In this document: positions 1-64,000 of the stretch, in pieces
How the letters are laid out: each line of letters starts with the position of its first letter
Numbering within the stretch: the first letter of the stretch is position 1
Source: Actinocatenispora sera
Lineage (GTDB): Bacteria; Actinomycetota; Actinomycetes; Mycobacteriales; Micromonosporaceae
DNA: 64,000 bases
Direction of reading: 5' to 3'
Assembly (NCBI RefSeq): GCF_018324685.1
Contig: NZ_AP023354.1
Location: 6,096,426 to 6,160,425, forward strand
Position numbers and translations under genes: made by a program
The notes under the pieces: generated by a model
Told to the model about the DNA's origin: nothing
Database searches by the model: none
The model's input: the letters and a program-made list of their open reading frames with translations, nothing else

Positions 1-1
1 C

Positions 2-508
2 TGGTTCGTGGTGGCGGCGACCGGTGGCGGCCGGGTCGGCAAGCTGTGCGACGCGGTCGCCCGGTTCGAGCTCGCCGGGAACGGCGACCCGACCTGGGTC
101 AACTGGACCGGCGGCGACACGCTGCTGTCGGCGGCCATCACCGACGCCGCGGTCTATGTCGGCGGGCACCAGCGGTGGCTGGACAACCCGAAGGGCAACA
201 ACAGCGCCGGCCCCGGCGCGGTGTCTCGGCCCGGCATCGGCGCGGTGGCCATCTCGGACGGGCGCGCGCTGGCCTGGAACCCCCGCAAGGACCGCGGGAT
301 CGGCGTGTTCTGCATCCTCGCCACCGACGCCGGGTTGTGGATCACCAGCGACACCACACACGTGCACGGCGAGTACCACGCCCGGATCGCGTTCTTCCCG
401 GCCCGAAGCGGCCGGGCCGCGACTCAGCCGGACCCGGCCGGGGCGACTTCGGCCGGGACGGATGCGGCGGGGCCGGACGTGACCCGGTCGCGCGTGGCGC
501 GCCGGTAG
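2..508 (+). CDS. Secreted repeat (beta-propeller-like) protein, C-terminal fragment
   Basis: The frame is already open at the window edge, so only about the last 168 residues are present and the real start lies upstream. The pattern GGDTLLSAAI, AVYVGGHQRW, DRGIGVF, LATDAGLWITSDT and ARIAFFP is that of the C-terminal propeller-like part of large secreted actinobacterial repeat proteins (PKD/Kelch-like). No catalytic motif is visible and the function is unknown. The last 40 or so residues after AFFP are low-complexity. Their coding sequence overlaps the 3' end of the convergent AraC-type gene by 85 bases, so the tail may be a read-on past the ancestral stop. Confidence 0.6.
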   Translation, partial: WFVVAATGGGRVGKLCDAVARFELAGNGDPTWVNWTGGDTLLSAAITDAAVYVGGHQRWLDNPKGNNSAGPGAVSRPGIGAVAISDGRALAWNPRKDRGIGVFCILATDAGLWITSDTTHVHGEYHARIAFFPARSGRAATQPDPAGATSAGTDAAGPDVTRSRVARR

Positions 509-1422
509 GCCCCGGGGGTGGTGCCGACGTGCGCGTGGAACCGCCGGCGCAGGTTGACGGCCGAGCGCAGGCCGACCCGGGCCGCCACCGCCTCGATCGG
601 CAGATCGGTACCGGTCAGCAGCGCGCGAGCGCGCGCCAGCCGCCGTGCCAGCAGCCAGGCGCCGGGGCTGGTGTCGAGCTCGTCGGCGAACCGGCGGGCC
701 AGCGTGCGGGCGGAGACGTGCATCTCGGCGGCCAGATCGTCGACCGACAGGTCGGTACCCAGCCGCGCCTCGGCCCAGGCCAGTACTTCGCCGAGGGTGG
801 CCGGGCCCTGCTCCCGAGGCCCCGCGGCGCGGCCCGGTGCCGGCTCGGGTTGCCCGGGCGGCAGCACCATGTCCCGGGCGAGCGCGGCGGCGTACCCGGC
901 GCCGTGGTCGTGACCGACGAGATGCAGGAGCATCTCCAGGCCTGCGCCCGCGCCGCCGCTGGTGGCCACGTCGCCGTGGTCGATGAAGCGGGCGTCCGGC
1001 ACGACCCGGATCTGCGGGTACCGGCGCTGCAACTGCTCGGCCCGGTCCGGATGGCTGGTGGCCGACCGGCCGTCCAGCAGGCCGGTGGCGGCCAGCACGA
1101 ACACCCCCGAACACATCGTGACCAGCCGGGCGCCGCGGGCGTGCGCGCGCCGCAGCGCGTCCAGTACCGTCGGCGACGGGGTGGTGGCCACCGGCAGCCA
1201 GCCGGGCACGAGCACGGTGTCCGCCGCCGCCAGCGCCGACACGCCATCCGGTACCGACATCGCGTAGCCGGCCGAGGTCTGCACCGGCCCGGGCCGCGGC
1301 GTGCACACGGTGAACTCGTAGCGCGCCGGCACGCCCCGGCGTGGCGTGCCGAACACCTCGACCGCGCAGCCCAGCTCGAACGTCGACTGCACCCCACGCA
1401 CCAGCGCCACCACACGATGCAT
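424..1422 (-). CDS. DJ-1/PfpI-AraC transcriptional regulator (FtrA-like)
   Basis: Predicted cytoplasmic regulator of 332 residues. Residues about 1-185 form a class I glutamine-amidotransferase/DJ-1-like sensor domain (VVALVRGVQSTFELGCAVEVF at the start; LVTMCSGVFVLAATGLLDG contains the nucleophile-elbow cysteine). Residues about 220-320 form an AraC DNA-binding domain with two helix-turn-helices (VDDLAAEMHVSARTLARRF; IEAVAARVGLRSAVNLRRRF). I chose the ATG at 1422, reading MHRVVALV, because the family begins there; an upstream in-frame ATG at 1464 adds 14 unlikely residues. It is divergent from the cupin gene at 1493 with 70 bases between the starts, so that gene is a natural target. Related regulators respond to small amides or aldehydes; the ligand here is unknown. 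Confidence 0.88.
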   Translation of the reverse strand: MHRVVALVRGVQSTFELGCAVEVFGTPRRGVPARYEFTVCTPRPGPVQTSAGYAMSVPDGVSALAAADTVLVPGWLPVATTPSPTVLDALRRAHARGARLVTMCSGVFVLAATGLLDGRSATSHPDRAEQLQRRYPQIRVVPDARFIDHGDVATSGGAGAGLEMLLHLVGHDHGAGYAAALARDMVLPPGQPEPAPGRAAGPREQGPATLGEVLAWAEARLGTDLSVDDLAAEMHVSARTLARRFADELDTSPGAWLLARRLARARALLTGTDLPIEAVAARVGLRSAVNLRRRFHAHVGTTPGAYRRATRDRVTSGPAASVPAEVAPAGSG

Positions 1423-1492
1423 GGCAGAAAAGTACCCCAGGGTGTCGGGCCGGGTGCTGTCCACGGAGCGTCACCGACGGCACCGTGGAGCC

Positions 1493-1861
1493 ATGCCGTC
1501 GGAGAATGCACCGCTCGAGAACAGTCCGCACCCCGAGATCCTGGCCCAGCCGGGCTACACCGCCGTGCACGCCGACCGGACCGCGGACCGCGAGCTGTTC
1601 CCCGGTATCCGGCTGCGCACCCTGTGGACCGGGCCGACCGGCGCGCAGGCGCACCTGCTGGAGATGGCGCCCGGTACCTCGTGGCCGCACCGCGACGTGC
1701 ACGAACCCGGCCCGGAGGAGGTGTACGTGGTCGCCGGCACCTTCCACGACGGCGCCACCGACCACCCGGCCGGTACCTTCCTGCACGCGCCGGCGGGAAG
1801 CTGGCACGTGCCCGCCACCACCACCGGCTGCACGCTGTTCCTGTTCTATCCGGAAGGCTGA
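1493..1861 (+). CDS. Cupin-domain protein (ChrR-like)
   Basis: Small protein of 122 residues with one cupin beta-barrel. The pattern PHRDVHEPGPEEVYVVAG matches cupin motif 1 (H, E) and PAGTFLHAPAGSWHVP matches motif 2 with its histidine, so a bound metal is likely. Members include ChrR-like sensor domains and small dioxygenases or isomerases, and the reaction cannot be told from sequence. The start is the ATG preceded by GTGGAG four bases upstream. It is divergent from the DJ-1/AraC regulator. A 21-bp tandem duplication spans its stop codon. Confidence 0.82.
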   Translation: MPSENAPLENSPHPEILAQPGYTAVHADRTADRELFPGIRLRTLWTGPTGAQAHLLEMAPGTSWPHRDVHEPGPEEVYVVAGTFHDGATDHPAGTFLHAPAGSWHVPATTTGCTLFLFYPEG

Positions 1862-1887
1862 CGCTGCTATCCGGAAGGCTGACGCGC
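1846..1887. repeat. 21-bp tandem duplication over the cupin stop codon
   Basis: Two adjacent copies at 1846-1866 and 1867-1887 match at 19 of 21 positions. The first 18 bases (ctatccggaaggctgacg) are identical. The first copy holds the stop codon of the cupin gene and the second is untranslated. This looks like a recent slippage duplication. Confidence 0.85.
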
Positions 1888-1948
1888 GCCGACCGCCTGG
1901 GCTTCCATCCGGATGGCCGACCCGCGCCGCGCGACCGGGGCTCGCGGC

Positions 1949-3169
1949 TCAGAACGCCGGGAACGCACCGCCGGAGGGGTGGAACGGGTCCCGATCGGCC
2001 CGGAACGCCCGCGAGGCGGCGGCCACGGCGCCGGGGCGCAGCTCCTCGACCAGGCCCGCGGCGGCCAGCTCCGCCAGGGTCGTGCCACCGAGGTACGCGG
2101 CGCCCAGTTCGGTCGCCGACAGCCGCACCTCGGCACGGTTCCGGGTGGGTTGCCAGTCGACCCGGTCTCCGTCGGCGCACAGCCGGTAGCGGCCGGCGTT
2201 CCAGCCACAGAACTCGTCCTCGACCTGGAAGACCACCTCGACCGGGCCCGCGTAGCGGCGCGCGGTCAGCGCCCGGCCGACGTCGACCAGCCGTACCCAC
2301 AGGTTGTCGACCACGGTCCGGCGCACCGACCGCGGGTCGCGCAGCAGGTGCGGCAGCACCTCGTCGGTCGCCCCCTCGTAGCAGACGTGGTCGTGCCCGT
2401 CGAGCTCGATCAGGTACCGCCACAGCGCCGCGTACGAGCCGCGGGTGGTCGCGGCGAGCTCAACCACCCGCACGGTGGCACCGGCGGAGCGGTAGAACAC
2501 GTAGCCGCGCACCGCGCCCGCGGCGTCGGTGTGCACCGCGAAGCGCAGCGCGGTGCCGCCGCCGCGCACGTGCTCGGCGTCGTACAGCCGGGCGGTCCAG
2601 TACTTGTCGGTACGGTCGACCCAGCCGGCGGTGTCCCGGCGCGCCGTGTCGTACACCTTCTCCAGCAGCGGGCGGGCCGCCTCGGCGTCCAGCAGCCGGA
2701 TGCTGCCGTCGCCGGCCTCGACGTCCGGCCGCAGCGCCATGAACCGGGTGTCGCCCTCCAGCAGCGCCAGGTGGCTCGCGATGCCGTACCCGAACCGGCC
2801 GTAGATGGTGGCCTCGGCCGCGTTGAGTGCGGCGACCGGCTCGCCGCCGGACTCGTACAGCTGGGTGAACTGGCGACGCATCATCGCGGTCAGCAGGCCA
2901 CGCCGGCGGTGCGTGGGCAGCACCGCGACCAGCGTCACGCCGGCCACCGGGACGTACCCGTCGGGTACCGTGAGCAAGCGCCCGTAGATGGACATTCCGC
3001 CGATCAGTTGGCCGCCGTCGAAGGCGGCGGTGGTGCGTTCCGGCTCGATCGAGGTCTGCGCGCTGCGCAGCGCGCCGTCGCGCCAGTCCTGCCCGTAGGT
3101 GGTGGTGATCATGCGCGCCCACGTCTCGAACTCGTGGGCGTCGATGCTGCGCAGGGGGTAGCTCGTCAT
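1949..3169 (-). CDS. Eis-like GNAT N-acetyltransferase
   Basis: Predicted acetyl-CoA-dependent acetyltransferase of 406 residues, close to the length of the Eis family (enhanced intracellular survival). The N-terminal GNAT domain has the acetyl-CoA loop VAGVTLVAVLPTHRRRGLLTAMM (the RRRG turn binds the cofactor). It is followed by a second GNAT fold (about 160-290) and a C-terminal sterol-carrier-like domain ending in AF, matching Eis, whose C-terminal carboxylate acts in catalysis. Known Eis enzymes acetylate amines such as aminoglycosides or lysine side chains; the substrate here is not predictable. I start at the ATG at 3169, reading MTSYPLRS, rather than the ATG 12 codons upstream. It diverges from the LAL regulator gene. 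Confidence 0.88.
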   Translation of the reverse strand: MTSYPLRSIDAHEFETWARMITTTYGQDWRDGALRSAQTSIEPERTTAAFDGGQLIGGMSIYGRLLTVPDGYVPVAGVTLVAVLPTHRRRGLLTAMMRRQFTQLYESGGEPVAALNAAEATIYGRFGYGIASHLALLEGDTRFMALRPDVEAGDGSIRLLDAEAARPLLEKVYDTARRDTAGWVDRTDKYWTARLYDAEHVRGGGTALRFAVHTDAAGAVRGYVFYRSAGATVRVVELAATTRGSYAALWRYLIELDGHDHVCYEGATDEVLPHLLRDPRSVRRTVVDNLWVRLVDVGRALTARRYAGPVEVVFQVEDEFCGWNAGRYRLCADGDRVDWQPTRNRAEVRLSATELGAAYLGGTTLAELAAAGLVEELRPGAVAAASRAFRADRDPFHPSGGAFPAF

Positions 3170-3314
3170 GCATCGAGCCTCGCCGCCTAAACACCCGCCC
3201 CGCATCGGGCGATCTCGGTATTTCGGAGGTCCCCGGCGGCACCTGGGCGACGCCTGTCCGCACCTCCGACCAACTCGCGCCGCCGCCCGGCGACCCGCCT
3301 CCTATGCTGGCGCG

Positions 3315-6080
3315 GTGGTGGCGCAGCAGGTGGTCAGCCCGGTTCTCGTCGGTCGCGACGAGGCACTGGCGGCGCTGCTGGCGACCCTGGAGACGGCGGT
3401 CACCCGCGGTCCGGCGGTGGTGCTGCTCGCCGGCGAGGCGGGCATCGGCAAGTCACGGCTGCTGGCCGAGTTCACCGGTTCGGTGCACACCCGGGTACGG
3501 GCGGTGAGCGGTGCCTGCGCGGAGCTGGGCGGCGACGGCCTCGCGTACGCGCCGTTCGTGGCGGTGGTGCGGCGGCTGATCAGCGACGGGCGGGCCGGTC
3601 GGCGGCACGAGCTCGCCGAGTGGTTCCCGCAACTCGGTACCGCGGCGCCGGGCCCCGGCGGCAAGCACCGGCTGCACGAGGCGGTGCTGGCGCTGGTCGA
3701 GACCGTCGCCGCCGACCAGCCGCTGCTGCTGGCGATCGAGGACCTGCACTGGGCCGACGCCGCCAGCCGCGAACTGTTCGGCTTCCTGGCCCGCAACCTG
3801 GTCCAACCGGGCGTCCTGCTCGCGGCGACCTACCGCCCGGCCGACCCCGGCACGGCGCGACTCGCTCCGCTGCTCTCCGAGCTGGCCCGTGGCCGGCACA
3901 CCACGACGCTGCGGCTGGGCCCGCTCACCGAGGCCCAGGTCGGCCGCCAGCTCGCCGCGATCCTCGGCGCCGCCCCGGATCCGGCCGCGGCGCGGCGGAT
4001 CCACGAGCGCAGCGACGGCAACCCGCTGTTCGTCGAGGCGCTTGCCCGGGCCGGTGACCGGACCCCGGACAGCCTGCGCGAGCTGCTGCTGTACGGTCCG
4101 CGCTCGCTGCCCGCGCCGGCCCGGCGGCTGCTGGGTACCGCGTCGGCGGCCGGCGGCCGGCTCGAGCACCGGCTGCTGGCCCGGGTGGCCGAGCTGGGCC
4201 CGGACGACGACCTCGACACGCTGCTGCGCGACCTCGTCGACCGCAGCCTGCTCGTGGTCGCCGGCGACGGGTACGACTTCCGGCACGCGCTGATCCGGCA
4301 GGCGGTGTACGAGGACCTGCTGCCCGGCGAGCGCGCCCGGGTGCACGCCCGGTACGCGGAAGCCCTGCGGGACACGGCATCGCTGGCCGAACTGGCCACG
4401 CACGCGTACGCCGCCGGCGATGCGGGCACGACGTTGACCGCCGCCTACCGGGGCGCGGTCCGCGCGTACCGCTCCTACGCGTACGCCGAGCAGCAGCACC
4501 TGCTCGACCGGGTCCTTCGGGTGTGGGACCGGGTCGACGAGCCGGCCACCCGGCTGGGCGTGGACCGGGTGGACGTGCTCACCGCGGCGGCCGAGGCGGC
4601 CATGCTCACCGGCGACTACCCGCAGGGCATCGACCGGGCCACCGAGGGCCTCGCCGCCGTGGACGAACGGGCCGAGCCCGGCCGGGCCGCGCTGCTGCTG
4701 GAGTACCGCGGCCGGCTGTCGATCCGGCTCGACGGCACCGGGATCGAGGATCTCGAACACGCGCTCGCGCTGCTACCCGACGACCCGGACAGCGTGCAGC
4801 GCGGCCGGATCCTCGGGATGATGGCGATGGGCCGGCCGCTGCGCACCGAGTCCTCGCGCGCCGAGTTCTCCGCCGCGCTGCGGGCCGGGCGCCGCACCGG
4901 CGACCCGACGGTGACCGTGCGCGGGCTGCTCGGTGTCGGCGCGATGACCGGCGAGCCGGCTCTGCTGGCCGAGGCGGCAACGCTGGCCGATGGGCTGGAC
5001 AGCCCCGATCTGGCCCTGACCGTACCGATGTACCAGGCGGCACTGCACACCCGGCTCGGCGATCAGCAGCGTGCCGTCGCGGTGGCCCGGGACGGCATCC
5101 GCCGCGCCCGGCGGTTCGGCCTGGCCCGCAGCCGCGGCGCCGAACTCGCCCGGTACGCGGCGCGCGGGCTGATGCTGGCCGGCCGGTGGGCCGAGGCGGA
5201 CACGGTACTGGCCGAGGCGCTCCGGGAGGATCCGCCCCGCGCGACGCGGCTCGCGCTGCGCATCCTGGCCGGCCGGCTGGCGCTGCTGCGCGGCGAGGTC
5301 GCCGCCGCGGACGAGGCGGCGGCGCAGGTCGCCGACATCGACGGGCACGATCTGCTCGGCCTGCTGACCCGCCATCAGTTGCTGTGCGAGGTCGGGGTGG
5401 CGCACGGCGAGCTGGACCGGGCCGACCGGTACCTCGATCGGGCGCTGGCCGATCCGGCGCTGACCGTCCACTACGGCAACGACTCCCGGCCGGTGCTGCT
5501 CGCCGGTGCGCTGGTGCTGCGGGCCCGGCTCGACCGCGGTGGCCGCGCCGCGGCCGGCGTGGCGGCCCGGCGGGACCGGATCGCCGCGCTCGACGCGGCG
5601 ATCGAGGTGGACGGGCCGTTCGATGCGGCGCAGCGGATCATGCTGGCCGCGCTGCTGGACGGGCGCGGTTTCGACCGGGCCGTCACGGCCTGGCGCGGCC
5701 TGGAGCAGCCGTATGAGCTGGCCGAGGCGCTGTACCGGCACGTCCGGGCCGACCGGCCGGCGGATTCCGCGGCCCACCTGCGGGAGGCGGCGCAACTGGC
5801 CGAGCGGCTGGGCGCGACACCGCTCGCGCAGCGGATCGGGCGCCTGGTGGATGCGGCGCCGGCCCGGCACGGCCTGACCGACCGCGAACGCGACGTGCTG
5901 GAGCTGCTCGCGGCGGGGCACAGCAACCGGCAGATCGCGCAACGCCTGCACATCTCGCCGAGTACCGCCGGCGTGCACGTCTCGCACATCCTGGCCAAGC
6001 TCGGCGCGGCCACCCGTACCGAGGCGGCGGCCATCGCCCACCGCGAGTCGCTGCTCGAGCCCACCGACGGCCCGGCCTGA
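3315..6080 (+). CDS. LAL-type LuxR family regulator with AAA ATPase domain
   Basis: Large regulator of about 921 residues in the STAND/LAL class. The N-terminal ATPase has Walker A (GEAGIGKS) and Walker B (LLAIEDLHWAD). A long helical TPR-like middle region follows, and the protein ends in a LuxR-type helix-turn-helix (LTDRERDVLELLAAGHSNRQ, then LHISPSTAGVHVSHILAKLG). Such proteins activate secondary-metabolism or sugar-utilisation genes after binding an inducer and ATP. The start is uncertain: GTG at 3315 or 3318 opens just before the conserved VGRDEAL, while an ATG at 3168 would overlap the divergent Eis-like gene. No good ribosome site is seen for either. The target genes are unknown; the sugar transporter operon lies downstream behind its own promoter. 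Confidence 0.88.
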   Translation: MVAQQVVSPVLVGRDEALAALLATLETAVTRGPAVVLLAGEAGIGKSRLLAEFTGSVHTRVRAVSGACAELGGDGLAYAPFVAVVRRLISDGRAGRRHELAEWFPQLGTAAPGPGGKHRLHEAVLALVETVAADQPLLLAIEDLHWADAASRELFGFLARNLVQPGVLLAATYRPADPGTARLAPLLSELARGRHTTTLRLGPLTEAQVGRQLAAILGAAPDPAAARRIHERSDGNPLFVEALARAGDRTPDSLRELLLYGPRSLPAPARRLLGTASAAGGRLEHRLLARVAELGPDDDLDTLLRDLVDRSLLVVAGDGYDFRHALIRQAVYEDLLPGERARVHARYAEALRDTASLAELATHAYAAGDAGTTLTAAYRGAVRAYRSYAYAEQQHLLDRVLRVWDRVDEPATRLGVDRVDVLTAAAEAAMLTGDYPQGIDRATEGLAAVDERAEPGRAALLLEYRGRLSIRLDGTGIEDLEHALALLPDDPDSVQRGRILGMMAMGRPLRTESSRAEFSAALRAGRRTGDPTVTVRGLLGVGAMTGEPALLAEAATLADGLDSPDLALTVPMYQAALHTRLGDQQRAVAVARDGIRRARRFGLARSRGAELARYAARGLMLAGRWAEADTVLAEALREDPPRATRLALRILAGRLALLRGEVAAADEAAAQVADIDGHDLLGLLTRHQLLCEVGVAHGELDRADRYLDRALADPALTVHYGNDSRPVLLAGALVLRARLDRGGRAAAGVAARRDRIAALDAAIEVDGPFDAAQRIMLAALLDGRGFDRAVTAWRGLEQPYELAEALYRHVRADRPADSAAHLREAAQLAERLGATPLAQRIGRLVDAAPARHGLTDRERDVLELLAAGHSNRQIAQRLHISPSTAGVHVSHILAKLGAATRTEAAAIAHRESLLEPTDGPA

Positions 6081-6159
6081 CCTGCCCGAGACCGGCGGCA
6101 TGCCCGGCACGGGCGCCGTCGCCGGCCGGACCGGCGCGTTTCCGCCGCGCCGGGAAGGG

Positions 6160-6188
6160 TTGACAACATTCGTGATACCGAACATAGT
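6160..6188 (+). promoter_or_regulatory. Promoter of the sugar ABC transporter operon
   Basis: TTGACA at 6160-6165 and CATAGT at 6183-6188 are separated by 17 bases, a good primary-sigma promoter. The inverted repeat at 6171-6199 covers the spacer and the -10, so a bound repressor would block polymerase. Confidence 0.65.
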
Positions 6189-6199
6189 TCGGTATCACG
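6171..6199. promoter_or_regulatory. Operator-like inverted repeat, probable IclR site
   Basis: Perfect 13-base arms (cgtgataccgaac and its complement) flank a 3-base centre ata. The left part belongs to an 18-base sequence (6167-6184) that recurs with two mismatches at 10239-10256 upstream of the catabolic genes. The IclR-family regulator encoded between the two operons is the obvious candidate to bind both. Confidence 0.7.
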
Positions 6200-6218
6200 T
6201 ACATCGTCGAGAGCCGGT

Positions 6219-7343
6219 GTGAGGCCGAAATTGACTGACGAGCGCGCCGCCACGGATCGTTCGCGGCGGGACATCCTCAAGTGGTTCGGCGCCGGTGGCG
6301 GCGCAGTGGCAGCAACGATGGCCCTGTCCGCCTGCAAGGGCGCACACAGCGACGACTCCGGTGGCACGGGCGCCACCGGAAACTTCCCCAAACCGGGGAA
6401 GCGGTGGAAGTTCGTGTTCATCAACCACGTCACCACGAACTCGTTCTTCGCACCGACCCAGAACGGCATCAAGGACGCCGCCGCACTGCTGGGACTGGAC
6501 TACCAGTGGACCGGCGCCGAGGACGGCAACGTGTCCACCATGGCCACCGCGCTGGAGACGGCGATCTCCGGTGGCGCGGACGGCATCGCGGTGGCGCTGA
6601 CCGACGACAGCGCGTTCAAGGACGGCTGCAAGAAGGCATTCGCCCAGGGCATCCCGGTGGTCGCCTACAACGCCACGGCCGCCGGCAACTACGCCCTCGC
6701 CTACATCGGACAGGACCTGTTCCTGTCCGGGTACAAGATGGGGCAACGGATCCTGTCGCAGGTGCACTCCGGCGAGATCATCGTCGGGATCTCGCAACCC
6801 GGCGGCAACAACGTGCAGCCGCGGCTGGACGGCATCAAGAAGGCCATCGCCGACGCCGGCGCGAACGTCACCGTGCACACCGTCAACACCGGCGCCGAGC
6901 AGGCCGCCGAGCTGTCGGCGATGGAGGCGGCGTACGCGGGGCGCAAGTCGGCCAAGGGCGTCTACGCGGTCGACGCCGGCAGCACCGCGGGCATCGCGCA
7001 GATGGTCAAGAAGCAGGGGCTGAAGGGCAAGTTCCACGCCGGCGGGTACGACACCCTCGACGACACGATCGAGGGCGTGCAGTCCGGCGCGCTGGACTTC
7101 ACCATCGACCAGTCGGCCTACCTGCAGGGCTTCCTGCCGATGCTCACGCTCTACCTGTACCGGATGTCCGGCACGCTGGTGCACCCGCCGGAGATGGACA
7201 CCGGCCTGACGTTCGTCACCGCCGAGAACGTCGCGCCGTACACCAAGGCCGCCTCGGTGTACGAGGGCTCGAAGGGCAAGCGGCAGCTGACCATGCCGAA
7301 GAGCCTGCCGTTGCCGACGCCGCTGACCGTCACCCAGTCGTGA
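6219..7343 (+). CDS. Sugar ABC transporter substrate-binding lipoprotein (RbsB family)
   Basis: Extracytoplasmic binding protein of 374 residues. The N-terminus carries a twin-arginine motif (SRRDILK) and a lipobox (LSAC), so it is probably a Tat-exported lipoprotein. The mature part has the periplasmic-binding-protein type I fold of ribose/xylose-type receptors (FVFINHVTTNSFF, ADGIAVALTDDSAF, GIPVVAYNATA, GKFHAGGYDTLDDTIEGVQ). GTG at 6219 is taken as the start; TTG at 6231 with GAGG six bases upstream is equally possible. First gene of a binding protein-permease-ATPase operon. A strong hairpin separates it from the permease gene, a common way of giving the binding protein more mRNA. The ligand is probably a sugar or sugar acid, judging from the catabolic genes nearby. 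Confidence 0.9.
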   Translation: MRPKLTDERAATDRSRRDILKWFGAGGGAVAATMALSACKGAHSDDSGGTGATGNFPKPGKRWKFVFINHVTTNSFFAPTQNGIKDAAALLGLDYQWTGAEDGNVSTMATALETAISGGADGIAVALTDDSAFKDGCKKAFAQGIPVVAYNATAAGNYALAYIGQDLFLSGYKMGQRILSQVHSGEIIVGISQPGGNNVQPRLDGIKKAIADAGANVTVHTVNTGAEQAAELSAMEAAYAGRKSAKGVYAVDAGSTAGIAQMVKKQGLKGKFHAGGYDTLDDTIEGVQSGALDFTIDQSAYLQGFLPMLTLYLYRMSGTLVHPPEMDTGLTFVTAENVAPYTKAASVYEGSKGKRQLTMPKSLPLPTPLTVTQS

Positions 7344-7348
7344 CCCCC

Positions 7349-7381
7349 GCTGCCTGCCGGCGCCACGCGCCGGCAGGCAGC
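7349..7381 (+). terminator. Intercistronic hairpin after the binding-protein gene
   Basis: Perfect 15-base arms (gctgcctgccggcgc and its complement) with a 3-base loop lie between the binding-protein stop and the permease start. There is no T-run, as is usual for actinobacterial hairpins. It may be a partial terminator or an mRNA stabiliser. Confidence 0.8.
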
Positions 7382-7413
7382 GCCGAACGCACCCCGTTCC
7401 GGAGACCGCCCAG

Positions 7414-8430
7414 ATGACAGAAACCCCCACGAAGTCCACTGTGGACTCATTCGGCCGCGCGGGCCGCGGCAGCGCCGGACGGCTGGTCGTCGACGGCCTG
7501 CTGCGCCGCCGGGAACTGAGCATCGCGCTCGTCACGATCGTACTCGCGCTCTACTTCGCTCTGACCACCAACGGCTTCGCGGACAGCTCGAACTACCACA
7601 TCATCGCGCAGTACTTCGCGCCGTGGGCGATCATCGCGGCCGGCGAGGTGATGCTGCTGATCTGCGGCGAGATCGACCTGTCCGCCGGCTACATGTTCAC
7701 CCTCTCGCCGTTCGTGCTGGCGGTGCTGCTCAACAACGGGGCACCGCTGATCGTGGCGCTGATCGGTGCGCTGATCGTCTGCGCCTGCGTCGGCATCGCC
7801 AACGGGCTGATCGTGACCGTGCTGAAGATGCCGTCGTTCATCACCACGCTGGGCATGTTCTTCCTGCTCTGGGGCGTGGCGCTGCTGCTGTCCGGCGGCT
7901 CGCCGGTGCACGCGCCCGAGGGTGGCGCGCTGGTCGCGGTGATCGGCGGCTGGCAGTGGTCGGAGCTGTGCTGGGCGATCGGCATCGTGATCGTGATGCA
8001 GGTGGTGCTGTCCGGCACCCGGTTCGGCGTGTACACGTTCGCCGTCGGCGGCAACCCGACGGCGGCGTCCGAGGCCGGCATCCGTACCCGCCGGATCAAG
8101 ACCGCGTGCTTCGCGCTGACCAGCGTGCTGGCCGGCTTCGCCGGCATCCTCGACGGGGTGCGCGTCGGTTCGTTCGACCCGACCAACGGCGGCGCCAACT
8201 ACATGTTCCTCGCGGTCGCCTCGGCCGTGATCGGCGGTACCGCGCTGCTCGGCGGCTCGGGCACCGTGGTCGGCGCGCTGATCGGCGCGATCGCGCTGGG
8301 CATCGTGCACGAGGGGTTCACCCTGGCCGGCATCAACGCCAACGCGTTCAACGCGGTACTGGGGATCGCGGTACTGGCCGCGATGATGCTCAACATCTAC
8401 CTCGGCCGGTTCAGCCGGGCCGGCACCTGA
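7414..8430 (+). CDS. Sugar ABC transporter permease (RbsC/XylH family)
   Basis: Integral membrane permease of 338 residues in the BPD_transp_2 family. Eight or more hydrophobic segments are visible. The signature of ribose/xylose permeases is present: EIDLSAGYMFTLSPFV near residue 90, SFITTLGMFFLLWGVAL, and a late GGTALLGGSGTVVGALIGA stretch. The usual EAA-type contact loop is replaced by VGGNPTAASEAGIRTRRIK, which faces the ATPase. The start is ATG with GGAGA upstream. The second gene of the operon lies 70 bases after the binding protein and 13 bases before the ATPase gene. Confidence 0.93.
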   Translation: MTETPTKSTVDSFGRAGRGSAGRLVVDGLLRRRELSIALVTIVLALYFALTTNGFADSSNYHIIAQYFAPWAIIAAGEVMLLICGEIDLSAGYMFTLSPFVLAVLLNNGAPLIVALIGALIVCACVGIANGLIVTVLKMPSFITTLGMFFLLWGVALLLSGGSPVHAPEGGALVAVIGGWQWSELCWAIGIVIVMQVVLSGTRFGVYTFAVGGNPTAASEAGIRTRRIKTACFALTSVLAGFAGILDGVRVGSFDPTNGGANYMFLAVASAVIGGTALLGGSGTVVGALIGAIALGIVHEGFTLAGINANAFNAVLGIAVLAAMMLNIYLGRFSRAGT

Positions 8431-8443
8431 GAGGGCGTACACG

Positions 8444-9205
<762 letters not shown>

Positions 9206-9327
9206 GCCCCGGATTGACCGTCACGAACCAGCCGCACCGCTCGCGCCGACGGCGGCCACGCCGGTCACACCCGTCGCGCCGGATCCACCCGTCGCGCCGG
9301 GCGTGCCGGCCGGACCGGTCGGGTCGG

Positions 9328-10116
9328 TCACGCCGGTGGGGGCAGCGGGCGGCCGGCGCGGTGGCCGAGGCGGGCGGACAGGGCGTCGGCGCCGTCGCGG
9401 ACCACGTCGGTCAGCTTCGCCGCGCTCTCGTCAGTCCAGCGCAGCACCGGCACCGAGATGCTCATCGCCGCGACGACCTCACCCTCGTGATCGCGCACCG
9501 GCGCGGCCACGCAGGCCACGGCGTCGTTGGACTCGCACCGCTCGTACGCGATGCCGTTGGCCCGCACGGTGGCCAGGTGCCGGCCGAGCGCGGCGACCGA
9601 GGCGATGCTGTGGGGCGTCATCGAGGTCAGCGCGGCGCGGCGGGGATAGCGGGCGGCGAACGCGTCCGCCGGCAGCATGGCGAGCAGCAGCTTGCCCACC
9701 GCCGTACAGTGCGCGGGCAGCCGGCGGCCGACCGCGGAGACCATCCGGACCGGCTGGGTGCTGTCGACCTTGGCCACGTAGACGACCTCGGTGCCCTCCA
9801 GCACCGCCACGTGCACGGTCTCGTCGCAGCGGGCGGCCACCTCGCTGGCCGCCGCCTGGCCCTCCCGGGCCAGGTCGAGCTGCCCGGCGAACACCCCGCC
9901 GAGCTGGAAGACCCGCATGCCCAGCCGGAAGTGGCCGGGCCGGTCCGGCACCGTCGACAGGTAGTGCCGGTCGGTGAGGGTGTGCACCAGCTCGTGCACG
10001 GTGGTACGGGGCAGCCCGAGACGCGCGGTGATCTCCGGCGCGGTCAGCGTCTCGCCGTCCAGGAACAGTTCGAGGATGTCCAAGGCCCGGATCACTGCGG
10101 GCACCGCTCGCCCCAT
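9328..10116 (-). CDS. IclR family transcriptional regulator
   Basis: Regulator of 262 residues with a winged helix at 1-60 (LTAPEITARLGLPRTTVHELVHTL) and an IclR effector domain from about 75 (VVYVAKVDSTQPVRM; LPAHCTAVGKLLLAMLP; CVAAPVRDHEGEVVAAMSIS). It is transcribed against the transporter operon and divergently from the catabolic operon that starts at 10331. An 18-base sequence shared by the two operon promoters is its likely operator, and a related half-site (ttcacgataac, 10148-10158) lies just upstream of its own start, so autoregulation is plausible. Confidence 0.9.
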   Translation of the reverse strand: MGRAVPAVIRALDILELFLDGETLTAPEITARLGLPRTTVHELVHTLTDRHYLSTVPDRPGHFRLGMRVFQLGGVFAGQLDLAREGQAAASEVAARCDETVHVAVLEGTEVVYVAKVDSTQPVRMVSAVGRRLPAHCTAVGKLLLAMLPADAFAARYPRRAALTSMTPHSIASVAALGRHLATVRANGIAYERCESNDAVACVAAPVRDHEGEVVAAMSISVPVLRWTDESAAKLTDVVRDGADALSARLGHRAGRPLPPPA

Positions 10117-10192
10117 GCTTCACCCGTGTTTCTGCTGGTCGGTCTGTTCACGATAACCAAGTCACACCCGCGGCCCGCGGCGGCTCGGCTCC

Positions 10193-10256
10193 TTGACGGG
10201 ACGACCGCTCAGCCGTTAGCGTCCGATATATCGACTCTCATTCGTGTTATCGAACA
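10193..10256 (+). promoter_or_regulatory. Promoter and IclR-type operator of the catabolic operon
   Basis: TTGACG at 10193-10198 and TAGCGT at 10217-10222 make a plausible promoter with an 18-base spacer. Downstream, 10239-10256 (cattcgtgttatcgaaca) matches 16 of 18 bases of the transporter-operon operator at 6167-6184. A repressor bound here would lie just past the transcription start. Confidence 0.55.
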
Positions 10257-10330
10257 AAGGTAGCGCGTCTGTCCGCGGTCGCCGCGACCGCCGCGCGCAT
10301 GCTCGTAGCGATGCACCCAGGGATGTGACC

Positions 10331-11266
10331 GTGGAACGTACCCGAGCCTTCCTGCGCTCGATCGACCTGCCGGACAGCGATCCGGGCACGCCGCCGGACA
10401 GCCGGAAACGGTTCCCGGACGGCGCCCAGTACCGGGTGGAGATCCCCAGCGTCGAGGGACCCGAGGTACTGGAGGCCGTGCTCGCCGAGGCCGACAAGCG
10501 CGGCGTACCGGTACATCGCGTCTCCCAGGGCAGCGGCACCATGCTGCTCACCGACGCCGAGGTCGCGGCGATGGCCTCGACCGCGGCGGCCCGCTCGATC
10601 GAGGTCAGCCTGTTCACGCGGCCGCTGGCCGGCTGGGACACCGGAGCCGCCGCGAGCGCCAGCGGCGCCACCGCCCTCGCCACCCAGGCCCGCGGCACCG
10701 AGCAACTCGTGTACTGCCTGGAGGATCTGCGCCGGGCCGCCGAACTCGGCATCCGCAGCGTGCTGGTCACCGACCTCGGGGTGCTGCGGGTGGCGGCGCA
10801 GATGCGCGCCGCGGGCGAGCTGCCATCCGGGTTCGGGTTCAAGGTCAGCGTCCAGATGGGGCTGTCCAACCCGCCCGCCATCCAGCTCGCCGAGCAGCTC
10901 GGCGCAACCACCTACAACGTGCCGACCGACCTGTCGCTGCCCCAGCTGGCCGCGATCCGGGCGGCCGTCGACATCCCGCTGGACATCTACATCGAGTCGC
11001 CGGACGATCAGGGCGGCTTCGTCCGGCACTTCGAGATCGCCGAGATCGTGCGGGTCGCGGCGCCGGTCTATCTGAAGTTCGGCCTGCGCAACGCGCCCAA
11101 CATCTATCCCAGCGGCAGCCACCTGGCCCCGCTGGCGACCGCGCTCGGCGTCGAACGGGTACGGCGGGCCGAGATCGGCCTGGGCCTGCTCGCCCGGTAC
11201 GCGCCGGACGCGGTAGGTTCCACGCTGCCCGCGGCCGACCTGGCGGTGCCGGAGGTGGTGGCGTAG
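10331..11266 (+). CDS. Peptidase U32-like/TIM-barrel protein of unknown function
   Basis: Protein of 311 residues with an alternating beta-alpha pattern of a barrel: VPVHRVSQGSG, IEVSLFTRP, QLVYCLEDLRRAAELGI, FGFKVSVQMGLSNPPAIQLA, TYNVPTDLSLPQLAAI and VYLKFGLRNAPNIYPSGSHL. This recalls the U32 peptidase/collagenase-like family, but I see no assigned catalytic residues. The start is GTG at 10331 with AGGGA seven bases upstream; a long upstream extension is unlikely. The stop is directly followed by the ATG of the enolase-superfamily gene, so the two are translationally coupled. It probably handles an intermediate of the same sugar-acid pathway, which is inference. Confidence 0.7.
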   Translation: MERTRAFLRSIDLPDSDPGTPPDSRKRFPDGAQYRVEIPSVEGPEVLEAVLAEADKRGVPVHRVSQGSGTMLLTDAEVAAMASTAAARSIEVSLFTRPLAGWDTGAAASASGATALATQARGTEQLVYCLEDLRRAAELGIRSVLVTDLGVLRVAAQMRAAGELPSGFGFKVSVQMGLSNPPAIQLAEQLGATTYNVPTDLSLPQLAAIRAAVDIPLDIYIESPDDQGGFVRHFEIAEIVRVAAPVYLKFGLRNAPNIYPSGSHLAPLATALGVERVRRAEIGLGLLARYAPDAVGSTLPAADLAVPEVVA

Positions 11267-12415
11267 ATGAAGATCAGCGCGATCGACACGTACGTGCTCG
11301 GTACCCCGTGGCGCAACCTGACCTACGTGCAGGTCAGCACCGACGAGGGGCTGACCGGGGTGGGCGAGACCCGGATGCTGGGGCACACCCGGGCGCTGCT
11401 CGGCTACCTGGCCGAGGCGGCGCCGAAACACGTCCTCGGGCACGACCCGTTCGACATCGAAGCCCTGGTGCAGCGGATGAAGTACCGCGACTTCGGCCGG
11501 GCCGGCGAGATCGTCATGTCCGGCATCGCCTGCATCGAGATGGCCTGCTGGGACATCGTCGGCAAGGCGCTGAACCAGCCCGTCTGGCGGCTGCTCGGTG
11601 GCCTGGTCAACGACCGGATCAAGGCCTACGCCAACGGCTGGTACACGGTGGAACGCGAGCCGGAGGAGTTCCACGCCGCGGCCCGCCGGGTCGTCGAGCG
11701 CGGCTACCGGGCGCTCAAGGTCGACCCGTTCGGCCCGGGCAAGTGGGAGCTGACCCCGGCGGAGCGACGCCGCTCCATCGAACTGGTCGAGGCGGTCCGG
11801 GACGCGGTCGGGCCCGACGTCGAACTGCTGGTCGAGATGCACGGCCGGTTCACCGCCGCCGAGGCGGTCCGCATCGCCACCGCACTCGCCCCGTTCGACC
11901 CGGCCTGGGTGGAGGAGCCGGTACCGCCGGAGAACCTCGCCGCACTCGCGAGCGTGCACGACAAGGTGACGATCCCGGTCGCCACCGGTGAACGCATCCA
12001 CGACCGGATCGAGTTCCGCGAGCTGTTCGAGCGCCGCGCCGCCGACGTCATCCAGCCCGACATCGGGCACACCGGCGGCATCGGTGAGGTGCGCAAGCTC
12101 GCGGCCACCGCCGAGACCCACTTCATCCAGGTGGCGCCGCACAACGTCGGCGGGCCGGTACTCACCGCGGCCAACCTGCAGCTCGCCACCTGCACGCCCA
12201 ACTTCAAGATCCAGGAACACTTCAACGACTTCGCCGACGAGTTCGTCAAGGCCGCCGCGCCCGGCGTCCCCGAGGTCGTCGACGGGTACTTCACCGCGCC
12301 CACCGCACCGGGCCTCGGGGTGACGCTGAACCCGGAGTTCATCGCCGAGCACCCGCCCACCGAGGCCAACTTCGACCTGTACGCCGAGGGCTGGCAGTAC
12401 CGGGGCACCCGGTGA
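11267..12415 (+). CDS. Enolase-superfamily sugar-acid dehydratase (mandelate racemase type)
   Basis: Enzyme of 382 residues resembling galactonate/gluconate dehydratases. After the capping domain the barrel shows ALKVDPFGPGKW with a catalytic lysine position, VELLVEMHGRF (first metal-ligand strand), DPAWVEEPVPPEN (second ligand, Glu), ATGERIH (third ligand region), DIGHTGGIGEVRKLA and the late QVAPHNVGGPV with the general-acid/base histidine of the family. It would abstract the proton alpha to a carboxylate and eliminate water to give a 2-keto-3-deoxy sugar acid. GGAGGTGG upstream and abutment with the U32-like gene indicate an operon. Confidence 0.88.
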   Translation: MKISAIDTYVLGTPWRNLTYVQVSTDEGLTGVGETRMLGHTRALLGYLAEAAPKHVLGHDPFDIEALVQRMKYRDFGRAGEIVMSGIACIEMACWDIVGKALNQPVWRLLGGLVNDRIKAYANGWYTVEREPEEFHAAARRVVERGYRALKVDPFGPGKWELTPAERRRSIELVEAVRDAVGPDVELLVEMHGRFTAAEAVRIATALAPFDPAWVEEPVPPENLAALASVHDKVTIPVATGERIHDRIEFRELFERRAADVIQPDIGHTGGIGEVRKLAATAETHFIQVAPHNVGGPVLTAANLQLATCTPNFKIQEHFNDFADEFVKAAAPGVPEVVDGYFTAPTAPGLGVTLNPEFIAEHPPTEANFDLYAEGWQYRGTR

Positions 12416-12530
12416 GCGCGGGTCCGCGCGGCGTCGGGCGGGTGCCGGATCGGCGGGCCGTGCCCGTAGCCCCGGTCACCGGCCGCTCCGCCGCCGGCAC
12501 CGTGATTGCCGCCCGCGTGGCGGTGGCGCC

Positions 12531-13538
12531 GTGAGTACGGTCTGGCTGGATGCGCCGGGCGCGCTGCGGATGGTCGACAGCCAGCCACCCGAGCCGATGG
12601 CCGGCGAGGCGGTCGTGCGGGTCGGCTACGCCGGTATCTGCGGCTCGGACCGGGAGATGTTCGCCGGCACCCGGCCCGCGCCGTACGTGCGCTACCCCGT
12701 CGTACCCGGGCACGAGTGGTCCGGCACGGTGGCCGCGGTGGGCGCCGGTGTCGACGCGGACCTGGTCGGTCGCAAGGTCGTCGGCGAGGGGTTCCGCAAC
12801 TGCCAGGTGTGCGCCGCCTGCCGCCGCGGCGACGCCAACCTGTGCGCCGCCCCGTACGCCGAGACCGGGTTCACCGAGCCGGGCGCCTGGTCCGACTGGT
12901 TGCGGCTGCCGGCCCGGCTGCTGCACGCCCTGCCGGCCGACGCGGACCTGCGAGCCGCCGCCGGCCTGGAACCCGCCGCCTGCGTCGCCGCGGCCTGCCT
13001 GGCCGCGGCGGTGGTACCGGGTGAGCGCGTCGCCGTGGTCGGCGGCGGGATGCTGGGCCTGCTCGCCGTCCAGCTGCTGCGCGCCGCCGGCCCGGCCGAA
13101 CTGGTCGTCGTGCACCCGACGACGCAGCGCGCCGCGCTGGCGGCCGCGTGCGGCGCGGACGACGTGGTCACCGTCGACGCCGCGACCCGGCTCACCGGCC
13201 GGTTCGACGCGGTACTGGAGACGGCCGGCGCTGCCGGCGCCGCGCACCAGGCGGTCACGCTGACCCGGCGCGGTGGCCGGACCGTGCTCGCCGGGCTGCC
13301 CAGCGGCGCCGACACGCCGCTGGTACCGGCGGAGCTGGTCACCGCGAAGGCGACGATCCACACCGTGTTCGGCGCCCCGCCGCGGGCCTGGACGCACGCA
13401 GTCGCCGCGTTCACCGCCGGCATCCTCGACCCCGGCCGGCTGGTCACCCACGAGCTCGCACTGACCGACGTGGCGGACGCGTTCGGCCTGCTCGCCGAGC
13501 GGCGCGACGACGTGCTGAAGGTGCTGCTGCACCCCTGA
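12531..13538 (+). CDS. Zinc-dependent medium-chain alcohol/polyol dehydrogenase
   Basis: Dehydrogenase of 335 residues. Catalytic zinc ligands are suggested by GICGSDREMF (Cys) and GHEWSG (His-Glu). The structural zinc lobe has four cysteines in NCQVCAACRRGDANLC. The Rossmann motif is VAVVGGGMLGLLAVQLL. It resembles L-threonine, sorbitol or galactitol-1-phosphate dehydrogenases. It lies 115 bases after the dehydratase gene and likely belongs to the same IclR-controlled catabolic unit, oxidising a sugar, sugar acid or aldehyde intermediate. The start is GTG; ribosome-site support is weak. Confidence 0.88.
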   Translation: MSTVWLDAPGALRMVDSQPPEPMAGEAVVRVGYAGICGSDREMFAGTRPAPYVRYPVVPGHEWSGTVAAVGAGVDADLVGRKVVGEGFRNCQVCAACRRGDANLCAAPYAETGFTEPGAWSDWLRLPARLLHALPADADLRAAAGLEPAACVAAACLAAAVVPGERVAVVGGGMLGLLAVQLLRAAGPAELVVVHPTTQRAALAAACGADDVVTVDAATRLTGRFDAVLETAGAAGAAHQAVTLTRRGGRTVLAGLPSGADTPLVPAELVTAKATIHTVFGAPPRAWTHAVAAFTAGILDPGRLVTHELALTDVADAFGLLAERRDDVLKVLLHP

Positions 13539-13551
13539 TCCGGTGCCCGCA

Positions 13552-13591
13552 GCGTGCTGCGGGTAGCCCGCGCGGGCTACCCGCAGCACGC
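13552..13591. terminator. Bidirectional terminator hairpin
   Basis: Perfect palindrome with 20-base arms and no spacer (left arm gcgtgctgcgggtagcccgc). It lies between the convergent ends of the dehydrogenase gene (13538) and the secreted-protein gene (13594), so it can stop transcription from both sides. Confidence 0.9.
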
Positions 13592-13593
13592 CC

Positions 13594-14718
13594 TCAGGTG
13601 AGCACCCGCGGGCCGACCTTGAAGATGCCCAGCATGTCGTGGATGGCCGGGCCGGTCGACTGGTTCGCCTGGGTCGTCATGAACGACGTCTCGGCGCCCA
13701 CCCAGCCGCGGAACCGCCCGGCGTCGTCGATGACCTGCAGCGACGGCTTGACGTGCGAATTCTTCTGGTAACAGCTCTGCTTGTGCGTCTTGCCGTCCCA
13801 CGCCAGGCAGCGGAACCAGTGCTCGGTCGCGTCCCGCCGGTCGCCGCCGAAGTGCGCCAGGTAGTAGTTGACGGTGGCGCTGTGCGCGCTGTCCCCCGGC
13901 GGGAACGCCGTGCAGCCGTTACCCGGATCGGACTTGCTGGCCGAGCCCAGGCACCGGCCGTCCGCGCACTGCTGGAACGCGCGCAGGTCGTAGGCGCTCG
14001 GGCCGCCGCTGAGCTTGCCGGCCACGATGCCGTTGAACCGATACGCGTACTTGACCCGGTTGGCCGGCTGCATCAGCGTGGCCGCGCTGGCGTTGGCGTC
14101 GAGGCTCGCGCTGGACCCGAACGCGTAGCCGGAGGTGGCGGTGTAGCCACGGCCCACGCCGTTCCAGACCAGCTGCACCAGGCTGCCGTCGGTCGACCCG
14201 TTCGACTTCTGGATCCGGCCGACCGTCCACTTCTCCTGCACGTACCCGCTGCCGCTGGGCCAGGCGACGGTCAGCGCCGAGCCGCTCAGCGCGTACTTGC
14301 CGGCAACGGTCTCGGTCGCTCCGGTCAGGAACCGCTTCATCGTCTGCGCGTAGCACCTCGTCGCGCCGCAGCCCGACGCCAGCACCGGCGTGTCCACCCG
14401 GATGTCGCGCTTGTTGGTCTGGTTCCAGCGCCACCACGTGCCGGTGACGGTGCCGTTCGACGGGTGGAAGACGTAGTAGCCCAGGCGCATCCAGTTCGTC
14501 GTGGTGTTGGCCTTGAATGAGCCGACACTGACCACGAAGTTCGCCTTGCCGCCGGGCAGGCCCTGCGCGGCCGCACTGGTGCGCTGCGTACCGGTGTCCA
14601 GCGGGGCGCGCTGCGCGCCGGCACTGGCCGGCAGCAGCGCGACCCCGACAAGCACCGCGGCTGCCCCGGCGACGACCCCGGCGACCGCCCTGGTCCGCCG
14701 GCTGATCGCTGTCCTCAT
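13594..14718 (-). CDS. Secreted protein of unknown function
   Basis: Protein of 374 residues with a Sec signal peptide (MRTAISRRTRAVAGVVAGAA, then a hydrophobic core and a cleavage region near SAGAQ). The mature part is rich in Trp, Tyr, Ser and Gly and has cysteines that could pair (CGATRC; CADGRC; CTAFPPG; CLAWDG; CYQKN). Strings such as TGTWWRWNQTNKRDIRVDT, VQLVWNGVGRGYTATSGYAF and DGKTHKQSC suggest a beta-rich extracellular domain. I recognise no enzyme family. ATG at 14718 is chosen because GGGAGGGG lies upstream and the signal peptide begins there. Confidence 0.75.
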   Translation of the reverse strand: MRTAISRRTRAVAGVVAGAAAVLVGVALLPASAGAQRAPLDTGTQRTSAAAQGLPGGKANFVVSVGSFKANTTTNWMRLGYYVFHPSNGTVTGTWWRWNQTNKRDIRVDTPVLASGCGATRCYAQTMKRFLTGATETVAGKYALSGSALTVAWPSGSGYVQEKWTVGRIQKSNGSTDGSLVQLVWNGVGRGYTATSGYAFGSSASLDANASAATLMQPANRVKYAYRFNGIVAGKLSGGPSAYDLRAFQQCADGRCLGSASKSDPGNGCTAFPPGDSAHSATVNYYLAHFGGDRRDATEHWFRCLAWDGKTHKQSCYQKNSHVKPSLQVIDDAGRFRGWVGAETSFMTTQANQSTGPAIHDMLGIFKVGPRVLT

Positions 14719-14876
14719 CTGCCCAACCCCTCCCAGCGCGGACATTCCACGCACCGATGTGACGCACAGGGTCGCATACCGATGCTCGTGTCGTGGCGGG
14801 CGCGCGCCAGACGCCGACCGGGCTGTCGGCGACCGTTCACCGGCCTGTGCGTCCATGCCGCCGGCCGCCGCAGGTG

Positions 14877-15791
14877 TCAGGTCGTCCAGTGGCGGAGTTT
14901 GTCGGGGTTGCGGATGACCCAGATGTGCCGGATCCGGTCGTCGACCACGTCGAACGCGAACACCGTGACGGTGACGCCGTCCCGGTCGACGACCAGGCCG
15001 GGCGCCCCGTTGACGGTACGTTCGTGCAGCGTGGTGCCGTGATCCTTGCGGCGGGCGAGCCCGATCCAGGCGCGGGCGATCCGGTCACCGCCCTCGATCG
15101 GGTCCCGGAACGTGACCGCGTTGCCGCCGCTGTCGGCGATCGCCACCGCATCCGGATCGAGCAGGCCGACCAGCGCATCGATGTCCTGCGCCTCCCACGC
15201 CTGCCGGAAGCTGCGGACCACCTCGGCGTGCCGGGCGGCCGGTGCCGGCGTGGCGCGCGCGCTCACCAGCCGGTGCCGGGCGGAGGAGGCCAGCTTGCGG
15301 CAGGCGGCCGGGCTGCGGCCGACGATGTCGGCCACCTCGACGAACGAGTAGCGGAACACGTCGTGCAGGATGAACGCGACCCGCTCCGCCGGCGTCATCG
15401 CGTCGAGAACGACGAGGAACGCCATGTTCACCGACTCGTCCAGGCTGACCCGATCGGCCGGATCGAGCGCGCCGTCGGGTGTGCCCAGCACCGCGTCGGG
15501 CAACGGTTCGGGGATCCATTCGCCGACGTAGCGTTCCCGCCGCATCCGGGCCGAGCCGAGCAGGTTGAGGCAGATCCGGCTGGCGACGGTGGTCAGCCAG
15601 GCGCCGGGCGAGTCGATCGCGGCGCGCTCCGCGGCCGCCAGCGCGTACCAGCGGGCATACGTCTCCTGCACCACGTCCTCGGCCTCGGCCAGCGACCCGA
15701 GCAGCCGGTACGCCACGTTGATCAGCTGGCGCCGCTCGGCCATCACCGCGTCCAGGCTCGGATCGCCGCCCGGCTCGCCTTCGCCGCTCAC
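14877..15791 (-). CDS. ECF41-type RNA polymerase sigma factor (SigJ-like)
   Basis: Sigma factor of 304 residues with region 2 (EAEDVVQETYARWYALA), region 4 (VAFILHDVFRYSFVEVADIV, then SPAACRKLASSARHRL) and a C-terminal SnoaL-like extension of about 100 residues (QDIDALVGLLDPDAVAIADS, then FRDPIEGGDRIARAW). In ECF41 sigma factors this fused domain replaces a separate anti-sigma factor and controls activity. The start is GTG at 15791 behind GGGAGGG; the longer frame upstream has no coding look. It is divergent from a LUD-domain gene, which may be a target, since ECF41 factors usually regulate a neighbouring gene. Confidence 0.9.
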   Translation of the reverse strand: MSGEGEPGGDPSLDAVMAERRQLINVAYRLLGSLAEAEDVVQETYARWYALAAAERAAIDSPGAWLTTVASRICLNLLGSARMRRERYVGEWIPEPLPDAVLGTPDGALDPADRVSLDESVNMAFLVVLDAMTPAERVAFILHDVFRYSFVEVADIVGRSPAACRKLASSARHRLVSARATPAPAARHAEVVRSFRQAWEAQDIDALVGLLDPDAVAIADSGGNAVTFRDPIEGGDRIARAWIGLARRKDHGTTLHERTVNGAPGLVVDRDGVTVTVFAFDVVDDRIRHIWVIRNPDKLRHWTT

Positions 15792-15943
15792 TCCGTCACC
15801 CTCCCCGCCTCTCACCCGGTACGACCGGACAGCCGGCCGAAGTGTGAGGTGGCGCGCGTCGGCCTCACATCCGGCGGGCCTGTCTTGTCGGACCGGTGGC
15901 GGTGAACCTGCCACCCACGATCGACCAGCAATCCGGAGACGAC

Positions 15944-16573
15944 ATGACGATTCCGACATCGACCACCTCGTTCGCCGAACCGGCCACGGCGCAACGGCTG
16001 GAGCGGGCGGCCGCGGCGCTGCGCGCGCACGGCTTCTCGGTGGAGATCCTCGACACCCTGGCCGAGGCGCGTACCCGGGTCCCGGACCTGATCCCGGCCG
16101 GCGCGAGCGTGTTCACCGGGGCCAGCGAGACGCTGCGGCTGTCCGGCATCGAGGACGACATCAACGCCAGCGGCCGTTACGACGCGCTCAAGCCACGAGG
16201 GTTGGCGATGGACCGCGCCACCGAGGCCGATGCGATCCGGCGGATGTTCGCGTCCCCCGACGTCGAGATCGGCAGCGTCGCCGCGGTCACCGAGACCGGC
16301 TCGGTGGTGATCGCGTCCGGCAGCGGCTCCCAGCTGCCCGGCTACGCCGGCGGCGCGGCCCGGGCGATCTGGATCGTCGGCGCGCAGAAGGTGGTACCGG
16401 ATCTGCCGTCGGCGCTGCGCCGGGTCGAGGAGCACTGCCTGCCGCTGGAGAACGAGCGCGCGATGCGGGTCTACGGCATGCCGAGCGCGATCACCCGGCT
16501 GCTCGTGCTCAACGCCGAGTACCAGCCCGAGCGCGGCACCGTGCTGCTGCTGCGCGAGGCCGTCGGGTTCTGA
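15944..16573 (+). CDS. LUD-domain protein (LutC/YkgG-like)
   Basis: Protein of 209 residues with the LUD (DUF162) fold of lactate-utilisation proteins: LDTLAEARTRVPDLIPAGAS, FTGASETLRLSGIEDDI, VAAVTETGSVVIASGSGSQL, RAIWIVGAQKVVPDL. It lacks the iron-sulfur domains of LutB. Related stand-alone proteins take part in lactate oxidation or are uncharacterised. ATG at 15944 is supported by GGAGA upstream. It is divergent from the ECF41 sigma factor, 152 bases between the starts. Confidence 0.8.
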   Translation: MTIPTSTTSFAEPATAQRLERAAAALRAHGFSVEILDTLAEARTRVPDLIPAGASVFTGASETLRLSGIEDDINASGRYDALKPRGLAMDRATEADAIRRMFASPDVEIGSVAAVTETGSVVIASGSGSQLPGYAGGAARAIWIVGAQKVVPDLPSALRRVEEHCLPLENERAMRVYGMPSAITRLLVLNAEYQPERGTVLLLREAVGF

Positions 16574-16598
16574 ACCGCGGTGGGCCGGCACGGGCCGG

Positions 16599-16982
16599 TC
16601 AGCGCGCGTCCTGCGGGTACCAGCGCAGCTCGATCGTGTTGCCGTCCGGGTCCCGGACGTAGATCGACTGCGCGTCCCCGCGCGCGCCGTACCGGCCGAC
16701 CGGGCCCTCCAGCACGGTGAACGTGCCGGAGTCGATGATCTCCTCCCAGTCCACCGGATCCACCACCAGGCAGAAGTGGTCCACATTGGACTCCGTCCGG
16801 GGGCGGTGCAGCAGGTCGATGATCGTGCTCTCGTTGACCCGCACGGACGGGAATGGCACCTCGCCGCGCCGCCACTCCGCCACCCGCACCGGCGCCAACC
16901 CCAGCGGTCCGCAGTAGAACGCCAGCGACCGCTCGACGTCGCCGACGTTGAGTACCAGATGGTCGAACGCCTTCACCCGCAT
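16599..16982 (-). CDS. VOC-family (glyoxalase/dioxygenase-like) protein
   Basis: Protein of 127 residues with two beta-alpha-beta-beta-beta modules: FDHLVLNVGDVERSLAFYCG at the start, NVDHFCLVV in the middle and SIYVRDPDGNTIELRWYP at the end. Metal ligands are suggested by His in FDHLVL, His in VDHFCL and Glu in IELRWY. The family includes glyoxalases, fosfomycin-resistance and bleomycin-binding proteins; the substrate is unknown. The ATG is chosen because GGGGG precedes it and the fold begins at once. Confidence 0.85.
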   Translation of the reverse strand: MRVKAFDHLVLNVGDVERSLAFYCGPLGLAPVRVAEWRRGEVPFPSVRVNESTIIDLLHRPRTESNVDHFCLVVDPVDWEEIIDSGTFTVLEGPVGRYGARGDAQSIYVRDPDGNTIELRWYPQDAR

Positions 16983-17151
16983 CGACTGCCCCCTTCGTCG
17001 CGATCCACGGATCGTAGGCCACTGGGCCCTCCTCGTCGGTGGTGTCCTGCGAGAAGCATCCTCCCGGCGGTGCGCGCCGAGCGGCAGAGTGCCGGCACCC
17101 AGATCCCGGCTGAGCACCCGGGCCCGGGCCGCACTACCCAGAAGCGGCGCG

Positions 17152-17772
17152 CTAGTGATCCAGGCGCGGCCAGCGCCGGAGGATCCGCGTGGACGCGTGG
17201 CCACCGACGACGAGCAGCAGCAACGGGAGATAGCTCAACGCCGGGACGAGCACCGAGAGCAGCAACGCGACCCCGTCCACCACGGCGTCGACCGCCGCGG
17301 GGATCACGCTCGGCCGGAGCGGCGAACCCGGCGGCCGCTGCCGGCGGACCGCCGCCGCGAGCAGCGCCAGCAGGGCGGAGCTGACCAGCAGCGCCCCGAT
17401 GTAGAGGATCTTCGTCGCGACCTGGTCGCCGGTCGCCGCCAGCAACGCGGTCGGGAACGGCAGGAACACGATCGTCAGCGCCCACGCGAGCAGGCACCAG
17501 AAGAGGTCGACCCGGTCATCGACCGCACCGCGCACGATCTGGTGCTGGGCCCGCCACAGCCGGGCGATGACCACGAAGCTGAGCGCGAAGGCGGCGAACC
17601 TGCCGGCGTGCTCCCGGACCACCTGCCAGACCGCGTCGCCGCTTTCCAGCTCGCCGGCCAGATCGACCAGCGGCAGGACGAGCAGGGTGAGCGCGATGGC
17701 CACGGCCGCGTCGACGAAGGTCAGCAGCCGATCGAGGTCACGGCTGCGTTCGATCGAATCCGGCGATACCAC
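17152..17772 (-). CDS. TMEM175-like (DUF1211) membrane protein, putative potassium channel subunit
   Basis: Integral membrane protein of 206 residues with about six hydrophobic segments. The first helix, RLLTFVDAAVAIALTLLVLP, corresponds to the RxxxFSD signature helix of TMEM175 proteins, with F-V-D in place of F-S-D. Bacterial members form tetrameric potassium channels from single six-helix repeats, which is the length seen here. The changed signature leaves ion selectivity unsure. GTG start with AGGG upstream. Confidence 0.75.
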   Translation of the reverse strand: MVSPDSIERSRDLDRLLTFVDAAVAIALTLLVLPLVDLAGELESGDAVWQVVREHAGRFAAFALSFVVIARLWRAQHQIVRGAVDDRVDLFWCLLAWALTIVFLPFPTALLAATGDQVATKILYIGALLVSSALLALLAAAVRRQRPPGSPLRPSVIPAAVDAVVDGVALLLSVLVPALSYLPLLLLVVGGHASTRILRRWPRLDH

Positions 17773-17971
17773 GCCGAAACCCTACCGTAGCCAGCCCGAA
17801 CGGCCCCGGTCCGCAGCCGGCGGCACGCGCACGTGTCGGCCCCGCACGGTGCGCCCCGGCCCCTCGCCGCCCGAGCCCGCCCGCCCGGTACCGAGGCCGC
17901 CCCGGCGCCGGCCCGTACGGTGTGATTCTTGCCCCGGTCGCAGGCGGCCGAGGGCCGGTTAGGCTCTGCGG

Positions 17972-18448
17972 ATGAGCGACCCGAACGAGATCATCCTGCG
18001 CCCGGTGGCCCGCGTCGTCGGCGGTCGGCCCGAGATGTACGAGGACCACTGGTACGACGTGCAGGCGGTCATCCGGTTGGCCGAGCGGTTCGAGCCGTCG
18101 GCGCTGCAGGGGCTGGGCGACTTCTCCCACCTGGAGGTCGTCTTCCAGTTCGACCGGCTCGACGAGGCGGACGCGCAGCGCGAGCCGCGGCCGCCGCGCA
18201 AGAGCCCGGACGGCCCGCTGCTCGGTGTCTTCGCACACCGCGGGCCGTTCCGGCCCAACCGCCTCGGTGTCTCGGTGTGCCGCTTGCTCTCGGTCGACGG
18301 TCGCGACCTGCACGTGGCCGGTCTCGACGCGCTGGACGGCACGCCGGTACTGGACATCAAGCCGTACCACGTCGAGTTCGGTCCGAGTGACCCGGTGCGC
18401 CAGCCGGCCTGGGCCACCAGGCTGATGGCCGAGTACTACCTGCCCTGA
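17972..18448 (+). CDS. TrmO-like (TsaA/UPF0066) S-adenosylmethionine-dependent protein
   Basis: Protein of 158 residues of the TsaA/TrmO beta-barrel family. The signature runs FAHRGPFRPNRLGVSVCRLL followed by LDALDGTPVLDIKPY. In E. coli TrmO methylates N6 of t6A37 in tRNA-Thr. The N-terminus (MSDPNEIILRPVARVVGGRP) and a long mid-loop differ from the enteric enzyme, so the substrate may differ. The next gene, a methyltransferase, follows after 23 bases, so the two may be co-transcribed. Confidence 0.82.
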   Translation: MSDPNEIILRPVARVVGGRPEMYEDHWYDVQAVIRLAERFEPSALQGLGDFSHLEVVFQFDRLDEADAQREPRPPRKSPDGPLLGVFAHRGPFRPNRLGVSVCRLLSVDGRDLHVAGLDALDGTPVLDIKPYHVEFGPSDPVRQPAWATRLMAEYYLP

Positions 18449-18471
18449 CCGCACGGCGTCGGTGGGCGACA

Positions 18472-19137
18472 GTGGCGCGACGGGAGAACCGTGACTCCAG
18501 CACCGACAGCTGGCTGGCCGACGTGCGCAGCTCCTACGACACGGTCGCGGGCAGCTACGCCGAGCTGATGCGCGACTCGCTCGACACGGACCCGTACATC
18601 CGGATGGTGCTGGCGTCGTTCGCCGAGCAGGTACGCGCCGCGGGCGGTGGCCCGGTGGCCGACATCGGCTGCGGTCCGGGCCACGTGACGTGTCACCTGG
18701 CGGGGCTGGGTCTCGACGCGTTCGGCGTCGACCTGTCCCCCGGCATGATCGAGGTGGCCCGGCGGACGCATCCGGACCTGCGGTTCGAGGTGGGCTCGAT
18801 GACCGATCTGGAGCTTCGCGACGGCTCGGTCGCCGGCCTGATCGCCTGGTGGTCGCTGATCCACGTCCCGGACGACGAGGTGCCCACCGTCTTCGGCCAC
18901 TTCCGGCGGGTGCTGCGGCCGGGCGGGCCGCTGCTGCTCGGTTTCCACCTCGGCAACGGGTCCCGGCTCAAGACCCAGGGGTACGGCGGGCATCCGATGC
19001 GGGTGCACGTGCACCGCCGGCGACCCGCCCAGGTGGCGGAGTGGTTGCGGGAGGCCGGATTCGGCGTGCGGGCCGAAGTGGTACTCGCACCCGAGGAGGC
19101 GGTGCCGGGCGCGGTGCTGTTCGCCCGGCACCGCTGA
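18472..19137 (+). CDS. Class I SAM-dependent methyltransferase
   Basis: Methyltransferase of 221 residues. Motif I is VADIGCGPGHVTCHLA, the acidic end of strand 2 is FGVDLSPGMIEVARR, and motif III is LRPGGPLLLGFHLGN. It belongs to the UbiE/Methyltransf_11 group of small-molecule enzymes; no substrate can be proposed. GTG start, 23 bases behind the TrmO-like gene. Confidence 0.85.
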   Translation: MARRENRDSSTDSWLADVRSSYDTVAGSYAELMRDSLDTDPYIRMVLASFAEQVRAAGGGPVADIGCGPGHVTCHLAGLGLDAFGVDLSPGMIEVARRTHPDLRFEVGSMTDLELRDGSVAGLIAWWSLIHVPDDEVPTVFGHFRRVLRPGGPLLLGFHLGNGSRLKTQGYGGHPMRVHVHRRRPAQVAEWLREAGFGVRAEVVLAPEEAVPGAVLFARHR

Positions 19138-19157
19138 CCCACCGGTACCGGGTCGGG

Positions 19158-19420
19158 TCACGGGACGTGGACCGGCACCTCCACCTCGGCCAGCCGGTGG
19201 GCGAGGATCGGATCGGCCATGGCCGGCCCGGTGTAGCCGATCAGTGCACGCACGTCGCGAGCAGGTCGGAGAAGCCGGTCATGGTGGCCACCCCGCCGCC
19301 GTGCAGCAGCAGGAACGGTCGGGTGCGGTCCCGATCCGGACGGTGATCCGCGACGGAGCCGGCCTCGTCGAGGCGGACGGTGTGGTGCCTGGTGGGCCGC
19401 AGCGGATCCCGGTTCGACGC
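19158..19420 (-). pseudogene. Remnant of an alpha/beta-hydrolase gene (internal deletion and frameshift)
   Basis: On the minus strand one frame reads HTVRLDEAGSVADHR and then FLLLHGGGVATMTGFSDLLA, the N-terminal strand and HGGG oxyanion loop of an alpha/beta hydrolase. It stops at a TGA (plus-strand 19241-19243). A second frame then reads ALIGYTGPAMADPILAHRLA and EVEVPVHVP before ending at 19158. That second part resembles the cap/late region of the same family, so roughly the middle of the gene, with the nucleophile, and everything after the VPVHV strand are gone. I see no plausible start codon. This is a decayed gene, not a functional short protein. Confidence 0.7.
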
Positions 19421-19433
19421 CCGGCCGGGCGCA

Positions 19434-20915
19434 CTACCGGGTGGCGACGAGCGTGCCGGTGGCGCCCCGGTCGGCGTCGGTCATCAGGTGGCTGAGGAAC
19501 GGGTAGTGGCCCGGTCCCGGCAGGGCGAACTCCACGAAACCACCCTGACCGGGTTGCAACGCCAGCGCCTGCGCCGCACCCCGGGACCTCTCGCCGGGGC
19601 GTACCAGGTAGCCGCCGTCGCCGTAGACCGTGTCGAACTGGGCGCCGACCACGTGGAACGCGATCGGCCGGGTCAGCCCGGCGTCGACCACCCAGATGCG
19701 CACCCGGCCATCTGCCTTCGCCGCCAGCGGCGCGTACCGGTACTGGTCGTAGTAGCCGTTGAAGACCACCGCGTCCGGCGTACCACGGCTCATCTTGGCC
19801 GCGTCGCCGGTACCGCCGTCGGGGCCGAGGTAGAGCTCGGCGCCGACGAGCACGTACTCGGCCGCAACCGGCCGCAGGTCGGGCGGGTCGATGACGATCG
19901 CCCCGTACATGCCGTTGCCGATGTGCTGGACCATCGGCGCGGTGGCGCAGTGGTAAAGGAATGCGCCGGCGTGTTCCGCGGTGAAGCGGTAGACGAGTCG
20001 CTGCCCCGGGCCGATGGTGCGCATCGACCGGTCCGGTGCGACCGAGCTGGCGTGGAAGTCGATCGAGTGGCCCAGGTCCGCGTCGTTGACCAGCGTGACG
20101 ACGAACGTGTCGCCGACCCTGCCGTGCAGGGTCGGCCCGGGGACGGTACCGCCGAACGTCCACATGCGTTGGGTCACGCCCGGAGCCACGGCCAGCGTCC
20201 GATCCCGCACGGCCAGCGTCACCCGGTGCACCCTGGGCCCCGCCGCGGGCAGCGCCGCCGGGCGGGCCCGGAATCCGTGCCCGGGCACGGCATCGGGGGC
20301 GATGGTGGCGTCGTGCGTGGCGGTCGCCGGGTGGCCCGACACCCGGATCGTCAGCGTCATCCCGGCCTGCTTGTGGCCGGGCACGGTGCACCAGCCGGTC
20401 TCCCCGGCGTCGACCGGGCCCAGGTCGAGGCGCTGAGTGCCCCCCGGGTTCAGCATCCGGGTGGCCGGGCCGTGCGGGAAGGCCAGGTCGTGGCGTACCG
20501 CGCCGGAGTTGGTCACCCGCAGGATCAGCCGCGTACCGCGCGGCAGGGTGATGGTCGCCGGGACGATGTCCATGTCGACGAGGTGCACCGCCACCGTGCG
20601 CCGCTCGCCGGCCGTGGCCTCTCGCCGATCGCCCGAGTGCCGGCCGACCACGCCGATCAGGACGGCGGCGAGGACCAACACGCCGACGATGGACAGGCTC
20701 ACCAGCAGCGGACCGCGGCCCCGGTCCGGCGCACGCGCACCGGCTGGTGCCGCGCCGGTCTCCCGGGCGCCGGGCGCGGTGTCGTCGGCGCCGGGCGCGG
20801 TGTCGTCGGCGCCGGGCGCGGTGTCGTCGGCGCCGGGCGCGGAGTCGCCGGCGTCGGGCGGGGTGTCGCCCGCGTCGAACGCGGAGTCGTGGGCGGGTGG
20901 CAGCTCGGAGGTCAT
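19434..20915 (-). CDS. nirK: Copper nitrite reductase (NirK type) with fused N-terminal cupredoxin
   Basis: Three-cupredoxin enzyme of 493 residues that should reduce nitrite to nitric oxide outside the membrane. It has an N-terminal low-complexity tail with an AP/GADD repeat and a transmembrane helix (LLVSLSIVGVLVLAAVLIGV). An extra cupredoxin follows, with type 1 copper ligands in RHDLAF (His) and CTVPGHKQAGM (Cys, His, Met). The NirK core has HSIDFHAS (type 1 His, catalytic Asp, type 2 His), FLYHCATAPMVQHIGNGMYG (His-Cys, His, Met), FHVVG (the catalytic His region) and YPFLSHLM (type 2 His). ATG at 20915 follows the family. It diverges from a DUF2249 gene and heads an NO-related island. 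Confidence 0.88.
   Translation of the reverse strand: MTSELPPAHDSAFDAGDTPPDAGDSAPGADDTAPGADDTAPGADDTAPGARETGAAPAGARAPDRGRGPLLVSLSIVGVLVLAAVLIGVVGRHSGDRREATAGERRTVAVHLVDMDIVPATITLPRGTRLILRVTNSGAVRHDLAFPHGPATRMLNPGGTQRLDLGPVDAGETGWCTVPGHKQAGMTLTIRVSGHPATATHDATIAPDAVPGHGFRARPAALPAAGPRVHRVTLAVRDRTLAVAPGVTQRMWTFGGTVPGPTLHGRVGDTFVVTLVNDADLGHSIDFHASSVAPDRSMRTIGPGQRLVYRFTAEHAGAFLYHCATAPMVQHIGNGMYGAIVIDPPDLRPVAAEYVLVGAELYLGPDGGTGDAAKMSRGTPDAVVFNGYYDQYRYAPLAAKADGRVRIWVVDAGLTRPIAFHVVGAQFDTVYGDGGYLVRPGERSRGAAQALALQPGQGGFVEFALPGPGHYPFLSHLMTDADRGATGTLVATR
20779..20841. repeat. Three perfect 21-bp tandem repeats in the nirK N-terminus
   Basis: Three identical copies begin at 20779, 20800 and 20821. They encode, on the minus strand, the heptad APGADDT in the disordered tail before the membrane anchor. 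Copy number probably varies between strains. Confidence 0.9.
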
Positions 20916-21016
20916 GCGCAGCGACCCTCTCGTACGTGGGTGGGCGGCCACCGAGCCCTGGGGCGTGGGCTCGGTGACCCGTACCGCGCCGGTGCCGCGG
21001 CTGGCACCGTGGAGTA

Positions 21017-21044
21017 GTTTTCACTATGTCACTGATAAAAACAA
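21017..21044. promoter_or_regulatory. AT-rich regulatory region between nirK and the DUF2249 gene
   Basis: ttttcactatgtcactgata and the following aaaac form an AT-rich block in otherwise GC-rich DNA, 25 bases before the DUF2249 start and about 100 bases from nirK. Similar blocks stand at three other promoters of this island (22716-22745, 22987-23013, 23991-24023), which suggests one shared regulator. Confidence 0.45.
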
Positions 21045-21068
21045 GTTCGCTGACGTTGAGGAGCCGCG

Positions 21069-21560
21069 GTGCCGAGCGATCCGACCACCTCGTCGCTGAC
21101 CCGGGTGCTGACCCGGGCACTGCGCGGCCTCGGCGAGGCCGGCTACCCCGACGACGCCAGCCGGCTGGCCGCCGCCGGCTGGGTGGCGCTGCGCCGGACC
21201 CACCCGGTCGAGGCGAGACAACTCAACGGACTGCTGCACTACCTGGCCAGGTTGCCCGAGCAGACCGAGCCGGCAACCGACGAACCGAAGGAGTCGACGG
21301 TGACCACCGAGGACAAGCAGTTGGACGTCCGCGCCGAGCTACCCGCCCGGCGGCACGAGCTGATCTTCGCCACCTACGCGGGACTCGCGCCCGGCGAGGC
21401 GTTCGTCCTGATCAACGACCACGACCCGAAGCCGCTGTACTACCAGTTCTCGGCCGAGCACGCCGACGCCTTCAGCTGGGAGTACCTGGAACAGGGGCCG
21501 GCGACCTGGCGGGTACGGATCGGCCACACGGGCGAGGGCGCGCCGACCGCCGAGGCCTAG
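21069..21560 (+). CDS. DUF2249-domain protein of the NO island
   Basis: Protein of 163 residues. Residues 1-65 are a helical N-terminal part (LTRVLTRALRGLGEAGYPDD, then AGWVALRRTHPVEARQLNGL). The C-terminal DUF2249 domain starts at LDVRAELPARRHELIF and continues with LAPGEAFVLINDHDPKPLYY and ATWRVRIGH. DUF2249 proteins accompany hemerythrins, NnrS and nitrite/NO reductases, and their biochemical role is unknown. GTG start behind GAGGAG. Divergent from nirK. Confidence 0.82.
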   Translation: MPSDPTTSSLTRVLTRALRGLGEAGYPDDASRLAAAGWVALRRTHPVEARQLNGLLHYLARLPEQTEPATDEPKESTVTTEDKQLDVRAELPARRHELIFATYAGLAPGEAFVLINDHDPKPLYYQFSAEHADAFSWEYLEQGPATWRVRIGHTGEGAPTAEA

Positions 21561-21722
21561 GGGGCTGTTTCGGGGCCCCGGCCGAGCGAGGCGAGTCCCG
21601 TTTGTCTGCTCGCAAGGTGAAGGGCCGTTCGTGTGCCGGGCTTGCACACGGGCTGACCGACCACGCGGCGAGCGGGCAACCGGGGCCGCCGCGGCCGGCA
21701 CGCGGGACTCCGAAACAGACCC
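21561..21722. mobile_element. Possible MITE-like element with 20-bp terminal inverted repeats
   Basis: The left end (21561-21580, ggggctgtttcggggccccg) matches the complement of the right end (21703-21722) at 17 of 20 positions. The element of about 162 bp has no coding capacity. It begins one base after the stop of the DUF2249 gene. No convincing target duplication is visible, so it may instead be a large terminator-like structure. Confidence 0.35.
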
Positions 21723-21755
21723 AGGCATCGCGGCCTCCGCCCAGGCGGGCACATC

Positions 21756-21802
21756 GCCGCATCGACCGTCCGCGCACGATCCTCGTGGACGGTCGATGCG
21801 GC
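21756..21802. terminator. Terminator hairpin between convergent genes
   Basis: Perfect 16-base arms (gccgcatcgaccgtcc and its complement) with a 15-base loop. It lies between the convergent DUF2249 gene (ends 21560) and hemerythrin gene (ends 21866). Together with the 162-bp inverted-repeat element, this accounts for the 305-bp gap between the two genes; I see nothing else in it. Confidence 0.85.
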
Positions 21803-21865
21803 CCACTCTCGCCGACCGGAGCCCGAGCGCCGGGCCGGCAACACCCGCCGACCGGGTGGCGCGGG

Positions 21866-22603
21866 TCAGTTCCGGCGCCGCCGGGTCACCTGCATCGCCC
21901 AGCGATCGGGCCCCTCCCGCAGGTAGCGGAAGCCGAACCCGCCGGGGTCGAGGCGGTCGAGCCGGCGCCAGACCCAGCCGAGGTCGGATCCGGATCGCAA
22001 CTCGATCCGGTCGCCGACGGGCAGTCGCAGCAGCCGCTCGCTGAGCGCCGCGATCGCGTGGTCTGCCGGCAGCGCGTCGACGTCCACCACCGGACCTTCG
22101 GTCAGCGCGTACCACTGGTGCCGGCGGCCGGTGAGCAGCGCGGTCGCCGTCGCCGGATGTGGTGTGCCCGCGCCGGCGACCAGCGACTCCTCCACCTCCA
22201 GATGCCGCTTCAGCTGCGCGACCAGGTCCCGCACGGTCGCGACGAGACGGGCCGGCCTCCAGTCCGGCCCGCCCGCGGCCGCGCCCGCCAGCAGGTCGAC
22301 CAGGCGGCGCAGCCGCACGTGGTCGTCACCGAGCCGAGCGAATCCGGCGTCGGCCGGGCCGGCCGGGAACAGCAGCCACTCCTCGTCCGCGGCCTGCCGC
22401 AGGACCTCCGTGCGCAGGTAGCCGACCAGCGCAGCGAGCTCGGCGCGCGGCCAGCGATGCGGCAGCGTGGCGAGCACCGCATCGGCGCGCAGCGTCACCT
22501 GTTGCAGCAGGAGTTCGTGCTCGCCGGCCAGGGTGCGTGGCCCCGTGGCCGTTGCTGTCGCCCCCGGTTGCGGTGCCACCTGCCGGTCCTGGTGGGTGAT
22601 CAC
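21866..22603 (-). CDS. Hemerythrin HHE-DUF2249 fusion protein
   Basis: Protein of 245 residues. The N-terminal four-helix hemerythrin domain has candidate iron ligands in GEHELLLQQV (His), AADEEWLLFP (Glu), LGDDHVRLRRLVDLL (His) and LKRHLEVEESLV (His, Glu). Residues about 165-245 are a DUF2249 domain (VVDVDALPADHAIAALSERL, then DRWAMQVTRR). Such proteins bind oxygen or NO at a diiron site and are linked to nitrosative stress and repair of iron centres. GTG at 22603 is behind GGAGGTGAGG; the longer frame to 22750 would run over the promoter palindrome of the neighbouring gene. Confidence 0.82.
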   Translation of the reverse strand: MITHQDRQVAPQPGATATATGPRTLAGEHELLLQQVTLRADAVLATLPHRWPRAELAALVGYLRTEVLRQAADEEWLLFPAGPADAGFARLGDDHVRLRRLVDLLAGAAAGGPDWRPARLVATVRDLVAQLKRHLEVEESLVAGAGTPHPATATALLTGRRHQWYALTEGPVVDVDALPADHAIAALSERLLRLPVGDRIELRSGSDLGWVWRRLDRLDPGGFGFRYLREGPDRWAMQVTRRRRN

Positions 22604-22723
22604 GAACCTCACCTCCGCACGGTTTCCCCCAACGCTTCGTGGCGTTCCGGCGATGGCGGCGTTGCGGGCGGTGTACCCGGTCGGCCGCGCGAACCCGCCG
22701 GCTGCGAAGCGATTTCCACTAAG

Positions 22724-22739
22724 TACAATTCTTATTGTA
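22724..22739. promoter_or_regulatory. AT-rich palindrome upstream of the 70-residue gene
   Basis: tacaat-tctt-attgta is a perfect inverted repeat with 6-base arms, extended imperfectly on both sides (actaag / tctact). It lies 28 bases before the GTG of the small gene and about 120 bases upstream of the hemerythrin start, so it could act on both divergent genes. Confidence 0.55.
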
Positions 22740-22766
22740 TCTACTGCCACGAGTGAGGTGCGGACG

Positions 22767-22979
22767 GTGACGTGGCCGGATTCTCACAATCTCACCGGTC
22801 CCGATGGTCGCGGCGCCGAGCTGGACGAGCTGGCCCGGCGCCGGGGCGCAGAGCAGGTCGAGCTGGCCGAGCTGGCCGAGACGTTGCGCGACTTCGTCGA
22901 CGCCAACCCGGAGTTCGAGGTGCCGATCGACCGGCTCGCCACCTGGCTGGCCCGGCTCGACGACGAGGACGACGGCTGA
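22767..22979 (+). CDS. Small conserved-looking protein of the NO island, unknown function
   Basis: Protein of 70 residues: an N-terminal VTWPDSHNLTGPDGRGAELD segment, then a charged helix-rich part (RRGAEQVELAELAETLRDFV) and PIDRLATWLARLDDEDDG. No cysteine or membrane segment. GTG at 22767 has GAGGTG ten bases upstream; GTG at 22758 is the alternative. It lies between the hemerythrin gene (divergent) and the winged-helix regulator gene (same strand, 41 bases further on), so it probably belongs to the NO-response set. I do not recognise the family. Confidence 0.6.
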   Translation: MTWPDSHNLTGPDGRGAELDELARRRGAEQVELAELAETLRDFVDANPEFEVPIDRLATWLARLDDEDDG

Positions 22980-22986
22980 CGTCGGT

Positions 22987-23013
22987 TGTTTCACCGATGC
23001 GTTCGTGTAAACA
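22987..23013. promoter_or_regulatory. Operator-like inverted repeat before the winged-helix regulator
   Basis: tgtttcac and gtgtaaaca are inverted (one-base difference in length) with a 10-base centre. The site ends 7 bases before the regulator ATG at 23021, a position suited to autoregulation. Confidence 0.5.
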
Positions 23014-23020
23014 TGGACGC

Positions 23021-23734
23021 ATGGGGGCACGGGAGTCGTTGCGCGATGCCGACGGGCCAACCGCCGCGGGCGGCAGTCGCGCTCGTGTGCTCGCCCTGCT
23101 GCAGGAGTCGGGCCGGCCGTTGAGCGTCAGCGAGCTGGCCGAGCAGGTCGGGCTGCACCCCAACACCATCCGGTTCCATCTCGACGGCCTGGTCGAGGCC
23201 GGCGCCGTCGAGCGCACCGCCGAGGATCGCGATCAACCGGGACGGCCCCGCACGCTCTACGCGGCCCGCCCCGATTCGGCCCGTGCCGGCCAGCGCAGCT
23301 ACCGGCTGCTCGCCGAGATCCTGGCCAGCTTCGTGGCGGCCGAGACGCCGCAGCCCGCGCAGGCGGCGACCCGGGCCGGCCGGGCCTGGGGCCGCTATCT
23401 CGCCGAGCGGCCGGCGCCGTTCCAGCGGCTCGACGCCGACTCGGCATCCGCACAGCTGGTCGCCACGCTCGACGACATCGGGTTCGCCCCCGAACCGGTC
23501 ACGGCCGGCCGGCGGCGGCAGATCCTGCTGCACCACTGCCCGTTCCGGGAGGCGGCCGAGCAGCACCGCGACGTGGTGTGCGCCATCCACCTCGGGCTGA
23601 TGCAGGGGGTGCTCAGCGAGATCGACGCTCCGCTGACGGCCGATCGGCTCGACCCGTTCGTCGAGCCGTCCCTGTGCGTGACCCACCTGACCGCCGGGAA
23701 GGCCCGGTCGGCCAGTGACCGCGGGCGCCACTGA
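23021..23734 (+). CDS. Winged-helix regulator with cysteine-containing sensor domain (SufR/ArsR-like)
   Basis: Regulator of 237 residues. The winged helix is at about 15-85 (PLSVSELAEQVGLHPNTIRF, then LDGLVEAGAVERT). The C-terminal half carries three cysteines in LHHCPFREAAE, DVVCAIHLGLMQG and EPSLCVTHL, spaced like the Fe-S ligands of SufR-type repressors. I infer an iron-sulfur cluster that reacts with NO or oxygen and controls the surrounding genes. ATG at 23021 is taken; ATG at 22997 would add eight residues but would cover the operator-like repeat. Confidence 0.82.
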   Translation: MGARESLRDADGPTAAGGSRARVLALLQESGRPLSVSELAEQVGLHPNTIRFHLDGLVEAGAVERTAEDRDQPGRPRTLYAARPDSARAGQRSYRLLAEILASFVAAETPQPAQAATRAGRAWGRYLAERPAPFQRLDADSASAQLVATLDDIGFAPEPVTAGRRRQILLHHCPFREAAEQHRDVVCAIHLGLMQGVLSEIDAPLTADRLDPFVEPSLCVTHLTAGKARSASDRGRH

Positions 23735-24072
23735 CCACCGCCGCGCTTCCGCGCACCTGCGGCACTTGCTCGCCATCTGCCGCGCCGACCCGTACCGGCC
23801 ACGTCGGCACGGCGACCGGCAGCCCGCCGCGGTGCGTCATCGCGTGCCGACGCTCCCCCGGCACGCCGACGTGCAACCGCCGGTCGAGGTGCGCCGCACG
23901 GGTCGATGCACCCACCGCGAGCCGACGCGTCGGCCGCCGCAGCGGATCCGGATCGTCACCGTCGGGCCGGGCCGTGACCCCGGCACGTCACTAGTTTATA
24001 CTAGCTCTACTAGTAAAAACTAGCGGACGACCAGTCCGCGGTGCGGGTCATCGCCCCAGGAGGTGTCGACCA
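23735..24072. other. Intergenic region with one strong operator
   Basis: 338 bases between the regulator stop and the MIP18-type gene. The first 250 bases are GC-rich without a convincing reading frame or hairpin; a short open frame there has shadow-like composition. The last part carries the large AT-rich inverted repeat at 23991-24023 and the ribosome site AGGAGG at 24057. Confidence 0.6.
23991..24023. promoter_or_regulatory. 33-bp AT-rich inverted repeat upstream of the MIP18/NnrS-like operon
   Basis: ctagtttatactag and ctagtaaaaactag are inverted copies matching at 13 of 14 positions, with spacer ctcta. Each arm is itself nearly palindromic (ctag ... ctag). The composition contrasts sharply with the GC-rich surroundings. 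It stands 50 bases before the GTG at 24073 and is the best operator candidate for the winged-helix regulator upstream. Confidence 0.75.
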
Positions 24073-24486
24073 GTGACCGCTCCACCGACAGCCGAACCCG
24101 ACCCGCGCGCACCGAACCCGGACGAGCACGGCGACAGCGACCCGTTGCCGGTCACGGCGTGGCTGGCCGCCGGGCAGGACGCCGAACCCGACCCCTTCCT
24201 GTACCGGGAACTGCTGCGCGAGGTCATCGACCCCGAGCTCGGCGTCAACATCGTCGACCTCGGCCTGGTGTACGGCATCCGGGTCGCCGACGGCCTCGCG
24301 CGAATCCGGATGACGCTGACGACGCCCGGCTGCCCACTCGGCGCGTACCTCGACGACGAGGTACGCGCGTGCCTGTGGGCGGCGCCCGGCGTGGCGGACG
24401 TCGAGGTGCAGGTCGTGTGGGATCCGCCCTGGCGACCGGAGATGATGAGCGACCGGGCCAAGGCCCAGCTGGGGTGGAAGCTCTGA
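24073..24486 (+). CDS. MIP18/PaaD (DUF59) iron-sulfur assembly protein
   Basis: Protein of 137 residues. After a disordered N-terminal 35 residues the DUF59 domain reads LLREVIDPELGVNIVDLGLV, YGIRVADGLARIRMTLTTPG and CPLGAYLDDEVRACL, with the reactive cysteine in TTPGCPL, then VVWDPPWRPEMMSDRAK. SufT/MIP18 proteins help load Fe-S clusters. In this island it may repair NO-damaged clusters or mature the regulator or membrane protein. GTG start behind AGGAGG. Its TGA overlaps the ATG of the next gene. Confidence 0.88.
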   Translation: MTAPPTAEPDPRAPNPDEHGDSDPLPVTAWLAAGQDAEPDPFLYRELLREVIDPELGVNIVDLGLVYGIRVADGLARIRMTLTTPGCPLGAYLDDEVRACLWAAPGVADVEVQVVWDPPWRPEMMSDRAKAQLGWKL

Positions 24487-25649
24487 TGCCGCGGACGGTC
24501 ACGCTGGCCGCACCCGCTCGCCGCCGGCCCCGGTGGGTACCGCCGCTGATGGCGGCCGCGGTGGTGTGCCTGCTCGTCGGGTTGTGGGCCGGCCTGCTGC
24601 ATCTCGGTCTGGCCCTGCCTGCAGGGCGCGACGGCATCGCGGCGACGCACGGTCCGCTGATGGTGCTCGGTTTTTTGGGTACCTTCATCGCGCTGGAGCG
24701 CGCCGTCGCGCTCGGCACCACCTGGGCGTACCTCGCCCCGGCGGCCACCGCCGCCGGCGGCATCGCGGTCGCCGCCGGCGCACCCGGCGGGTCGGGTCCG
24801 GCGCTGGTCACCGCCGGCGGGCTCGGACTGGTCGCGATCTTCGTCGTCATCCACCGGATCCAGCCCGCGCTGCACAACACCGTCCTGGCCGCCGGCGCCG
24901 CCTGCTGGCCGGTCGCCGGCGCGCTGTGGCTGGGCGGCTGGGACGTACCCCGGTTCGTTCCGTGGCTGGCGGCGTTCCTGGTGTTGACGATCGCCGGCGA
25001 GCGGTTGGAGCTGTCCCGCCTGGTCGGCGCCACGAGCACGGCCCGCCGGTTGTTCGCTGCCGCCGCGGGCGTGCTCGCGGTCGGGCTGCTGGTGTCGCTG
25101 GTGGCCGAACCGGCCGGGGTACGCATCGTCGGCGTCGGCCTGGTCGCCGTCGCGTGCTGGCTCGGCTACCACGACATCGCCCGCCGCACCGTACGGATCG
25201 CGGGCCTGCCCCGCTACATCGCCGTCGCGCTGCTCACCGGCTACGGGTGGCTCGCGGTCGCCGGCGTGCTGTGGATCGCCGTCGGCCGGCTGACCGGCGG
25301 GGCCGGGTACGACGCGATGCTGCACGCGATCTTCCTCGGCTTCGTGATCTCCATGATCTTCGCGCACGCGCCGGTCATCGTCCCGGCGGTGCTCGGCCGC
25401 TCCCTGCCGTACCGACCGGTGCTGTACGTCCCGCTGGTGCTGCTGCACGCCACGCTGGTGCTGCGGATCGTCGGCGGCGACCTGGCCGGCAACCACACCG
25501 CCTGGCAGTGGGGCGGTTCGCTCAACGAGGTCGCCCTGCTGCTGTTCCTCGTCCTCGCCGCCAGCCTGGTCGTGCAGGCCCGGCACGACCGCGCCGCGCC
25601 GCGCCGGCGCCGTACGATCCCGCCGATCGCCTCCGCCCGACCGCGTTGA
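24486..25649 (+). CDS. NnrS-like polytopic membrane protein
   Basis: Integral membrane protein of 387 residues with about 11-12 hydrophobic segments. Conserved-looking histidines lie in ATHGPLMVLGFLGTFIALER, HRIQPALHNTV, HAIFLGFVISMIFAHAPVIV and LLHATLVLRIVGGD. The late segment FVISMIFAHAPVIVPAVLG resembles NnrS, a heme protein that relieves NO stress in denitrifiers. It is translationally coupled to the MIP18-type gene (TGATG overlap). NO-related function is inferred from similarity of this segment and from the neighbourhood. Confidence 0.75.
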   Translation: MPRTVTLAAPARRRPRWVPPLMAAAVVCLLVGLWAGLLHLGLALPAGRDGIAATHGPLMVLGFLGTFIALERAVALGTTWAYLAPAATAAGGIAVAAGAPGGSGPALVTAGGLGLVAIFVVIHRIQPALHNTVLAAGAACWPVAGALWLGGWDVPRFVPWLAAFLVLTIAGERLELSRLVGATSTARRLFAAAAGVLAVGLLVSLVAEPAGVRIVGVGLVAVACWLGYHDIARRTVRIAGLPRYIAVALLTGYGWLAVAGVLWIAVGRLTGGAGYDAMLHAIFLGFVISMIFAHAPVIVPAVLGRSLPYRPVLYVPLVLLHATLVLRIVGGDLAGNHTAWQWGGSLNEVALLLFLVLAASLVVQARHDRAAPRRRRTIPPIASARPR

Positions 25650-25742
25650 TCATGGCGGGACGACGGGTGCACCCGCTTGCCGCGCGAGCCGCCGCCACGC
25701 TCGACGCGGGTCGGCGGCGGGGCCGGCGCGGGTGCCGGGGAT

Positions 25743-26600
25743 TCAGCTGCGGGCCAGCTCCGCGAGCACGTCACGCGCGGTCCGCGGCTCGCGGCCGAGG
25801 ATCGCGGCGAGCAGCGGATCGGTACCGGCGAAGAAGCCCCGGCGCGCCGCCTGGTACATGCCGAGCAGGAACCGCGCCATCCGCTCCTGCTGACCGCCGG
25901 CGACCTGGCGGGCGACCCACTCGTCCTCCCCGACGACCTCGAACCCGATCGGCCGGCCGGTCAGTTCCGCGGCGGTCGCGGCGAGCTGCGCGAAGGTGGG
26001 CGCCGCGGCGGCGGTGAGCGTGATCGGGCCGTCGTACCCGCCGTCGCTGGCGAGGACGGCGGCGGCGGCTTCGGCGAGGTCCTCGCGGGCGGTCCAGGAC
26101 ACCGGGCCGTCGCCGGGCACCGCGACCACGCCGGTCTCCCGCCACGGGCCCAGCAGCCAGGCCAGGCTGTGCGCGTAGAAGCCGTTGCGCAACGAGGTCC
26201 AGGCGAGGCCGGACTCGGCGAGCAGCAGCTCGGTCGCGGCGTGGTCGTGGCCGGGGCCGAACGGGCTGTCGAGCGCCGCGCCCTGGTGGCTGGTGTACGC
26301 GATGCGACCGACCGCCGCCTTGACCGCGGCGTCGATCGCAACCCGGTGCAGCCCGACCGCGTCGGCCGCGGGGTCGCTCGAGGACACCAGCAGCAGCTGG
26401 TCGGCGCCTTCGAACGCGGTCGGGAGCGAATCGGGTTCGCGGTAGTCGCCGTAGCGCACCTGGACCCCACGGGCGGCGAACCGCCACGCCCTGGCCGGGT
26501 CGCGCACCACCACGGCGAGCTGGTCGGCGGGCAGCGTGCGCAGCAGTCGGTCGGCCGCCGCGCCGCCCAGCGCGCCGGTCGCTCCGGTGATGACGATCAT
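25743..26600 (-). CDS. NmrA-like NAD(P)-binding oxidoreductase (QOR2-type)
   Basis: Atypical short-chain dehydrogenase of 285 residues. The Rossmann motif is at the very start (IVITGATGALGGAAADRLL), then GVQVRYGDYREPDSLPTAFE, LLLVSSSD and TSHQGAA. Members such as E. coli QorB reduce quinones with NADPH, and others are redox-sensing. ATG at 26600 follows AGGAGGT. Divergent from a TetR regulator 85 bases away, which is the likely repressor. Confidence 0.85.
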   Translation of the reverse strand: MIVITGATGALGGAAADRLLRTLPADQLAVVVRDPARAWRFAARGVQVRYGDYREPDSLPTAFEGADQLLLVSSSDPAADAVGLHRVAIDAAVKAAVGRIAYTSHQGAALDSPFGPGHDHAATELLLAESGLAWTSLRNGFYAHSLAWLLGPWRETGVVAVPGDGPVSWTAREDLAEAAAAVLASDGGYDGPITLTAAAAPTFAQLAATAAELTGRPIGFEVVGEDEWVARQVAGGQQERMARFLLGMYQAARRGFFAGTDPLLAAILGREPRTARDVLAELARS

Positions 26601-26685
26601 GAACTGACCTCCTGTTATCAATGGAAGCAAGCTCACCGTATCATCGGAAACAGCTCGATAGCAAAGGGCCGTTATCGTTGGTTAC

Positions 26686-27414
26686 ATGAGCGAGGTGACC
26701 GACAGCCGCAGCCGGACGCGGTCCAGGATCGTCGCCGTCGCGGCGCGGCTGCTCCAGCAGGAGGGCCCCGCCGCGGTCACCACCCGCGGAGTCGCCGAGG
26801 CCGCAGGCATTCAGGCGCCGACCATCTACCGGCTGTTCGGCGACAAGGACGGGCTGCTCGACGCGGTCGCCGAGCACGTGATGGCCGAGTACGTGTCGGC
26901 CAAGGCCGCGACCGTGCGCGCCGCGTCGGCCGCCGACGTCGATCCGGTCGACGACCTGCGCGTCGGGTGGCAGCGTCAGATCGCCTTCGGCCTCGCCAAC
27001 CCCGCCCTGTTCCGGTTGCTCAGCGACCCCGACCGGGTGCTGCTCTCCCCCGCCGCGCAGTCCGGCAAGCGGGTCCTGGAGACCCGGGTACACCGGATCG
27101 CGGCGGCGGGCCGGCTACGGGTCGGCGAGCGGCACGCGGTCGACCTGATCCAGGCCGCCGGGATCGGGGTGATCCAGACCCTGCTGGGCACCCCGGCCGA
27201 CGACCGCGACCTCGGTCTCGCCGACAGCATGTTCGACGCGGTACTGGGCCAGATCCTCACCGACGCACCGAACCGCGCCGGCGGCGCGACGACGGCCGCG
27301 GTGGTCGCCTTCCGTGCCGTCGCACCCGACCTCGACGCCCTCACCGCCGCCGAACGCGAGCTGCTCACCGAGTGGCTCGACCGCGCGATCGACACCCCGC
27401 CCGCGACCGGCTGA
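26686..27414 (+). CDS. TetR family transcriptional regulator
   Basis: Regulator of 242 residues. The DNA-binding domain is RTRSRIVAVAARLLQQEGPA, then TTRGVAEAAGIQAPTIYRLF. The C-terminal ligand domain is helical. It is divergent from the NmrA-like gene. In the 85-base interval gttatcaatgg (26614) and gttatcgttgg (26670) form a direct repeat that may hold operators. Ligand unknown. Confidence 0.88.
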   Translation: MSEVTDSRSRTRSRIVAVAARLLQQEGPAAVTTRGVAEAAGIQAPTIYRLFGDKDGLLDAVAEHVMAEYVSAKAATVRAASAADVDPVDDLRVGWQRQIAFGLANPALFRLLSDPDRVLLSPAAQSGKRVLETRVHRIAAAGRLRVGERHAVDLIQAAGIGVIQTLLGTPADDRDLGLADSMFDAVLGQILTDAPNRAGGATTAAVVAFRAVAPDLDALTAAERELLTEWLDRAIDTPPATG

Positions 27415-27669
27415 GGCCGCCCGCGCCGGGCCGGTCACCGACCTCACCCTGACCGACCTCGCCACCGAGGCCACCCGCTGGCCCGGCGTCCGGCTGACCC
27501 CGACGACGCGCCGTGACACCACCCGAAGGTGGCCGGTCTGTCTACTGTAGACAGTTGTGGATCGCCTGCCCGTGCGGTGCCACGCTGGAGATCGGCGGGC
27601 ACACCGCCGGGACGCCTGGGTCACGTCGTACCCGCGGCGATGCGTGGGCCCCGCAGGCGACGGCGCCCG
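27415..27669. other. Intergenic region with decayed reading frame and orphan palindrome
   Basis: 255 bases between a TetR gene and the end of another TetR gene. Plus-strand frame from about 27437 reads VTDLTLTDLATEATRWPGVR, which resembles the start of a DUF5519/luciferase-like domain and then ends, possibly a gene remnant. The palindrome at 27538-27554 has no adjacent regulator target left. Confidence 0.4.
27538..27554. promoter_or_regulatory. Perfect 17-bp palindrome, orphan operator
   Basis: ctgtctac-t-gtagacag has perfect 8-base arms. It resembles dyad operators of BlaI/MarR/GntR-type repressors, but no gene starts directly next to it. It may be left from a lost gene. Confidence 0.6.
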
Positions 27670-28284
27670 TCACGATCCTGCGGTGACACCGTCGCGGAGC
27701 GCGGTGAACAGCCGTTCCAGCCGTACGCCGTGGCTTGCCTGCACGGTGCTTGCCGGCTCGCCGGCGAGGAGGCGGCGCGCGGTCTCCACCAGTACGGCGG
27801 TGTAGCCGGCGACGAAGAACGCGGCGAGCAGTGCCGGGTCGGCGGCGGAGTCCGGGTCGTGTTCGAGTTCCTCGGCGAGCGTGGCCTGAAGCTCGGCCCC
27901 GATCGCCCGCGCCCGGGCAACCAGCGCGGGTGACGCCGCGACCGTCCGGAAGAAGGGGAGGGAGAGCTCGGCGAGGCCGGAGAGCGGGTGCCGGGTGTCG
28001 AGGAGCCGGAAGCTCGTCTGGCGCAGGGCCGCCAGCGGGTCGACACCCGGTGCCCGGTCGCGGACGGCGGCGCGCAGCACGTCGGCGGCGTCGGCCGCGC
28101 GGTCCATGAACAGGTCCTCCTTGCGCGGGAAGTGGTTGAAGACCGTCACGCTGGAGACCCCGGCCGCACGCGCGATCTCGGCGACCGTGACCGCGTCGTA
28201 CCCGCGTTCGAGGAACAGGCGGTTCGCGACCGCCAGGATGCGCGCCCGCGTCTGCGGACCTCCCCGCGCGCCGGATCTGGGCAT
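27670..28284 (-). CDS. TetR/AcrR family regulator
   Basis: Regulator of 204 residues. The helix-turn-helix is TRARILAVANRLFLERGYDA, then EIARAAGVSSVTVFNHFPRK; the effector domain is helical. Divergent from the quinone-oxidoreductase-like gene at 28499. The palindrome gactaaatttagtc lies 20 bases upstream of its start, well placed for autorepression. Inducer unknown. Confidence 0.9.
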   Translation of the reverse strand: MPRSGARGGPQTRARILAVANRLFLERGYDAVTVAEIARAAGVSSVTVFNHFPRKEDLFMDRAADAADVLRAAVRDRAPGVDPLAALRQTSFRLLDTRHPLSGLAELSLPFFRTVAASPALVARARAIGAELQATLAEELEHDPDSAADPALLAAFFVAGYTAVLVETARRLLAGEPASTVQASHGVRLERLFTALRDGVTAGS

Positions 28285-28303
28285 CCGCCCTACCTCCTTG
28301 TGC

Positions 28304-28317
28304 GACTAAATTTAGTC
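28304..28317. promoter_or_regulatory. TetR-type operator, perfect 14-bp palindrome
   Basis: gactaaatttagtc at 28304-28317, followed by cagttaacctagtg. An AT-rich palindrome between a TetR gene and the divergent oxidoreductase gene is the classical arrangement for local repression. Confidence 0.75.
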
Positions 28318-28498
28318 AGTTAACCTAGTGTGCACCACCACCGGCCATGATTGCCGACGCTGCCCGCGGGTCGCCTCGGCGGAGGGGAAGGCCCATGCAG
28401 CCACGGCCGACGAACACCCACGACGGGTCGCGTCGATGCCGCGCCGTCGCCCGGCTGCACCGCATCCCGGGCGCAACCGGTGCGGGCGGGAGGGACTC

Positions 28499-29401
28499 GT
28501 GAAGGCGGTCGAGTTCGGCCGGTTCGGCGGTCCGGACGTCCTGGAGATCGCGGAGATCCCCGAGCCGCACCCCGCGCCCGGCCAGGTCCGCATCGTCGTG
28601 CGCGCCGCCGGCGTCAACGCGAGCGACTGGAAGCAGCGCCAAGGCCTGATGGACCAGGAACTTCCGCAGTTGCTGGGCCACGAGGCGGCGGGCATCGTCG
28701 ACGAGCTCGGTGACGGTGTCACCGGCGTCGCCCTCGGCGACCGCGTGTTCGGCTTCTCCGCCACGAGCGGCGCCCAGGCGGAACTGGCGGTGCTGTCGCA
28801 CTACGCACCCGTCCCGGCGGCACTCGGCTTCGCCGAGGCCGCCGCGCTGCCCGCCGCGATCGAGACGGCGGCACGTGCCCTCGACCAGCTCGGCGTCGGT
28901 GCCGGCGACACGACCCTCGTCAACGGCGCCTCCGGCACCGTCGGCAGCGCCGCCGTCCAGCTCGCCGCCGCCCGCGGCGCGCGCGTGATCGGTACCGGTA
29001 GCCCGGCCACGCACGAGCTCCTGCGCACGCTGGGCGCCGAGCCGGTCGCGTACGGCACCGGGATGGCAGAACGGGTCCGCGCGCTCGCGCCCGGCGGCGT
29101 CGACCGCGCGCTCGACGTGGCCGGCAGCGGCGTCCTGGCCGAGCTCGTCGGGCTCGCGGGCGGCGCGGATCGCGTGGTCACGGTCGCCGACTTCGCCGGC
29201 GCGCAGCGGCACGGGGTGCGGTTCAGCCGAGGCGAGGACGGCCGCGCGCTCCACGTGATCACCGAGATCGGCGAGTTGATCGACACCGGCCGGTTCACCG
29301 TCCTCGTCGGGCGGACGTTCCCGCTGGCCGAGGTGGCCGAGGCGCACCGCGTCGGCGAGGCCGGCCGGGTGCGGGGAAAACTCGTCCTGCTGATCGACTG
29401 A
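28499..29401 (+). CDS. NADP-dependent quinone/alkene oxidoreductase (zinc-free MDR type)
   Basis: Medium-chain reductase of 300 residues without zinc-binding cysteines. GroES-like half: VKAVEFGRFGGPDVLEIAEI and AGVNASDWKQRQGL. Nucleotide-binding half: TTLVNGASGTVGSAAVQLAA. C-terminal TFPLAEVAEAHRVGEAGRVR, then GKLVLLID is typical of quinone oxidoreductases. GTG at 28499 behind GGGAGGG. Likely repressed by the divergent TetR protein. Confidence 0.88.
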   Translation: MKAVEFGRFGGPDVLEIAEIPEPHPAPGQVRIVVRAAGVNASDWKQRQGLMDQELPQLLGHEAAGIVDELGDGVTGVALGDRVFGFSATSGAQAELAVLSHYAPVPAALGFAEAAALPAAIETAARALDQLGVGAGDTTLVNGASGTVGSAAVQLAAARGARVIGTGSPATHELLRTLGAEPVAYGTGMAERVRALAPGGVDRALDVAGSGVLAELVGLAGGADRVVTVADFAGAQRHGVRFSRGEDGRALHVITEIGELIDTGRFTVLVGRTFPLAEVAEAHRVGEAGRVRGKLVLLID

Positions 29402-29418
29402 GTCGGCGTGGGCGGCAC

Positions 29419-29441
29419 CGACCTCGGCTCCGCCGAGGTCG
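29419..29441. terminator. Bidirectional terminator hairpin
   Basis: Perfect 10-base arms (cgacctcggc and complement) with loop tcc, between the convergent oxidoreductase (ends 29401) and RNase Z (ends 29486) genes. Confidence 0.85.
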
Positions 29442-29485
29442 AGTCGTCCGGCAGCACCGCCGCGCGATCCCGACGAGCCGGTGAC

Positions 29486-30400
29486 TCAGCGGCGGCCGGG
29501 TACGGGGATGCGGTCCAGATCGGCGGCGACCACGACGGTGCCGCCGAAGTGGCGGGCGGCCTCCGCCCGGAAGGCGGCCGGATCGTCGTAGCGCTGGGAG
29601 AAGTGGGTGAGCACCAGCGTCCGGACACCGCACTCGGCCGCGGCGCGCGCGGCCTGGCCGGCGGTCAGATGCCCGTACGCGGCGGCGAGGTCGGCGTCGG
29701 CATCCAGGAACGTCGACTCGACCACCGCCAGGTCCGCGCCGTCGAGCAGCGCGCCGACCCCCTCGCAGAGCCGGGTGTCCATCACGAACGCGAACCGCTG
29801 GCCCGGGCGGTGTTCACTCACCTCGTCGAGGGTGACGGCACGGCCGCCGACCTCGATGCGGCCGTCGGCCTGCAGCCGGCCGACCTGCGGTCCGTGCACT
29901 CCGGCGGCGGCCAGCCGGTCGGGGAGCATCCGGCGACCGTCCGGCTCCTCGATCCGGTACCCGAACGACTCGACCCCGTGGTCCAGCCGCCGCGCCGACA
30001 GGGTGCCGAACGCACCGGTGCCGATCACCCCGTCGGCCTCGACCGGTTCCTCGCGCAGGTCGGCCGCCTCGTGGTACACCGAGGCGTACCGCAGCCGGGC
30101 GAAGAACTCCCGGCCGCTGGCCGGGTAGTGCGCGTACACGGGATGCCGGACCCGGTCGAGCGACATCCGCTGCACCACGCCCGGTACGCCCAGGCAGTGG
30201 TCGCCGTGGAAGTGCGTCAGGCACAGCCGGGTGAGGTCGGACGCGGCGAGCCCGGCATGTGCGAGCTGGCGCTGGGTGCCGTCGCCCGGGTCGAACAGGA
30301 ACCCCTCCCCGTCCCAGCGCAGCAGGTAGCCGTTGTGGTTGCGGGCCCGGGTCGGTACCTGGCTCGCGGTACCCAGGACGACCAGCTCACGAGTCGACAT
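29486..30400 (-). CDS. rnz: Ribonuclease Z (tRNA 3'-processing, MBL fold)
   Basis: Metallo-beta-lactamase-fold nuclease of 304 residues, the usual length for bacterial RNase Z. Zinc ligands: [13 protein letters not shown] (motif II), MDTRLCEG (Asp) and LTHFSQRY (His). The exosite region lies between residues 150 and 200. It cuts tRNA precursors after the discriminator base, a step needed when CCA is not encoded, as for the tRNA-Sec in this window. ATG start; gene stands alone. Confidence 0.9.
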
Positions 30401-30425
30401 GGCGCGACGATACGGCGCCGGTCGG

Positions 30426-31124
30426 CTAGCGACGCTGCCGCGCCGCGTTCTCCTTCTGGACCAGCCGCACCGCCAGCTCCCGGACCTTGATGTTGTGCCG
30501 CTGCGAGGTCTGGGCCAGCATGGCGAACGCGGCGGTGGTGGTCAGCCGGTGCCGTTCGGCGAGGATCCCGGTCGCCTCCCCGATGCGCTGCCGGCTGCTG
30601 ATCGCTTCGGTCAGGTGCGCCTGTGACTGCGCACCGGAGAGCGCGACGGCGGCGTGCGAGGCGAAGACCAGGCCGGTGTCGCACGCCTCTTCGCCGAATC
30701 CGTGTGCCTGGCGGGAGAACATGTCGAGAGCGCCGAGACTGCCGCGGTCGGTGAACAGCTGGAAGCACAGCATGCTGCGCACGCCGCGATCGAGCGCCTG
30801 AGCGCTGAACCGGGGCCAGCGGGTCTCCTCGGCGAGATCCTCGCTCGACACGGTGTGCTGGTTCCACATCGCGTGCAGGCACGGTCCCTCCCGCAGCTCG
30901 TACTGCAGCTCGTGCAGGTCGTAGGCCAGCTGGTTGGAGGCGGCGGGGGTCTCCAACCGGCCGTCCCGGTGCACCAGGCACACCCCGACCGACTCGCAGC
31001 CGGGGATCGTCTCGACCGCCAACCGGCAGATCTCCTCCACCGTGGCGTCGACGCCCTTGCGCTGGCTCAGCGCCCGTGCCATGTCGGCGAAGATCTGCAT
31101 CAAGCCCGGTTCCACGGGGCTCAT
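30426..31124 (-). CDS. GAF-ANTAR RNA-binding antitermination regulator
   Basis: Protein of 232 residues. The GAF sensor domain (about 20-150) contains [19 protein letters not shown] and [20 protein letters not shown]. The ANTAR domain (about 160-225) is [20 protein letters not shown], then [25 protein letters not shown] domains bind tandem RNA hairpins and prevent termination. ATG at 31124 behind GGAGGAG. A weak SigB/F-like promoter (GTTT-N14-GGGATA, 31277-31300) lies about 150 bases upstream. Confidence 0.9.
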
Positions 31125-31379
31125 GGGCACTCCTCCTCGACCGTTGCCCGCCCGCCGAGTCGCGCCGGCCGCCGCCGACCCGGTACCGCTGCCGCACGGT
31201 ACGGTCCGCGCACCTGCGGCGCGCCCCGTGGCGAGGCGTCGAGGCCGACCTCGACGTCGGGCCGTCGGGTGAGGACTATCCCGTGCCGGTCGCGGCAAAC
31301 GAACGAGGTTGCGGCGCAGGCGCCACAGGCGCAGGCGCCACACCGCCGCCGGACAGGTGCCGGGGGCACCTCGCCGCCG

Positions 31380-31736
31380 TCACGCCACCGGCGCGAGCGG
31401 CGGGGCAACCGCCTCCTCCGGGCACGAGTAGCAGCGCAACCTACGGATCATCCCGATTTCCCGAGCCTGCTGCACGGCGGGCCCGGCGACCAGCCGTAGC
31501 TGCCCGCCGAGTTGCTCGACGAGCAGCGCGGCCCGGACCAGGTACCGCAGCCCTTCGGCGTCGACCCGGGACACCTCGGACGCATCGACCACCACGACCA
31601 GCGCACGGCCGGCTGCCTCGACCGCGGCCGCGCACAGCCCATTGCCGCCCCCCTGATCGATCGTCCCGGAGATCTCGATCAGCGGGCAGCCTCGCACCAC
31701 GCGCTGCCGGATGAAAAAAGACGACGACTCGGACAT
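31380..31736 (-). CDS. STAS-domain anti-sigma factor antagonist
   Basis: STAS protein of 118 residues: FFIRQRVVRGCPLIEISGTI at the start; VVVVDASEVSRVDAEGLRYL contains the conserved phosphorylation-loop region (Asp-Ala-Ser-Glu-Val-Ser). It ends in a cysteine-containing tail (LRCYSCPEE). RsbV/SpoIIAA-type proteins release sigma factors by binding a kinase-type anti-sigma factor; no such kinase is encoded in the window. ATG at 31736 behind GGGGGTG. A strong SigB/F-type promoter precedes it (31845-31870). Confidence 0.85.
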   Translation of the reverse strand: MSESSSFFIRQRVVRGCPLIEISGTIDQGGGNGLCAAAVEAAGRALVVVVDASEVSRVDAEGLRYLVRAALLVEQLGGQLRLVAGPAVQQAREIGMIRRLRCYSCPEEAVAPPLAPVA

Positions 31737-31844
31737 CGCACCCCCACGGCACTCCAACACCAGGGGCGGGCACACTGCCTGACCACGCCACCGCACAAGA
31801 CGCCCACCGCTTTTTGCTCTCCCCCGGTGGGTGTCGCAGAAAGA

Positions 31845-31870
31845 ATACCCACGGGCCAGCTCCACCAAAC
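31845..31870 (-). promoter_or_regulatory. SigB/F-type promoter of the STAS gene
   Basis: On the minus strand GTTT (31870-31867), 16 bases, then GGGTAT (31850-31845), a match to the SigB/SigF consensus. The start codon is about 110 bases downstream. Confidence 0.7.
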
Positions 31871-31925
31871 ACCCTTTCCAGCGAGCCGGTGTCGTGGACC
31901 AGGTCGGGGCAGAACGCGCCGTCGT

Positions 31926-32612
31926 TCAGCCTGGCCGCTCGACCAGGCCGGTCGTGGTGATCTCGGCGGCCAGGTCGCGCAGCTTGACGTTGCGTTCCTG
32001 CGAGATGCGGCTCAGCAGCGCGAACGCGGCATCGGAGCTGATCTTGTACCGCTCCATCGCGATGCCCTTGGCCTGACCGATGAGGTCTCGCGACTGCAAC
32101 GCCGTGGTCAGGTTGGCGATCCGGCGTGCGCTGCCGAGGGTGACCGCCAGCTCGGCGGCCACCGCGATCGCGGCGCTGCGGGTGCCGGCGCCGAACTCGC
32201 CCGGCCGGGAGCAGTAGACGTTGAGGACGCCGTCGCCGCGCTCGGTGGGCAGTCGGACCGACATGATCGCGTGCACCCCGTTCAGCACGGCGCGCGGCGC
32301 GAACTCCGGCCAGACCGCTGAGGCATCGAGGTCGGTGCAGGTCACCGGCTCGTCGGCGGACAGCGCGTCGAAGATCGGCCCCTCGCTCAGCATGTACTGG
32401 AGGCCGTCCAGCCGGCGTGCCAGCGGGTGCGCGAGAGCCACCGTCCACGGTCCCACGTCGTCGACGAGGGCGATGCTGACGAAGTCGGCTGTCGGAATGC
32501 CGGCAGCGGCGGCTGCCACCGCGGCCGGCAGAATCGTGTGGTCAGGCATGGTACGAAGGATGTCGACGGACCGGACCGGGCCGGTCGACGACGATGTCCT
32601 GGTATCGGCCAC
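31926..32612 (-). CDS. GAF-ANTAR RNA-binding antitermination regulator, second copy
   Basis: Protein of 228 residues. GAF domain: DFVSIALVDDVGPWTVALAH, LSEGPIFDALSADEPVTCTD and IMSVRLPTERGDGVLNVYCS. ANTAR domain: IANLTTALQSRDLIGQAKGI, then AMERYKISSDAAFALLSRIS. It is a paralogue of the gene at 30426, and the STAS gene sits between them. GTG at 32612 is preceded by GGGGGGA; an internal ATG at 32549 (MPDHTIL) is an alternative. Confidence 0.88.
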   Translation of the reverse strand: MADTRTSSSTGPVRSVDILRTMPDHTILPAAVAAAAAGIPTADFVSIALVDDVGPWTVALAHPLARRLDGLQYMLSEGPIFDALSADEPVTCTDLDASAVWPEFAPRAVLNGVHAIMSVRLPTERGDGVLNVYCSRPGEFGAGTRSAAIAVAAELAVTLGSARRIANLTTALQSRDLIGQAKGIAMERYKISSDAAFALLSRISQERNVKLRDLAAEITTTGLVERPG

Positions 32613-32772
32613 GAAATCCCCCCGGACAGAACTAGGGCGTTCGTCAGGTCGCCGAGGCCACGCTCGACGGGCGGCGTGCGGCACTGCGCAGGCGGTCTCG
32701 GCTGCCGCCATGGTAGATCGGTTCTCGCGCATCTGCAGCCGAGTGACGCGCAACTCCCGCCCGATCCGGCGA

Positions 32773-34665
32773 TCACGGCTCGGGCATGCCGGCCGGACAG
32801 TACCGCCGGGAGTCGGCGCGGCGTCGGGTGCGGCCCTGCCGGTCGAGCAGTTCCAGCAGCGGCACGGCAACCCGGCGGGTGGTGCCGAGCGCCTGCCGGG
32901 CCGCGCTGAGCGTGAACGGTTGCGGCAGGCCGGCCAGTATCGCGACCGTGGCGTCCGGGGCTCCCGGGGCGACGACGACCCCGGCGGCCAGTTCGACCAG
33001 GCGACCGGCGCGCACGGCGGCGGCGAGCTCGCGCGGACCGAGCCGCAGCCGAGCCAGTTCGTCGGCGGTCGGCGCGGCCCACGGCTGCGGCATCCGCGCG
33101 ATCAGCGTGGTCACCGCCAGCTCGACCGGTTCGGGCAGTTGCGCCCCGCACCGTGGCGGGGTCAGCCGGCCGGCCGCGACCGGCAGGTGCCCCTCCGCCA
33201 GTGCGAGGACCAGCGCGGCGCTGGGTAGCCGCAACGTACGGCAGGCCGCGCTGACGGGCAGGCCGGCCGACAGCGGGTCGTTCCGGGCGTGCCGGTCCAC
33301 CTGCTCGGCCAGCGCGTCGCGCAGCCGTTGCCAGAGCTCGGGATCGGCGAGCCACCCGTCGACGGCGCCGCCACGCGCCGGATCGGCCGGCAACACCTCG
33401 GCCGCCCCACCACGTCCGGGGGCGGCGGGCGGGCCGGCGACGGAGCCGCCCGGCTCGGCGTCCGGCGACTCGACCGGAACGCCGATGGCGGTCAGGTCGG
33501 CTGCTCGGGCGAGCCCACGGCGGCGCAGTTCGCCGGGCAGGTCGGGCCGGCCGGTCATGCCGGCCAGCTCGGCGGCCCGGTCGACCGGGCGCCGCGGCCG
33601 GTCCACGACGCCCGCGTCGCCCGGACGCGGCCGGCCCAGCGGCGGCGGCGCCGGGTCGAGGACCGTCGCCCCGGCCACGATCCGGTGCCGCCCCGGCTCG
33701 CGAAGGATGAGCCGGTCGCCGATGCGCAGCGGCAACGGCGTCGGAACCCGGACCCGGGCGGTGTCCGCGCCGAGCCGGCGCACCTGTACCGGCAGCGCCG
33801 CCGCGCCGACGTGCAGGTGCAGCTGCCGGGGCGGCGGCTCGGCGCACCGGGTCAGCCGGACGTCGACGGCGGTGGTACCCCGCCACCGGCCGGGCGCGAG
33901 CAGCACGGCGCCGCGCGGCACGTCGGCGGCGTCGACGCCGCGCAGGTTGAGCGCCACCCGGGCCACCCCGCTGGCGGACGGGACCGGCTCGTCCAGGCAC
34001 TGCAGCCCGCGTACCGTGACCGTCCGGTCGTGCGGCGACAGCAGCAGCGTGTCGCCGACGCGGACGGTACCGGCGGGCAGCGTCCCGGTCACCACGGTGC
34101 CGGCCCCGCGAATGGTGAACGACCTGTCGATCCACAGCCGTACGTCGGCCTCCGGTGCGGGCGTCGGCAGCCGGCGTACGAGCGCCGCCAGCGCTGCCCG
34201 CAGCTCACCGAGGCCGGCCCCGGTGGTGCCGGACACCGCAACCGCGGGCAGACCGGCCAGCGGGGTGTCGGCCAGCCTCTCCCGGGCCGCGGCGATCGCC
34301 CCGGCCGGCGCCGCCCGGTCGCAGCGGGTGATCGCGAGCACGCCGTGCCGGACGCCGAGCGCGGCCAGCGCGGCCAGGTGCTCCTCGGACTGCGGCATCC
34401 AGCCCTCGTCCGCGGCGACCACGAACAGCACCGCCGGTACCGGCCCGACGCCGGCGAGCATGTTGGTCACGAAGCGGGCGTGCCCGGGTACGTCGACGAA
34501 CGCGACGGTGGCGCCGGAGGCCAGCGTGGTCCACACGTACCCGAGGTCGATGGTCAGCCCGCGGCGGTGCTCCTCGGCCCAGCGGTCCGGTTCCTGCCCG
34601 GTCAGCGCGCGCAACAGGGTGGACTTGCCGTGGTCGACGTGCCCGGCGGTGGCGATCACCTGCAC
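32773..34665 (-). CDS. selB: Selenocysteine-specific elongation factor SelB
   Basis: Translation factor of 630 residues that carries selenocysteyl-tRNA to UGA codons marked by a SECIS hairpin. The GTPase has G1 GHVDHGKST, the switch region RRGLTIDLGYVW, G3 DVPGHARF and a G4-like ITRCD (usual NKxD altered to TRCD). EF-Tu-like domains 2 and 3 follow. The C-terminal third is the winged-helix array that binds SECIS RNA (for example PFTLSAARQALGTTRRVAVP). Start overlaps the selA stop by 10 bases; operon selD-selA-selB. Confidence 0.93.
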   Translation of the reverse strand: MQVIATAGHVDHGKSTLLRALTGQEPDRWAEEHRRGLTIDLGYVWTTLASGATVAFVDVPGHARFVTNMLAGVGPVPAVLFVVAADEGWMPQSEEHLAALAALGVRHGVLAITRCDRAAPAGAIAAARERLADTPLAGLPAVAVSGTTGAGLGELRAALAALVRRLPTPAPEADVRLWIDRSFTIRGAGTVVTGTLPAGTVRVGDTLLLSPHDRTVTVRGLQCLDEPVPSASGVARVALNLRGVDAADVPRGAVLLAPGRWRGTTAVDVRLTRCAEPPPRQLHLHVGAAALPVQVRRLGADTARVRVPTPLPLRIGDRLILREPGRHRIVAGATVLDPAPPPLGRPRPGDAGVVDRPRRPVDRAAELAGMTGRPDLPGELRRRGLARAADLTAIGVPVESPDAEPGGSVAGPPAAPGRGGAAEVLPADPARGGAVDGWLADPELWQRLRDALAEQVDRHARNDPLSAGLPVSAACRTLRLPSAALVLALAEGHLPVAAGRLTPPRCGAQLPEPVELAVTTLIARMPQPWAAPTADELARLRLGPRELAAAVRAGRLVELAAGVVVAPGAPDATVAILAGLPQPFTLSAARQALGTTRRVAVPLLELLDRQGRTRRRADSRRYCPAGMPEP

Positions 34666-36110
34666 CGCGCCACCGCCAGTACCGCGTCCGCGACGAACCG
34701 GTCGTCGGCCGGGTCCACGGCGAGCACGTCCAGCAGGCAGCCGTCGTCGGCGATGCGGCCCAGCACGGCGGGATCGCCGGCCCGCAGCGGTTCGGCGTAC
34801 CGGGTGGGCAGCCGGACGGTGGCGCTGGCCAGCCGCACGCCGGGCGCGCTGCCGCCGCCGACCACCCCGTCACTGGGCTCGGCGGTGGCGTCGATTCCGT
34901 TGGCGCGCAACAGTTCGGCGAGCCTTTCGGCCCGGCGCAGCCGCTCGTCCGGGGCCGCGGCGAGCGCCACGGCGATCGGCGGGGTGGGGCCGCGCAGCGT
35001 CGCCTCCAGCGCCGCCAGCGTCAGCTTGTCGGCCCGCAGCGCCCGGTACAACGGATGGCGGCGCAGCGATTCCAGCGTCGCCGCGCGACCCAGCAGTACC
35101 CCGGCCTGCGGGCCGCCGAGCAGCTTGTCCGCCGAGAAGCAGACGAGATCCGCCCCGTCGCGCAACGCGGTCGCTGCGTCCGGCTCGTCCGGCAGCAGCG
35201 GCTGCGGCGCGAGCAACCCCGAACCGAGATCGGCGAGGACCGGTACACCCAGACCGGTCAGCTCGTCGATGCCCGCCTCGGCGGTGAAACCGGTGATGGT
35301 GAAGTTGGACCGGTGCAGCTTGACGATCAGCCCGGTGTCGGCGCCGACCGCGGCGCGGTAGTCGGCGGCGGTCGTGCAGTTGGTGGTGCCGACCTCGCGC
35401 AGCCGCGCGCCGGTGCTGGCGATCAGGTCGGGCAGCCGGAACCCGTCGCCGATCTGCACCAGCTCGCCGCGGCTGAGGACGATCTCGCGGCCCGCGGCGA
35501 GCGCGGTGGCGGCCAGCACGACCGCGGCCGCGTTGTTGTTGACCACCAGCGCCGCCTCGGCGGCCGGTACCGCGGCGCGCAGCGCGGCGAGCGTTCCGGC
35601 GCCGCGCACCCCCCGCCGGCCGGTGTCCAGGTCGAGCTCCAGGTCGGTGGTGCCACAGCTGGCGGCGACCGCGGCGCGCGCCGCCGCCGACAGCGGCGCC
35701 CGACCGAGGTTGGTGTGCAACAGGACCCCGGTGGCGTTGACGACCGGCCGACCGGTGGCGGCCCGCGGCGGCAGCGCGGCGAGCACCGCGGCGGGTACCG
35801 ACTCGGGTGCGAGCGCGCCGTCCCGGCAGCGCTGCTGCACCCGTGTCACGGTGGCCTTCACCAGGTCCCGGCCCAACTCGGCGACCCGCGCCGCGACGGC
35901 CGGGTCGGCAAGCAGCGCATCGGTGCGCGGCACCCGCCGCCGCGGCTCGCCGGTCCTGACCGCGCGGGATGCCGTCGGCACCGCCTCGCCGCCGCGCGGC
36001 ACCATCGGCTCGCGGGCCGTGTGGTCGCGGTGCGCCGCCGACACCGGGGCGTCCGGGTCGTACTGCGGGGCCGGCGGCCTCGCGGCCATCTCGTCGCGGT
36101 GCGGCGGCAT
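34656..36110 (-). CDS. selA: L-seryl-tRNA(Sec) selenium transferase SelA
   Basis: PLP enzyme of 484 residues converting seryl-tRNA(Sec) to selenocysteyl-tRNA(Sec) with selenophosphate. Motifs: VVNATGVLLHTNLGRAPLS, VVNNNAAAVVLA, SRGELVQIGDGFRLPDLI and VCFSADKLLGGPQAGVLLG with the PLP lysine. The first about 55 residues are charged and variable and precede the normal N-terminal domain. ATG at 36110 has AGGAG directly against it, so ATG at 36089 may be used. It follows selD by four bases. Confidence 0.93.
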   Translation of the reverse strand: MPPHRDEMAARPPAPQYDPDAPVSAAHRDHTAREPMVPRGGEAVPTASRAVRTGEPRRRVPRTDALLADPAVAARVAELGRDLVKATVTRVQQRCRDGALAPESVPAAVLAALPPRAATGRPVVNATGVLLHTNLGRAPLSAAARAAVAASCGTTDLELDLDTGRRGVRGAGTLAALRAAVPAAEAALVVNNNAAAVVLAATALAAGREIVLSRGELVQIGDGFRLPDLIASTGARLREVGTTNCTTAADYRAAVGADTGLIVKLHRSNFTITGFTAEAGIDELTGLGVPVLADLGSGLLAPQPLLPDEPDAATALRDGADLVCFSADKLLGGPQAGVLLGRAATLESLRRHPLYRALRADKLTLAALEATLRGPTPPIAVALAAAPDERLRRAERLAELLRANGIDATAEPSDGVVGGGSAPGVRLASATVRLPTRYAEPLRAGDPAVLGRIADDGCLLDVLAVDPADDRFVADAVLAVARCR

Positions 36111-36114
36111 CTCC

Positions 36115-37119
36115 TCAGCGCACCCGGATCACGGCGTCGCCGCGCGGGACGAGTTCACCGATCACCGGCACGCCGGGAACCGCACCGGCCAGCAGCAGGC
36201 CGCCGGAGGTCTGCGCGTCGGCGAGCAGCAGCGCCTCGTCGGGCGACACCGCGGACAGATCGCAGTGCGGGGCCACCCAGTCGAGGTTGCGCCGGGTACC
36301 GCCGGGCACGTACCCGGCCGCGACCGCCTCCCGCGCGCCCGCGAGGTACGGCACCGCGCGGTGGTCGAGCACCGCGGAGACGCCGGACGCGCGGCACAAT
36401 TTGTACAGATGGCCGAGCAGCCCGAAGCCGGTCACGTCGGTACCGCAGTCGACGCCGGCCGAAACCGCCCGCTGCGCCACGTCCCGGTTGAGTTCGGTCA
36501 TGGTGGCGACCGCATCCGGGAACGCCTCGCCGGTCGCCTTGTGCCGGTTGTTCAGCACACCGAGGCCGAGCGGCTTGCTCAACACCAGCGGCAGGCCCGG
36601 CCGGCCGGCATCGTTGCGGATCATCCGGGCCGGGTCGACCAGACCGGTCACGGCCATCCCGTACTTGGGTTCCGGATCGTCGATGCTGTGCCCACCGGCA
36701 AGGTGGCAGCCCGCCGCCGCGGCCACGTCCGCGCCGCCGCGCAGCACGTCGGCGGCCAGGTCCCAGCTCAACACGTCGCGGGGCCAGCACAGCAGGTTGA
36801 GCGCCACCAGCGGCCGGCCGCCCATCGCGTACACGTCGGACAGCGCGTTGGCCGCCGCGATCCGACCCCAGTCGTACGGGTCGTCGACGACCGGGCCGAA
36901 GAAGTCGGTGGTCGCGACCAGGCCGGTCGACGCATCCAGCCGCACCACCGCGGCGTCGTCGCCGTTGTCCAGCCCGACCAGCAGCTCACCGACGGTCGGT
37001 GCGGCCGGCCCGGCGACCGTCAGCCCGGCAACCAGTTGCTCCAGCTCGCCCGGCGACACCTTGCAGGCGCAACCGCCGCCCCGCGCGTACTGCGTCATCC
37101 GCGTACCGGTCACCGTCAT
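36115..37119 (-). CDS. selD: Selenide, water dikinase SelD
   Basis: Enzyme of 334 residues making selenophosphate from selenide and ATP. The active-site loop near residue 17 reads GGGCACK with cysteine, not selenocysteine, at the catalytic position. LDNGDDAAVVRLD and TTDFFGPVVDDPYDWGRIAA are the metal/ATP segments; CGTDVTGFGLLGHLYKLC and TSGGLLLAG are typical of the C-terminal half. ATG at 37119 (MTVTGTR) is chosen; ATG at 37098 is also possible. First gene of the sel operon, divergent from tRNA-Sec. Confidence 0.93.
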   Translation of the reverse strand: MTVTGTRMTQYARGGGCACKVSPGELEQLVAGLTVAGPAAPTVGELLVGLDNGDDAAVVRLDASTGLVATTDFFGPVVDDPYDWGRIAAANALSDVYAMGGRPLVALNLLCWPRDVLSWDLAADVLRGGADVAAAAGCHLAGGHSIDDPEPKYGMAVTGLVDPARMIRNDAGRPGLPLVLSKPLGLGVLNNRHKATGEAFPDAVATMTELNRDVAQRAVSAGVDCGTDVTGFGLLGHLYKLCRASGVSAVLDHRAVPYLAGAREAVAAGYVPGGTRRNLDWVAPHCDLSAVSPDEALLLADAQTSGGLLLAGAVPGVPVIGELVPRGDAVIRVR

Positions 37120-37225
37120 GGCTTCGACCCTGTCACGTCCCGCACCGGCGTGTCCGCTTTTCGGCCCGAATCGCGCGGGTGCACGATGGATGGTGACGGC
37201 ACCGGCGCACCGGCGTCGGGACCGT

Positions 37226-37317
37226 GGAGGCGTATCCGGCCTGGTGACCGGCGCGGTCCTCAACACCGTCGAGGCCGAGCAACTCGACCTGGCGGGTTCG
37301 ATTCCCGTCCGCCTCCG
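37226..37317 (+). tRNA. selC: tRNA-Sec, anticodon TCA
   Basis: 92 bases folding as a selenocysteine tRNA. The acceptor stem has seven canonical pairs (ggaggcg with cgcctcc), and the eighth would be a T-C mismatch. The D arm pairs ccgg with ccgg. The anticodon arm is gcggt/accgt with loop cctcaac, anticodon TCA at 37260-37262. The long variable arm pairs tcgag with ctcga. The T arm is gcggg-ttcgatt-cccgt. Discriminator G; CCA is not encoded. Divergent from selD. Confidence 0.92.
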
Positions 37318-37321
37318 CACC

Positions 37322-37360
37322 GCGCCCGCCCGGTCGCCGCCCCGGCGGCCGGGCGGGCGC
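37322..37360. terminator. Hairpin downstream of tRNA-Sec
   Basis: Twelve-base arms (gcgcccgcccgg and complement) around a GC-rich centre, 4 bases after the tRNA end and before the convergent gvpZ stop at 37384. It can serve both transcripts. Confidence 0.75.
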
Positions 37361-37383
37361 CCGCGACTCCCCTGCCGCGCCGA

Positions 37384-38532
37384 TCACCGGCCCTCGTCCT
37401 CGTCCTCGTCGTACTCGTCCTCGTCCTCTTCGTCGTACTCGTCGTCGTCCCGGGGGCGGCGACGGCGCGGCTCCTCCTCGTCTTCGTCCTCGTCCTCGTC
37501 GTCCTCGTCCTCGTCCTCCTCGTCCTCGTCCTCGTCCCGAGAACGGCCACGCCGGGGCTCCTCCTCGTCCTCGTCGTACTCGTCCTCATCCTCGTCGTCG
37601 CGCTCGTCGTCGTCGCGCTCGTCGTCCTCGCGCTCGTCGTCGTCGCGCTCGTCGTCCTCGCGATCCTCGTCGCGCGCGTCGTCGTCGCGATCCTCGCCCT
37701 CGCCGTCGTCGACGACCTCGCCGTCGCGAATCTCGCCCCGCCAGCCTTCCTGGCCGGCCTCCGGATCGGTCATCAGGAAGTGACGGAACAGCTTGAGGTC
37801 GAGGCGGGCCCGGCGGCCCTGCGAGCGCCACAGGTTCCCGGTCTTCTCGAAGAACCCGCCCGGGATGTACTCCAGCACGACGAGGATCCGGGTCAGCCGC
37901 TCGTCCAGCTCGTGGAACGTGACGACGCCGTTGACCACGCCCTTCGGCCCCTCGGAGGTCCACGCGATGCGCTCGTCCGGGACCTGCTCGCTGATCTTCG
38001 CCGTCCAGTTGCGGGTCGACCAGAAGACCTTCGCCTTCCAGGTACTCGTGACCTCGTCTTCCTGGTTGACCGCCTGCGCGCCCTTGGACCACTTCGGCAC
38101 GTCCTGCAGCTGGGTCCACTGGTTGTACGCGGTCTTGAGCGGGACGCCGACGTCGAGGTCCTCGATGATCTTCATCGACTTCTTCCCGCCGCCACCGCCC
38201 TTGCCGCCGCCACCGCCGCCCAGGGCCTGCTTGACCTTGCCGCCGATGCCTTTTGCGCCGGCCTTCAACGCACCGGTGACGGGGTTGGAGCCGCCGGCGA
38301 CCTCCTTGATCGTGCCGCCGAGCAGCCCGCCGGGCCCGCCGTTGCCGTCGGCCATGTCGGTCAGCTTCTTGGTCGACTCGCCCACCTTCTCCGCCACCTT
38401 GCCCAGCGCGTGCTTTCCCTGCGCCGACAGGTAGTCCTCGAACTCGCCGAGCAGTCGTTCGGCGGCCGGGTTGCGCGCCGCGACGTCCCGGATCCGCCCG
38501 ATCATGTCCTGCAGACCGGTCGATTCGCTCAC
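37384..38532 (-). CDS. gvpZ: GvpZ-like SRPBCC protein with long acidic tail
   Basis: Protein of 382 residues at the end of the gas vesicle operon. Residues 1-110 are helical with a glycine-rich linker. Residues about 120-265 are a START/SRPBCC (polyketide cyclase-like) domain (MKIIEDLDVGVPLKTAYNQW; DVPKWSKGAQAV; LTRILVVLEYIPGGFF). The last about 110 residues are almost only Asp, Glu and Arg. SRPBCC proteins recur in actinomycete gvp clusters, where the last genes are called gvpY and gvpZ; the role is unknown. GTG start behind AAGGAGA. Confidence 0.82.
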   Translation of the reverse strand: MSESTGLQDMIGRIRDVAARNPAAERLLGEFEDYLSAQGKHALGKVAEKVGESTKKLTDMADGNGGPGGLLGGTIKEVAGGSNPVTGALKAGAKGIGGKVKQALGGGGGGKGGGGGKKSMKIIEDLDVGVPLKTAYNQWTQLQDVPKWSKGAQAVNQEDEVTSTWKAKVFWSTRNWTAKISEQVPDERIAWTSEGPKGVVNGVVTFHELDERLTRILVVLEYIPGGFFEKTGNLWRSQGRRARLDLKLFRHFLMTDPEAGQEGWRGEIRDGEVVDDGEGEDRDDDARDEDREDDERDDDEREDDERDDDERDDEDEDEYDEDEEEPRRGRSRDEDEDEEDEDEDDEDEDEDEEEPRRRRPRDDDEYDEEDEDEYDEDEDEGR

Positions 38533-38574
38533 GATGATGTCTCCTTTTCGACGCCGGCAGACGAAACCGCGGGG

Positions 38575-39471
38575 TCAGTCGTCCGCGGATCCGCGCCGGG
38601 ACCGCGACCGCCCGGTACGGGTCGAGCTGCGGCTGCTGCTGGATCGGGTACCACCGGACGAGCTCTTGGCCCGGGTCCCGGACGTCGACGAGCCGCCCGA
38701 CTTGGTGCTGCGCGACGCCGTGCTGCGCGATCCGGTACCGCGCGACGACGTGGAGCTGCGGCGGCGCGGGCGGGGCGGCTGCTCGTCGGCGTCGGACTCA
38801 CCGGCACCGTCCTCCGACCCGGCTTCCGCATCGGGTTCGGCGTCCTCGTCGGCCTCGCTCTTCTTCGCCGGGCGGCGACGTGCGCCGCCCGCGGACCCGG
38901 CTCGCTTGCTGCCGGCCCGGGAGCCGCGGCGGGCCCGGCCCGCCTCGTCCTCGTCCTTGGGCTCCTCCTCAGGCTCCTCCTCGGCCTCCTCCTCGGCCTC
39001 GTCGTCGCCCTCCTCGCCGGCCTCGTCCTCGGGCTCGCTCCGCTTGCCGGCTCGCGAGCCGCGACGGCGGCGACCACGGTCCTCGGGCTCCTCCGGCTCA
39101 CCCTGCTCGTCGGAGTCGGACGGCTCGCGGTCCTCCTCGTCCTCCGACTCGGCTTCCGCACCGCCACCGGACAGCACCTGGGTCCGGTCGTGCAGCCGAT
39201 CGGCGAGCTGGTTCATCCGGTTCTCCGCCATCGACAGCGCGGCGCCCTTGCCTGCGGTGACGAGCTTCTCCCGGACGTCGCCGGTCAGCTGCTCGACGCC
39301 GGGAGTCGCCGACAGCATCGACAGGGCCTCCCGGGCGAGCCGCTTCGGGTCGAAGTCGAACTTGCGACCCAGCAGCCACGCGCCGAGCATGATGGCGAGC
39401 TTCGTCTTCTTCCGTCGCCCCAGCAGGTACCCGCCGGCGACCGCGACGGCCACCTTGGTCGAGTTGTTCAT
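38575..39471 (-). CDS. gvpY: GvpY-like gas vesicle cluster protein
   Basis: Protein of 298 residues. A short N-terminal segment (KVAVAVAGGYLLGRRKKTKL, IMLGAWLLGRKF) could touch membrane or vesicle. A helical part to about residue 95 follows, then a long charged, disordered stretch in which acidic and Arg/Ser-rich blocks alternate, ending in a basic SR-rich tail. Similar proteins follow gvpG in actinomycete clusters and are sometimes mis-named after DNA primase. Its start overlaps the gvpG stop (ATGA). Function unknown. Confidence 0.8.
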   Translation of the reverse strand: MNNSTKVAVAVAGGYLLGRRKKTKLAIMLGAWLLGRKFDFDPKRLAREALSMLSATPGVEQLTGDVREKLVTAGKGAALSMAENRMNQLADRLHDRTQVLSGGGAEAESEDEEDREPSDSDEQGEPEEPEDRGRRRRGSRAGKRSEPEDEAGEEGDDEAEEEAEEEPEEEPKDEDEAGRARRGSRAGSKRAGSAGGARRRPAKKSEADEDAEPDAEAGSEDGAGESDADEQPPRPRRRSSTSSRGTGSRSTASRSTKSGGSSTSGTRAKSSSGGTRSSSSRSSTRTGRSRSRRGSADD

Positions 39472-39722
39472 CGGCTCCTCCTCACGGAGTCATCTGTGCC
39501 AGCGGCCTCGAGCCGGTCGAGAAGCTCGTCCTCGGCGGCGTCGAACTCGGCCTCGCTGATCTCGCCGCGATCGACCGCGTCGGCCAGCCGGCCCAGTTCG
39601 GCGCGGATTGCGGCCGGGTCGTAGTACTCGCGGCGAGCCGCCTGGTCGATCTGGTCGGCCACCCAGGCGACGCCGCGGACCGGCGCCAGCGGCAGCGTGA
39701 GCAGTCCGGTCAGCAGGCCCAT
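39468..39722 (-). CDS. gvpG: Gas vesicle protein GvpG
   Basis: Small protein of 84 residues. It starts MGLLTGLLTLPLAPVRGVAW and continues VADQIDQAARREYYDPAAI and EISEAEFDAAEDELLDRLEA, the GvpG pattern. GvpG is an assembly accessory protein. The ATG overlaps the gvpF stop (TGATG); GTG at 39725 is an alternative. Its stop overlaps the gvpY start. Confidence 0.9.
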   Translation of the reverse strand: MGLLTGLLTLPLAPVRGVAWVADQIDQAARREYYDPAAIRAELGRLADAVDRGEISEAEFDAAEDELLDRLEAAGTDDSVRRSR

Positions 39723-40543
39723 CACGGCTCACCGCCCTCGTCCGGCACGAAGCTGTACGGGGGAAGCGGCCCGGTGCAGCGCACCTCGCCGTCGGTGCGC
39801 AGCTCGTGGGCGAGTTCGTGCACCGCGCCCTGGAACGGTTCGAGCTGCTCGTCGGTGACCAGAAAGCTCGCGTTGACCGCGGCGCCCGCGGTCGGCGGCG
39901 CCGGCGCGGTCCGCCGGGCCAGCGGGGTCAGGGTCGTCACGAGGCGATCTGCGTCGGCGCGCAGCGCCGCCTCCACCGCCGTCGCCACCGCCTGGCCGAG
40001 CCGGACCCGGCCCTCGTAACCGGTGTCGCCGGCGCCGCGTTCCCGGAGTACGGCCGGGTCGGTGTCGGCCACCCGCCGCACCACGGCGTCCTCGTCGGTC
40101 AGCAGCTTGACGTTGTACTCGGCTGCCCCCGCGATCTCGCGCAGCGCCGAGAGATAACGGTCCGCGGCCTCGCGCAGCTGCTCGCGCAGCGCGTCGTCGT
40201 CCGGGGCCACCACGCCGAACCGCATCGGCAGTACGGTGCCCTGCTCGGCCAGTGCGGTCAGCACCCGGTGGTGGGCCGCGAGGTCACGGCGCTTGGCGCG
40301 CAACCGCGGTGGTGCCGCGCCGACCACCGCGGCGACCGGTTCGGCCACCACCCGGCGCACCGGTTCCGGCTCCGCCCCGACGCCGGTCAGCTCGTCCAGC
40401 TGGCACGGATGGTCGGCGGCCACGATGCCGAACACGTAGGTGCCCTCGGAGTCGGTGGCCGTCGCCGCGGAGTCCGCGTCGGCCGCGGACGGCACGTCGG
40501 GCGGCGACCCGTCGCCGCCGAGGGCTCCGGTTGGCTCGCTCAT
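39722..40543 (-). CDS. gvpF: Gas vesicle protein GvpF
   Basis: GvpF/GvpL-family protein of 273 residues. After a disordered N-terminus the domain begins GTYVFGIVAADHPCQL. Typical strings are AAHHRVLTALAEQGTVLPMR, FGVVAPDDDALREQL and VNASFLVTDEQLEPFQGAVH. GvpF lies in the vesicle wall or helps deliver GvpA during nucleation. It follows gvpA by 61 bases behind AAGGAGGG and is coupled to gvpG. Confidence 0.92.
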   Translation of the reverse strand: MSEPTGALGGDGSPPDVPSAADADSAATATDSEGTYVFGIVAADHPCQLDELTGVGAEPEPVRRVVAEPVAAVVGAAPPRLRAKRRDLAAHHRVLTALAEQGTVLPMRFGVVAPDDDALREQLREAADRYLSALREIAGAAEYNVKLLTDEDAVVRRVADTDPAVLRERGAGDTGYEGRVRLGQAVATAVEAALRADADRLVTTLTPLARRTAPAPPTAGAAVNASFLVTDEQLEPFQGAVHELAHELRTDGEVRCTGPLPPYSFVPDEGGEP

Positions 40544-40604
40544 GAGCCGCCCTCCTTCGTCGGATCGCTCCCGGGGCGCCAGCCCCGGATTCGCGCACGC
40601 ACGC

Positions 40605-41042
40605 TCATGAGTCGTCCTCGTCCCGGCTGCGGCTGCGGCTGCGGCTCCGGGTCGGGCGAGCCTTGCGGGACGACGAGTCGTCGTCCTCGCCTCGGCCGTG
40701 CTTGAACGCCTCCGACACGGTCTCCGCGGCGCCGCTCAGCGCGCCCTTGGTCTTGCCGTGCGCACCGCTCTGGGTCATGTCGTCGACCAGCTCGGGCAAC
40801 GTCGAGCTGTCCTTGTTCTGCGTCAGGTCCAGCCGGTTCACCCGCTCGGCGAACCGCAGGTACGTGTCGACGCTGGCGATGACGATGCGGGCGTCGATGG
40901 TCAGCAGCTCGATCCCGACCAGCGACACGCGCACGTAGATGTCGATCACCAGCCCCTTGTCGAGGATGAGTTCGAGCACGTCGTACAGGCTGGACGGGTG
41001 CGGCGCCCGGTCGATGCTCTGGTTCTGTGAACTGAGGGTCAT
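40605..41042 (-). CDS. gvpA: Major gas vesicle structural protein GvpA
   Basis: Protein of 145 residues. The GvpA core is [40 protein letters not shown] and [17 protein letters not shown], the amphipathic helix-strand-strand-helix that polymerises into the vesicle wall. The C-terminal extension [20 protein letters not shown] plus an SR-rich tail is typical of actinomycete GvpA and absent from cyanobacterial GvpA (about 70 residues). ATG behind GAGGAG. Confidence 0.93.
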
Positions 41043-41091
41043 GAGATGCTCCTCTCCTTGTCCCGGTACGGCGGTCCGTGCGGTGCATGCC

Positions 41092-41826
41092 TCAGCGGCG
41101 GCCGTCGGCGCCGCGCGGCCGCAGGTCCAGCACCTCCACCAGGTCGGCGACCTGCTGTTCGAGTGACATCAGTGCGCGGCCCAGTCGTTCGACCTCGTCG
41201 TCGGTGAGATTGCCCGCGTCCATCCGGCGCAGCGCCTGGCGCTGCAGCAGCTGGCGGACGAGGTCGACCACCACGACGACCAGCCCCGCCAGGCCGCTCT
41301 GGTTCTGTGCCTGCCCGAGCTGGCGCCCGAGCCGCCCGACGATGTCGCCGGGGTCGCTTCCCGCCCGGCCACCGGCGGTACGCGCGCTCAGCGCGGACGT
41401 AGCCGGCGGCGTGGGGACAGCCGGCGTGGCCGACTGGGCCGGTACACCCGGCGGGGCCGGTACAGCCGGCGGGGCCGGCGGCGCGGCCGCGGTGCCGTCC
41501 GACCAACGGTTGGTGTGGCTGGGCTCGGGCCGGCGTCGGGCCCGGGAACGGTTGGTGGTGGCGGCCTCCGCTTCGTCCTGCGGCGTGTCGCGCGGGGCAC
41601 GGCGCGTCGGGGTCGCGGTGCGGGGAAGGCCGGAGTCCGGTGGCGGTTCCGCCCCGTCGGCGAGCGTCGCGAGCGCGGCGACCAGCGCGCGCAGATCGAG
41701 CCGGATCAGGTCGACGCCGGACAGCGCGATGATCACGTTGCCGTCGACGACCACGCCGGTGTCGACCAGCCGGTCGAGCAGATCCACCAGCGAGCCGTCG
41801 TCGAGCATCAGCCGCCGTTCAGCCAT
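41092..41826 (-). CDS. GvpS-GvpK fusion protein
   Basis: One frame of 244 residues joins two gas vesicle proteins normally encoded separately. Residues about 1-60 are a GvpA-family GvpS-type domain ([20 protein letters not shown], then [20 protein letters not shown]). About 110 Pro/Ala/Thr-rich residues form a linker. Residues about 180-235 are GvpK ([60 protein letters not shown]). No stop or frameshift is seen between them. The start is ATG at 41826 (GTG at 41835 possible), overlapping the gvpL stop. Confidence 0.85.
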
Positions 41827-42829
41827 CGTCGGCACCCAGCCGGACGAAGTGGTACGCGGGGTTCGGGCCGCTGACGGTCAGCCGCAGCTCACGCCGGCGC
41901 AGCTCCTCCAGTTCGCCCAGGAAGTCGACCCGCGCATCGTCGTCGACGAGGTACACGGTGTCGAGCACCGGGCGGGTCGGATCGTTGTCCGCGCCGCGCC
42001 GCTGCCAGGTCTCCCGGGCGTACCCGGCGAGCCGGTCGCCGATGGCGGCGGCCGCCGCGGTCCGCTGCCGCTGCCGGTGTTGCCGGGCGGTCGCGGTGCG
42101 CAGCTGGTGCGTCATCCAGCCGGTGCCGTCGGACGGCACCGGGTCGGGCGACGGCTGCTCGACCGGTTCGGCCGGCGCCTCGCTGAACGCCTTGACCGAC
42201 CATTCGGCGCTGCCGGCCAGCCGGTCCAGTTCGGCGCGCAGCTCGTCCGCGCCGGTCCGCAGCATCGACACGACCGCGTCCCGGTCCGGGTACAGCGTGC
42301 CGAACCGCAGCGGCAGCAGCGGCACTGCGTCGAACGCCTCGGCCACGACGCGGTCGTGCGCCCGCAGGGCGTGCGCGAGCCAGCCGTCCTCGGCCAGGTC
42401 CGGTTCCCGCTCCGCGGCCCGGAACGGCGCGATCGGCAGTACCGCGGACATCGCGGCGACGCCGGCCGCCTCGACCACCGTGGTCTCGACGCCGTCGATC
42501 CCGGTCCGGCCGGTCAGCCCGTCGACCGCCTCCGCGCGTGCCAGCGCGTACACGTACCACCCGTCGCCGGTCTCCTCGTCCCGCCGCGCGGCCCCTGGAG
42601 CGTCGCGCACCACGGTCGCCGGCACCTCTCGCCGGGCGGTACCCGATTCCTCCCGCCGAGCGGTCCCAGGCCCGTCCTCGCCTGGTACCGCTGAGCCGAT
42701 GGCGTCGCGCGCCGCGGCCCGATAGATCGACGCGAACTGCTCGACGAGTTCGGCGTGGACCAGCGCGCGGGCCTCGGCGCGGGCCGACCGCACCAGTTCC
42801 GCGACGTCGTCGCCGTCGACCTGTCTCAT
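41819..42829 (-). CDS. gvpL: Gas vesicle protein GvpL
   Basis: GvpF/GvpL-family protein of 336 residues. An N-terminal extension of about 90 residues (MRQVDGDDVAELVRSARAEA, then charged repeats GTARREESGTARREV) precedes the domain DGWYVYALARAEAVDGLTG, DRVVAEAFDAVPLLPLRFGT and VLDTVYLVDDDARVDFLGEL. GvpL helps nucleate vesicles. ATG behind GGAG; ATGA overlap with the gvpJ stop and overlap with the downstream gvpS-K start indicate translational coupling. Confidence 0.9.
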   Translation of the reverse strand: MRQVDGDDVAELVRSARAEARALVHAELVEQFASIYRAAARDAIGSAVPGEDGPGTARREESGTARREVPATVVRDAPGAARRDEETGDGWYVYALARAEAVDGLTGRTGIDGVETTVVEAAGVAAMSAVLPIAPFRAAEREPDLAEDGWLAHALRAHDRVVAEAFDAVPLLPLRFGTLYPDRDAVVSMLRTGADELRAELDRLAGSAEWSVKAFSEAPAEPVEQPSPDPVPSDGTGWMTHQLRTATARQHRQRQRTAAAAAIGDRLAGYARETWQRRGADNDPTRPVLDTVYLVDDDARVDFLGELEELRRRELRLTVSGPNPAYHFVRLGADDG

Positions 42830-43173
42830 CGATCTCCGTCCGCGCTCTCCACCTGGTCGGCGGTGCGGCCGGTGGCGCGCTCCAGCCGCTCCAGCCGCTC
42901 GGCCAGTTCCTGGTTCTCGCGCTGCAGCGCGGATTCCCCGGTCAGGAACGGGTCCCGGCTCCACCAGTCGATGCCCATGTCGCGAGCGGTGTCGACGGAA
43001 GCGACGAGCAGCCGCAGCTTCAAGGTCAACAGCTCGATGTCGAGGACGTTCACCTGGATGTCGCCGGCAATCACGATGCCCTTGTCCAGCACCCGTTCCA
43101 GGATGTCGGCGAGGGTGTCTCCGCTGCGGGACGACGGGGACAGCGTGGTCCCGCGCGGTTGCTGCACGGTCAC
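42826..43173 (-). CDS. gvpJ: Gas vesicle protein GvpJ
   Basis: GvpA-family minor protein of 115 residues: DTLADILERVLDKGIVIAGD, IQVNVLDIELLTLKLRLLVA, SVDTARDMGIDWWSRDPFL, then a coiled C-terminal helix (LQRENQELAERLERLERATG). The DIELLTLKLRLLVASVD and GIDWW strings mark GvpJ rather than GvpA. GTG start, GTGA overlap with the gvpO stop, behind GGAAGGA. Confidence 0.9.
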   Translation of the reverse strand: MTVQQPRGTTLSPSSRSGDTLADILERVLDKGIVIAGDIQVNVLDIELLTLKLRLLVASVDTARDMGIDWWSRDPFLTGESALQRENQELAERLERLERATGRTADQVESADGDR

Positions 43174-43481
43174 TGGCGCGGTCCTTCCGTTCCGTTGCGG
43201 GTGTAGCGCTGCAGCCGGCGGTACGACACGACGTTGCCGTCGGGGTCGGCGTCGACCTCGTAGCTGGCGAGCACGCTGGTGGTCTGCGGGATCCGCTCCA
43301 ACTCGACGATCTCCACCCGAAAGCGCCAACCGTCGTCGGTGGGTTCCAGTGCGGACACCGAGTCCGGTGTGCGGCCGGTCAACTCGGCCAGCTGCGTCAT
43401 GGCCTGGCGCGATGCGGCCAGCGCCGGCCCACGCTTGGCCGATGATCGCGCGGTGTCGCGCCTCGCCGTTTTCTCGGTCAT
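43170..43481 (-). CDS. gvpO: Gas vesicle protein GvpO
   Basis: Protein of 103 residues: a basic N-terminus, then AMTQLAELTGRTPDSVSALE, GWRFRVEIVELERIPQTTSV and ASYEVDADPDGNVVSYRRLQ, the GvpO pattern. It is needed for vesicle formation in haloarchaea, and in actinomycetes it is the usual first gene. ATG at 43481 behind GGGGGTG. A SigB/F-type promoter ends about 60 bases upstream. Confidence 0.92.
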   Translation of the reverse strand: MTEKTARRDTARSSAKRGPALAASRQAMTQLAELTGRTPDSVSALEPTDDGWRFRVEIVELERIPQTTSVLASYEVDADPDGNVVSYRRLQRYTRNGTEGPRQ

Positions 43482-43845
43482 GCCGGAACACCCCCAGGGC
43501 GGCGGATGGATCGAGTGCAGTCGATGGACAGAAGGTGGCTGGATACCCGGCTGCGCGAGCCTCAAACCAGAAGCGGCGAATGCGCCCGCGACCGGGGAAC
43601 GGCGTGGTCCGGTCCCGTCGTCGGCGGTGACGACGCGGACGCTCCGAACCGTCGAGCCGGCGGCGTCCGGGCACACGATGCCGGAATCGGCACCGGTAGC
43701 CAGGCAGCGGACGAGCGGTTCGGCGATGCGCTCTCCGGGCAGGATTCGCGGAACACCCGGCGGGCACGGTGTGCTCATTTCTGCCGACACCCGCGCGGCT
43801 GACCGCTTCACCGGAACCTGTTCGCGACGCGCGGAACCGTCGGCC
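43482..43845. other. Leader/promoter region of the gas vesicle operon
   Basis: 364 bases without a gene between gvpO and the DUF6098 gene stop. The half nearer gvpO contains the SigB/F-type promoter at 43543-43567. In the rest I see no frame with coding character and no strong hairpin. Confidence 0.6.
43543..43567 (-). promoter_or_regulatory. SigB/F-type promoter of the gas vesicle operon
   Basis: On the minus strand GTTT (43567-43564), 15 bases, GGGTAT (43548-43543). A full match to the SigB/SigF consensus, about 62 bases before the gvpO ATG. Confidence 0.75.
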
Positions 43846-44265
43846 TCACCGACGTCGTAGCGGACCCCAGCGGCCCTGCTGCCGGTCGATCTCGGCGCCG
43901 GCCTGCCGGATCACGGCGGGATCCACCCAGGCCACGGCCTCACGGCAGCGCACCAGTGGCTCGTTGTCCGGGCCCCGGCCGAGCATCTCACCCACCAGCA
44001 GCCAGGGCCGGCTGCCCTTCTCGTGGGCCAGGTGGCTGTAGTCGTGCAGTCGGCGGGCCACCCACAGCCGGACCGAGCCGTCCCACCACGGTGCGACATC
44101 GAGCGAGTTCGCCGACAGGCCAGGCAGATCGGCGCCGGTCAGGTCGTCGATGCTGCGCCCGTCGAACCGGTCCCGGTCCGGGCCGCCGGACCAACGCACG
44201 TACACATCCTGGCGACCACGCAGAACCGCGACGACACGGTCCAGGCTGGTGAGAGTCGGCACCAT
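43846..44265 (-). CDS. DUF6098 family protein
   Basis: Protein of 139 residues: VPTLTSLDRVVAVLRGRQDV, YVRWSGGPDRDRF, DLTGADLPGLSANSLDVAPW, SVRLWVARRLHDYSHL and GRGPDNEPLVRC, the pattern of DUF6098 proteins often found beside actinobacterial gvp or stress genes. No catalytic motif is known. ATG at 44265 is chosen (AGGGAA upstream); GTG at 44295 is in frame. It lies between the sigma factor gene and the gas vesicle operon, all on the minus strand. Confidence 0.75.
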   Translation of the reverse strand: MVPTLTSLDRVVAVLRGRQDVYVRWSGGPDRDRFDGRSIDDLTGADLPGLSANSLDVAPWWDGSVRLWVARRLHDYSHLAHEKGSRPWLLVGEMLGRGPDNEPLVRCREAVAWVDPAVIRQAGAEIDRQQGRWGPLRRR

Positions 44266-44393
44266 GAGCGACCGGTTCCCTGCCGTGGCCGCCACAAACG
44301 CTCGCCGACCGGTACCGCACCCGCCGCCACGGCCGGCTCACCACGCCGCGGGAATCCGCACGAGGCCACGAGCAGCCGGGCGGGCAACGACAA

Positions 44394-44443
44394 CGAACGG
44401 AGGCTGTCGGCGGCGACCATGCACCGCCGACAGCCTCCGTTCG
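44394..44443 (-). terminator. Strong terminator after the sigma factor gene
   Basis: Perfect 20-base arms (cgaacggaggctgtcggcgg and complement) with a 10-base loop. It stands about 150 bases after the sigma gene stop and before the DUF6098 start, so it separates the two minus-strand units. Confidence 0.9.
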
Positions 44444-44596
44444 CGCGCGCCTGCCGGACCGCGGCGCGCCTGGCCGACCAATTGCCACGGTGTCGTTCCC
44501 GTCGCAACCCCCCTGGCCGGCAGTGACAAGCCTTCCCCGGTACAAGCATCCCAAACATCGCGGCGCCAGAAATTTTCTCGCGACCGCTCGGCGCCG

Positions 44597-45421
44597 TCAG
44601 GCCGCGGGTCGCCACGCCGGGCGCGGGGCGCGCCGGCGCGGGTGGCTGACCACGATCTGATCGGTGTCACCCTCCAGCCAGGCGCGAATCGCAGCGAGCG
44701 TGGCCGACAGCAGCCGGGAGACGTGCATCTGCGAGACGCCCAGCCGGTCGGCGATCTGCTGCTGGGTCAGCTCGTCGAAGAACCGCCAGCGGATCAGCTG
44801 CCGCTCCCGGACCGGCAGCCGCTCCAGCGCCGGGCGCAGCGAAACGCGCTCCGGCACCTGCTCGACCTTCCCGTCCGGAGCGCCCACGAGATCGCCCACC
44901 TCGCAGCCATCGTGGTCCCAGCCGGCGGGCGCGTTCAGCGACGCGACGCTGTACGCGACATCGGCCTTCAGGCCGTCGTTGACCTCGTCCGGGCCGATCT
45001 GGAGCTCGTCGGCGATCTCGGCCACCTGCGGGGTGTGTCCCAGTCGCTGCTCGGCCCGCTCGGTACCGGCCCGTACCTCGCTGCGCAGTTCCTGCAGCCG
45101 GCGCGGTACCCGTACTTCCCAGCACTGATCGCGGAAGTAGCGCTTCAGCTCGCCCCGGATCGTCGGTACCGCGTAGCCGGCCAGGCCGCCGAGCTTCGGG
45201 TCGAAGCCGGCCACCGCCTTGACCAGGCCGAGCCTGGCGACCTGCACGAGATCGTCCACGCTCTGCCGGCCGTGCGGGAAGGCCCGCGCGATGGCGTCCG
45301 CCATCGGGAGAAGGGTCTCGACCACCGCACCACGCAGCTGGTGTCGATGCGGGTCGCCGTCCGGCATGGTTCCCACCCGGTACAGCAGTTCCTCGCAGTA
45401 GTTCAGTTGTTCGTCGCTCAC
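44597..45421 (-). CDS. SigB/SigF-family alternative sigma factor
   Basis: Sigma factor of 274 residues with regions 2-4. Region 2: ADAIARAFPHGRQSVDDLVQ, VARLGLVKAVAGFDP and TIRGELKRYFRD. Region 3: LGHTPQVAEIADELQIGPDE. Region 4: LERLPVRERQLIRWRFFDEL, then QIADRLGVSQMHVSRLLSAT. This is the SigB/F/G group governing stress and sporulation. GTG at 45421 (VSDEQLNYC) is taken. No anti-sigma gene is adjacent. A SigB/F-type promoter upstream (45515-45541) suggests it drives its own gene. Confidence 0.9.
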   Translation of the reverse strand: MSDEQLNYCEELLYRVGTMPDGDPHRHQLRGAVVETLLPMADAIARAFPHGRQSVDDLVQVARLGLVKAVAGFDPKLGGLAGYAVPTIRGELKRYFRDQCWEVRVPRRLQELRSEVRAGTERAEQRLGHTPQVAEIADELQIGPDEVNDGLKADVAYSVASLNAPAGWDHDGCEVGDLVGAPDGKVEQVPERVSLRPALERLPVRERQLIRWRFFDELTQQQIADRLGVSQMHVSRLLSATLAAIRAWLEGDTDQIVVSHPRRRAPRPAWRPAA

Positions 45422-45514
45422 ACGTCCCACGGTGCTCGGCACCCCCCGGCGCTGTGACACCTGTCGAATCCGGTGTCGTACTGGCTCGATGCCCGTGGTT
45501 GGACAACTCAGCTG

Positions 45515-45541
45515 TACCCCCACGACGCCCCCGCGCAAACC
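45515..45541 (-). promoter_or_regulatory. SigB/F-type promoter of the sigma factor gene
   Basis: Minus strand GTTT (45541-45538), 17 bases, GGGTAC (45520-45515), about 95 bases before the GTG. The spacer is at the long end of the consensus, so this is weaker than the others. Confidence 0.5.
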
Positions 45542-45602
45542 GGTCCGGCGAAAGAGCCATCGGCTCGGCCCGGCTGGGCTATCGTCGCGCCGCATCGCTC
45601 GG

Positions 45603-45662
45603 TGGCCGTTCCGGATGGGGTCCGGCGGTCGTTCCGGGTGGCTCTGCGGCCGTTCCGACTGG
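45603..45662. repeat. Three spaced repeats of a 16-base motif
   Basis: Copies at 45603-45618, 45626-45641 and 45647-45662 share (c/t)gg(c/t)cgttccg(g/a)ntgg. Spacing is 23 and 21 bases, about two helical turns, which suits side-by-side protein binding upstream of the sigma gene. Confidence 0.55.
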
Positions 45663-45953
45663 ATAGAGCGGCCCCGTATGGCAACCCGCACAAACCGCCG
45701 CGGCAACCGATCGGCACGGCGTGTCGGGTTGCGCGACCTCTCGCGATCGGCTATCAACGCACTACCCCGTGCAACCAGTCGCGGCTACTCATCGCGGACA
45801 CCTGACCCATCTACAGGCCCTGGGGCCCGCCGGGCCGGGACGCGCGGTACTCGAGCGTTCCGCTCCCCCCGGCACGATCCTGGGCTCGTCGGTACCCCGG
45901 CCGGCTTCGACACCGGCCGCAGCGATGTCCGCAGACTGCGACGAGGAACGCGC

Positions 45954-46211
45954 ATGAGTGACGAAGCCCCCCGCGTGTGCGGGCGCTGCAACCGGCCACT
46001 GGTGGCCCGGGACCGCAGCGAGTACACCGATCGGCGCGCCGTGCTGGTCGGCGAGCGCGGACTGTGCACCTGCCCTCGGGACCGGAGGACGCGGGTCACG
46101 ACCGGGCGGCCGTCGACGATCCCGGTCGCGGCGACGATGGCCGCAGACTCCGGCGGCGCCGTGGCGAGCCGAGCCGACGGGTTCCCTGCGGGTACCGCCC
46201 GCGCCGGCTAG
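45954..46211 (+). CDS. Small protein with putative zinc-ribbon cysteines
   Basis: Protein of 85 residues starting MSDEAPRVCGRCNRPLVARD. The CGRC pair and the later LCTC pair, 27 residues apart, could bind zinc. The second half is Thr/Ala/Gly-rich and probably disordered. ATG with GAGGAA upstream. Family not recognised. Two hairpins follow within 165 bases. Confidence 0.6.
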   Translation: MSDEAPRVCGRCNRPLVARDRSEYTDRRAVLVGERGLCTCPRDRRTRVTTGRPSTIPVAATMAADSGGAVASRADGFPAGTARAG

Positions 46212-46306
46212 CGGTTCCGGACCGCTGAACGCTCGCGCGGCGGGCGGGCGCGACCCCGGCGGCCGGCACCGGGCCAGACCGCGTCGCCCGGAACGGTCCA
46301 CCGGGT

Positions 46307-46336
46307 GCGTACGACCGAACCTGGCCGGTCGTACGC
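46307..46336. terminator. Terminator hairpin 1 of a tandem pair
   Basis: Arms of 11 bases (gcgtacgaccg and complement) with an 8-base loop, downstream of the small zinc-ribbon-like gene. Confidence 0.75.
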
Positions 46337-46341
46337 CTGTG

Positions 46342-46372
46342 GGCTGCCGGCAGCGGCCAGCTGCCGGCAGCC
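46342..46372. terminator. Terminator hairpin 2 of a tandem pair
   Basis: Arms of 13 bases (ggctgccggcagc and complement) with loop ggcca, five bases after hairpin 1. Each arm is itself partly palindromic. Confidence 0.8.
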
Positions 46373-46570
46373 TCGTGGCCGCCATCGAGATGCCCGGCCC
46401 GGAGCATCGATGTCGGTGCTCCGCCTGCGAACCGTTCCCGAAAGATGCACTATTGTCCTGTGCGGGCGTCGCGGGAGTGCGTCCCCCCACGCCGCGCGGC
46501 GTCCGCCTCGACATCGTCGTGGCGTACCGCGCGATCATCGGCCCGGCCCGCGGCCCCGGCCACCGATCGC

Positions 46571-47413
46571 TCAGCCCCGTCGCACCTCGATCCGGCCGTC
46601 GCGTATCCGGGCGTCCAGTGCCGGCTGCGCCGCGGTCGCCGGGCCCTGTCGCAGGGCGCCGGTGGCGAGGTCGAACCGGCTGCCGTGCCAGGGGCAGGTG
46701 ACCGCACCGTCGGACACCGTGCCCTCGTGCAGCGGCCCGGCCAGGTGGGCGCAGCGGTCGGCGAGGGCATGCACCTGGCTGCCGTCGCGGTACAGCACGA
46801 CGGCGAGCTGCCCGGCCTGCGCCGCGACGGGCCTGCCCTCGGGCAGGTCGGTCAGCAGCGCGACCGAGGTCCACTCCGACGGGGCGAGGGCGTCCACCGC
46901 GGCCGCGTGGTTGACCCCCGCCGCCTGCCGGTAGGCCAGGTGACCGCCGACGAACGCCGCCGTACCGGCCGCGCCGTACGCCACGGCGGCAAGCAGCTTG
47001 CCCCGCCGCCGGTTGCCACGCAGCCGGGCGACCAGCGAGGCGGCGTACAGGCCGACGGCGGTGACGTTGCCGGCAGCGTGGATCAGGCCCACGCGCTGCT
47101 GTTCGGGCCGCAGCGCCGACCAGTCGGCCCAGCCGGTCACCACCGCCGGCAGTGCGCCGGCGCAGCCGACCGCGATCAGCAGATCGGCGGCCCGGCGTTG
47201 CCCGGGAACGAGGTCGAGCAGGGCGGCGCTCGTCCACGCGCCCACCGGCAGCTCGACGAGGGTCGGATGCAGCGCGTGGCCGAGCGGGCGCCCGTGCAGC
47301 ACGTCGGCGAGCCCGGTGGGCAGGACCGACTGGATGGCCTTCCGGATCGGCCGGGCGATCGCGTCCAGCGCCGACCAGCCCGCGACCCGATCGAGTGGCG
47401 TCGACAGGTTCAT
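46571..47413 (-). CDS. DUF2231-Rieske [2Fe-2S] membrane protein
   Basis: Protein of 280 residues. Residues about 40-175 are a four-helix DUF2231 membrane domain (LGHALHPTLVELPVGAWTSA; LLDLVPGQRRAADLLIAVGC). The C-terminal part is a Rieske domain with CAHLAGPLHEG and CPWHGSRFDLATG, giving the Cys-His pairs for a [2Fe-2S] cluster. A membrane-bound electron-transfer role is likely. ATG at 47413. Upstream, GTTT-N14-GGGAAA is a poor SigB/F-like match. Confidence 0.85.
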   Translation of the reverse strand: MNLSTPLDRVAGWSALDAIARPIRKAIQSVLPTGLADVLHGRPLGHALHPTLVELPVGAWTSAALLDLVPGQRRAADLLIAVGCAGALPAVVTGWADWSALRPEQQRVGLIHAAGNVTAVGLYAASLVARLRGNRRRGKLLAAVAYGAAGTAAFVGGHLAYRQAAGVNHAAAVDALAPSEWTSVALLTDLPEGRPVAAQAGQLAVVLYRDGSQVHALADRCAHLAGPLHEGTVSDGAVTCPWHGSRFDLATGALRQGPATAAQPALDARIRDGRIEVRRG

Positions 47414-47518
47414 CCCGGCCGCGTTTCCCCGTCGCGGCGGCCCAAACGGCCGGGGCGAAGTTCCCGCTGACCGGGTGAACGAACTGCGTATCTCCCGCCG
47501 GGAGGGCATCGTGCGGGT

Positions 47519-48700
47519 ATGGACGAGCCGGATCCGGACGCAGCCGTGCCACCCGGGGCCGATTCGACCGGGGCCGGAGCCGGGCCTGCCGGAGCCGGAC
47601 CGGTCGGGGCCGAACCGGTCGGGGTCGAGTCGGTTGGGGTCGAGGAGGAGTTCCTGCTGGTCGATTCGCGGACCCGGCGGACGGTCCCGGACGCCGCGGT
47701 CGTCCTCACCGACTGCCCACCGGTACGGGCCGAGCTGAAGCCGGAGCTGCTGACCAGCCAGGTGGAGCTGGCCACCGGGGTGTGTACCGACCTCGACGAG
47801 CTGCGCGCTCAGCTGGTCGAGGGGCGGCGCGCGCTGGCAGAGGCGGCCGCCCGGCACGGTGACCTGCTCGTCTCGGTGGGCGTGCCGCCGCTCGGTGGCG
47901 GGACGGCCGCGGTGGCGGAGGGTGACCGGTACACCCGGATCCGGCAGCGCTACGCCGCCGTGGTCACCGACTACCAGGCCTGCGGTTGCCACGTGCACGT
48001 CGGGGTTCCCGACGACGAGATCGTGCCGGTACTCGGCCGGGTACGTGCGGCGCTGCCGACACTGGTCGCGGCGCTGGTCAACTCGCCGTGCCGGGAGGGC
48101 GCCGACTCCGGGTACGCGAGCTGGCGGGTGGTGTTGCAGTCCCGCTTCCCCGGCTTCGGCCTGCCCCCGGACTGCGCCAGCCGGGCCGAGTACGACCGGG
48201 CCCTGCGGCGGTTGGTCGACACCGGCGCGGTGGTGGACCGGCACATGTCGTTCTGGCTGGCCCGACGGTCCGAGCACCTGCCGACGGTGGAGTTCCGGGT
48301 CGCGGACGCGGCCGGATCGGTCGACGAGGCGGTGCTGCTGGCGGGCCTGATCCGGGCGCTGGTGCGTACCGCGCGGCGGGAGGCGCGGGCCGGGCGGCCG
48401 GTGCCGGCGGTCGCCCCCGAGGTCGCCGCGGCGGCGGTGTGGTCGGCCGCCCGGTACGGCCTGGACGGCCCCGGCGTCGACCCGGCCAGCGGCCGCCAGG
48501 TACCGGCGGCGCAGCAGCTGCGGGCCCTGCTGCGCCGGGTCCGGCCGGCCCTGGCCGAGCTGGGCGACGAGCGGCGGGTCTGCGACGGCGTCGAGGCGCT
48601 GCTGGCCGGGGGCACCGGCGCGGCGCGGCAGCGCCGGTTCGGGCTGGCCGATCCGGCCGCGCTGGTGGACTGGCTCGCGGCGCGAACCCGTGCCACCTGA
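47519..48700 (+). CDS. YbdK-type carboxylate-amine ligase (glutamate-cysteine ligase 2 family)
   Basis: ATP-grasp-like ligase of 393 residues (GCS2 family). Motifs: GVEEEFLLVD at the start of the domain, ELKPELLTSQVELATGVC, ACGCHVHVGVPD, SYASWR-like GYASWRVVLQSRFPGFGLPP, and LPTVEFRVADAAGSVDEAVL. Members make gamma-glutamylcysteine weakly, and some act in ergothioneine synthesis (EgtA); the product here is not proven. The first 38 residues are an Ala/Gly/Pro tail. ATG at 47519; divergent from the Rieske gene. Confidence 0.85.
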   Translation: MDEPDPDAAVPPGADSTGAGAGPAGAGPVGAEPVGVESVGVEEEFLLVDSRTRRTVPDAAVVLTDCPPVRAELKPELLTSQVELATGVCTDLDELRAQLVEGRRALAEAAARHGDLLVSVGVPPLGGGTAAVAEGDRYTRIRQRYAAVVTDYQACGCHVHVGVPDDEIVPVLGRVRAALPTLVAALVNSPCREGADSGYASWRVVLQSRFPGFGLPPDCASRAEYDRALRRLVDTGAVVDRHMSFWLARRSEHLPTVEFRVADAAGSVDEAVLLAGLIRALVRTARREARAGRPVPAVAPEVAAAAVWSAARYGLDGPGVDPASGRQVPAAQQLRALLRRVRPALAELGDERRVCDGVEALLAGGTGAARQRRFGLADPAALVDWLAARTRAT

Positions 48701-48741
48701 TCGGGCGGTTTAGCGGCCCGCGATCGCGGTAGCACCAGGGG

Positions 48742-49380
48742 ATGTGGCTGCTGACCCTGCCCGGCGTGTACCGGCCGTGGCACGACACCTGGTTGCTCGC
48801 GCGAGCGTTGGCCTCGGAGCGGAGCCTGCCGGGCGCGCGGGTGCTGGATCTGTGCACCGGTACCGGAGCACTCGCCGTACTGGCCGCGCGGCGCGGTGCC
48901 GCGGACGTGACGGCGGTGGACATCCGTACCAACGCGGTGTGGAACGTGCGGCTCAATGCCCTGTTGCGCCGGGTGTCGGTGCAGGCGCGGCGCGGGGACG
49001 TGGACAGCACCAACGGCAGCCGGTTCGACGTGATCGTGGCGAATCCGCCGTACGTACCGACCGACGTGACCCCGCGGGGCGGGCAGCGGCACTGGGCCGG
49101 CGGCCCGGACGGTCGGGCGGTGCTGGACCGGCTGTGCGCCGCGACCGGGCGGATGCTCGCCCCGGGCGGCGTGCTGCTGCTCGTCCAGTCGAGCCTGTCG
49201 AACGAGGAGCGCACGCTCGAACGCCTGCGCACCAGCGGTCTCACCGCCGAGGTCGTCGACCGGCGTTGGCTGCCGTTCGGCCCGGTACTGCTGCAGCAGC
49301 GCGACTGGCTGCTGACCGGCCAGCGGATCGCGGCCGACCAGTACGAGGAGGAGTTGGTGGTGATCCGTGCCCGCCGTTGA
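48742..49380 (+). CDS. HemK/PrmC-like methyltransferase
   Basis: SAM-dependent methyltransferase of 212 residues. Motif I VLDLCTGTGALAVLAARRGA, then VTAVDIRTNAVWNVRLNALL and the catalytic NPPY in VIVANPPYVPTDV, typical of enzymes that methylate glutamine or adenine amide nitrogens. It lacks the N-terminal helical domain of PrmC, so it may have another substrate. ATG behind AGGGG; a SigB/F-like promoter (GTTT-N15-CGGTAG, 48708-48732) ends 10 bases upstream. Confidence 0.82.
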   Translation: MWLLTLPGVYRPWHDTWLLARALASERSLPGARVLDLCTGTGALAVLAARRGAADVTAVDIRTNAVWNVRLNALLRRVSVQARRGDVDSTNGSRFDVIVANPPYVPTDVTPRGGQRHWAGGPDGRAVLDRLCAATGRMLAPGGVLLLVQSSLSNEERTLERLRTSGLTAEVVDRRWLPFGPVLLQQRDWLLTGQRIAADQYEEELVVIRARR

Positions 49381-49627
49381 GCCGCAGCGTTGCGCCGGAC
49401 CGGCGGTACGCATCCGGGTCACGCCGGACGGGCCGATGCTGGTCGAGGGGCCGGTCGAGGTGACGCTTCCGGACGGCAGCCGGCACCGCAACGACCGGTT
49501 CGTCGTCGCACTGTGCCTGTGCCGGCGCAGCCGCCGCTACCCGTGGTGCGACACCAGCCACCGGCGTCACTCACACGGCCCGTTGGGCGCGTCCGGCAGC
49601 GGCAGCAGCAACGACGACGAGTCGTGA
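49367..49627 (+). CDS. CDGSH iron-sulfur domain protein
   Basis: Protein of 86 residues. The CDGSH motif reads CLCRRSRRYPWCDTSH, giving three Cys and one His for a labile [2Fe-2S] cluster (Gly of the name motif replaced by Thr). Such proteins act in electron transfer or Fe-S handling. The GTG start overlaps the 3' end of the methyltransferase gene by 14 bases, so the two are coupled. Its 3' end overlaps the convergent diiron gene by 61 bases. Confidence 0.88.
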   Translation: MPAVEPQRCAGPAVRIRVTPDGPMLVEGPVEVTLPDGSRHRNDRFVVALCLCRRSRRYPWCDTSHRRHSHGPLGASGSGSSNDDES

Positions 49628-50604
49628 TCCCAGGCGCGCAGCAGGTGCGCGGCAAGCCGGTCCTCCACCAGCACGGTGGCCTCGATGCCGAGTACCACGT
49701 CGGGTACCAGCTCGGGTTCGGCCTGGCACAGCGCGGCGAGCACGTCGTGCCGCATCACCTGCTCGTGCACCGCATCGGCCTCGATGTGCTCGGTGTAGTA
49801 CTCGACGCACTGCGGCGGCGCGTCCATCCGGCGCAGCGCCTCGGCCATCCGTTTGGCGCTCGGTGGGGTACTGATCTCCGCGGCGGCGAAGTGTCCGACC
49901 AGCCCGCCGCGCAGCGCCCGGTGCAACCCCAACAGCGACATCAGGTTGACCACGGCGAGCATCGGGGCGGGTACCGCGTCGAGGTAGTGCAGGTAGCCCG
50001 GGTCGAGGTCGAGGCCGGCCATCAGGTCGGCGAACAGCTGCTGGTGCACCCGCTCGCCGCGGCCGCCGCCGAACTCGTCGTACTCGACGGCCACCAGCGC
50101 GGCCTTGATCGACCCCGTCAGCCGGGGAATGACCCAGGCGTGTGGATCGGCCTCCTTCAGGTGGTACAGCGACCGGTGCACCAGGTACTCGCGCATCTGC
50201 CAGCGCTGTCCGCCGTCTCGCAACCGGTCGGCGACGCCGCTCCCGTCGACCGGGTCGACGAGCAGCTCCGCCAGCGCCTCCTGCGGGTCGGCCACCCCGG
50301 GCACCGAGTCACGGAGAGCCTGGAGGAACGTGCGTTCCAGGGCGGCCCGGAAGGCGAGTACCGACAGGTCCCACTCGCGCTCGGCCGGCACCCCGGCGAA
50401 CGACCGGTAGTGCAACTCGTAGCAGGTGTACAGGGCGAGCTGGAGGTCGGCGCCGAACGGCGCCGGGGCGCGCAGCGCCGCCTCCGGCGGGTCGGCGGTG
50501 GTGCGATCGGCGAGCGCGTCCACCAGCCAGTCGGACAGCGGGCCACGCGGCGCCGGGAGCCGCGCCCCGCGGGTCGCCCGGATGCTCTCCCCGGTCCGCG
50601 TCAT
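49567..50604 (-). CDS. Heme-oxygenase-like diiron protein (iron-containing redox enzyme family)
   Basis: Protein of 345 residues, helical, of the family annotated as iron-containing redox enzymes. Candidate metal residues: LYTCYELHYRSF (Glu, His), EYLVHRSLYHLKEADPHAW, VEYDEFGGGRGERVHQQLFA (Glu, Asp, His) and YYTEHIEADAVHEQVMRHDV (Glu, His, Asp). Related enzymes oxidise amino acids or fatty acids with O2. ATG at 50604 lies about 10 bases after the SigB/F-type -10, so the transcript may be leaderless. Confidence 0.82.
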   Translation of the reverse strand: MTRTGESIRATRGARLPAPRGPLSDWLVDALADRTTADPPEAALRAPAPFGADLQLALYTCYELHYRSFAGVPAEREWDLSVLAFRAALERTFLQALRDSVPGVADPQEALAELLVDPVDGSGVADRLRDGGQRWQMREYLVHRSLYHLKEADPHAWVIPRLTGSIKAALVAVEYDEFGGGRGERVHQQLFADLMAGLDLDPGYLHYLDAVPAPMLAVVNLMSLLGLHRALRGGLVGHFAAAEISTPPSAKRMAEALRRMDAPPQCVEYYTEHIEADAVHEQVMRHDVLAALCQAEPELVPDVVLGIEATVLVEDRLAAHLLRAWDHDSSSLLLPLPDAPNGPCE

Positions 50605-50931
50605 GCCGCGGAACTACCCCGGTCGCGCCCGGCCAAACCGAACCGCCGGCGACCGGCGGATGCGGCGCCGCGGACGGGTTGCGGGTTTGCGGGCCGCTGC
50701 ACCGGTACCCGTGCCGGCGACCCGACGGGCCGGCAAGGTTTCGGCCACCGCCGGCAGGCAACAGGACCATCGTGCGACCGGCGCGCCAGTGCCCGCCGAA
50801 TGCGGTTCGTGCCCGTCCGGCCGGAAGCGGCGGTACTGGGGCCGCCGCCGGGTATGCGACGTTCACGCCGCCCGCCTGGCATCCGCCGGATCCACCTGAC
50901 CGGCGGCCCACCCGAGCAGCGGAGGCAACCC
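50605..50931. other. Divergent promoter region
   Basis: 327 bases between the divergent diiron gene and F420-type gene. It holds the SigB/F promoter at 50614-50638 for the former and GGAGG before the latter. A weaker GTTT-N14-CGGTAC pattern on the plus strand (around 50687) is not convincing. Nothing else is recognised. Confidence 0.6.
50614..50638 (-). promoter_or_regulatory. SigB/F-type promoter of the diiron gene
   Basis: Minus strand GTTT (50638-50635), 15 bases, GGGTAG (50619-50614). The start codon is at 50604, which places the expected transcription start at or next to the ATG. Confidence 0.7.
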
Positions 50932-51903
50932 ATGGTCGGCATCGGCTACACACTGCTGTGCGAACAGTCCGGTCCGCGCGAGCTGGTGCGCTACGCCCGG
51001 CTCGCCGAACAGGCCGGCTTCGACTTCGCCGTCATCAGCGACCACACCTTCCCGTGGCTGGATTCGCAGGGCCACGCGCCGTACGCCTGGTCGGTGCTCG
51101 GCGCGGTCGCCGAGGCCACCGAGCGCATCGGGCTGATGACCTACGTGACCTGCCCGACGATGCGCTACCACCCCGCCATCGTGGCGCAGAAGGCGGCGAC
51201 CGTGCAGCTGCTGTCCGAGGGGCGGTTCACGCTCGGTCTCGGCGCCGGAGAGAACCTCAACGAGCACGTGGTCGGCCGCGACTGGCCACCGGTCAACGTC
51301 CGGCACGACATGCTGGCGGAGGCCATCGACATCATCGGCGCGCTGTTCGACGGCGGCTACGTCAACCGTGTGGGGCGGCACTACCAGATCGACTCGGCCC
51401 GGCTGTGGGACCTGCCCGACACCCGGGTCCCGATCGCCACCGCGGTGTCCGGGCCCGCGTCGGTCTCGCGGTTCGCGCCACGCTCCGACGCGATGATCGC
51501 CGTGGAGCCCAACGGCGAGCTGTGCCGGGGCTGGGACGACGCGGGCGGCACCGGCGGCCGGAAGATCGGCCAGCAGCCGGTCTCCTGGGACACCGACGAG
51601 CCGACGGCCCGGGCGCGGGCGCACGACCAGTTCCGCTGGTTCGCCGGCGGGTGGAAGGTCAACGCGGAACTTCCTGGTACGGCGGCGTTCGCGGCAGCCA
51701 CGCAGTTCGTGACGCCCGACGACGTGGCCGGCAACATCCCGTGTGGTCCAGACGAGCAACGCATCGGCGACGCGGTCGCCGGCTTCGCCGACGCGGGCTT
51801 CACCGACGTGGCGCTGTGCCAGATCGGGGACGAGAACCAGGAACGGTTCCTGTCCATGGCCGGTGCCACCCTGCTGCCCGCGCTGCGCGGCGGCACCCGG
51901 TGA
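50932..51903 (+). CDS. F420-dependent LLM-type oxidoreductase (TIGR03557-like)
   Basis: Flavin/F420-type TIM-barrel oxidoreductase of 323 residues: GIGYTLLCEQSGPRELVRYA, DFAVISDHTFPWLDSQGHAP, TCPTMRYHPAIVAQKAATVQ, GRFTLGLGAGENLNEHVVGR. These strings match the family of F420-dependent glucose-6-phosphate dehydrogenase-like enzymes; the substrate is undefined. ATG at 50932 behind GGAGG. Divergent from the diiron gene. Confidence 0.88.
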   Translation: MVGIGYTLLCEQSGPRELVRYARLAEQAGFDFAVISDHTFPWLDSQGHAPYAWSVLGAVAEATERIGLMTYVTCPTMRYHPAIVAQKAATVQLLSEGRFTLGLGAGENLNEHVVGRDWPPVNVRHDMLAEAIDIIGALFDGGYVNRVGRHYQIDSARLWDLPDTRVPIATAVSGPASVSRFAPRSDAMIAVEPNGELCRGWDDAGGTGGRKIGQQPVSWDTDEPTARARAHDQFRWFAGGWKVNAELPGTAAFAAATQFVTPDDVAGNIPCGPDEQRIGDAVAGFADAGFTDVALCQIGDENQERFLSMAGATLLPALRGGTR

Positions 51904-52026
51904 CGAGCCGTCGCAGCGCCGACAGGCCGAACGGCGATCTGCCGGTCCCGATCCCGGCCGAGCGGGTGGCGCCGTCGCAGCCCGGATCGCCGCCCGCCGA
52001 CGACGGCTGACGGGCCGCGGGCACGG

Positions 52027-53802
52027 TCAGCCGCCGGTACCGATGCCGACCGGATCCGGGCGCAGCGGGTCCGCGGCGGCCGGGCGGCTCAGCACCGCGG
52101 CGGCCTCCATCAGGGCGCCGTGCACGAACGCCTGCGGCAGGTTGCCGCGCAGCTGCCGCTGCGTGACGTCGAACTCCTCGCTGAACAGGCCGGCCGGGCC
52201 GCACGCGGTGCGGCTGCGCTCGAACCAGCGGACCGCCGCCTGCGGGTCGCCGTGCCGGTGCACCGCGATGGCGAGCATGAAGCCGCACAGCAGGAACGCG
52301 CCCTCGGCCTCACCCAGCGCGCACCCCTGGTGTTCGAACCGGAAGGCGAAACCGTCGGAGGTGAGCCGGCGCACGTACTCCCGCAGGGTCGCGAGGTTGC
52401 GCGGATCGCCGAGCGGTGTCGCGTCGCGGATCCCGGCGATCACCAACGCCGCGTCCAGGGTGGGATCGTCGGCCGCCCGCTGCCACCGGCCGGAAGGGTG
52501 GGTGCCCCATCCGCTGGCGTCGGCGACCACTGCATCGGCGAGCCCGGCCCACCGGTCCCCCGGTTCGGCCACCGCCCGCAGCCCGGCGGCGCAGATCAGC
52601 CGGCTGTGCGTCCACCGCCGCCGATCCAGCTCCCAGATTCCCGCGTCCGGCTGCTGCCAGCGCCGCTCGATCGCGGCCGCGGCGACGTCGATCGCCTGCC
52701 GCCCGGCCGCGTCCAGCCGCCCGGCGCGTTCGGCGGCGCCGAGGGCGAGCAGGGCCTCGCCGAAGATGTCGAGCTGGAACTGGTCTCGTACCTGGTTGCC
52801 GACCACGTCCGAGCCGCCCGGGTAGCCGGGCAGGCCGAGATGCCGTTCGGTCGGCACCCGCCCACCGTCCACCGTGTACGCGGGGTTGAGCCGGTCACCG
52901 TGCTCCAGCAGCCGCGCGGTGAGGAACCGGACGGCATTGTCCAGCACCGAGTGCGCCCCGGTCGCCGCGGCGGCCTGCGCCGCCATAGACTGGTCCCTGA
53001 TCCACACGTAGCGGTAGTCGTAGTTGCGGCCGGCCTCGGCACGTTCCGGCAGGCTCGCGGTCGCGGCCGCGACCATCCCGCCGTCGGCCGTGCTCATCCC
53101 GCGCAGCACGGCGTGGGCGTGCCGGACGTCGCGCTCCGCGATCGTGTTCGGGGCGAGCCGGTCGGACCGCCAGGCGTCCTCGGTGCGGCGCCAGCAGGCC
53201 GTGGGGTCCGGTGCGGCGGTCACGCCGGCACCGACGGCCAGCACCAGGTCGTGCCGCTCGCCGGCCGCCAGACTCAGCTCGGTGACGAGCCGGCCGTCGC
53301 CGTCCGGTTGGGCGTCCGGTGCACCGGTCCAGTGCCAGCGCAGCGAGCCGGACGTGCCCCGCCAGCCGTCCGCAACACGGTGCAGGTCGGCGGAGCGGTG
53401 CCGGCCGAAGCCGGCGCGCAAATCCAGCAGCACCTCGACCCGGGCGGGGCCGTCGACGGCGACCAGCTGGCGCAGCAGGACCGCCTCGTCCCGGTTGCCC
53501 GGGAACGCCAGCGCCTCCCGGCACTCGACGATCCCGTCGCCGGTGATCCACCGGCTGCGCCAGATCAGCGTGCCGTCCTCGTAGTACCCGCCCCACACGT
53601 ACCGTCCGACCGGGGTGACCAGGTAGCACCCCGCGCCGCCCAGCAGGGTGCTGAACACCGCGTCGCTGTGCCAGCGCGGTACGCACAGCCAGCTGATGTC
53701 GCCGCGCGGCCCGACCACCGCCGCCCGCTCACCGTCGGCGAGCACCGCGTACTCCCGCAGGACGTGCGGTGCCGCTTCGGAGACTTCCCATTTCCCCGCC
53801 AT
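52027..53802 (-). CDS. Glycoside hydrolase family 15-type glucanohydrolase/trehalase-like
   Basis: Protein of 591 residues. An N-terminal beta domain (ISWLCVPRWHSDAVFSTLLG; VTPVGRYVWGGYY) is followed by the (alpha/alpha)6 barrel (RNYDYRYVWIRDQSMAAQAA; NQVRDQFQLDIFGEALLALG; LCGFMLAIAVHRHGDPQAAV; GLFSEEFD), the arrangement of bacterial glucoamylase/trehalase-like GH15 enzymes. YDYRYVWIRD and the late GLFSEEFD carry candidate acidic catalytic residues. Cytoplasmic, no signal peptide. ATG at 53802 follows a SigB/F-like -10 by about 10 bases. Confidence 0.88.
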   Translation of the reverse strand: MAGKWEVSEAAPHVLREYAVLADGERAAVVGPRGDISWLCVPRWHSDAVFSTLLGGAGCYLVTPVGRYVWGGYYEDGTLIWRSRWITGDGIVECREALAFPGNRDEAVLLRQLVAVDGPARVEVLLDLRAGFGRHRSADLHRVADGWRGTSGSLRWHWTGAPDAQPDGDGRLVTELSLAAGERHDLVLAVGAGVTAAPDPTACWRRTEDAWRSDRLAPNTIAERDVRHAHAVLRGMSTADGGMVAAATASLPERAEAGRNYDYRYVWIRDQSMAAQAAAATGAHSVLDNAVRFLTARLLEHGDRLNPAYTVDGGRVPTERHLGLPGYPGGSDVVGNQVRDQFQLDIFGEALLALGAAERAGRLDAAGRQAIDVAAAAIERRWQQPDAGIWELDRRRWTHSRLICAAGLRAVAEPGDRWAGLADAVVADASGWGTHPSGRWQRAADDPTLDAALVIAGIRDATPLGDPRNLATLREYVRRLTSDGFAFRFEHQGCALGEAEGAFLLCGFMLAIAVHRHGDPQAAVRWFERSRTACGPAGLFSEEFDVTQRQLRGNLPQAFVHGALMEAAAVLSRPAAADPLRPDPVGIGTGG

Positions 53803-53811
53803 TCCCGCCAG

Positions 53812-53835
53812 ATACCCACCGGCGACGGTGGTAAC
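53812..53835 (-). promoter_or_regulatory. SigB/F-like promoter of the GH15 gene
   Basis: Minus strand GTTA (53835-53832), 14 bases, GGGTAT (53817-53812). The -10 is perfect and the -35 has one mismatch. It is embedded in a palindrome (cgacggt-ggta-accgtcg, 53823-53840). Confidence 0.55.
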
Positions 53836-53862
53836 CGTCGGCGCCGGGCGGGCACTCGGGTC

Positions 53863-53887
53863 GTTTGGCCGTGCGCCCGCTGGGTAC
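53863..53887 (+). promoter_or_regulatory. SigB/F-type promoter of the DUF3040 gene
   Basis: GTTT (53863-53866), 15 bases, GGGTAC (53882-53887), about 39 bases before the ATG. It faces away from the GH15 promoter 27 bases to the left. Confidence 0.7.
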
Positions 53888-53925
53888 ACCGACCGCGCAG
53901 GGCACGGAAGCGAAGGGCACGAACG

Positions 53926-54204
53926 ATGCTCAGTTCCGAGGAACGCCAACGCCTGGCGGACATGGCGGTCGAGATCGCCCACGACGACCGGCGGTTCGCC
54001 GACGGTCTACGGAACGGCAGACCGTGCGCGCCGCGGGAGCTGCGCTGGGGTGGCGGCCGGATCACCGTCTTCCTGCTCACGATCGCCGTCCTCGCCGCCA
54101 GCATCGTGCTGGCCGCCACCGGCGTGACGATGCTCGGGATGTGTTCGCTGCCGGCGGTCGGCATCGCCCTCGGCTGGGTGATCCGCGGCTGGTACCGCCA
54201 CTGA
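53926..54204 (+). CDS. DUF3040 membrane protein
   Basis: Protein of 92 residues. It begins MLSSEERQRLADMAVEIAHD, the DUF3040 N-terminal helix, followed by two hydrophobic segments (ITVFLLTIAVLAASIVLAAT; MCSLPAVGIALGWVIRGWY). DUF3040 proteins are common in actinobacteria and their role is unknown. Promoter of SigB/F type upstream. Confidence 0.85.
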   Translation: MLSSEERQRLADMAVEIAHDDRRFADGLRNGRPCAPRELRWGGGRITVFLLTIAVLAASIVLAATGVTMLGMCSLPAVGIALGWVIRGWYRH

Positions 54205-54404
54205 CCGCCACCGGGAATTGCGTCCCGGCCAGGTTTGCCGGCAGCGAATCCGGGCAGGACGGCCGGGTTGGCGCAGCCGCGAGGTGGCGTTGGGGGGCAC
54301 CACCGGTCAGCGGATGACGTCGACGGGATCGAGGTCCTGTCCAACCCGACGCGCAGGGCCTCGGTTCCTGCCCGCGGAATGTGCGGCACGGTGTTCGCGA
54401 CGGC

Positions 54405-54436
54405 GCCCCGGCCGGACTGCCAACTCGGGCCGGGGC
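54405..54436 (-). terminator. Terminator hairpin after the catalase gene
   Basis: Nine-base arms (gccccggcc and complement), 14-base loop, 11 bases past the catalase stop on the minus strand. The remaining 200 bases toward the DUF3040 stop show no gene. Confidence 0.65.
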
Positions 54437-54447
54437 GGTGCCGGGGC

Positions 54448-56604
54448 TCAGGCGGCGACGGCGTCGACGTCGCGGGTGAAGATCCGGTGCTTGGCCAGTG
54501 CCGCCACGAAGTCGTCGAGGAAGCGGCGCCACGCATCGGAATCGGCCGGATCGGCGATCAGCACGACACCCTGTTCCGCCCCGTCGACGGAGGCCTCCGG
54601 CAGCGCCGCGTCCAGCAGCCCGGCCACCAGGTCGGCGCCGGCACCGATCCCGGCGACCGGCTTGCCGTGCTTGTACGCCTCCAGCACGTAGTGCCTCGCC
54701 TCGCCGTCGGCCCCGATCGCGGCCACAGCCTCGGGGCCGTCGGGTACCAGCACCGCGTCGTACAGCACCGAGGACACGGTGGTGTGCGCACGAGCCGCCG
54801 ACACCGTGTCACCGTCGGCGGTGGAGAGCTCGCCGTCGTGCAGACCGAGCAGTTCCGGCTGCGCGCCGCGCTCGGTCAGCGCGTCCAGCAGCGGGCGCAA
54901 CGTGCCGCCCGCCAGGCCGTCCGCGGCCAGCACCGCGACGGTGCGGGTACCGATGCCGTCGCCGGCCAGGTTCGCCATGCTCAACGCCGGCGAGCTGCGG
55001 CCGTGGTTGGTGGTCGTCGCGGTCGGCTCGTCGACGCCGATCCCCTGCGCCACGGCAACCGCGAGGTCGTGGTCGATCTCGTTGATCCGGTCGACGGCCC
55101 GCTCGCGTACGTGCCGGTGCTCGCACTTGCCGAGCTCGAACCGGAACGCCGCGACGATGTGCTCGCGTTCCCAGTCGGCCATCGAGTTCCAGAACAGCGT
55201 CGCCTGGCTGTAGAAGTCCTGGAAGCTCGGGCTGCGCTCGCGGATCTTCGTACCGCTGACCGTCTGCGTGTAGTGCGCGTACGCGCCCGCGTCGGGCGAC
55301 GCGGTCACCGGGCAACCGCCCGGGTTCAGCGAGTTCGGCGTGTAGCTCGCCGTCCCGACGTGGACGTCCTGCTGGCCGTACCCGTCGCGCTGGTTGTTGG
55401 TGACCCGGGCGACCGGCCGGTTCACCGGCAGCTGGGCGAAGTTCGGCCCGCCGAGCCGGATCAGCTGGGTGTCCAGGTAGGAGAAGTTGCGCGCCTGCAG
55501 CAGCGGATCGTTGGTGAAGTCGATCCCCGGCACGACGTTGGCGGTGTGGAAGGCGACCTGCTCGGTCTCGGCGAAGAAGTTGTCCGGGTTGCGGTCGAGC
55601 ACCATCCGTCCGATCGGCCGGACCGGCACCTGCTCCTCTGGGATGATCTTCGTCGCGTCGAGCAGGTCGAAGTCGAACGCGTGCTCGTCCTGCTCGCCGA
55701 CCAGCTGCACGCCCAGCTCCCACTCCGGGTACTGGCCGTGCTCGATCGCCGTCCACAGATCGCGCCGGTTGAAGTCCGGATCCTTGCCGGCGCACTTCTG
55801 CGCCTCGTCCCAGACCAGCGAGTGCACGCCGAGCAGCGGCCTCCAGTGGAACTTGACGAACGTGCCCTGCCCGGCGGCGTTGACGAACCGGAAGGTGTGC
55901 ACGCCGAAGCCCTGCATCATCCGGTAGCTGCGCGGGATCGCCCGGTCGGACATCAGCCACATCACCGTGTGCATCGCCTCCGGCTGCAGCGACACGAAGT
56001 CCCAGAACGTGTCGTGCGCAGACGCGGCCTGCGGCATCTCGCTGTTCGGTTCCGGCTTGACCGAGTGCACGAAGTCCGGGAACTTGATGCCGTCCTGGAT
56101 GAAGAAGACCGGAAAGCTGTTGCCGACGAGGTCGTAGTTTCCCTGCCGGGTATAGAACTTGGTCGCGAAGCCACGCACGTCGCGAACCGTGTCGGCCGAA
56201 CCGCGCGACCCGGCCACGGTGGAGAACCGGACGAACACCGGCGTCTCGAGCTCCGGGTCCTGCAGGAAGTCGGCGCGGGTCACGTCCGCCATCGACTCGT
56301 AGACCCGGAACCGGCCGTACGCGCCGGCACCGCGGGCGTGCACGACCCGTTCCGGGATCCGCTCGTGGTCGAAGTGGGTGATCTTCTCGCGAGCGTGGAA
56401 ATCCTCCAGCAGCGTGGGACCGCGATCCCCGGCCCGCAGCGAGTCGTCGGTCTGCGCGACTCGTACCCCCTGATCGGTGGTGAGGTGGTGGCCGGCCGGG
56501 TCGTTGCGCGCGGCGTCGAGGTTCCGCTGCTTGTCGAATCCGCGTTCGGTCGACTGCGGTCCGTTCCCCGCGGGCCGCTCGCCCTCGGGCTGCTGGTGGG
56601 CCAT
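54448..56604 (-). CDS. katE: Large-subunit catalase (HPII/KatE type)
   Basis: Monofunctional heme catalase of 718 residues with the extra C-terminal class I glutamine-amidotransferase-like domain of large catalases. Motifs: the catalytic His region [35 protein letters not shown] (distal Asn side), the proximal heme-ligand Tyr region [20 protein letters not shown], and [16 protein letters not shown]-terminal flavodoxin-like domain: [51 protein letters not shown] at 56604 behind GGAGA. A SigB/F-type promoter lies about 100 bases upstream. Confidence 0.93.
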
Positions 56605-56699
56605 CACCGTCTCCTCGCCGTCCGCCACTCGGCGCCACCAGCGGCGGTCGCTCCAGACCGTCGACCACACCACGGTGACGCACTCCTGCCCGCAGCCCG

Positions 56700-56724
56700 C
56701 TACCCGGACCGTCCGCCGACAAAC
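56700..56724 (-). promoter_or_regulatory. SigB/F-type promoter of katE
   Basis: Minus strand GTTT (56724-56721), 15 bases, GGGTAG (56705-56700). The ATG is 96 bases downstream. Confidence 0.7.
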
Positions 56725-56842
56725 CCTTCGGCGGGGTTCCGGTGTGCCTGCGGCCGCGCGCACCGCCTCGGACTGCTGCGGATCGGCTCCACGGCGTGGT
56801 TCGGCGATCGCCTTCTCCGGCTCCTCCATCGGCGTCGTCGGT

Positions 56843-56867
56843 GTTTGGCGTGCCTGCTGCCGGGTAT
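56843..56867 (+). promoter_or_regulatory. SigB/F-type promoter of the DUF2795 gene
   Basis: GTTT (56843-56846), 15 bases, GGGTAT (56862-56867), 42 bases before the ATG. A full consensus match. Confidence 0.75.
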
Positions 56868-56908
56868 CGCCCACACATCGATCGGAATCGGCACCCGAAG
56901 GAGGCACC

Positions 56909-57340
56909 ATGCCCATCGATCCGCAACCGGGCAGCAGCACCAACAGCCCGCGCCGGGACGACGAGCTCGCGGCCGAAACCTCCGGGTACACCCAGGGCGG
57001 CGGTGGCGCGCCGCGAGTCGAGGAATGGCGCGAGCCGGGGCCGGCCGGCGAGGATCAGCCGGCGCCGGGCGAACTCGACGAGTCCGCCGGCGTCGGTGGC
57101 AGCCCACCGGGCATGGACGCCGGGGACGTGGCCGGCCGCAGCGAGCTGGCCCGGTACGTGTCGCCGTCGGCGTTCCCGGGCGATCGGGCGGCGCTGGTGG
57201 CGTCGGCACGCGACAACAATGCACCGGACGCCATCGTCGGCCAGCTCGACGGACTGCCCGAGGGACGCCGGTACGTCAACGTCAGTGCGGTGTGGGAGGC
57301 GCTCGGGCACGGCGTCGAGGCCGACGATCAGCGCTTCTGA
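56909..57340 (+). CDS. DUF2795-domain protein
   Basis: Protein of 143 residues. The N-terminal half is Gly/Pro/Glu-rich and disordered. The C-terminal DUF2795 domain reads ARYVSPSAFPGDRAALVASA, NNAPDAIVGQLDGLPEGRRY and VNVSAVWEALGHG. DUF2795 proteins are small actinobacterial stress-linked proteins of unknown function. ATG behind AAGGAGG and a full SigB/F promoter. The membrane-protein gene follows after 62 bases. Confidence 0.82.
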   Translation: MPIDPQPGSSTNSPRRDDELAAETSGYTQGGGGAPRVEEWREPGPAGEDQPAPGELDESAGVGGSPPGMDAGDVAGRSELARYVSPSAFPGDRAALVASARDNNAPDAIVGQLDGLPEGRRYVNVSAVWEALGHGVEADDQRF

Positions 57341-57402
57341 GCTCTCGGCCAGCCCGGGTCATCACCCGGCCGGCGTTGGACCTGCCACGACGGATGGTGA
57401 CC

Positions 57403-57831
57403 ATGGATCTGGCGAGCAGCATCGGAATCGGGCTGATCGGCATCGTGCTCGGCGTCGCGGGCCGCATGCTCGGCCCGCGACCGACCGCACCGCAAGCGTT
57501 CGGCTGCGCGGTCGCCGGCGTGGTCGGGGGCGAGCTCGGCGTGCTGCTGGGCTCCCGCGCCTCCCGCGGCGAGTTCCAGTGGATCGGCGGCATCGTGCTG
57601 GCGGCGCTGTTCGTCGCCGCCGCGGTGGCCTGGTTCGTGCTGCGTCGCGCGCCGTACCCGCCGCACAACAACACGCCGCGCCGCATCGACCCGGACGACG
57701 TCGAGGCGCAGCTGGCCGAGCGGAGCCGGAGCGGCACGCCGGATCGCCACGACGTGGCACGCGACCACGAGGCGAACGACGATGCTCACGGCAATACCGG
57801 GGCCAGCTGCAGACCGGACGGAAGCCGCTGA
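57403..57831 (+). CDS. Small membrane protein, GlsB/YeaQ-like
   Basis: Protein of 142 residues with three hydrophobic segments (IGIGLIGIVLGVAGRML; AFGCAVAGVVGGELGVLLGS; GGIVLAALFVAAAVAWFVLR) and a charged C-terminal tail of about 55 residues. The glycine-rich helices resemble the transglycosylase-associated (GlsB/YeaQ/YmgE) family. ATG at 57403 has GGTGA upstream; ATG at 57394 is in frame. Probably in one operon with the DUF2795 gene. Confidence 0.7.
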   Translation: MDLASSIGIGLIGIVLGVAGRMLGPRPTAPQAFGCAVAGVVGGELGVLLGSRASRGEFQWIGGIVLAALFVAAAVAWFVLRRAPYPPHNNTPRRIDPDDVEAQLAERSRSGTPDRHDVARDHEANDDAHGNTGASCRPDGSR

Positions 57832-57856
57832 GCGCCGGCGCCGCGGCGGCACGGGC

Positions 57857-59212
57857 TCACCCGCCGTTTCCGGGCGAGGTTTCCCGTACCGAGGCGAGGG
57901 CGGTGGCCACGTCGCGCAGGTAGGTACGCAGGCCGAGCAGGGCGATGAGCCCGGCGACCGGCAGCGGCGTCATGAACAGCAACACCGAGTACGTCCAGCC
58001 CTGCGGCACGGTGCTCAGCGCATCGGCGACCAGGCCCAGCCCGACCGGCGCGCTGGTCTCGGCGATCGAGCGAAGCGCGGTACGTACCGCCTCCGCCCTC
58101 CCCCACAGCCGCGGATGCATGATGTCGAGCCGAGCGGCGTCGAACGGCGGGTTCGCGGCGGCGAGGATGCCGGTCCCGATCGCGAGCAGCGGCACTGCCA
58201 GCAGCACGTCGGTCGACGCGATGGCCGCGGCCAGCACCGGGGTGAGGACGAGCAGGCACACCGCCGGTGCGGCGACGCGCACGCGCGGGTGGCCGCGCCG
58301 CAGCAGCCGATCGGTCAGCCGGCCGCCCGCCAGCACGCCGGCCACCGCACCGGCGCCGATCACCACGACCAGCAGGCTCGCGACCGGCTTGGCGATCGAG
58401 TACTGCCGCATCGCGTAGACGATCGCGAAGGACCGGATCGCGGCGAAGAAGAAGTACCCCAGCGCGGACGCGACGATGATCACCACGTTGGTGCGCACCC
58501 GCAGCACGTAGCCGATCGCCCACCACAGCGAGCGCTTCGCGGGGTCGTCGTGCAACACCATCCGCTCGACCGGACGGATGCCACGCTCGGCGAGCATCCT
58601 CGGCATCGGGTCCCGGCCGGACCGGTCCGCGATCCGGGTGGGCCCGCTGCGGGCCGGCTCGGGCAGCCGGTGGATCAACCACGCGAGCAGCGCCCCGACC
58701 GGTACCAGCCAGAGCATGGCGAGGCGCCAGGAGGCCAGTCCGGCGATCTCGCCGGACACCACGAACCCGCATCCGGTCCCGATCAGTTCACCGCTGAGGA
58801 TCACGCCGTAGACCCGGCCCCGGCGATACCCCGGCACGTAGTCGCCCACCAGCGACGCGATCAGCGGCCCCGCCGCGGCGGTCACCACGCCCAGCAGCGA
58901 CCGGGCCACCAGCATCCACCAGTACGACTGGGCGCTGCCGGACAGCACCAGGGCCACCGCCCAGCAGGCGACGCTGGCCGCGAGCAGCCGGGTACGCCGG
59001 AACCGGTCGGCGACCACGCCGACCGGGATGGCGAACAGCGCACCCAGCAGGGTCACGACCGACACCAGCAGGCCGACCTCGGCGTTGCCGACACCGAACG
59101 CGCGTTCGATGTCGTCGGTGGTCGCCGAGATCGTCGCCGTGTCGGCGCCGCTGAGCCCCAGCGTCGCGCCGAACAGCACGGCGATGCGCGCGGTACCGTC
59201 GCCGGCCGTCAT
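57857..59212 (-). CDS. MFS transporter
   Basis: Major facilitator transporter of 451 residues with 12 predicted helices. The loop 2-3 signature is GVVADRFRRTRLL, and the second-half counterpart is GGRLTDRLLRRGHPRVR. A long central loop (about 205-245) carries PTRIADRSGRDPMPRMLAER. It falls among drug/metabolite exporters of the spinster-like group. Start at ATG 59212. Substrate unknown. Confidence 0.85.
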   Translation of the reverse strand: MTAGDGTARIAVLFGATLGLSGADTATISATTDDIERAFGVGNAEVGLLVSVVTLLGALFAIPVGVVADRFRRTRLLAASVACWAVALVLSGSAQSYWWMLVARSLLGVVTAAAGPLIASLVGDYVPGYRRGRVYGVILSGELIGTGCGFVVSGEIAGLASWRLAMLWLVPVGALLAWLIHRLPEPARSGPTRIADRSGRDPMPRMLAERGIRPVERMVLHDDPAKRSLWWAIGYVLRVRTNVVIIVASALGYFFFAAIRSFAIVYAMRQYSIAKPVASLLVVVIGAGAVAGVLAGGRLTDRLLRRGHPRVRVAAPAVCLLVLTPVLAAAIASTDVLLAVPLLAIGTGILAAANPPFDAARLDIMHPRLWGRAEAVRTALRSIAETSAPVGLGLVADALSTVPQGWTYSVLLFMTPLPVAGLIALLGLRTYLRDVATALASVRETSPGNGG

Positions 59213-59388
59213 CGGCGGCCCGAGCGGGCGGCCGGCGGCCGCCGTGGCGCGAGCCCGATCACTCCTGACACGCAGGGCGTCTACCCGGCCGGGCTCGTCT
59301 GATGCCGGGTGCCGCCGGGCGGAATACCGACGCGTGTCCGGGGTAGTCGCCGGACGCGTGGTTCCCGTCCAGCCAGGAAAGGGGTGTC

Positions 59389-60339
59389 GTGCCGGTCCTG
59401 CTGCTGGTGCTGGCCGCCCTGTTCGCCGTCGTGGCCGGGGCGAACGACGGCAGTGCCATCGTCGCCGCCGGCCTGCGCGCACCGGGACCGCGGCCGATCA
59501 CGCAGATCGCGCTGCTGCTCGCGGCGTTGCTGCTCGGCCCCACCCTCCTGTTCGGTACCAGGGTGGCCAGCACGCTCGCCGAGCGGCTGGTGCCGTTCGG
59601 CGGTGGCCAGCAGGGCGTGGTCCTGGTCGCCATCGTGGTGTCGGTCGGTGTCGTCTTCACGCTGGCCCGGGCCGGCCTGCCGACGAGCCTCACGCTGGCG
59701 CTGATGGGCGCGATCACCGGGGCCGGCCTGGGCGCCGGGCTGCCGGTACAGCTTGCGGTCCTGGGTGAGGTCGCGCTCGCCGGCCTGCTGGCACCGGTGC
59801 TCGCCGGCGCCCTCGGCTTCGCACTGACCCGCGGCGGACTGCGGATGGTGGGCGGCTGGCAGGCGACGCGGCGCGCGCGGCGGCTGCACCTCGCGGCGTA
59901 CTGCCTGCAGTGCCTGGCCTACTCCGCCAACGGCGGGCAGAAGATGCTGGCGGTCTTCGCGATCGCCGCCGGTACGGCCGGCTCGGCCGGCTGGCGTTTC
60001 GTGCTCGCCGCGGCCGGCCTGTTCGGGCTGGGGCTCGTCGCGGGTGTGCGGCGCGCGGCGGCCAACCTCAGCCAGGGCATTCTGGCGGTGCACCTGCGGC
60101 ACGCCCTGGTCGCCGAGATCTGCTCGTCGGTGGTCGTCGCGGGCGGTGGCCTGGCCGGGATACCGCTGACCATGAGCCAGGCGGTCAGCGGTGGCCTGAT
60201 CGGCGCCGGTGCCAGCGAATCGCCGTCCCGGATCCGCTGGGCGACGGCGCTCCGCCTGGCCGGCGCGTGGCTGGTCACGTTGCCGGCGAGCATCGCGGCG
60301 GCGGCACTGGGCGGGGTGCTGGTGCGGTGGGCCGGATGA
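59389..60339 (+). CDS. Pit-type inorganic phosphate transporter
   Basis: Membrane protein of 316 residues of the PiT family. The signature GANDGSAIVAAGL is at residues 18-30, and the inverted repeat copy is in YSANGGQKMLAVFAI; then LVAEICSSVVVAGGGLAGIP. It takes up phosphate (or metal-phosphate) with cations. GTG start behind AGGAAAGGGG. Its stop overlaps the PhoU-like gene start (ATGA), a standard pairing. Confidence 0.88.
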   Translation: MPVLLLVLAALFAVVAGANDGSAIVAAGLRAPGPRPITQIALLLAALLLGPTLLFGTRVASTLAERLVPFGGGQQGVVLVAIVVSVGVVFTLARAGLPTSLTLALMGAITGAGLGAGLPVQLAVLGEVALAGLLAPVLAGALGFALTRGGLRMVGGWQATRRARRLHLAAYCLQCLAYSANGGQKMLAVFAIAAGTAGSAGWRFVLAAAGLFGLGLVAGVRRAAANLSQGILAVHLRHALVAEICSSVVVAGGGLAGIPLTMSQAVSGGLIGAGASESPSRIRWATALRLAGAWLVTLPASIAAAALGGVLVRWAG

Positions 60340-60992
60340 GCCGGCACTCTCGGCTGGCCCGGCGGGCGCACCGGCTGGTCGAGGACCTGACCGGGCGGTC
60401 CGGGCGCCGGCTGCTGAGCCTGCTCGGCGACCAGCTCACCCACACCGCCGACGGCGCCGAGCTGGTCGAGAGGCTCGCGTCGGGCGAGGTCACGCCGGCC
60501 GCCGCGCACGAGCGGATCCGGGACATCGAGCACCGCGGCGACGACGCCCGCGCGACCCTGATCGAGGAACTCAGTCAGGTCCTCGCGACGCCGGTGGATC
60601 CCGAGGACCTGTTCCGCGTCTCTCGCTGCATCGACGACGTGCTGGACAACCTGCGCGACTTCGTCCGGGAGGTCGACCTGTACCAGCCGGACGAGCTGGC
60701 GTTCGCGGTGGAACCGATCCGTACCCTGCGGGAGGGCCTGACCGGCTTCTCCACCGGCCTGGGCAGCCTGGACGGCGCACGGCGCGGCGACCCCGAGGCG
60801 ACCCTGCCGGCACGGCGGGCGGCGAACGGGCTGCGCCGGCAGTACCAGGAGGGGCTGGCCGAGCTGTTCCGCCGCCCGGTCGACCCGGAGGCGCTGAAAC
60901 GACGCGAGCTGCTGCGCCGGCTCGACGTCATCGGGCTGCGGCTCGGCGAGGCCGCCGCCTTCGCCGACGCCCTGCTCAAACGCAACCACTGA
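60336..60992 (+). CDS. DUF47/PhoU-like protein paired with the Pit transporter
   Basis: Helical protein of 218 residues: LTHTADGAELVERLASGEVT, AAHERIRDIEHRGDDARATL, IEELSQVLATPVDPEDLFRV, DDVLDNLRDFVREVDLYQ. The E-H-R-G-D-D and D-P-E-D strings match the metal-binding repeats of PhoU/DUF47 proteins, which regulate Pit. ATGA overlap with the transporter gene. Confidence 0.9.
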   Translation: MSRHSRLARRAHRLVEDLTGRSGRRLLSLLGDQLTHTADGAELVERLASGEVTPAAAHERIRDIEHRGDDARATLIEELSQVLATPVDPEDLFRVSRCIDDVLDNLRDFVREVDLYQPDELAFAVEPIRTLREGLTGFSTGLGSLDGARRGDPEATLPARRAANGLRRQYQEGLAELFRRPVDPEALKRRELLRRLDVIGLRLGEAAAFADALLKRNH

Positions 60993-61033
60993 CCCGTCGC
61001 GAACGTCCCCGGCCGGCCGCGGCCGACCGGACC

Positions 61034-61047
61034 GGGCCGAAGGTCCC
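61034..61047 (-). promoter_or_regulatory. DevR/DosR-like box
   Basis: gggccgaaggtccc; its complement gggaccttcggccc fits the DosR-box pattern GGGAC-N4-GGCCC (nearly palindromic, so effectively unstranded). It lies about 90 bases before the universal stress protein gene, next to a DevS-type kinase gene. Confidence 0.6.
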
Positions 61048-61134
61048 AGCGGTGCCGGTGGCAACGGCACTGTGGCCCGCCCGCGGATGGCCACATCCTC
61101 GAGTCGAACCCGCAGACGAGAAGGGGTGACGGTC

Positions 61135-61578
61135 ATGACCGGCACGACATCGGGCACCGGGCGCATCGTGGTGGGAGTCGACGGCTCGGAACCCGCGCAG
61201 CGGGCGCTGCGGTGGGCGCTGCGGCAGGCCCAGCTGACCGGAGCGCGGGTGCAGGCCGTCACGGCCTGGGAAGTGCCGCTGTACTACGGCATGTCGCCCA
61301 CCCTCGACGTGGATCTGTCCGAGCAGACCCGCAAGATCCTCCACGACGCGGTCGCCGAGGCGGTCGAGGACACCCGTGTCGACGTGGAGATCGAACAGCA
61401 TGCGGTGCACAACGATCCGGCCCGTACGTTGATCAACGCGGCGATCGGCGCCGAGCTGCTGGTGGTGGGTACCCGGGGGCACGGTGGTTTCACCGGGGCG
61501 CTGATGGGTTCGGTGGCGCAGAAGTGCACCCACTTCGCCGCGTGCCCGATCGTGGTCGTGCCGTCCGAACGGAAGTAG
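61135..61578 (+). CDS. Universal stress protein (UspA family)
   Basis: Protein of 147 residues. RIVVGVDGSEPAQRALRWAL at the start; ATP-binding G-x2-G-x9-G(S) in VGTRGHGGFTGALMGSVAQK, then ACPIVVVPSERK. ATP-binding single-domain Usp. ATG at 61135 behind GGGGTGA. A DevR-like box upstream suggests hypoxia or dormancy control, as for many Usp genes of mycobacteria. Confidence 0.93.
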   Translation: MTGTTSGTGRIVVGVDGSEPAQRALRWALRQAQLTGARVQAVTAWEVPLYYGMSPTLDVDLSEQTRKILHDAVAEAVEDTRVDVEIEQHAVHNDPARTLINAAIGAELLVVGTRGHGGFTGALMGSVAQKCTHFAACPIVVVPSERK

Positions 61579-61667
61579 GCGGTTTCCCGCTCGCCGACCC
61601 GCCTGGCGCCGCGCGGCCGCAACCGGCGGGCGGCTGATGGGCGGGTCGCTCGGGTGAGTTCTCGTTG

Positions 61668-63446
<1,779 letters not shown>

Positions 63447-63504
63447 TCACATGGTGCGAGCCCGGGGCCGTCCGGAGGAGGTCACGCGTGACGATCGCCC
63501 CGGC

Positions 63505-64000
63505 TCAGCTCTCGATCATCTCCTCCGGCGAGCGCCGCGGTTCGGGCGGTGGCGGAGTCGCGGCCGCGACGCTGAGCCGCAGCGCGATCATCGGATGCCC
63601 GAGCTGACTCAGCAGCCCGGCCAGCGTGGCGCGGGTCGGCTCGACCTCGACCACGTTGCTGATCGGGTTCACCGAGATCCGGTGCTCGGTGGCGGCGATC
63701 AGCAGCGCCGACAGCGCCTGCCCGGCCGCCAGCCAGTCGGCCGGCTCGTCGCCGTCGGAGAACAGGATCGCGTAGTTCGCGGTCTGATCGTTGCCTTCGC
63801 CGGCATCGAGACCGGCGTCGTCATTGGGTAGGAACTCCCGTTGTGGTACCCGGCGGGGGATCTGCGGCACGACCGAGCTGGCGGTGACCCCGTCTCCGCC
63901 ACCGGTGGGCCGGTGGGTCCAGCGGGCGAGGTCGCCGCGGACGCCGGGATCGGCCGTTTCGATCGCCGCGGCGTGCGTCGCGGCGACGATCAGCACGGGA
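63505..64000 (-). CDS. Acg-like nitroreductase-family protein, C-terminal part
   Basis: At least 165 residues; the frame stays open through the window end, so the start lies beyond 64000. The part visible includes PQREFLPNDDAGLDAGEGND, YAILFSDGDEPADWLAAGQA, LSALLIAATEHRISVNPISN and LSQLGHPMIALRLSVAA, the second half of an Acg (Rv2032)-type nitroreductase fold. Acg proteins belong to the DosR dormancy set of mycobacteria and bind FMN poorly. Neighbour of the DevS-type kinase on the same strand. Confidence 0.78.
   Translation of the reverse strand, partial: PVLIVAATHAAAIETADPGVRGDLARWTHRPTGGGDGVTASSVVPQIPRRVPQREFLPNDDAGLDAGEGNDQTANYAILFSDGDEPADWLAAGQALSALLIAATEHRISVNPISNVVEVEPTRATLAGLLSQLGHPMIALRLSVAAATPPPPEPRRSPEEMIES

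Follow-up and report, generated by a model that had tools for sequence, protein, structure and literature searches.

Clustered SigB/SigF-type promoter sequences mark a probable general-stress island with gas-vesicle, catalase and sigma factor genes in Actinocatenispora sera

The window analysed here is a 64,000 nt stretch of the genome of Actinocatenispora sera, a soil actinomycete of the family Micromonosporaceae (GCF_018324685.1, NZ_AP023354.1, positions 6,096,426-6,160,425, forward strand). It includes a set of genes in which Pfam and NCBIfam models recognised gvpA, F/L, G, J/S, K and O, identifying it as a gas-vesicle (gvp) operon, and upstream of it a gene for a sigma factor:

37384..43481, minus strand: gas-vesicle operon (Pfam and NCBIfam; putative operon structure)
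37384-38532, minus: SRPBCC protein of the gvp operon, recurs in gvp clusters elsewhere
38575-39471, minus: hypothetical protein of the gvp operon, recurs in gvp clusters elsewhere
39468-39725, minus: GvpG
39722-40543, minus: second GvpF/L
40605-41042, minus: GvpA (NCBIfam GvpA, 195 bits, above the cut-off of 151)
41092-41835, minus: GvpJ/S-GvpK fusion
41819-42829, minus: GvpF/L
42826-43173, minus: GvpA/J/S-like protein
43170-43481, minus: gvpO
43544..43567, minus: predicted promoter GTTT-N15-GGGTA, 63 nt upstream of the gvpO start; exact in A. comari
43846..44295, minus: DUF6098 gene (PF19593), between the sigma and gvp genes
44597..45421, minus: SigB/SigF/SigG-like sigma factor, 274 aa (Pfam regions 2, 3 and 4; TIGR02980 at its cut-off; tree)
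45515..45540, minus: predicted promoter GTTT-N17-GGGTA of the sigma gene, putative autoregulation; exact in A. comari and genome G050, N16 before a homologue in genome G012

In Streptomyces coelicolor, the reported order of the gas-vesicle cluster is gvpO-A-F-G-Y-Z-J-L-S (PMC5839063), and gvpK is also reported in the clusters of that species (PMC2631018). The A. sera operon has a similar content, with gvpO, A, F/L, G, J/S and K plus two extra genes, but the gene order differs and a GvpA-family domain is fused to GvpK. DUF6098 genes also adjoin gvp genes at two loci of another family (L252 and L253). The gvp genes are followed by selD, selA and selB. As a tRNA-Sec gene (37226-37318) lies between the gvp and sel genes on the opposite strand, we do not claim a single transcript.

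The sigma factor has sigma-70 regions 2, 3 and 4 (PF04542, PF04539 and PF04545), all above cut-offs. Against TIGR02980 (cut-off 234.35 bits) it scored 234.5 bits with its frame neighbours and 233.4 bits as a 314-aa protein, and its top NCBIfam match was the SigF model PRK07122, at 247 bits under a cut-off of 372. It is one of seven SigB/F/G-like sigmas in the A. sera genome and has a paralogue at 4.72 Mb. The sigma tree left out matches below 80 bits, matches covering fewer than ~180 query residues, duplicates of identical rows and a single partial copy from a locus edge; it also lacks the orthologue from genome G050, which is split. The group into which the window sigma fell had, in this analysis, only Actinocatenispora members. 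A common origin with the gvp-near sigmas of family f22 was rejected, these falling in separate groups by a quick method that gave a long-branch warning there. Members of the SigB/SigF/SigG subfamily usually, though not universally, have an adjacent gene for an RsbW-type anti-sigma kinase. No anti-sigma gene was found adjoining the window sigma, and the sole PF13581 match in the window (~61773-61940) is inside a GAF-GAF-HisKA_3 histidine kinase (61668-63317), which together with a universal stress protein occupies 61.1-63.3 kb of the window.

The remaining predicted promoters and the genes that follow them are:

31380..31736, minus: STAS-domain protein (PF13466, 34.7 bits, scored on the longer frame 31380-31868)
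31846..31870, minus: predicted SigB/F-type promoter GTTT-N16-GGGTA of the STAS gene (motif scan); one-mismatch site at nearly equal distance in A. comari
49567..50604, minus: iron-containing redox (diiron) enzyme, Haem_oxygenas_2 (PF14518, 203 bits)
50615..50638, minus: predicted promoter GTTT-N15-GGGTA, 11 nt upstream of the diiron gene; exact in A. comari
52027..53802, minus: glycoside hydrolase family 15 (GH15) gene (PF00723)
53813..53836, minus: predicted degenerate promoter GGTT-N15-GGGTA (or GTTA-N14-GGGTA) of the GH15 gene; A. comari and G050 have one-mismatch sites in a similar position
53863..53886, plus: predicted promoter GTTT-N15-GGGTA, 40 nt upstream of the DUF3040 gene; exact in A. 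comari
53926..54204, plus: DUF3040 gene (PF11239)
54448..56673, minus: katE, large-subunit catalase of the HPII type (PF00199/PF06628/PF18011)
56701..56724, minus: predicted promoter GTTT-N15-GGGTA, 28 nt upstream of katE; exact in A. comari, G050 and G012
56843..56866, plus: predicted promoter GTTT-N15-GGGTA, 43 nt upstream of the DUF2795 gene; exact in A. comari
56909..57340, plus: DUF2795 gene (PF11387, matched within the longer frame 56477-57340)

The catalase scored 1033 bits against the HPII model, under the cut-off of 1102. Antagonists of the RsbV type carry the phosphorylation motif D-S-S-G. The STAS protein has D-A-E-G in its place and, scored on the longer frame 31380-31868, reached 21 bits with the antagonist model TIGR00377 (cut-off 53), so its assignment as a canonical RsbV-type antagonist is unsupported. 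Relatives of the diiron enzyme were found near gvp genes at 7/40 loci of other families and 0/40 loci of the same family.

A sequence-only reading of this DNA had described eight such sites, and all were recovered. Seven are exact matches to GTTT-N14-17-GGGTA and the GH15 site has one mismatch, although each of the seven exact spans had been drawn one base too long at one end. The spacer is N15 in five of the seven, as that reading had stated, N16 before the STAS gene and N17 before the sigma gene. GTTT had been called rare and does occur at about half the expected frequency (29 and 32 copies on the two strands, against ~55 per strand from base composition). The judgement that the repeated pattern is unlikely to be chance also held: 0.09 exact matches were expected in the window, and none of 100 shuffled window sequences contained seven or more.

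Across the whole genome (7.04 Mb) there are 35 matches, compared with seven for the reversed pattern, none of which falls in the window. Background matches do exist, as four of the 35 lie inside 16S/23S rRNA genes; these were set aside. The shuffles and the reversed-pattern counts rule out chance or the composition of GC-rich DNA, and in related genomes the boxes are kept while the spacers vary, leaving a negligible probability for any explanation of this kind, including a repeat with no role in transcription. The sequence-only reading had said that an equal rate in coding and upstream DNA would count against it, and this was not seen: just two of the 31 non-rRNA matches lie within called coding sequence and 29 are intergenic. 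However, six of the seven reversed-pattern matches are likewise intergenic, making intergenic position weak evidence by itself, and it is therefore the excess in count and the local clustering that carry the argument. With gene calls from a crude caller trained on window genes, and with reversed-pattern matches that had no rRNA screening, 25/31 non-rRNA matches and 2/7 control matches were outside called genes and no more than 300 nt upstream of a called start on the same strand (Fisher p = 0.014).

Seven of the 31 fall within 25 kb (Poisson 4e-11, for a region picked post hoc). Two further exact sites lie just outside the window, upstream of an SDR gene and of a selenocysteine formate dehydrogenase gene, and bring the cluster to 9/31 in ~50 kb around the sigma gene. 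Thus, the island is larger than the eight sites originally described, and the regulon is not confined to it. The other 22 matches are elsewhere in the genome. The genes with scattered sites include one for a Dps-like ferritin.

Comparison with A. comari (G070 in the genome comparison) revealed a site before all ten genes, eight exact and two with one mismatch. In the stretch of G050 examined, five of the ten genes have an orthologue and all keep the site (four exact, one with one mismatch). Identity was 89/90 in the boxes and 118/163 in the spacer plus next base for A. comari, and 44/45 and 53/82 for G050, a comparison biased by the choice of orthologous sites by motif. In the three closest Actinocatenispora groups, 9/9 sigma genes carry the motif, 28-121 nt upstream of the called start or of the residue at which the alignment begins. 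In G050, the sigma matches are in two different reading frames and the promoters of the sigma, katE, SDR and formate dehydrogenase genes are still present, which fits other sigmas reading these sites, provided that the split does not come from an error in sequencing.

Outside the genus, the exact motif is upstream of 34/40 sampled gvp operons of the same family (control 0/40), in 10 of the 12 genera sampled, and before 17/27 sampled katE-like genes (control 1/30). From this conservation, we conclude that a single class of SigB/F-type promoter is common to the gas-vesicle and the catalase genes. Only 7/27 loci outside the genus have the motif before SDR genes, and G012 has none before its SDR gene. 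The motif exceeded the reversed control in 35/37 family genomes counted; G014 and G027 showed no excess over that control and G013 showed almost none. In family f21, the strict motif was found before 0/14 gvp operons and a relaxed motif showed no excess over controls.

The sites have the form of SigB/F-type promoters (GTTT or GNNT, a spacer of 14-16, here up to 17, nt and GGGTA), judged by consensus sequences given in PMC5402319 and PMC8346170, the former giving GNNTN-N14-16-GGGTAY for S. coelicolor SigB. The gvp operon SCO6496/6499-6508 and catB of that species have been reported to be SigB-dependent (Lee et al. 2004, 2005, as cited in PMC5733086 and PMC6629963). The A. sera genes resemble the SigB regulon in promoter consensus, in gvp and catalase membership and in having a sigma-factor network. 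Unlike there, the gvp, catalase and sigma genes are physically clustered, the -35 element is strictly GTTT(G), no anti-sigma neighbour of the sigma gene was found, and the sigma falls in a group that this analysis met with in Actinocatenispora alone. A motif is also available from Actinoplanes sp. SE50/110, a member of the Micromonosporaceae. Its SigH, reported to bind its own promoter, has the motif (G/C)GTTT(A/C), 14.6 nt, GGGTA, based on transcription start sites (PMC11205660), which the window motif matches in promoter sequence. That paper makes no mention of gas vesicles or catalase. SigB control of gvp and catalase is already known in S. coelicolor, and A. sera extends that regulon without adding a new kind of system. 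What is new is a local island, specific to the genus and equipped with an orphan sigma that probably regulates its own gene, together with promoter conservation across the family; among the matches listed from the open-access literature there was no report of SigB-type gvp promoters in Micromonosporaceae.

The sequence itself shows the sites, how far they exceed expectation, how they cluster and how well they are conserved; their function as promoters, their recognition by SigB/F-type sigmas and the leading part of the local sigma among these are inferred. The reading we consider probable is a general-stress island specific to Actinocatenispora, with nine exact and at least one degenerate SigB/F-type promoters in ~50 kb and a self-amplifying sigma inside. 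Its promoters would drive the gvp, large catalase, diiron enzyme, glycoside hydrolase, SDR, selenocysteine formate dehydrogenase and STAS genes and the small DUF2795 and DUF3040 genes. As the sigma gene carries the same type of promoter, the sigma probably amplifies its own synthesis. By analogy with Streptomyces, the trigger may be osmotic, oxidative or acid stress, upon which RNA polymerase with the local sigma, and probably with its paralogues, would transcribe the island and scattered genes such as that for the Dps-like ferritin.

The sequence-only reading had gas vesicles and peroxide defence answering to one stress sigma encoded between them. Sites of SigB/F type common to gvp and catalase, by consensus, position and conservation, bear out a shared promoter type, but not a sole local sigma. 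Seven such sigmas are present in the genome, and nine SigB homologues of S. coelicolor, with GTTT/GNNT and GGG promoters like those here, are reported to recognise each other's promoters (PMC8346170, a study of another species that does not mention gvp or catB). In addition, although 34/40 gvp operons in the family have the promoter, a match to the window sigma was found near gvp in only 2/40 loci (within the stretch of up to 20 kb examined), the other 38 having no SigB/F/G-type sigma gene there. It is therefore quite possible, if somewhat doubtful, that these are general SigB/F/H-type promoters served by several interchangeable sigmas, the local one among them, and that the clustering has no regulatory meaning, as the 22 matches outside the island would also suggest. 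The concentration of nine sites around one sigma gene argues against this, as does the fifth -35 base. GTTTG is found in 9/9 island sites of A. sera and 7/20 other intergenic sites (p = 0.001), with 3/4 and 4/24 in G050 (p = 0.04) and 7/11 and 7/23 in A. comari (p = 0.13), where the sigma promoter is GTTTC. This bias hints at a separate specificity, but it is a post hoc observation on orthologous sites that are not independent. We consider it unlikely that a dedicated, self-amplifying orphan sigma with its own preference for GTTTG and mostly N15, controlled by transcription with no anti-sigma switch, took over an assembled 50-kb island for stress and buoyancy, with gas vesicles next to catalase, the diiron enzyme and the selenocysteine formate dehydrogenase, as a regulon apart from the general SigB/H network.

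Another regulator, of the DevR/OsdR type and paired with the GAF-GAF kinase, might instead switch the island through real promoters at which the sigma provides only the basal start. The kinase and universal stress protein genes, and the overlapping OsdR and DevR regulons described in work cited by PMC5733086, point that way, but the kinase is 4.8 kb beyond the reported cluster and we regard this as very unlikely.

Why soil actinomycetes retain gas-vesicle genes is an open question; newer work includes PMC12081810. As the gvp promoter is kept in 10 of 12 sampled genera, the gvp genes appear to have been retained as part of the general stress response, and the island of Actinocatenispora, sigma gene included, offers a compact locus for testing this link and finding the inducing stress.

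The SigB/F-type promoter pattern GTTT-N14-17-GGGTA (the exact motif) occurs seven times in the 64 kb window, where 0.09 occurrences are expected from shuffled sequences. These are seven of the eight promoter sites claimed in the sequence-only reading; the remaining one, upstream of the GH15 gene, has one mismatch. The 7.04 Mb genome, a single contig, contains 35 matches, while the same pattern read backwards, used as a control and counted without rRNA screening, has 7. Four of the 35 lie inside 16S and 23S rRNA genes, and according to a simple gene caller that takes its codon usage from the window genes, 29 are between genes and two are in coding sequence. The comparison of upstream with coding DNA that had been proposed as a check did not refute that reading: 29 of the 31 non-rRNA matches are intergenic, as are 6/7 control matches, and 25/31 are intergenic with a same-strand start no more than 300 nt downstream (control 2/7; Fisher p = 0.014). 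The 25 kb originally reported holds 7/31 non-rRNA matches (Poisson 4e-11) and 50 kb, including two sites just past the window, holds 9/31 (Poisson 3e-12), both regions having been picked after the data were seen. A 16S rRNA stretch in two sampled loci, L003 and L019, fits the pattern, a false positive that needs masking in genome-wide counts.

The island of motif-bearing genes around the sigma gene includes the genes identified with Pfam and NCBIfam as a large catalase of HPII type (katE), a Haem_oxygenas_2 'diiron' gene, and GH15, DUF2795, DUF3040 and STAS genes. Other features, in window positions unless seven digits are given, are:

44597-45421, minus strand: the sigma gene
43481 (start of gvpO) to 37384 (end of the SRPBCC gene): gas-vesicle (gvp) genes from gvpO to gvpG, then a hypothetical gene and lastly an SRPBCC gene (Pfam, NCBIfam)
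41092-41835: GvpA-family domain and GvpK in one frame, apparently a fused J/S-K protein
32773-37320: selenocysteine machinery genes selB, selA and selD, directly after the gvp genes
37226-37318, strand opposite to selB, selA and selD: tRNA-Sec gene
6164901, past the window: SDR gene, motif upstream
6177952, approximately 17.6 kb past the window end: formate dehydrogenase gene, motif upstream, its frame crossing an in-frame TGA at an apparent selenocysteine position

Elsewhere in the genome, the motif precedes genes for a Dps-like ferritin, a WhiB protein, a fatty-acid desaturase, a transport permease, a transketolase, a paralogous sigma and others; the profile scan covered 10 proteins, a subset of the downstream genes.

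The whole cluster is retained in Actinocatenispora comari, where all ten promoters have counterparts at the same genes, eight exact and two (STAS and GH15) with one mismatch. A second congener, G050, has exact sites at the sigma, katE, SDR and formate dehydrogenase genes and a one-mismatch site at GH15, and the remaining island genes have no orthologue in the stretch fetched. In a third, G012, exact sites were found at a sigma homologue, gvpA, the hypothetical gene of the gvp cluster and katE, and no exact site was found at the SDR gene. Box bases are identical at 89/90 positions in A. comari and 44/45 in G050, against 118/163 and 53/82 for the spacer and next base, a contrast that is inflated because orthologous sites were chosen by the motif itself. 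Matching distances to start codons are fairer evidence of conservation. All nine sigma genes of the three nearest Actinocatenispora groups have the motif upstream, 28 to 121 nt from the called start or first aligned residue; they are three G012 sigmas and three orthologues each of the window sigma and of its 4.72 Mb paralogue. The window-type sigma of G050 (C1:1838641-1839571) matches as two halves in different frames, so that either the gene is disrupted or the sequence contains an error; this is the only examined congener where GvpG was not found.

Actinocatenispora is a genus of Micromonosporaceae, which is presumably the family sampled here. GvpG was above the cut-off in 74 of 300 genomes of this family, and 38 of these, none of them Actinocatenispora, supplied the 40 gvp loci sampled. 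In the 1300 nt preceding the first operon gene detected, the exact motif was present in the correct orientation in 34/40 loci (reversed control 0/40) and in at least one locus of 10 of the 12 sampled genera, though the loci are not independent because many come from one genus. The six misses include one locus cut by a contig end (L151) and one with an in-orientation site approximately 1.9 kb upstream, past the limit (L184). Among 40 gvp loci from other families, the exact motif was found in 5/7 of f22, 4/15 of f19, 1/2 of f29, 0/14 of f21, 0/1 of f11 and 0/1 of f2; in the f21 operons a relaxed pattern also showed no excess. The diiron gene (PF14518) was near gvp in 7/40 loci of other actinobacterial families (L249, L250, L251, L221, L234, L239 and L240) versus 0/40 of the family; in L250 and L251 the order is gvpK, sigma gene, diiron gene.

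Homologues of katE and the SDR gene matched in 45/61 and 61/61 genomes, respectively, and the best 30 loci of each were sampled. In the 500 nt preceding the first aligned codon, the exact motif is present in 20/30 katE-like loci (17/27 outside the genus; control 1/30) and 9/30 SDR loci (7/27; control 0/30). The SDR gene adjoins katE in one relative and is approximately 3.4 kb from gvpG in another (G014 C1:2987630-2991024; G004 C1:4674648); thus, pieces of the island recur. With rRNA matches included, whole-genome motif counts exceed the reversed control in 35/37 family genomes (the exceptions are G014 and G027, and G013 has hardly any excess) and in 18/24 other genomes of the order.

The Streptomyces coelicolor SigB consensus is GNNTN-N14-16-GGGTAY (PMC5402319), and the motif derived from TSS data for a SigH-type sigma of Actinoplanes sp. 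SE50/110 is (G/C)GTTT(A/C), 14.6 nt from GGGTA (PMC11205660). The S. coelicolor gvp operon promoter is reported to be under SigB regulation, with catB among SigB-regulated genes (PMC5733086), salt induction of gvp is reported to depend on SigB (PMC6629963), and joint induction of gvp and catalase genes by acid shock has been described (PMC2631018), so common SigB-type control of these genes was already known. Added here are the local Actinocatenispora island with its sigma and the family-wide promoter conservation, on the latter of which no paper was found in the open-access literature searched. We conclude with little doubt that the sites are promoters of the SigB/F class, and gas-vesicle and catalase genes are very likely under common control of a SigB/F-type sigma.

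Which sigma reads them is a separate question. The window sigma has regions 2, 3 and 4 and scored 234.5 and 233.4 bits in two runs with the SigB/SigF/SigG model, for which the curated cut-off is 234.35; seven sigmas in the genome exceed 219 bits and four are above the cut-off. The plain alternative to a dedicated reader is cross-recognition by several sigmas, as reported for nine S. coelicolor homologues (PMC8346170). Within the up to 20 kb fetched per locus, a window-sigma match was present in 2/40 family gvp loci, one of them short, and 5/40 loci of other families. No stand-alone HATPase anti-sigma match was found in the cluster. GTTTG occurs at 9/9 island sites versus 7/20 other intergenic sites (p = 0.001), a trend that loses strength in G050 (p = 0.04) and is non-significant in A. 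comari (p = 0.13), whose sigma promoter reads GTTTC; this bias, a post hoc one among non-independent sites, hints at a separate specificity. On balance, we lean towards the local sigma as the main reader. A quick tree with 47 rows places it and the A. comari orthologue in a separate group on a long stem, closest by path to the three sigmas of G012. Two of these three border the G012 gvp cluster, and the gvp-near sigmas of f22 fall in a different group of the tree. Beside the island are genes for a universal stress protein (61135-61578) and a GAF-GAF histidine kinase (61668-63317), possibly a dormancy-type regulator.
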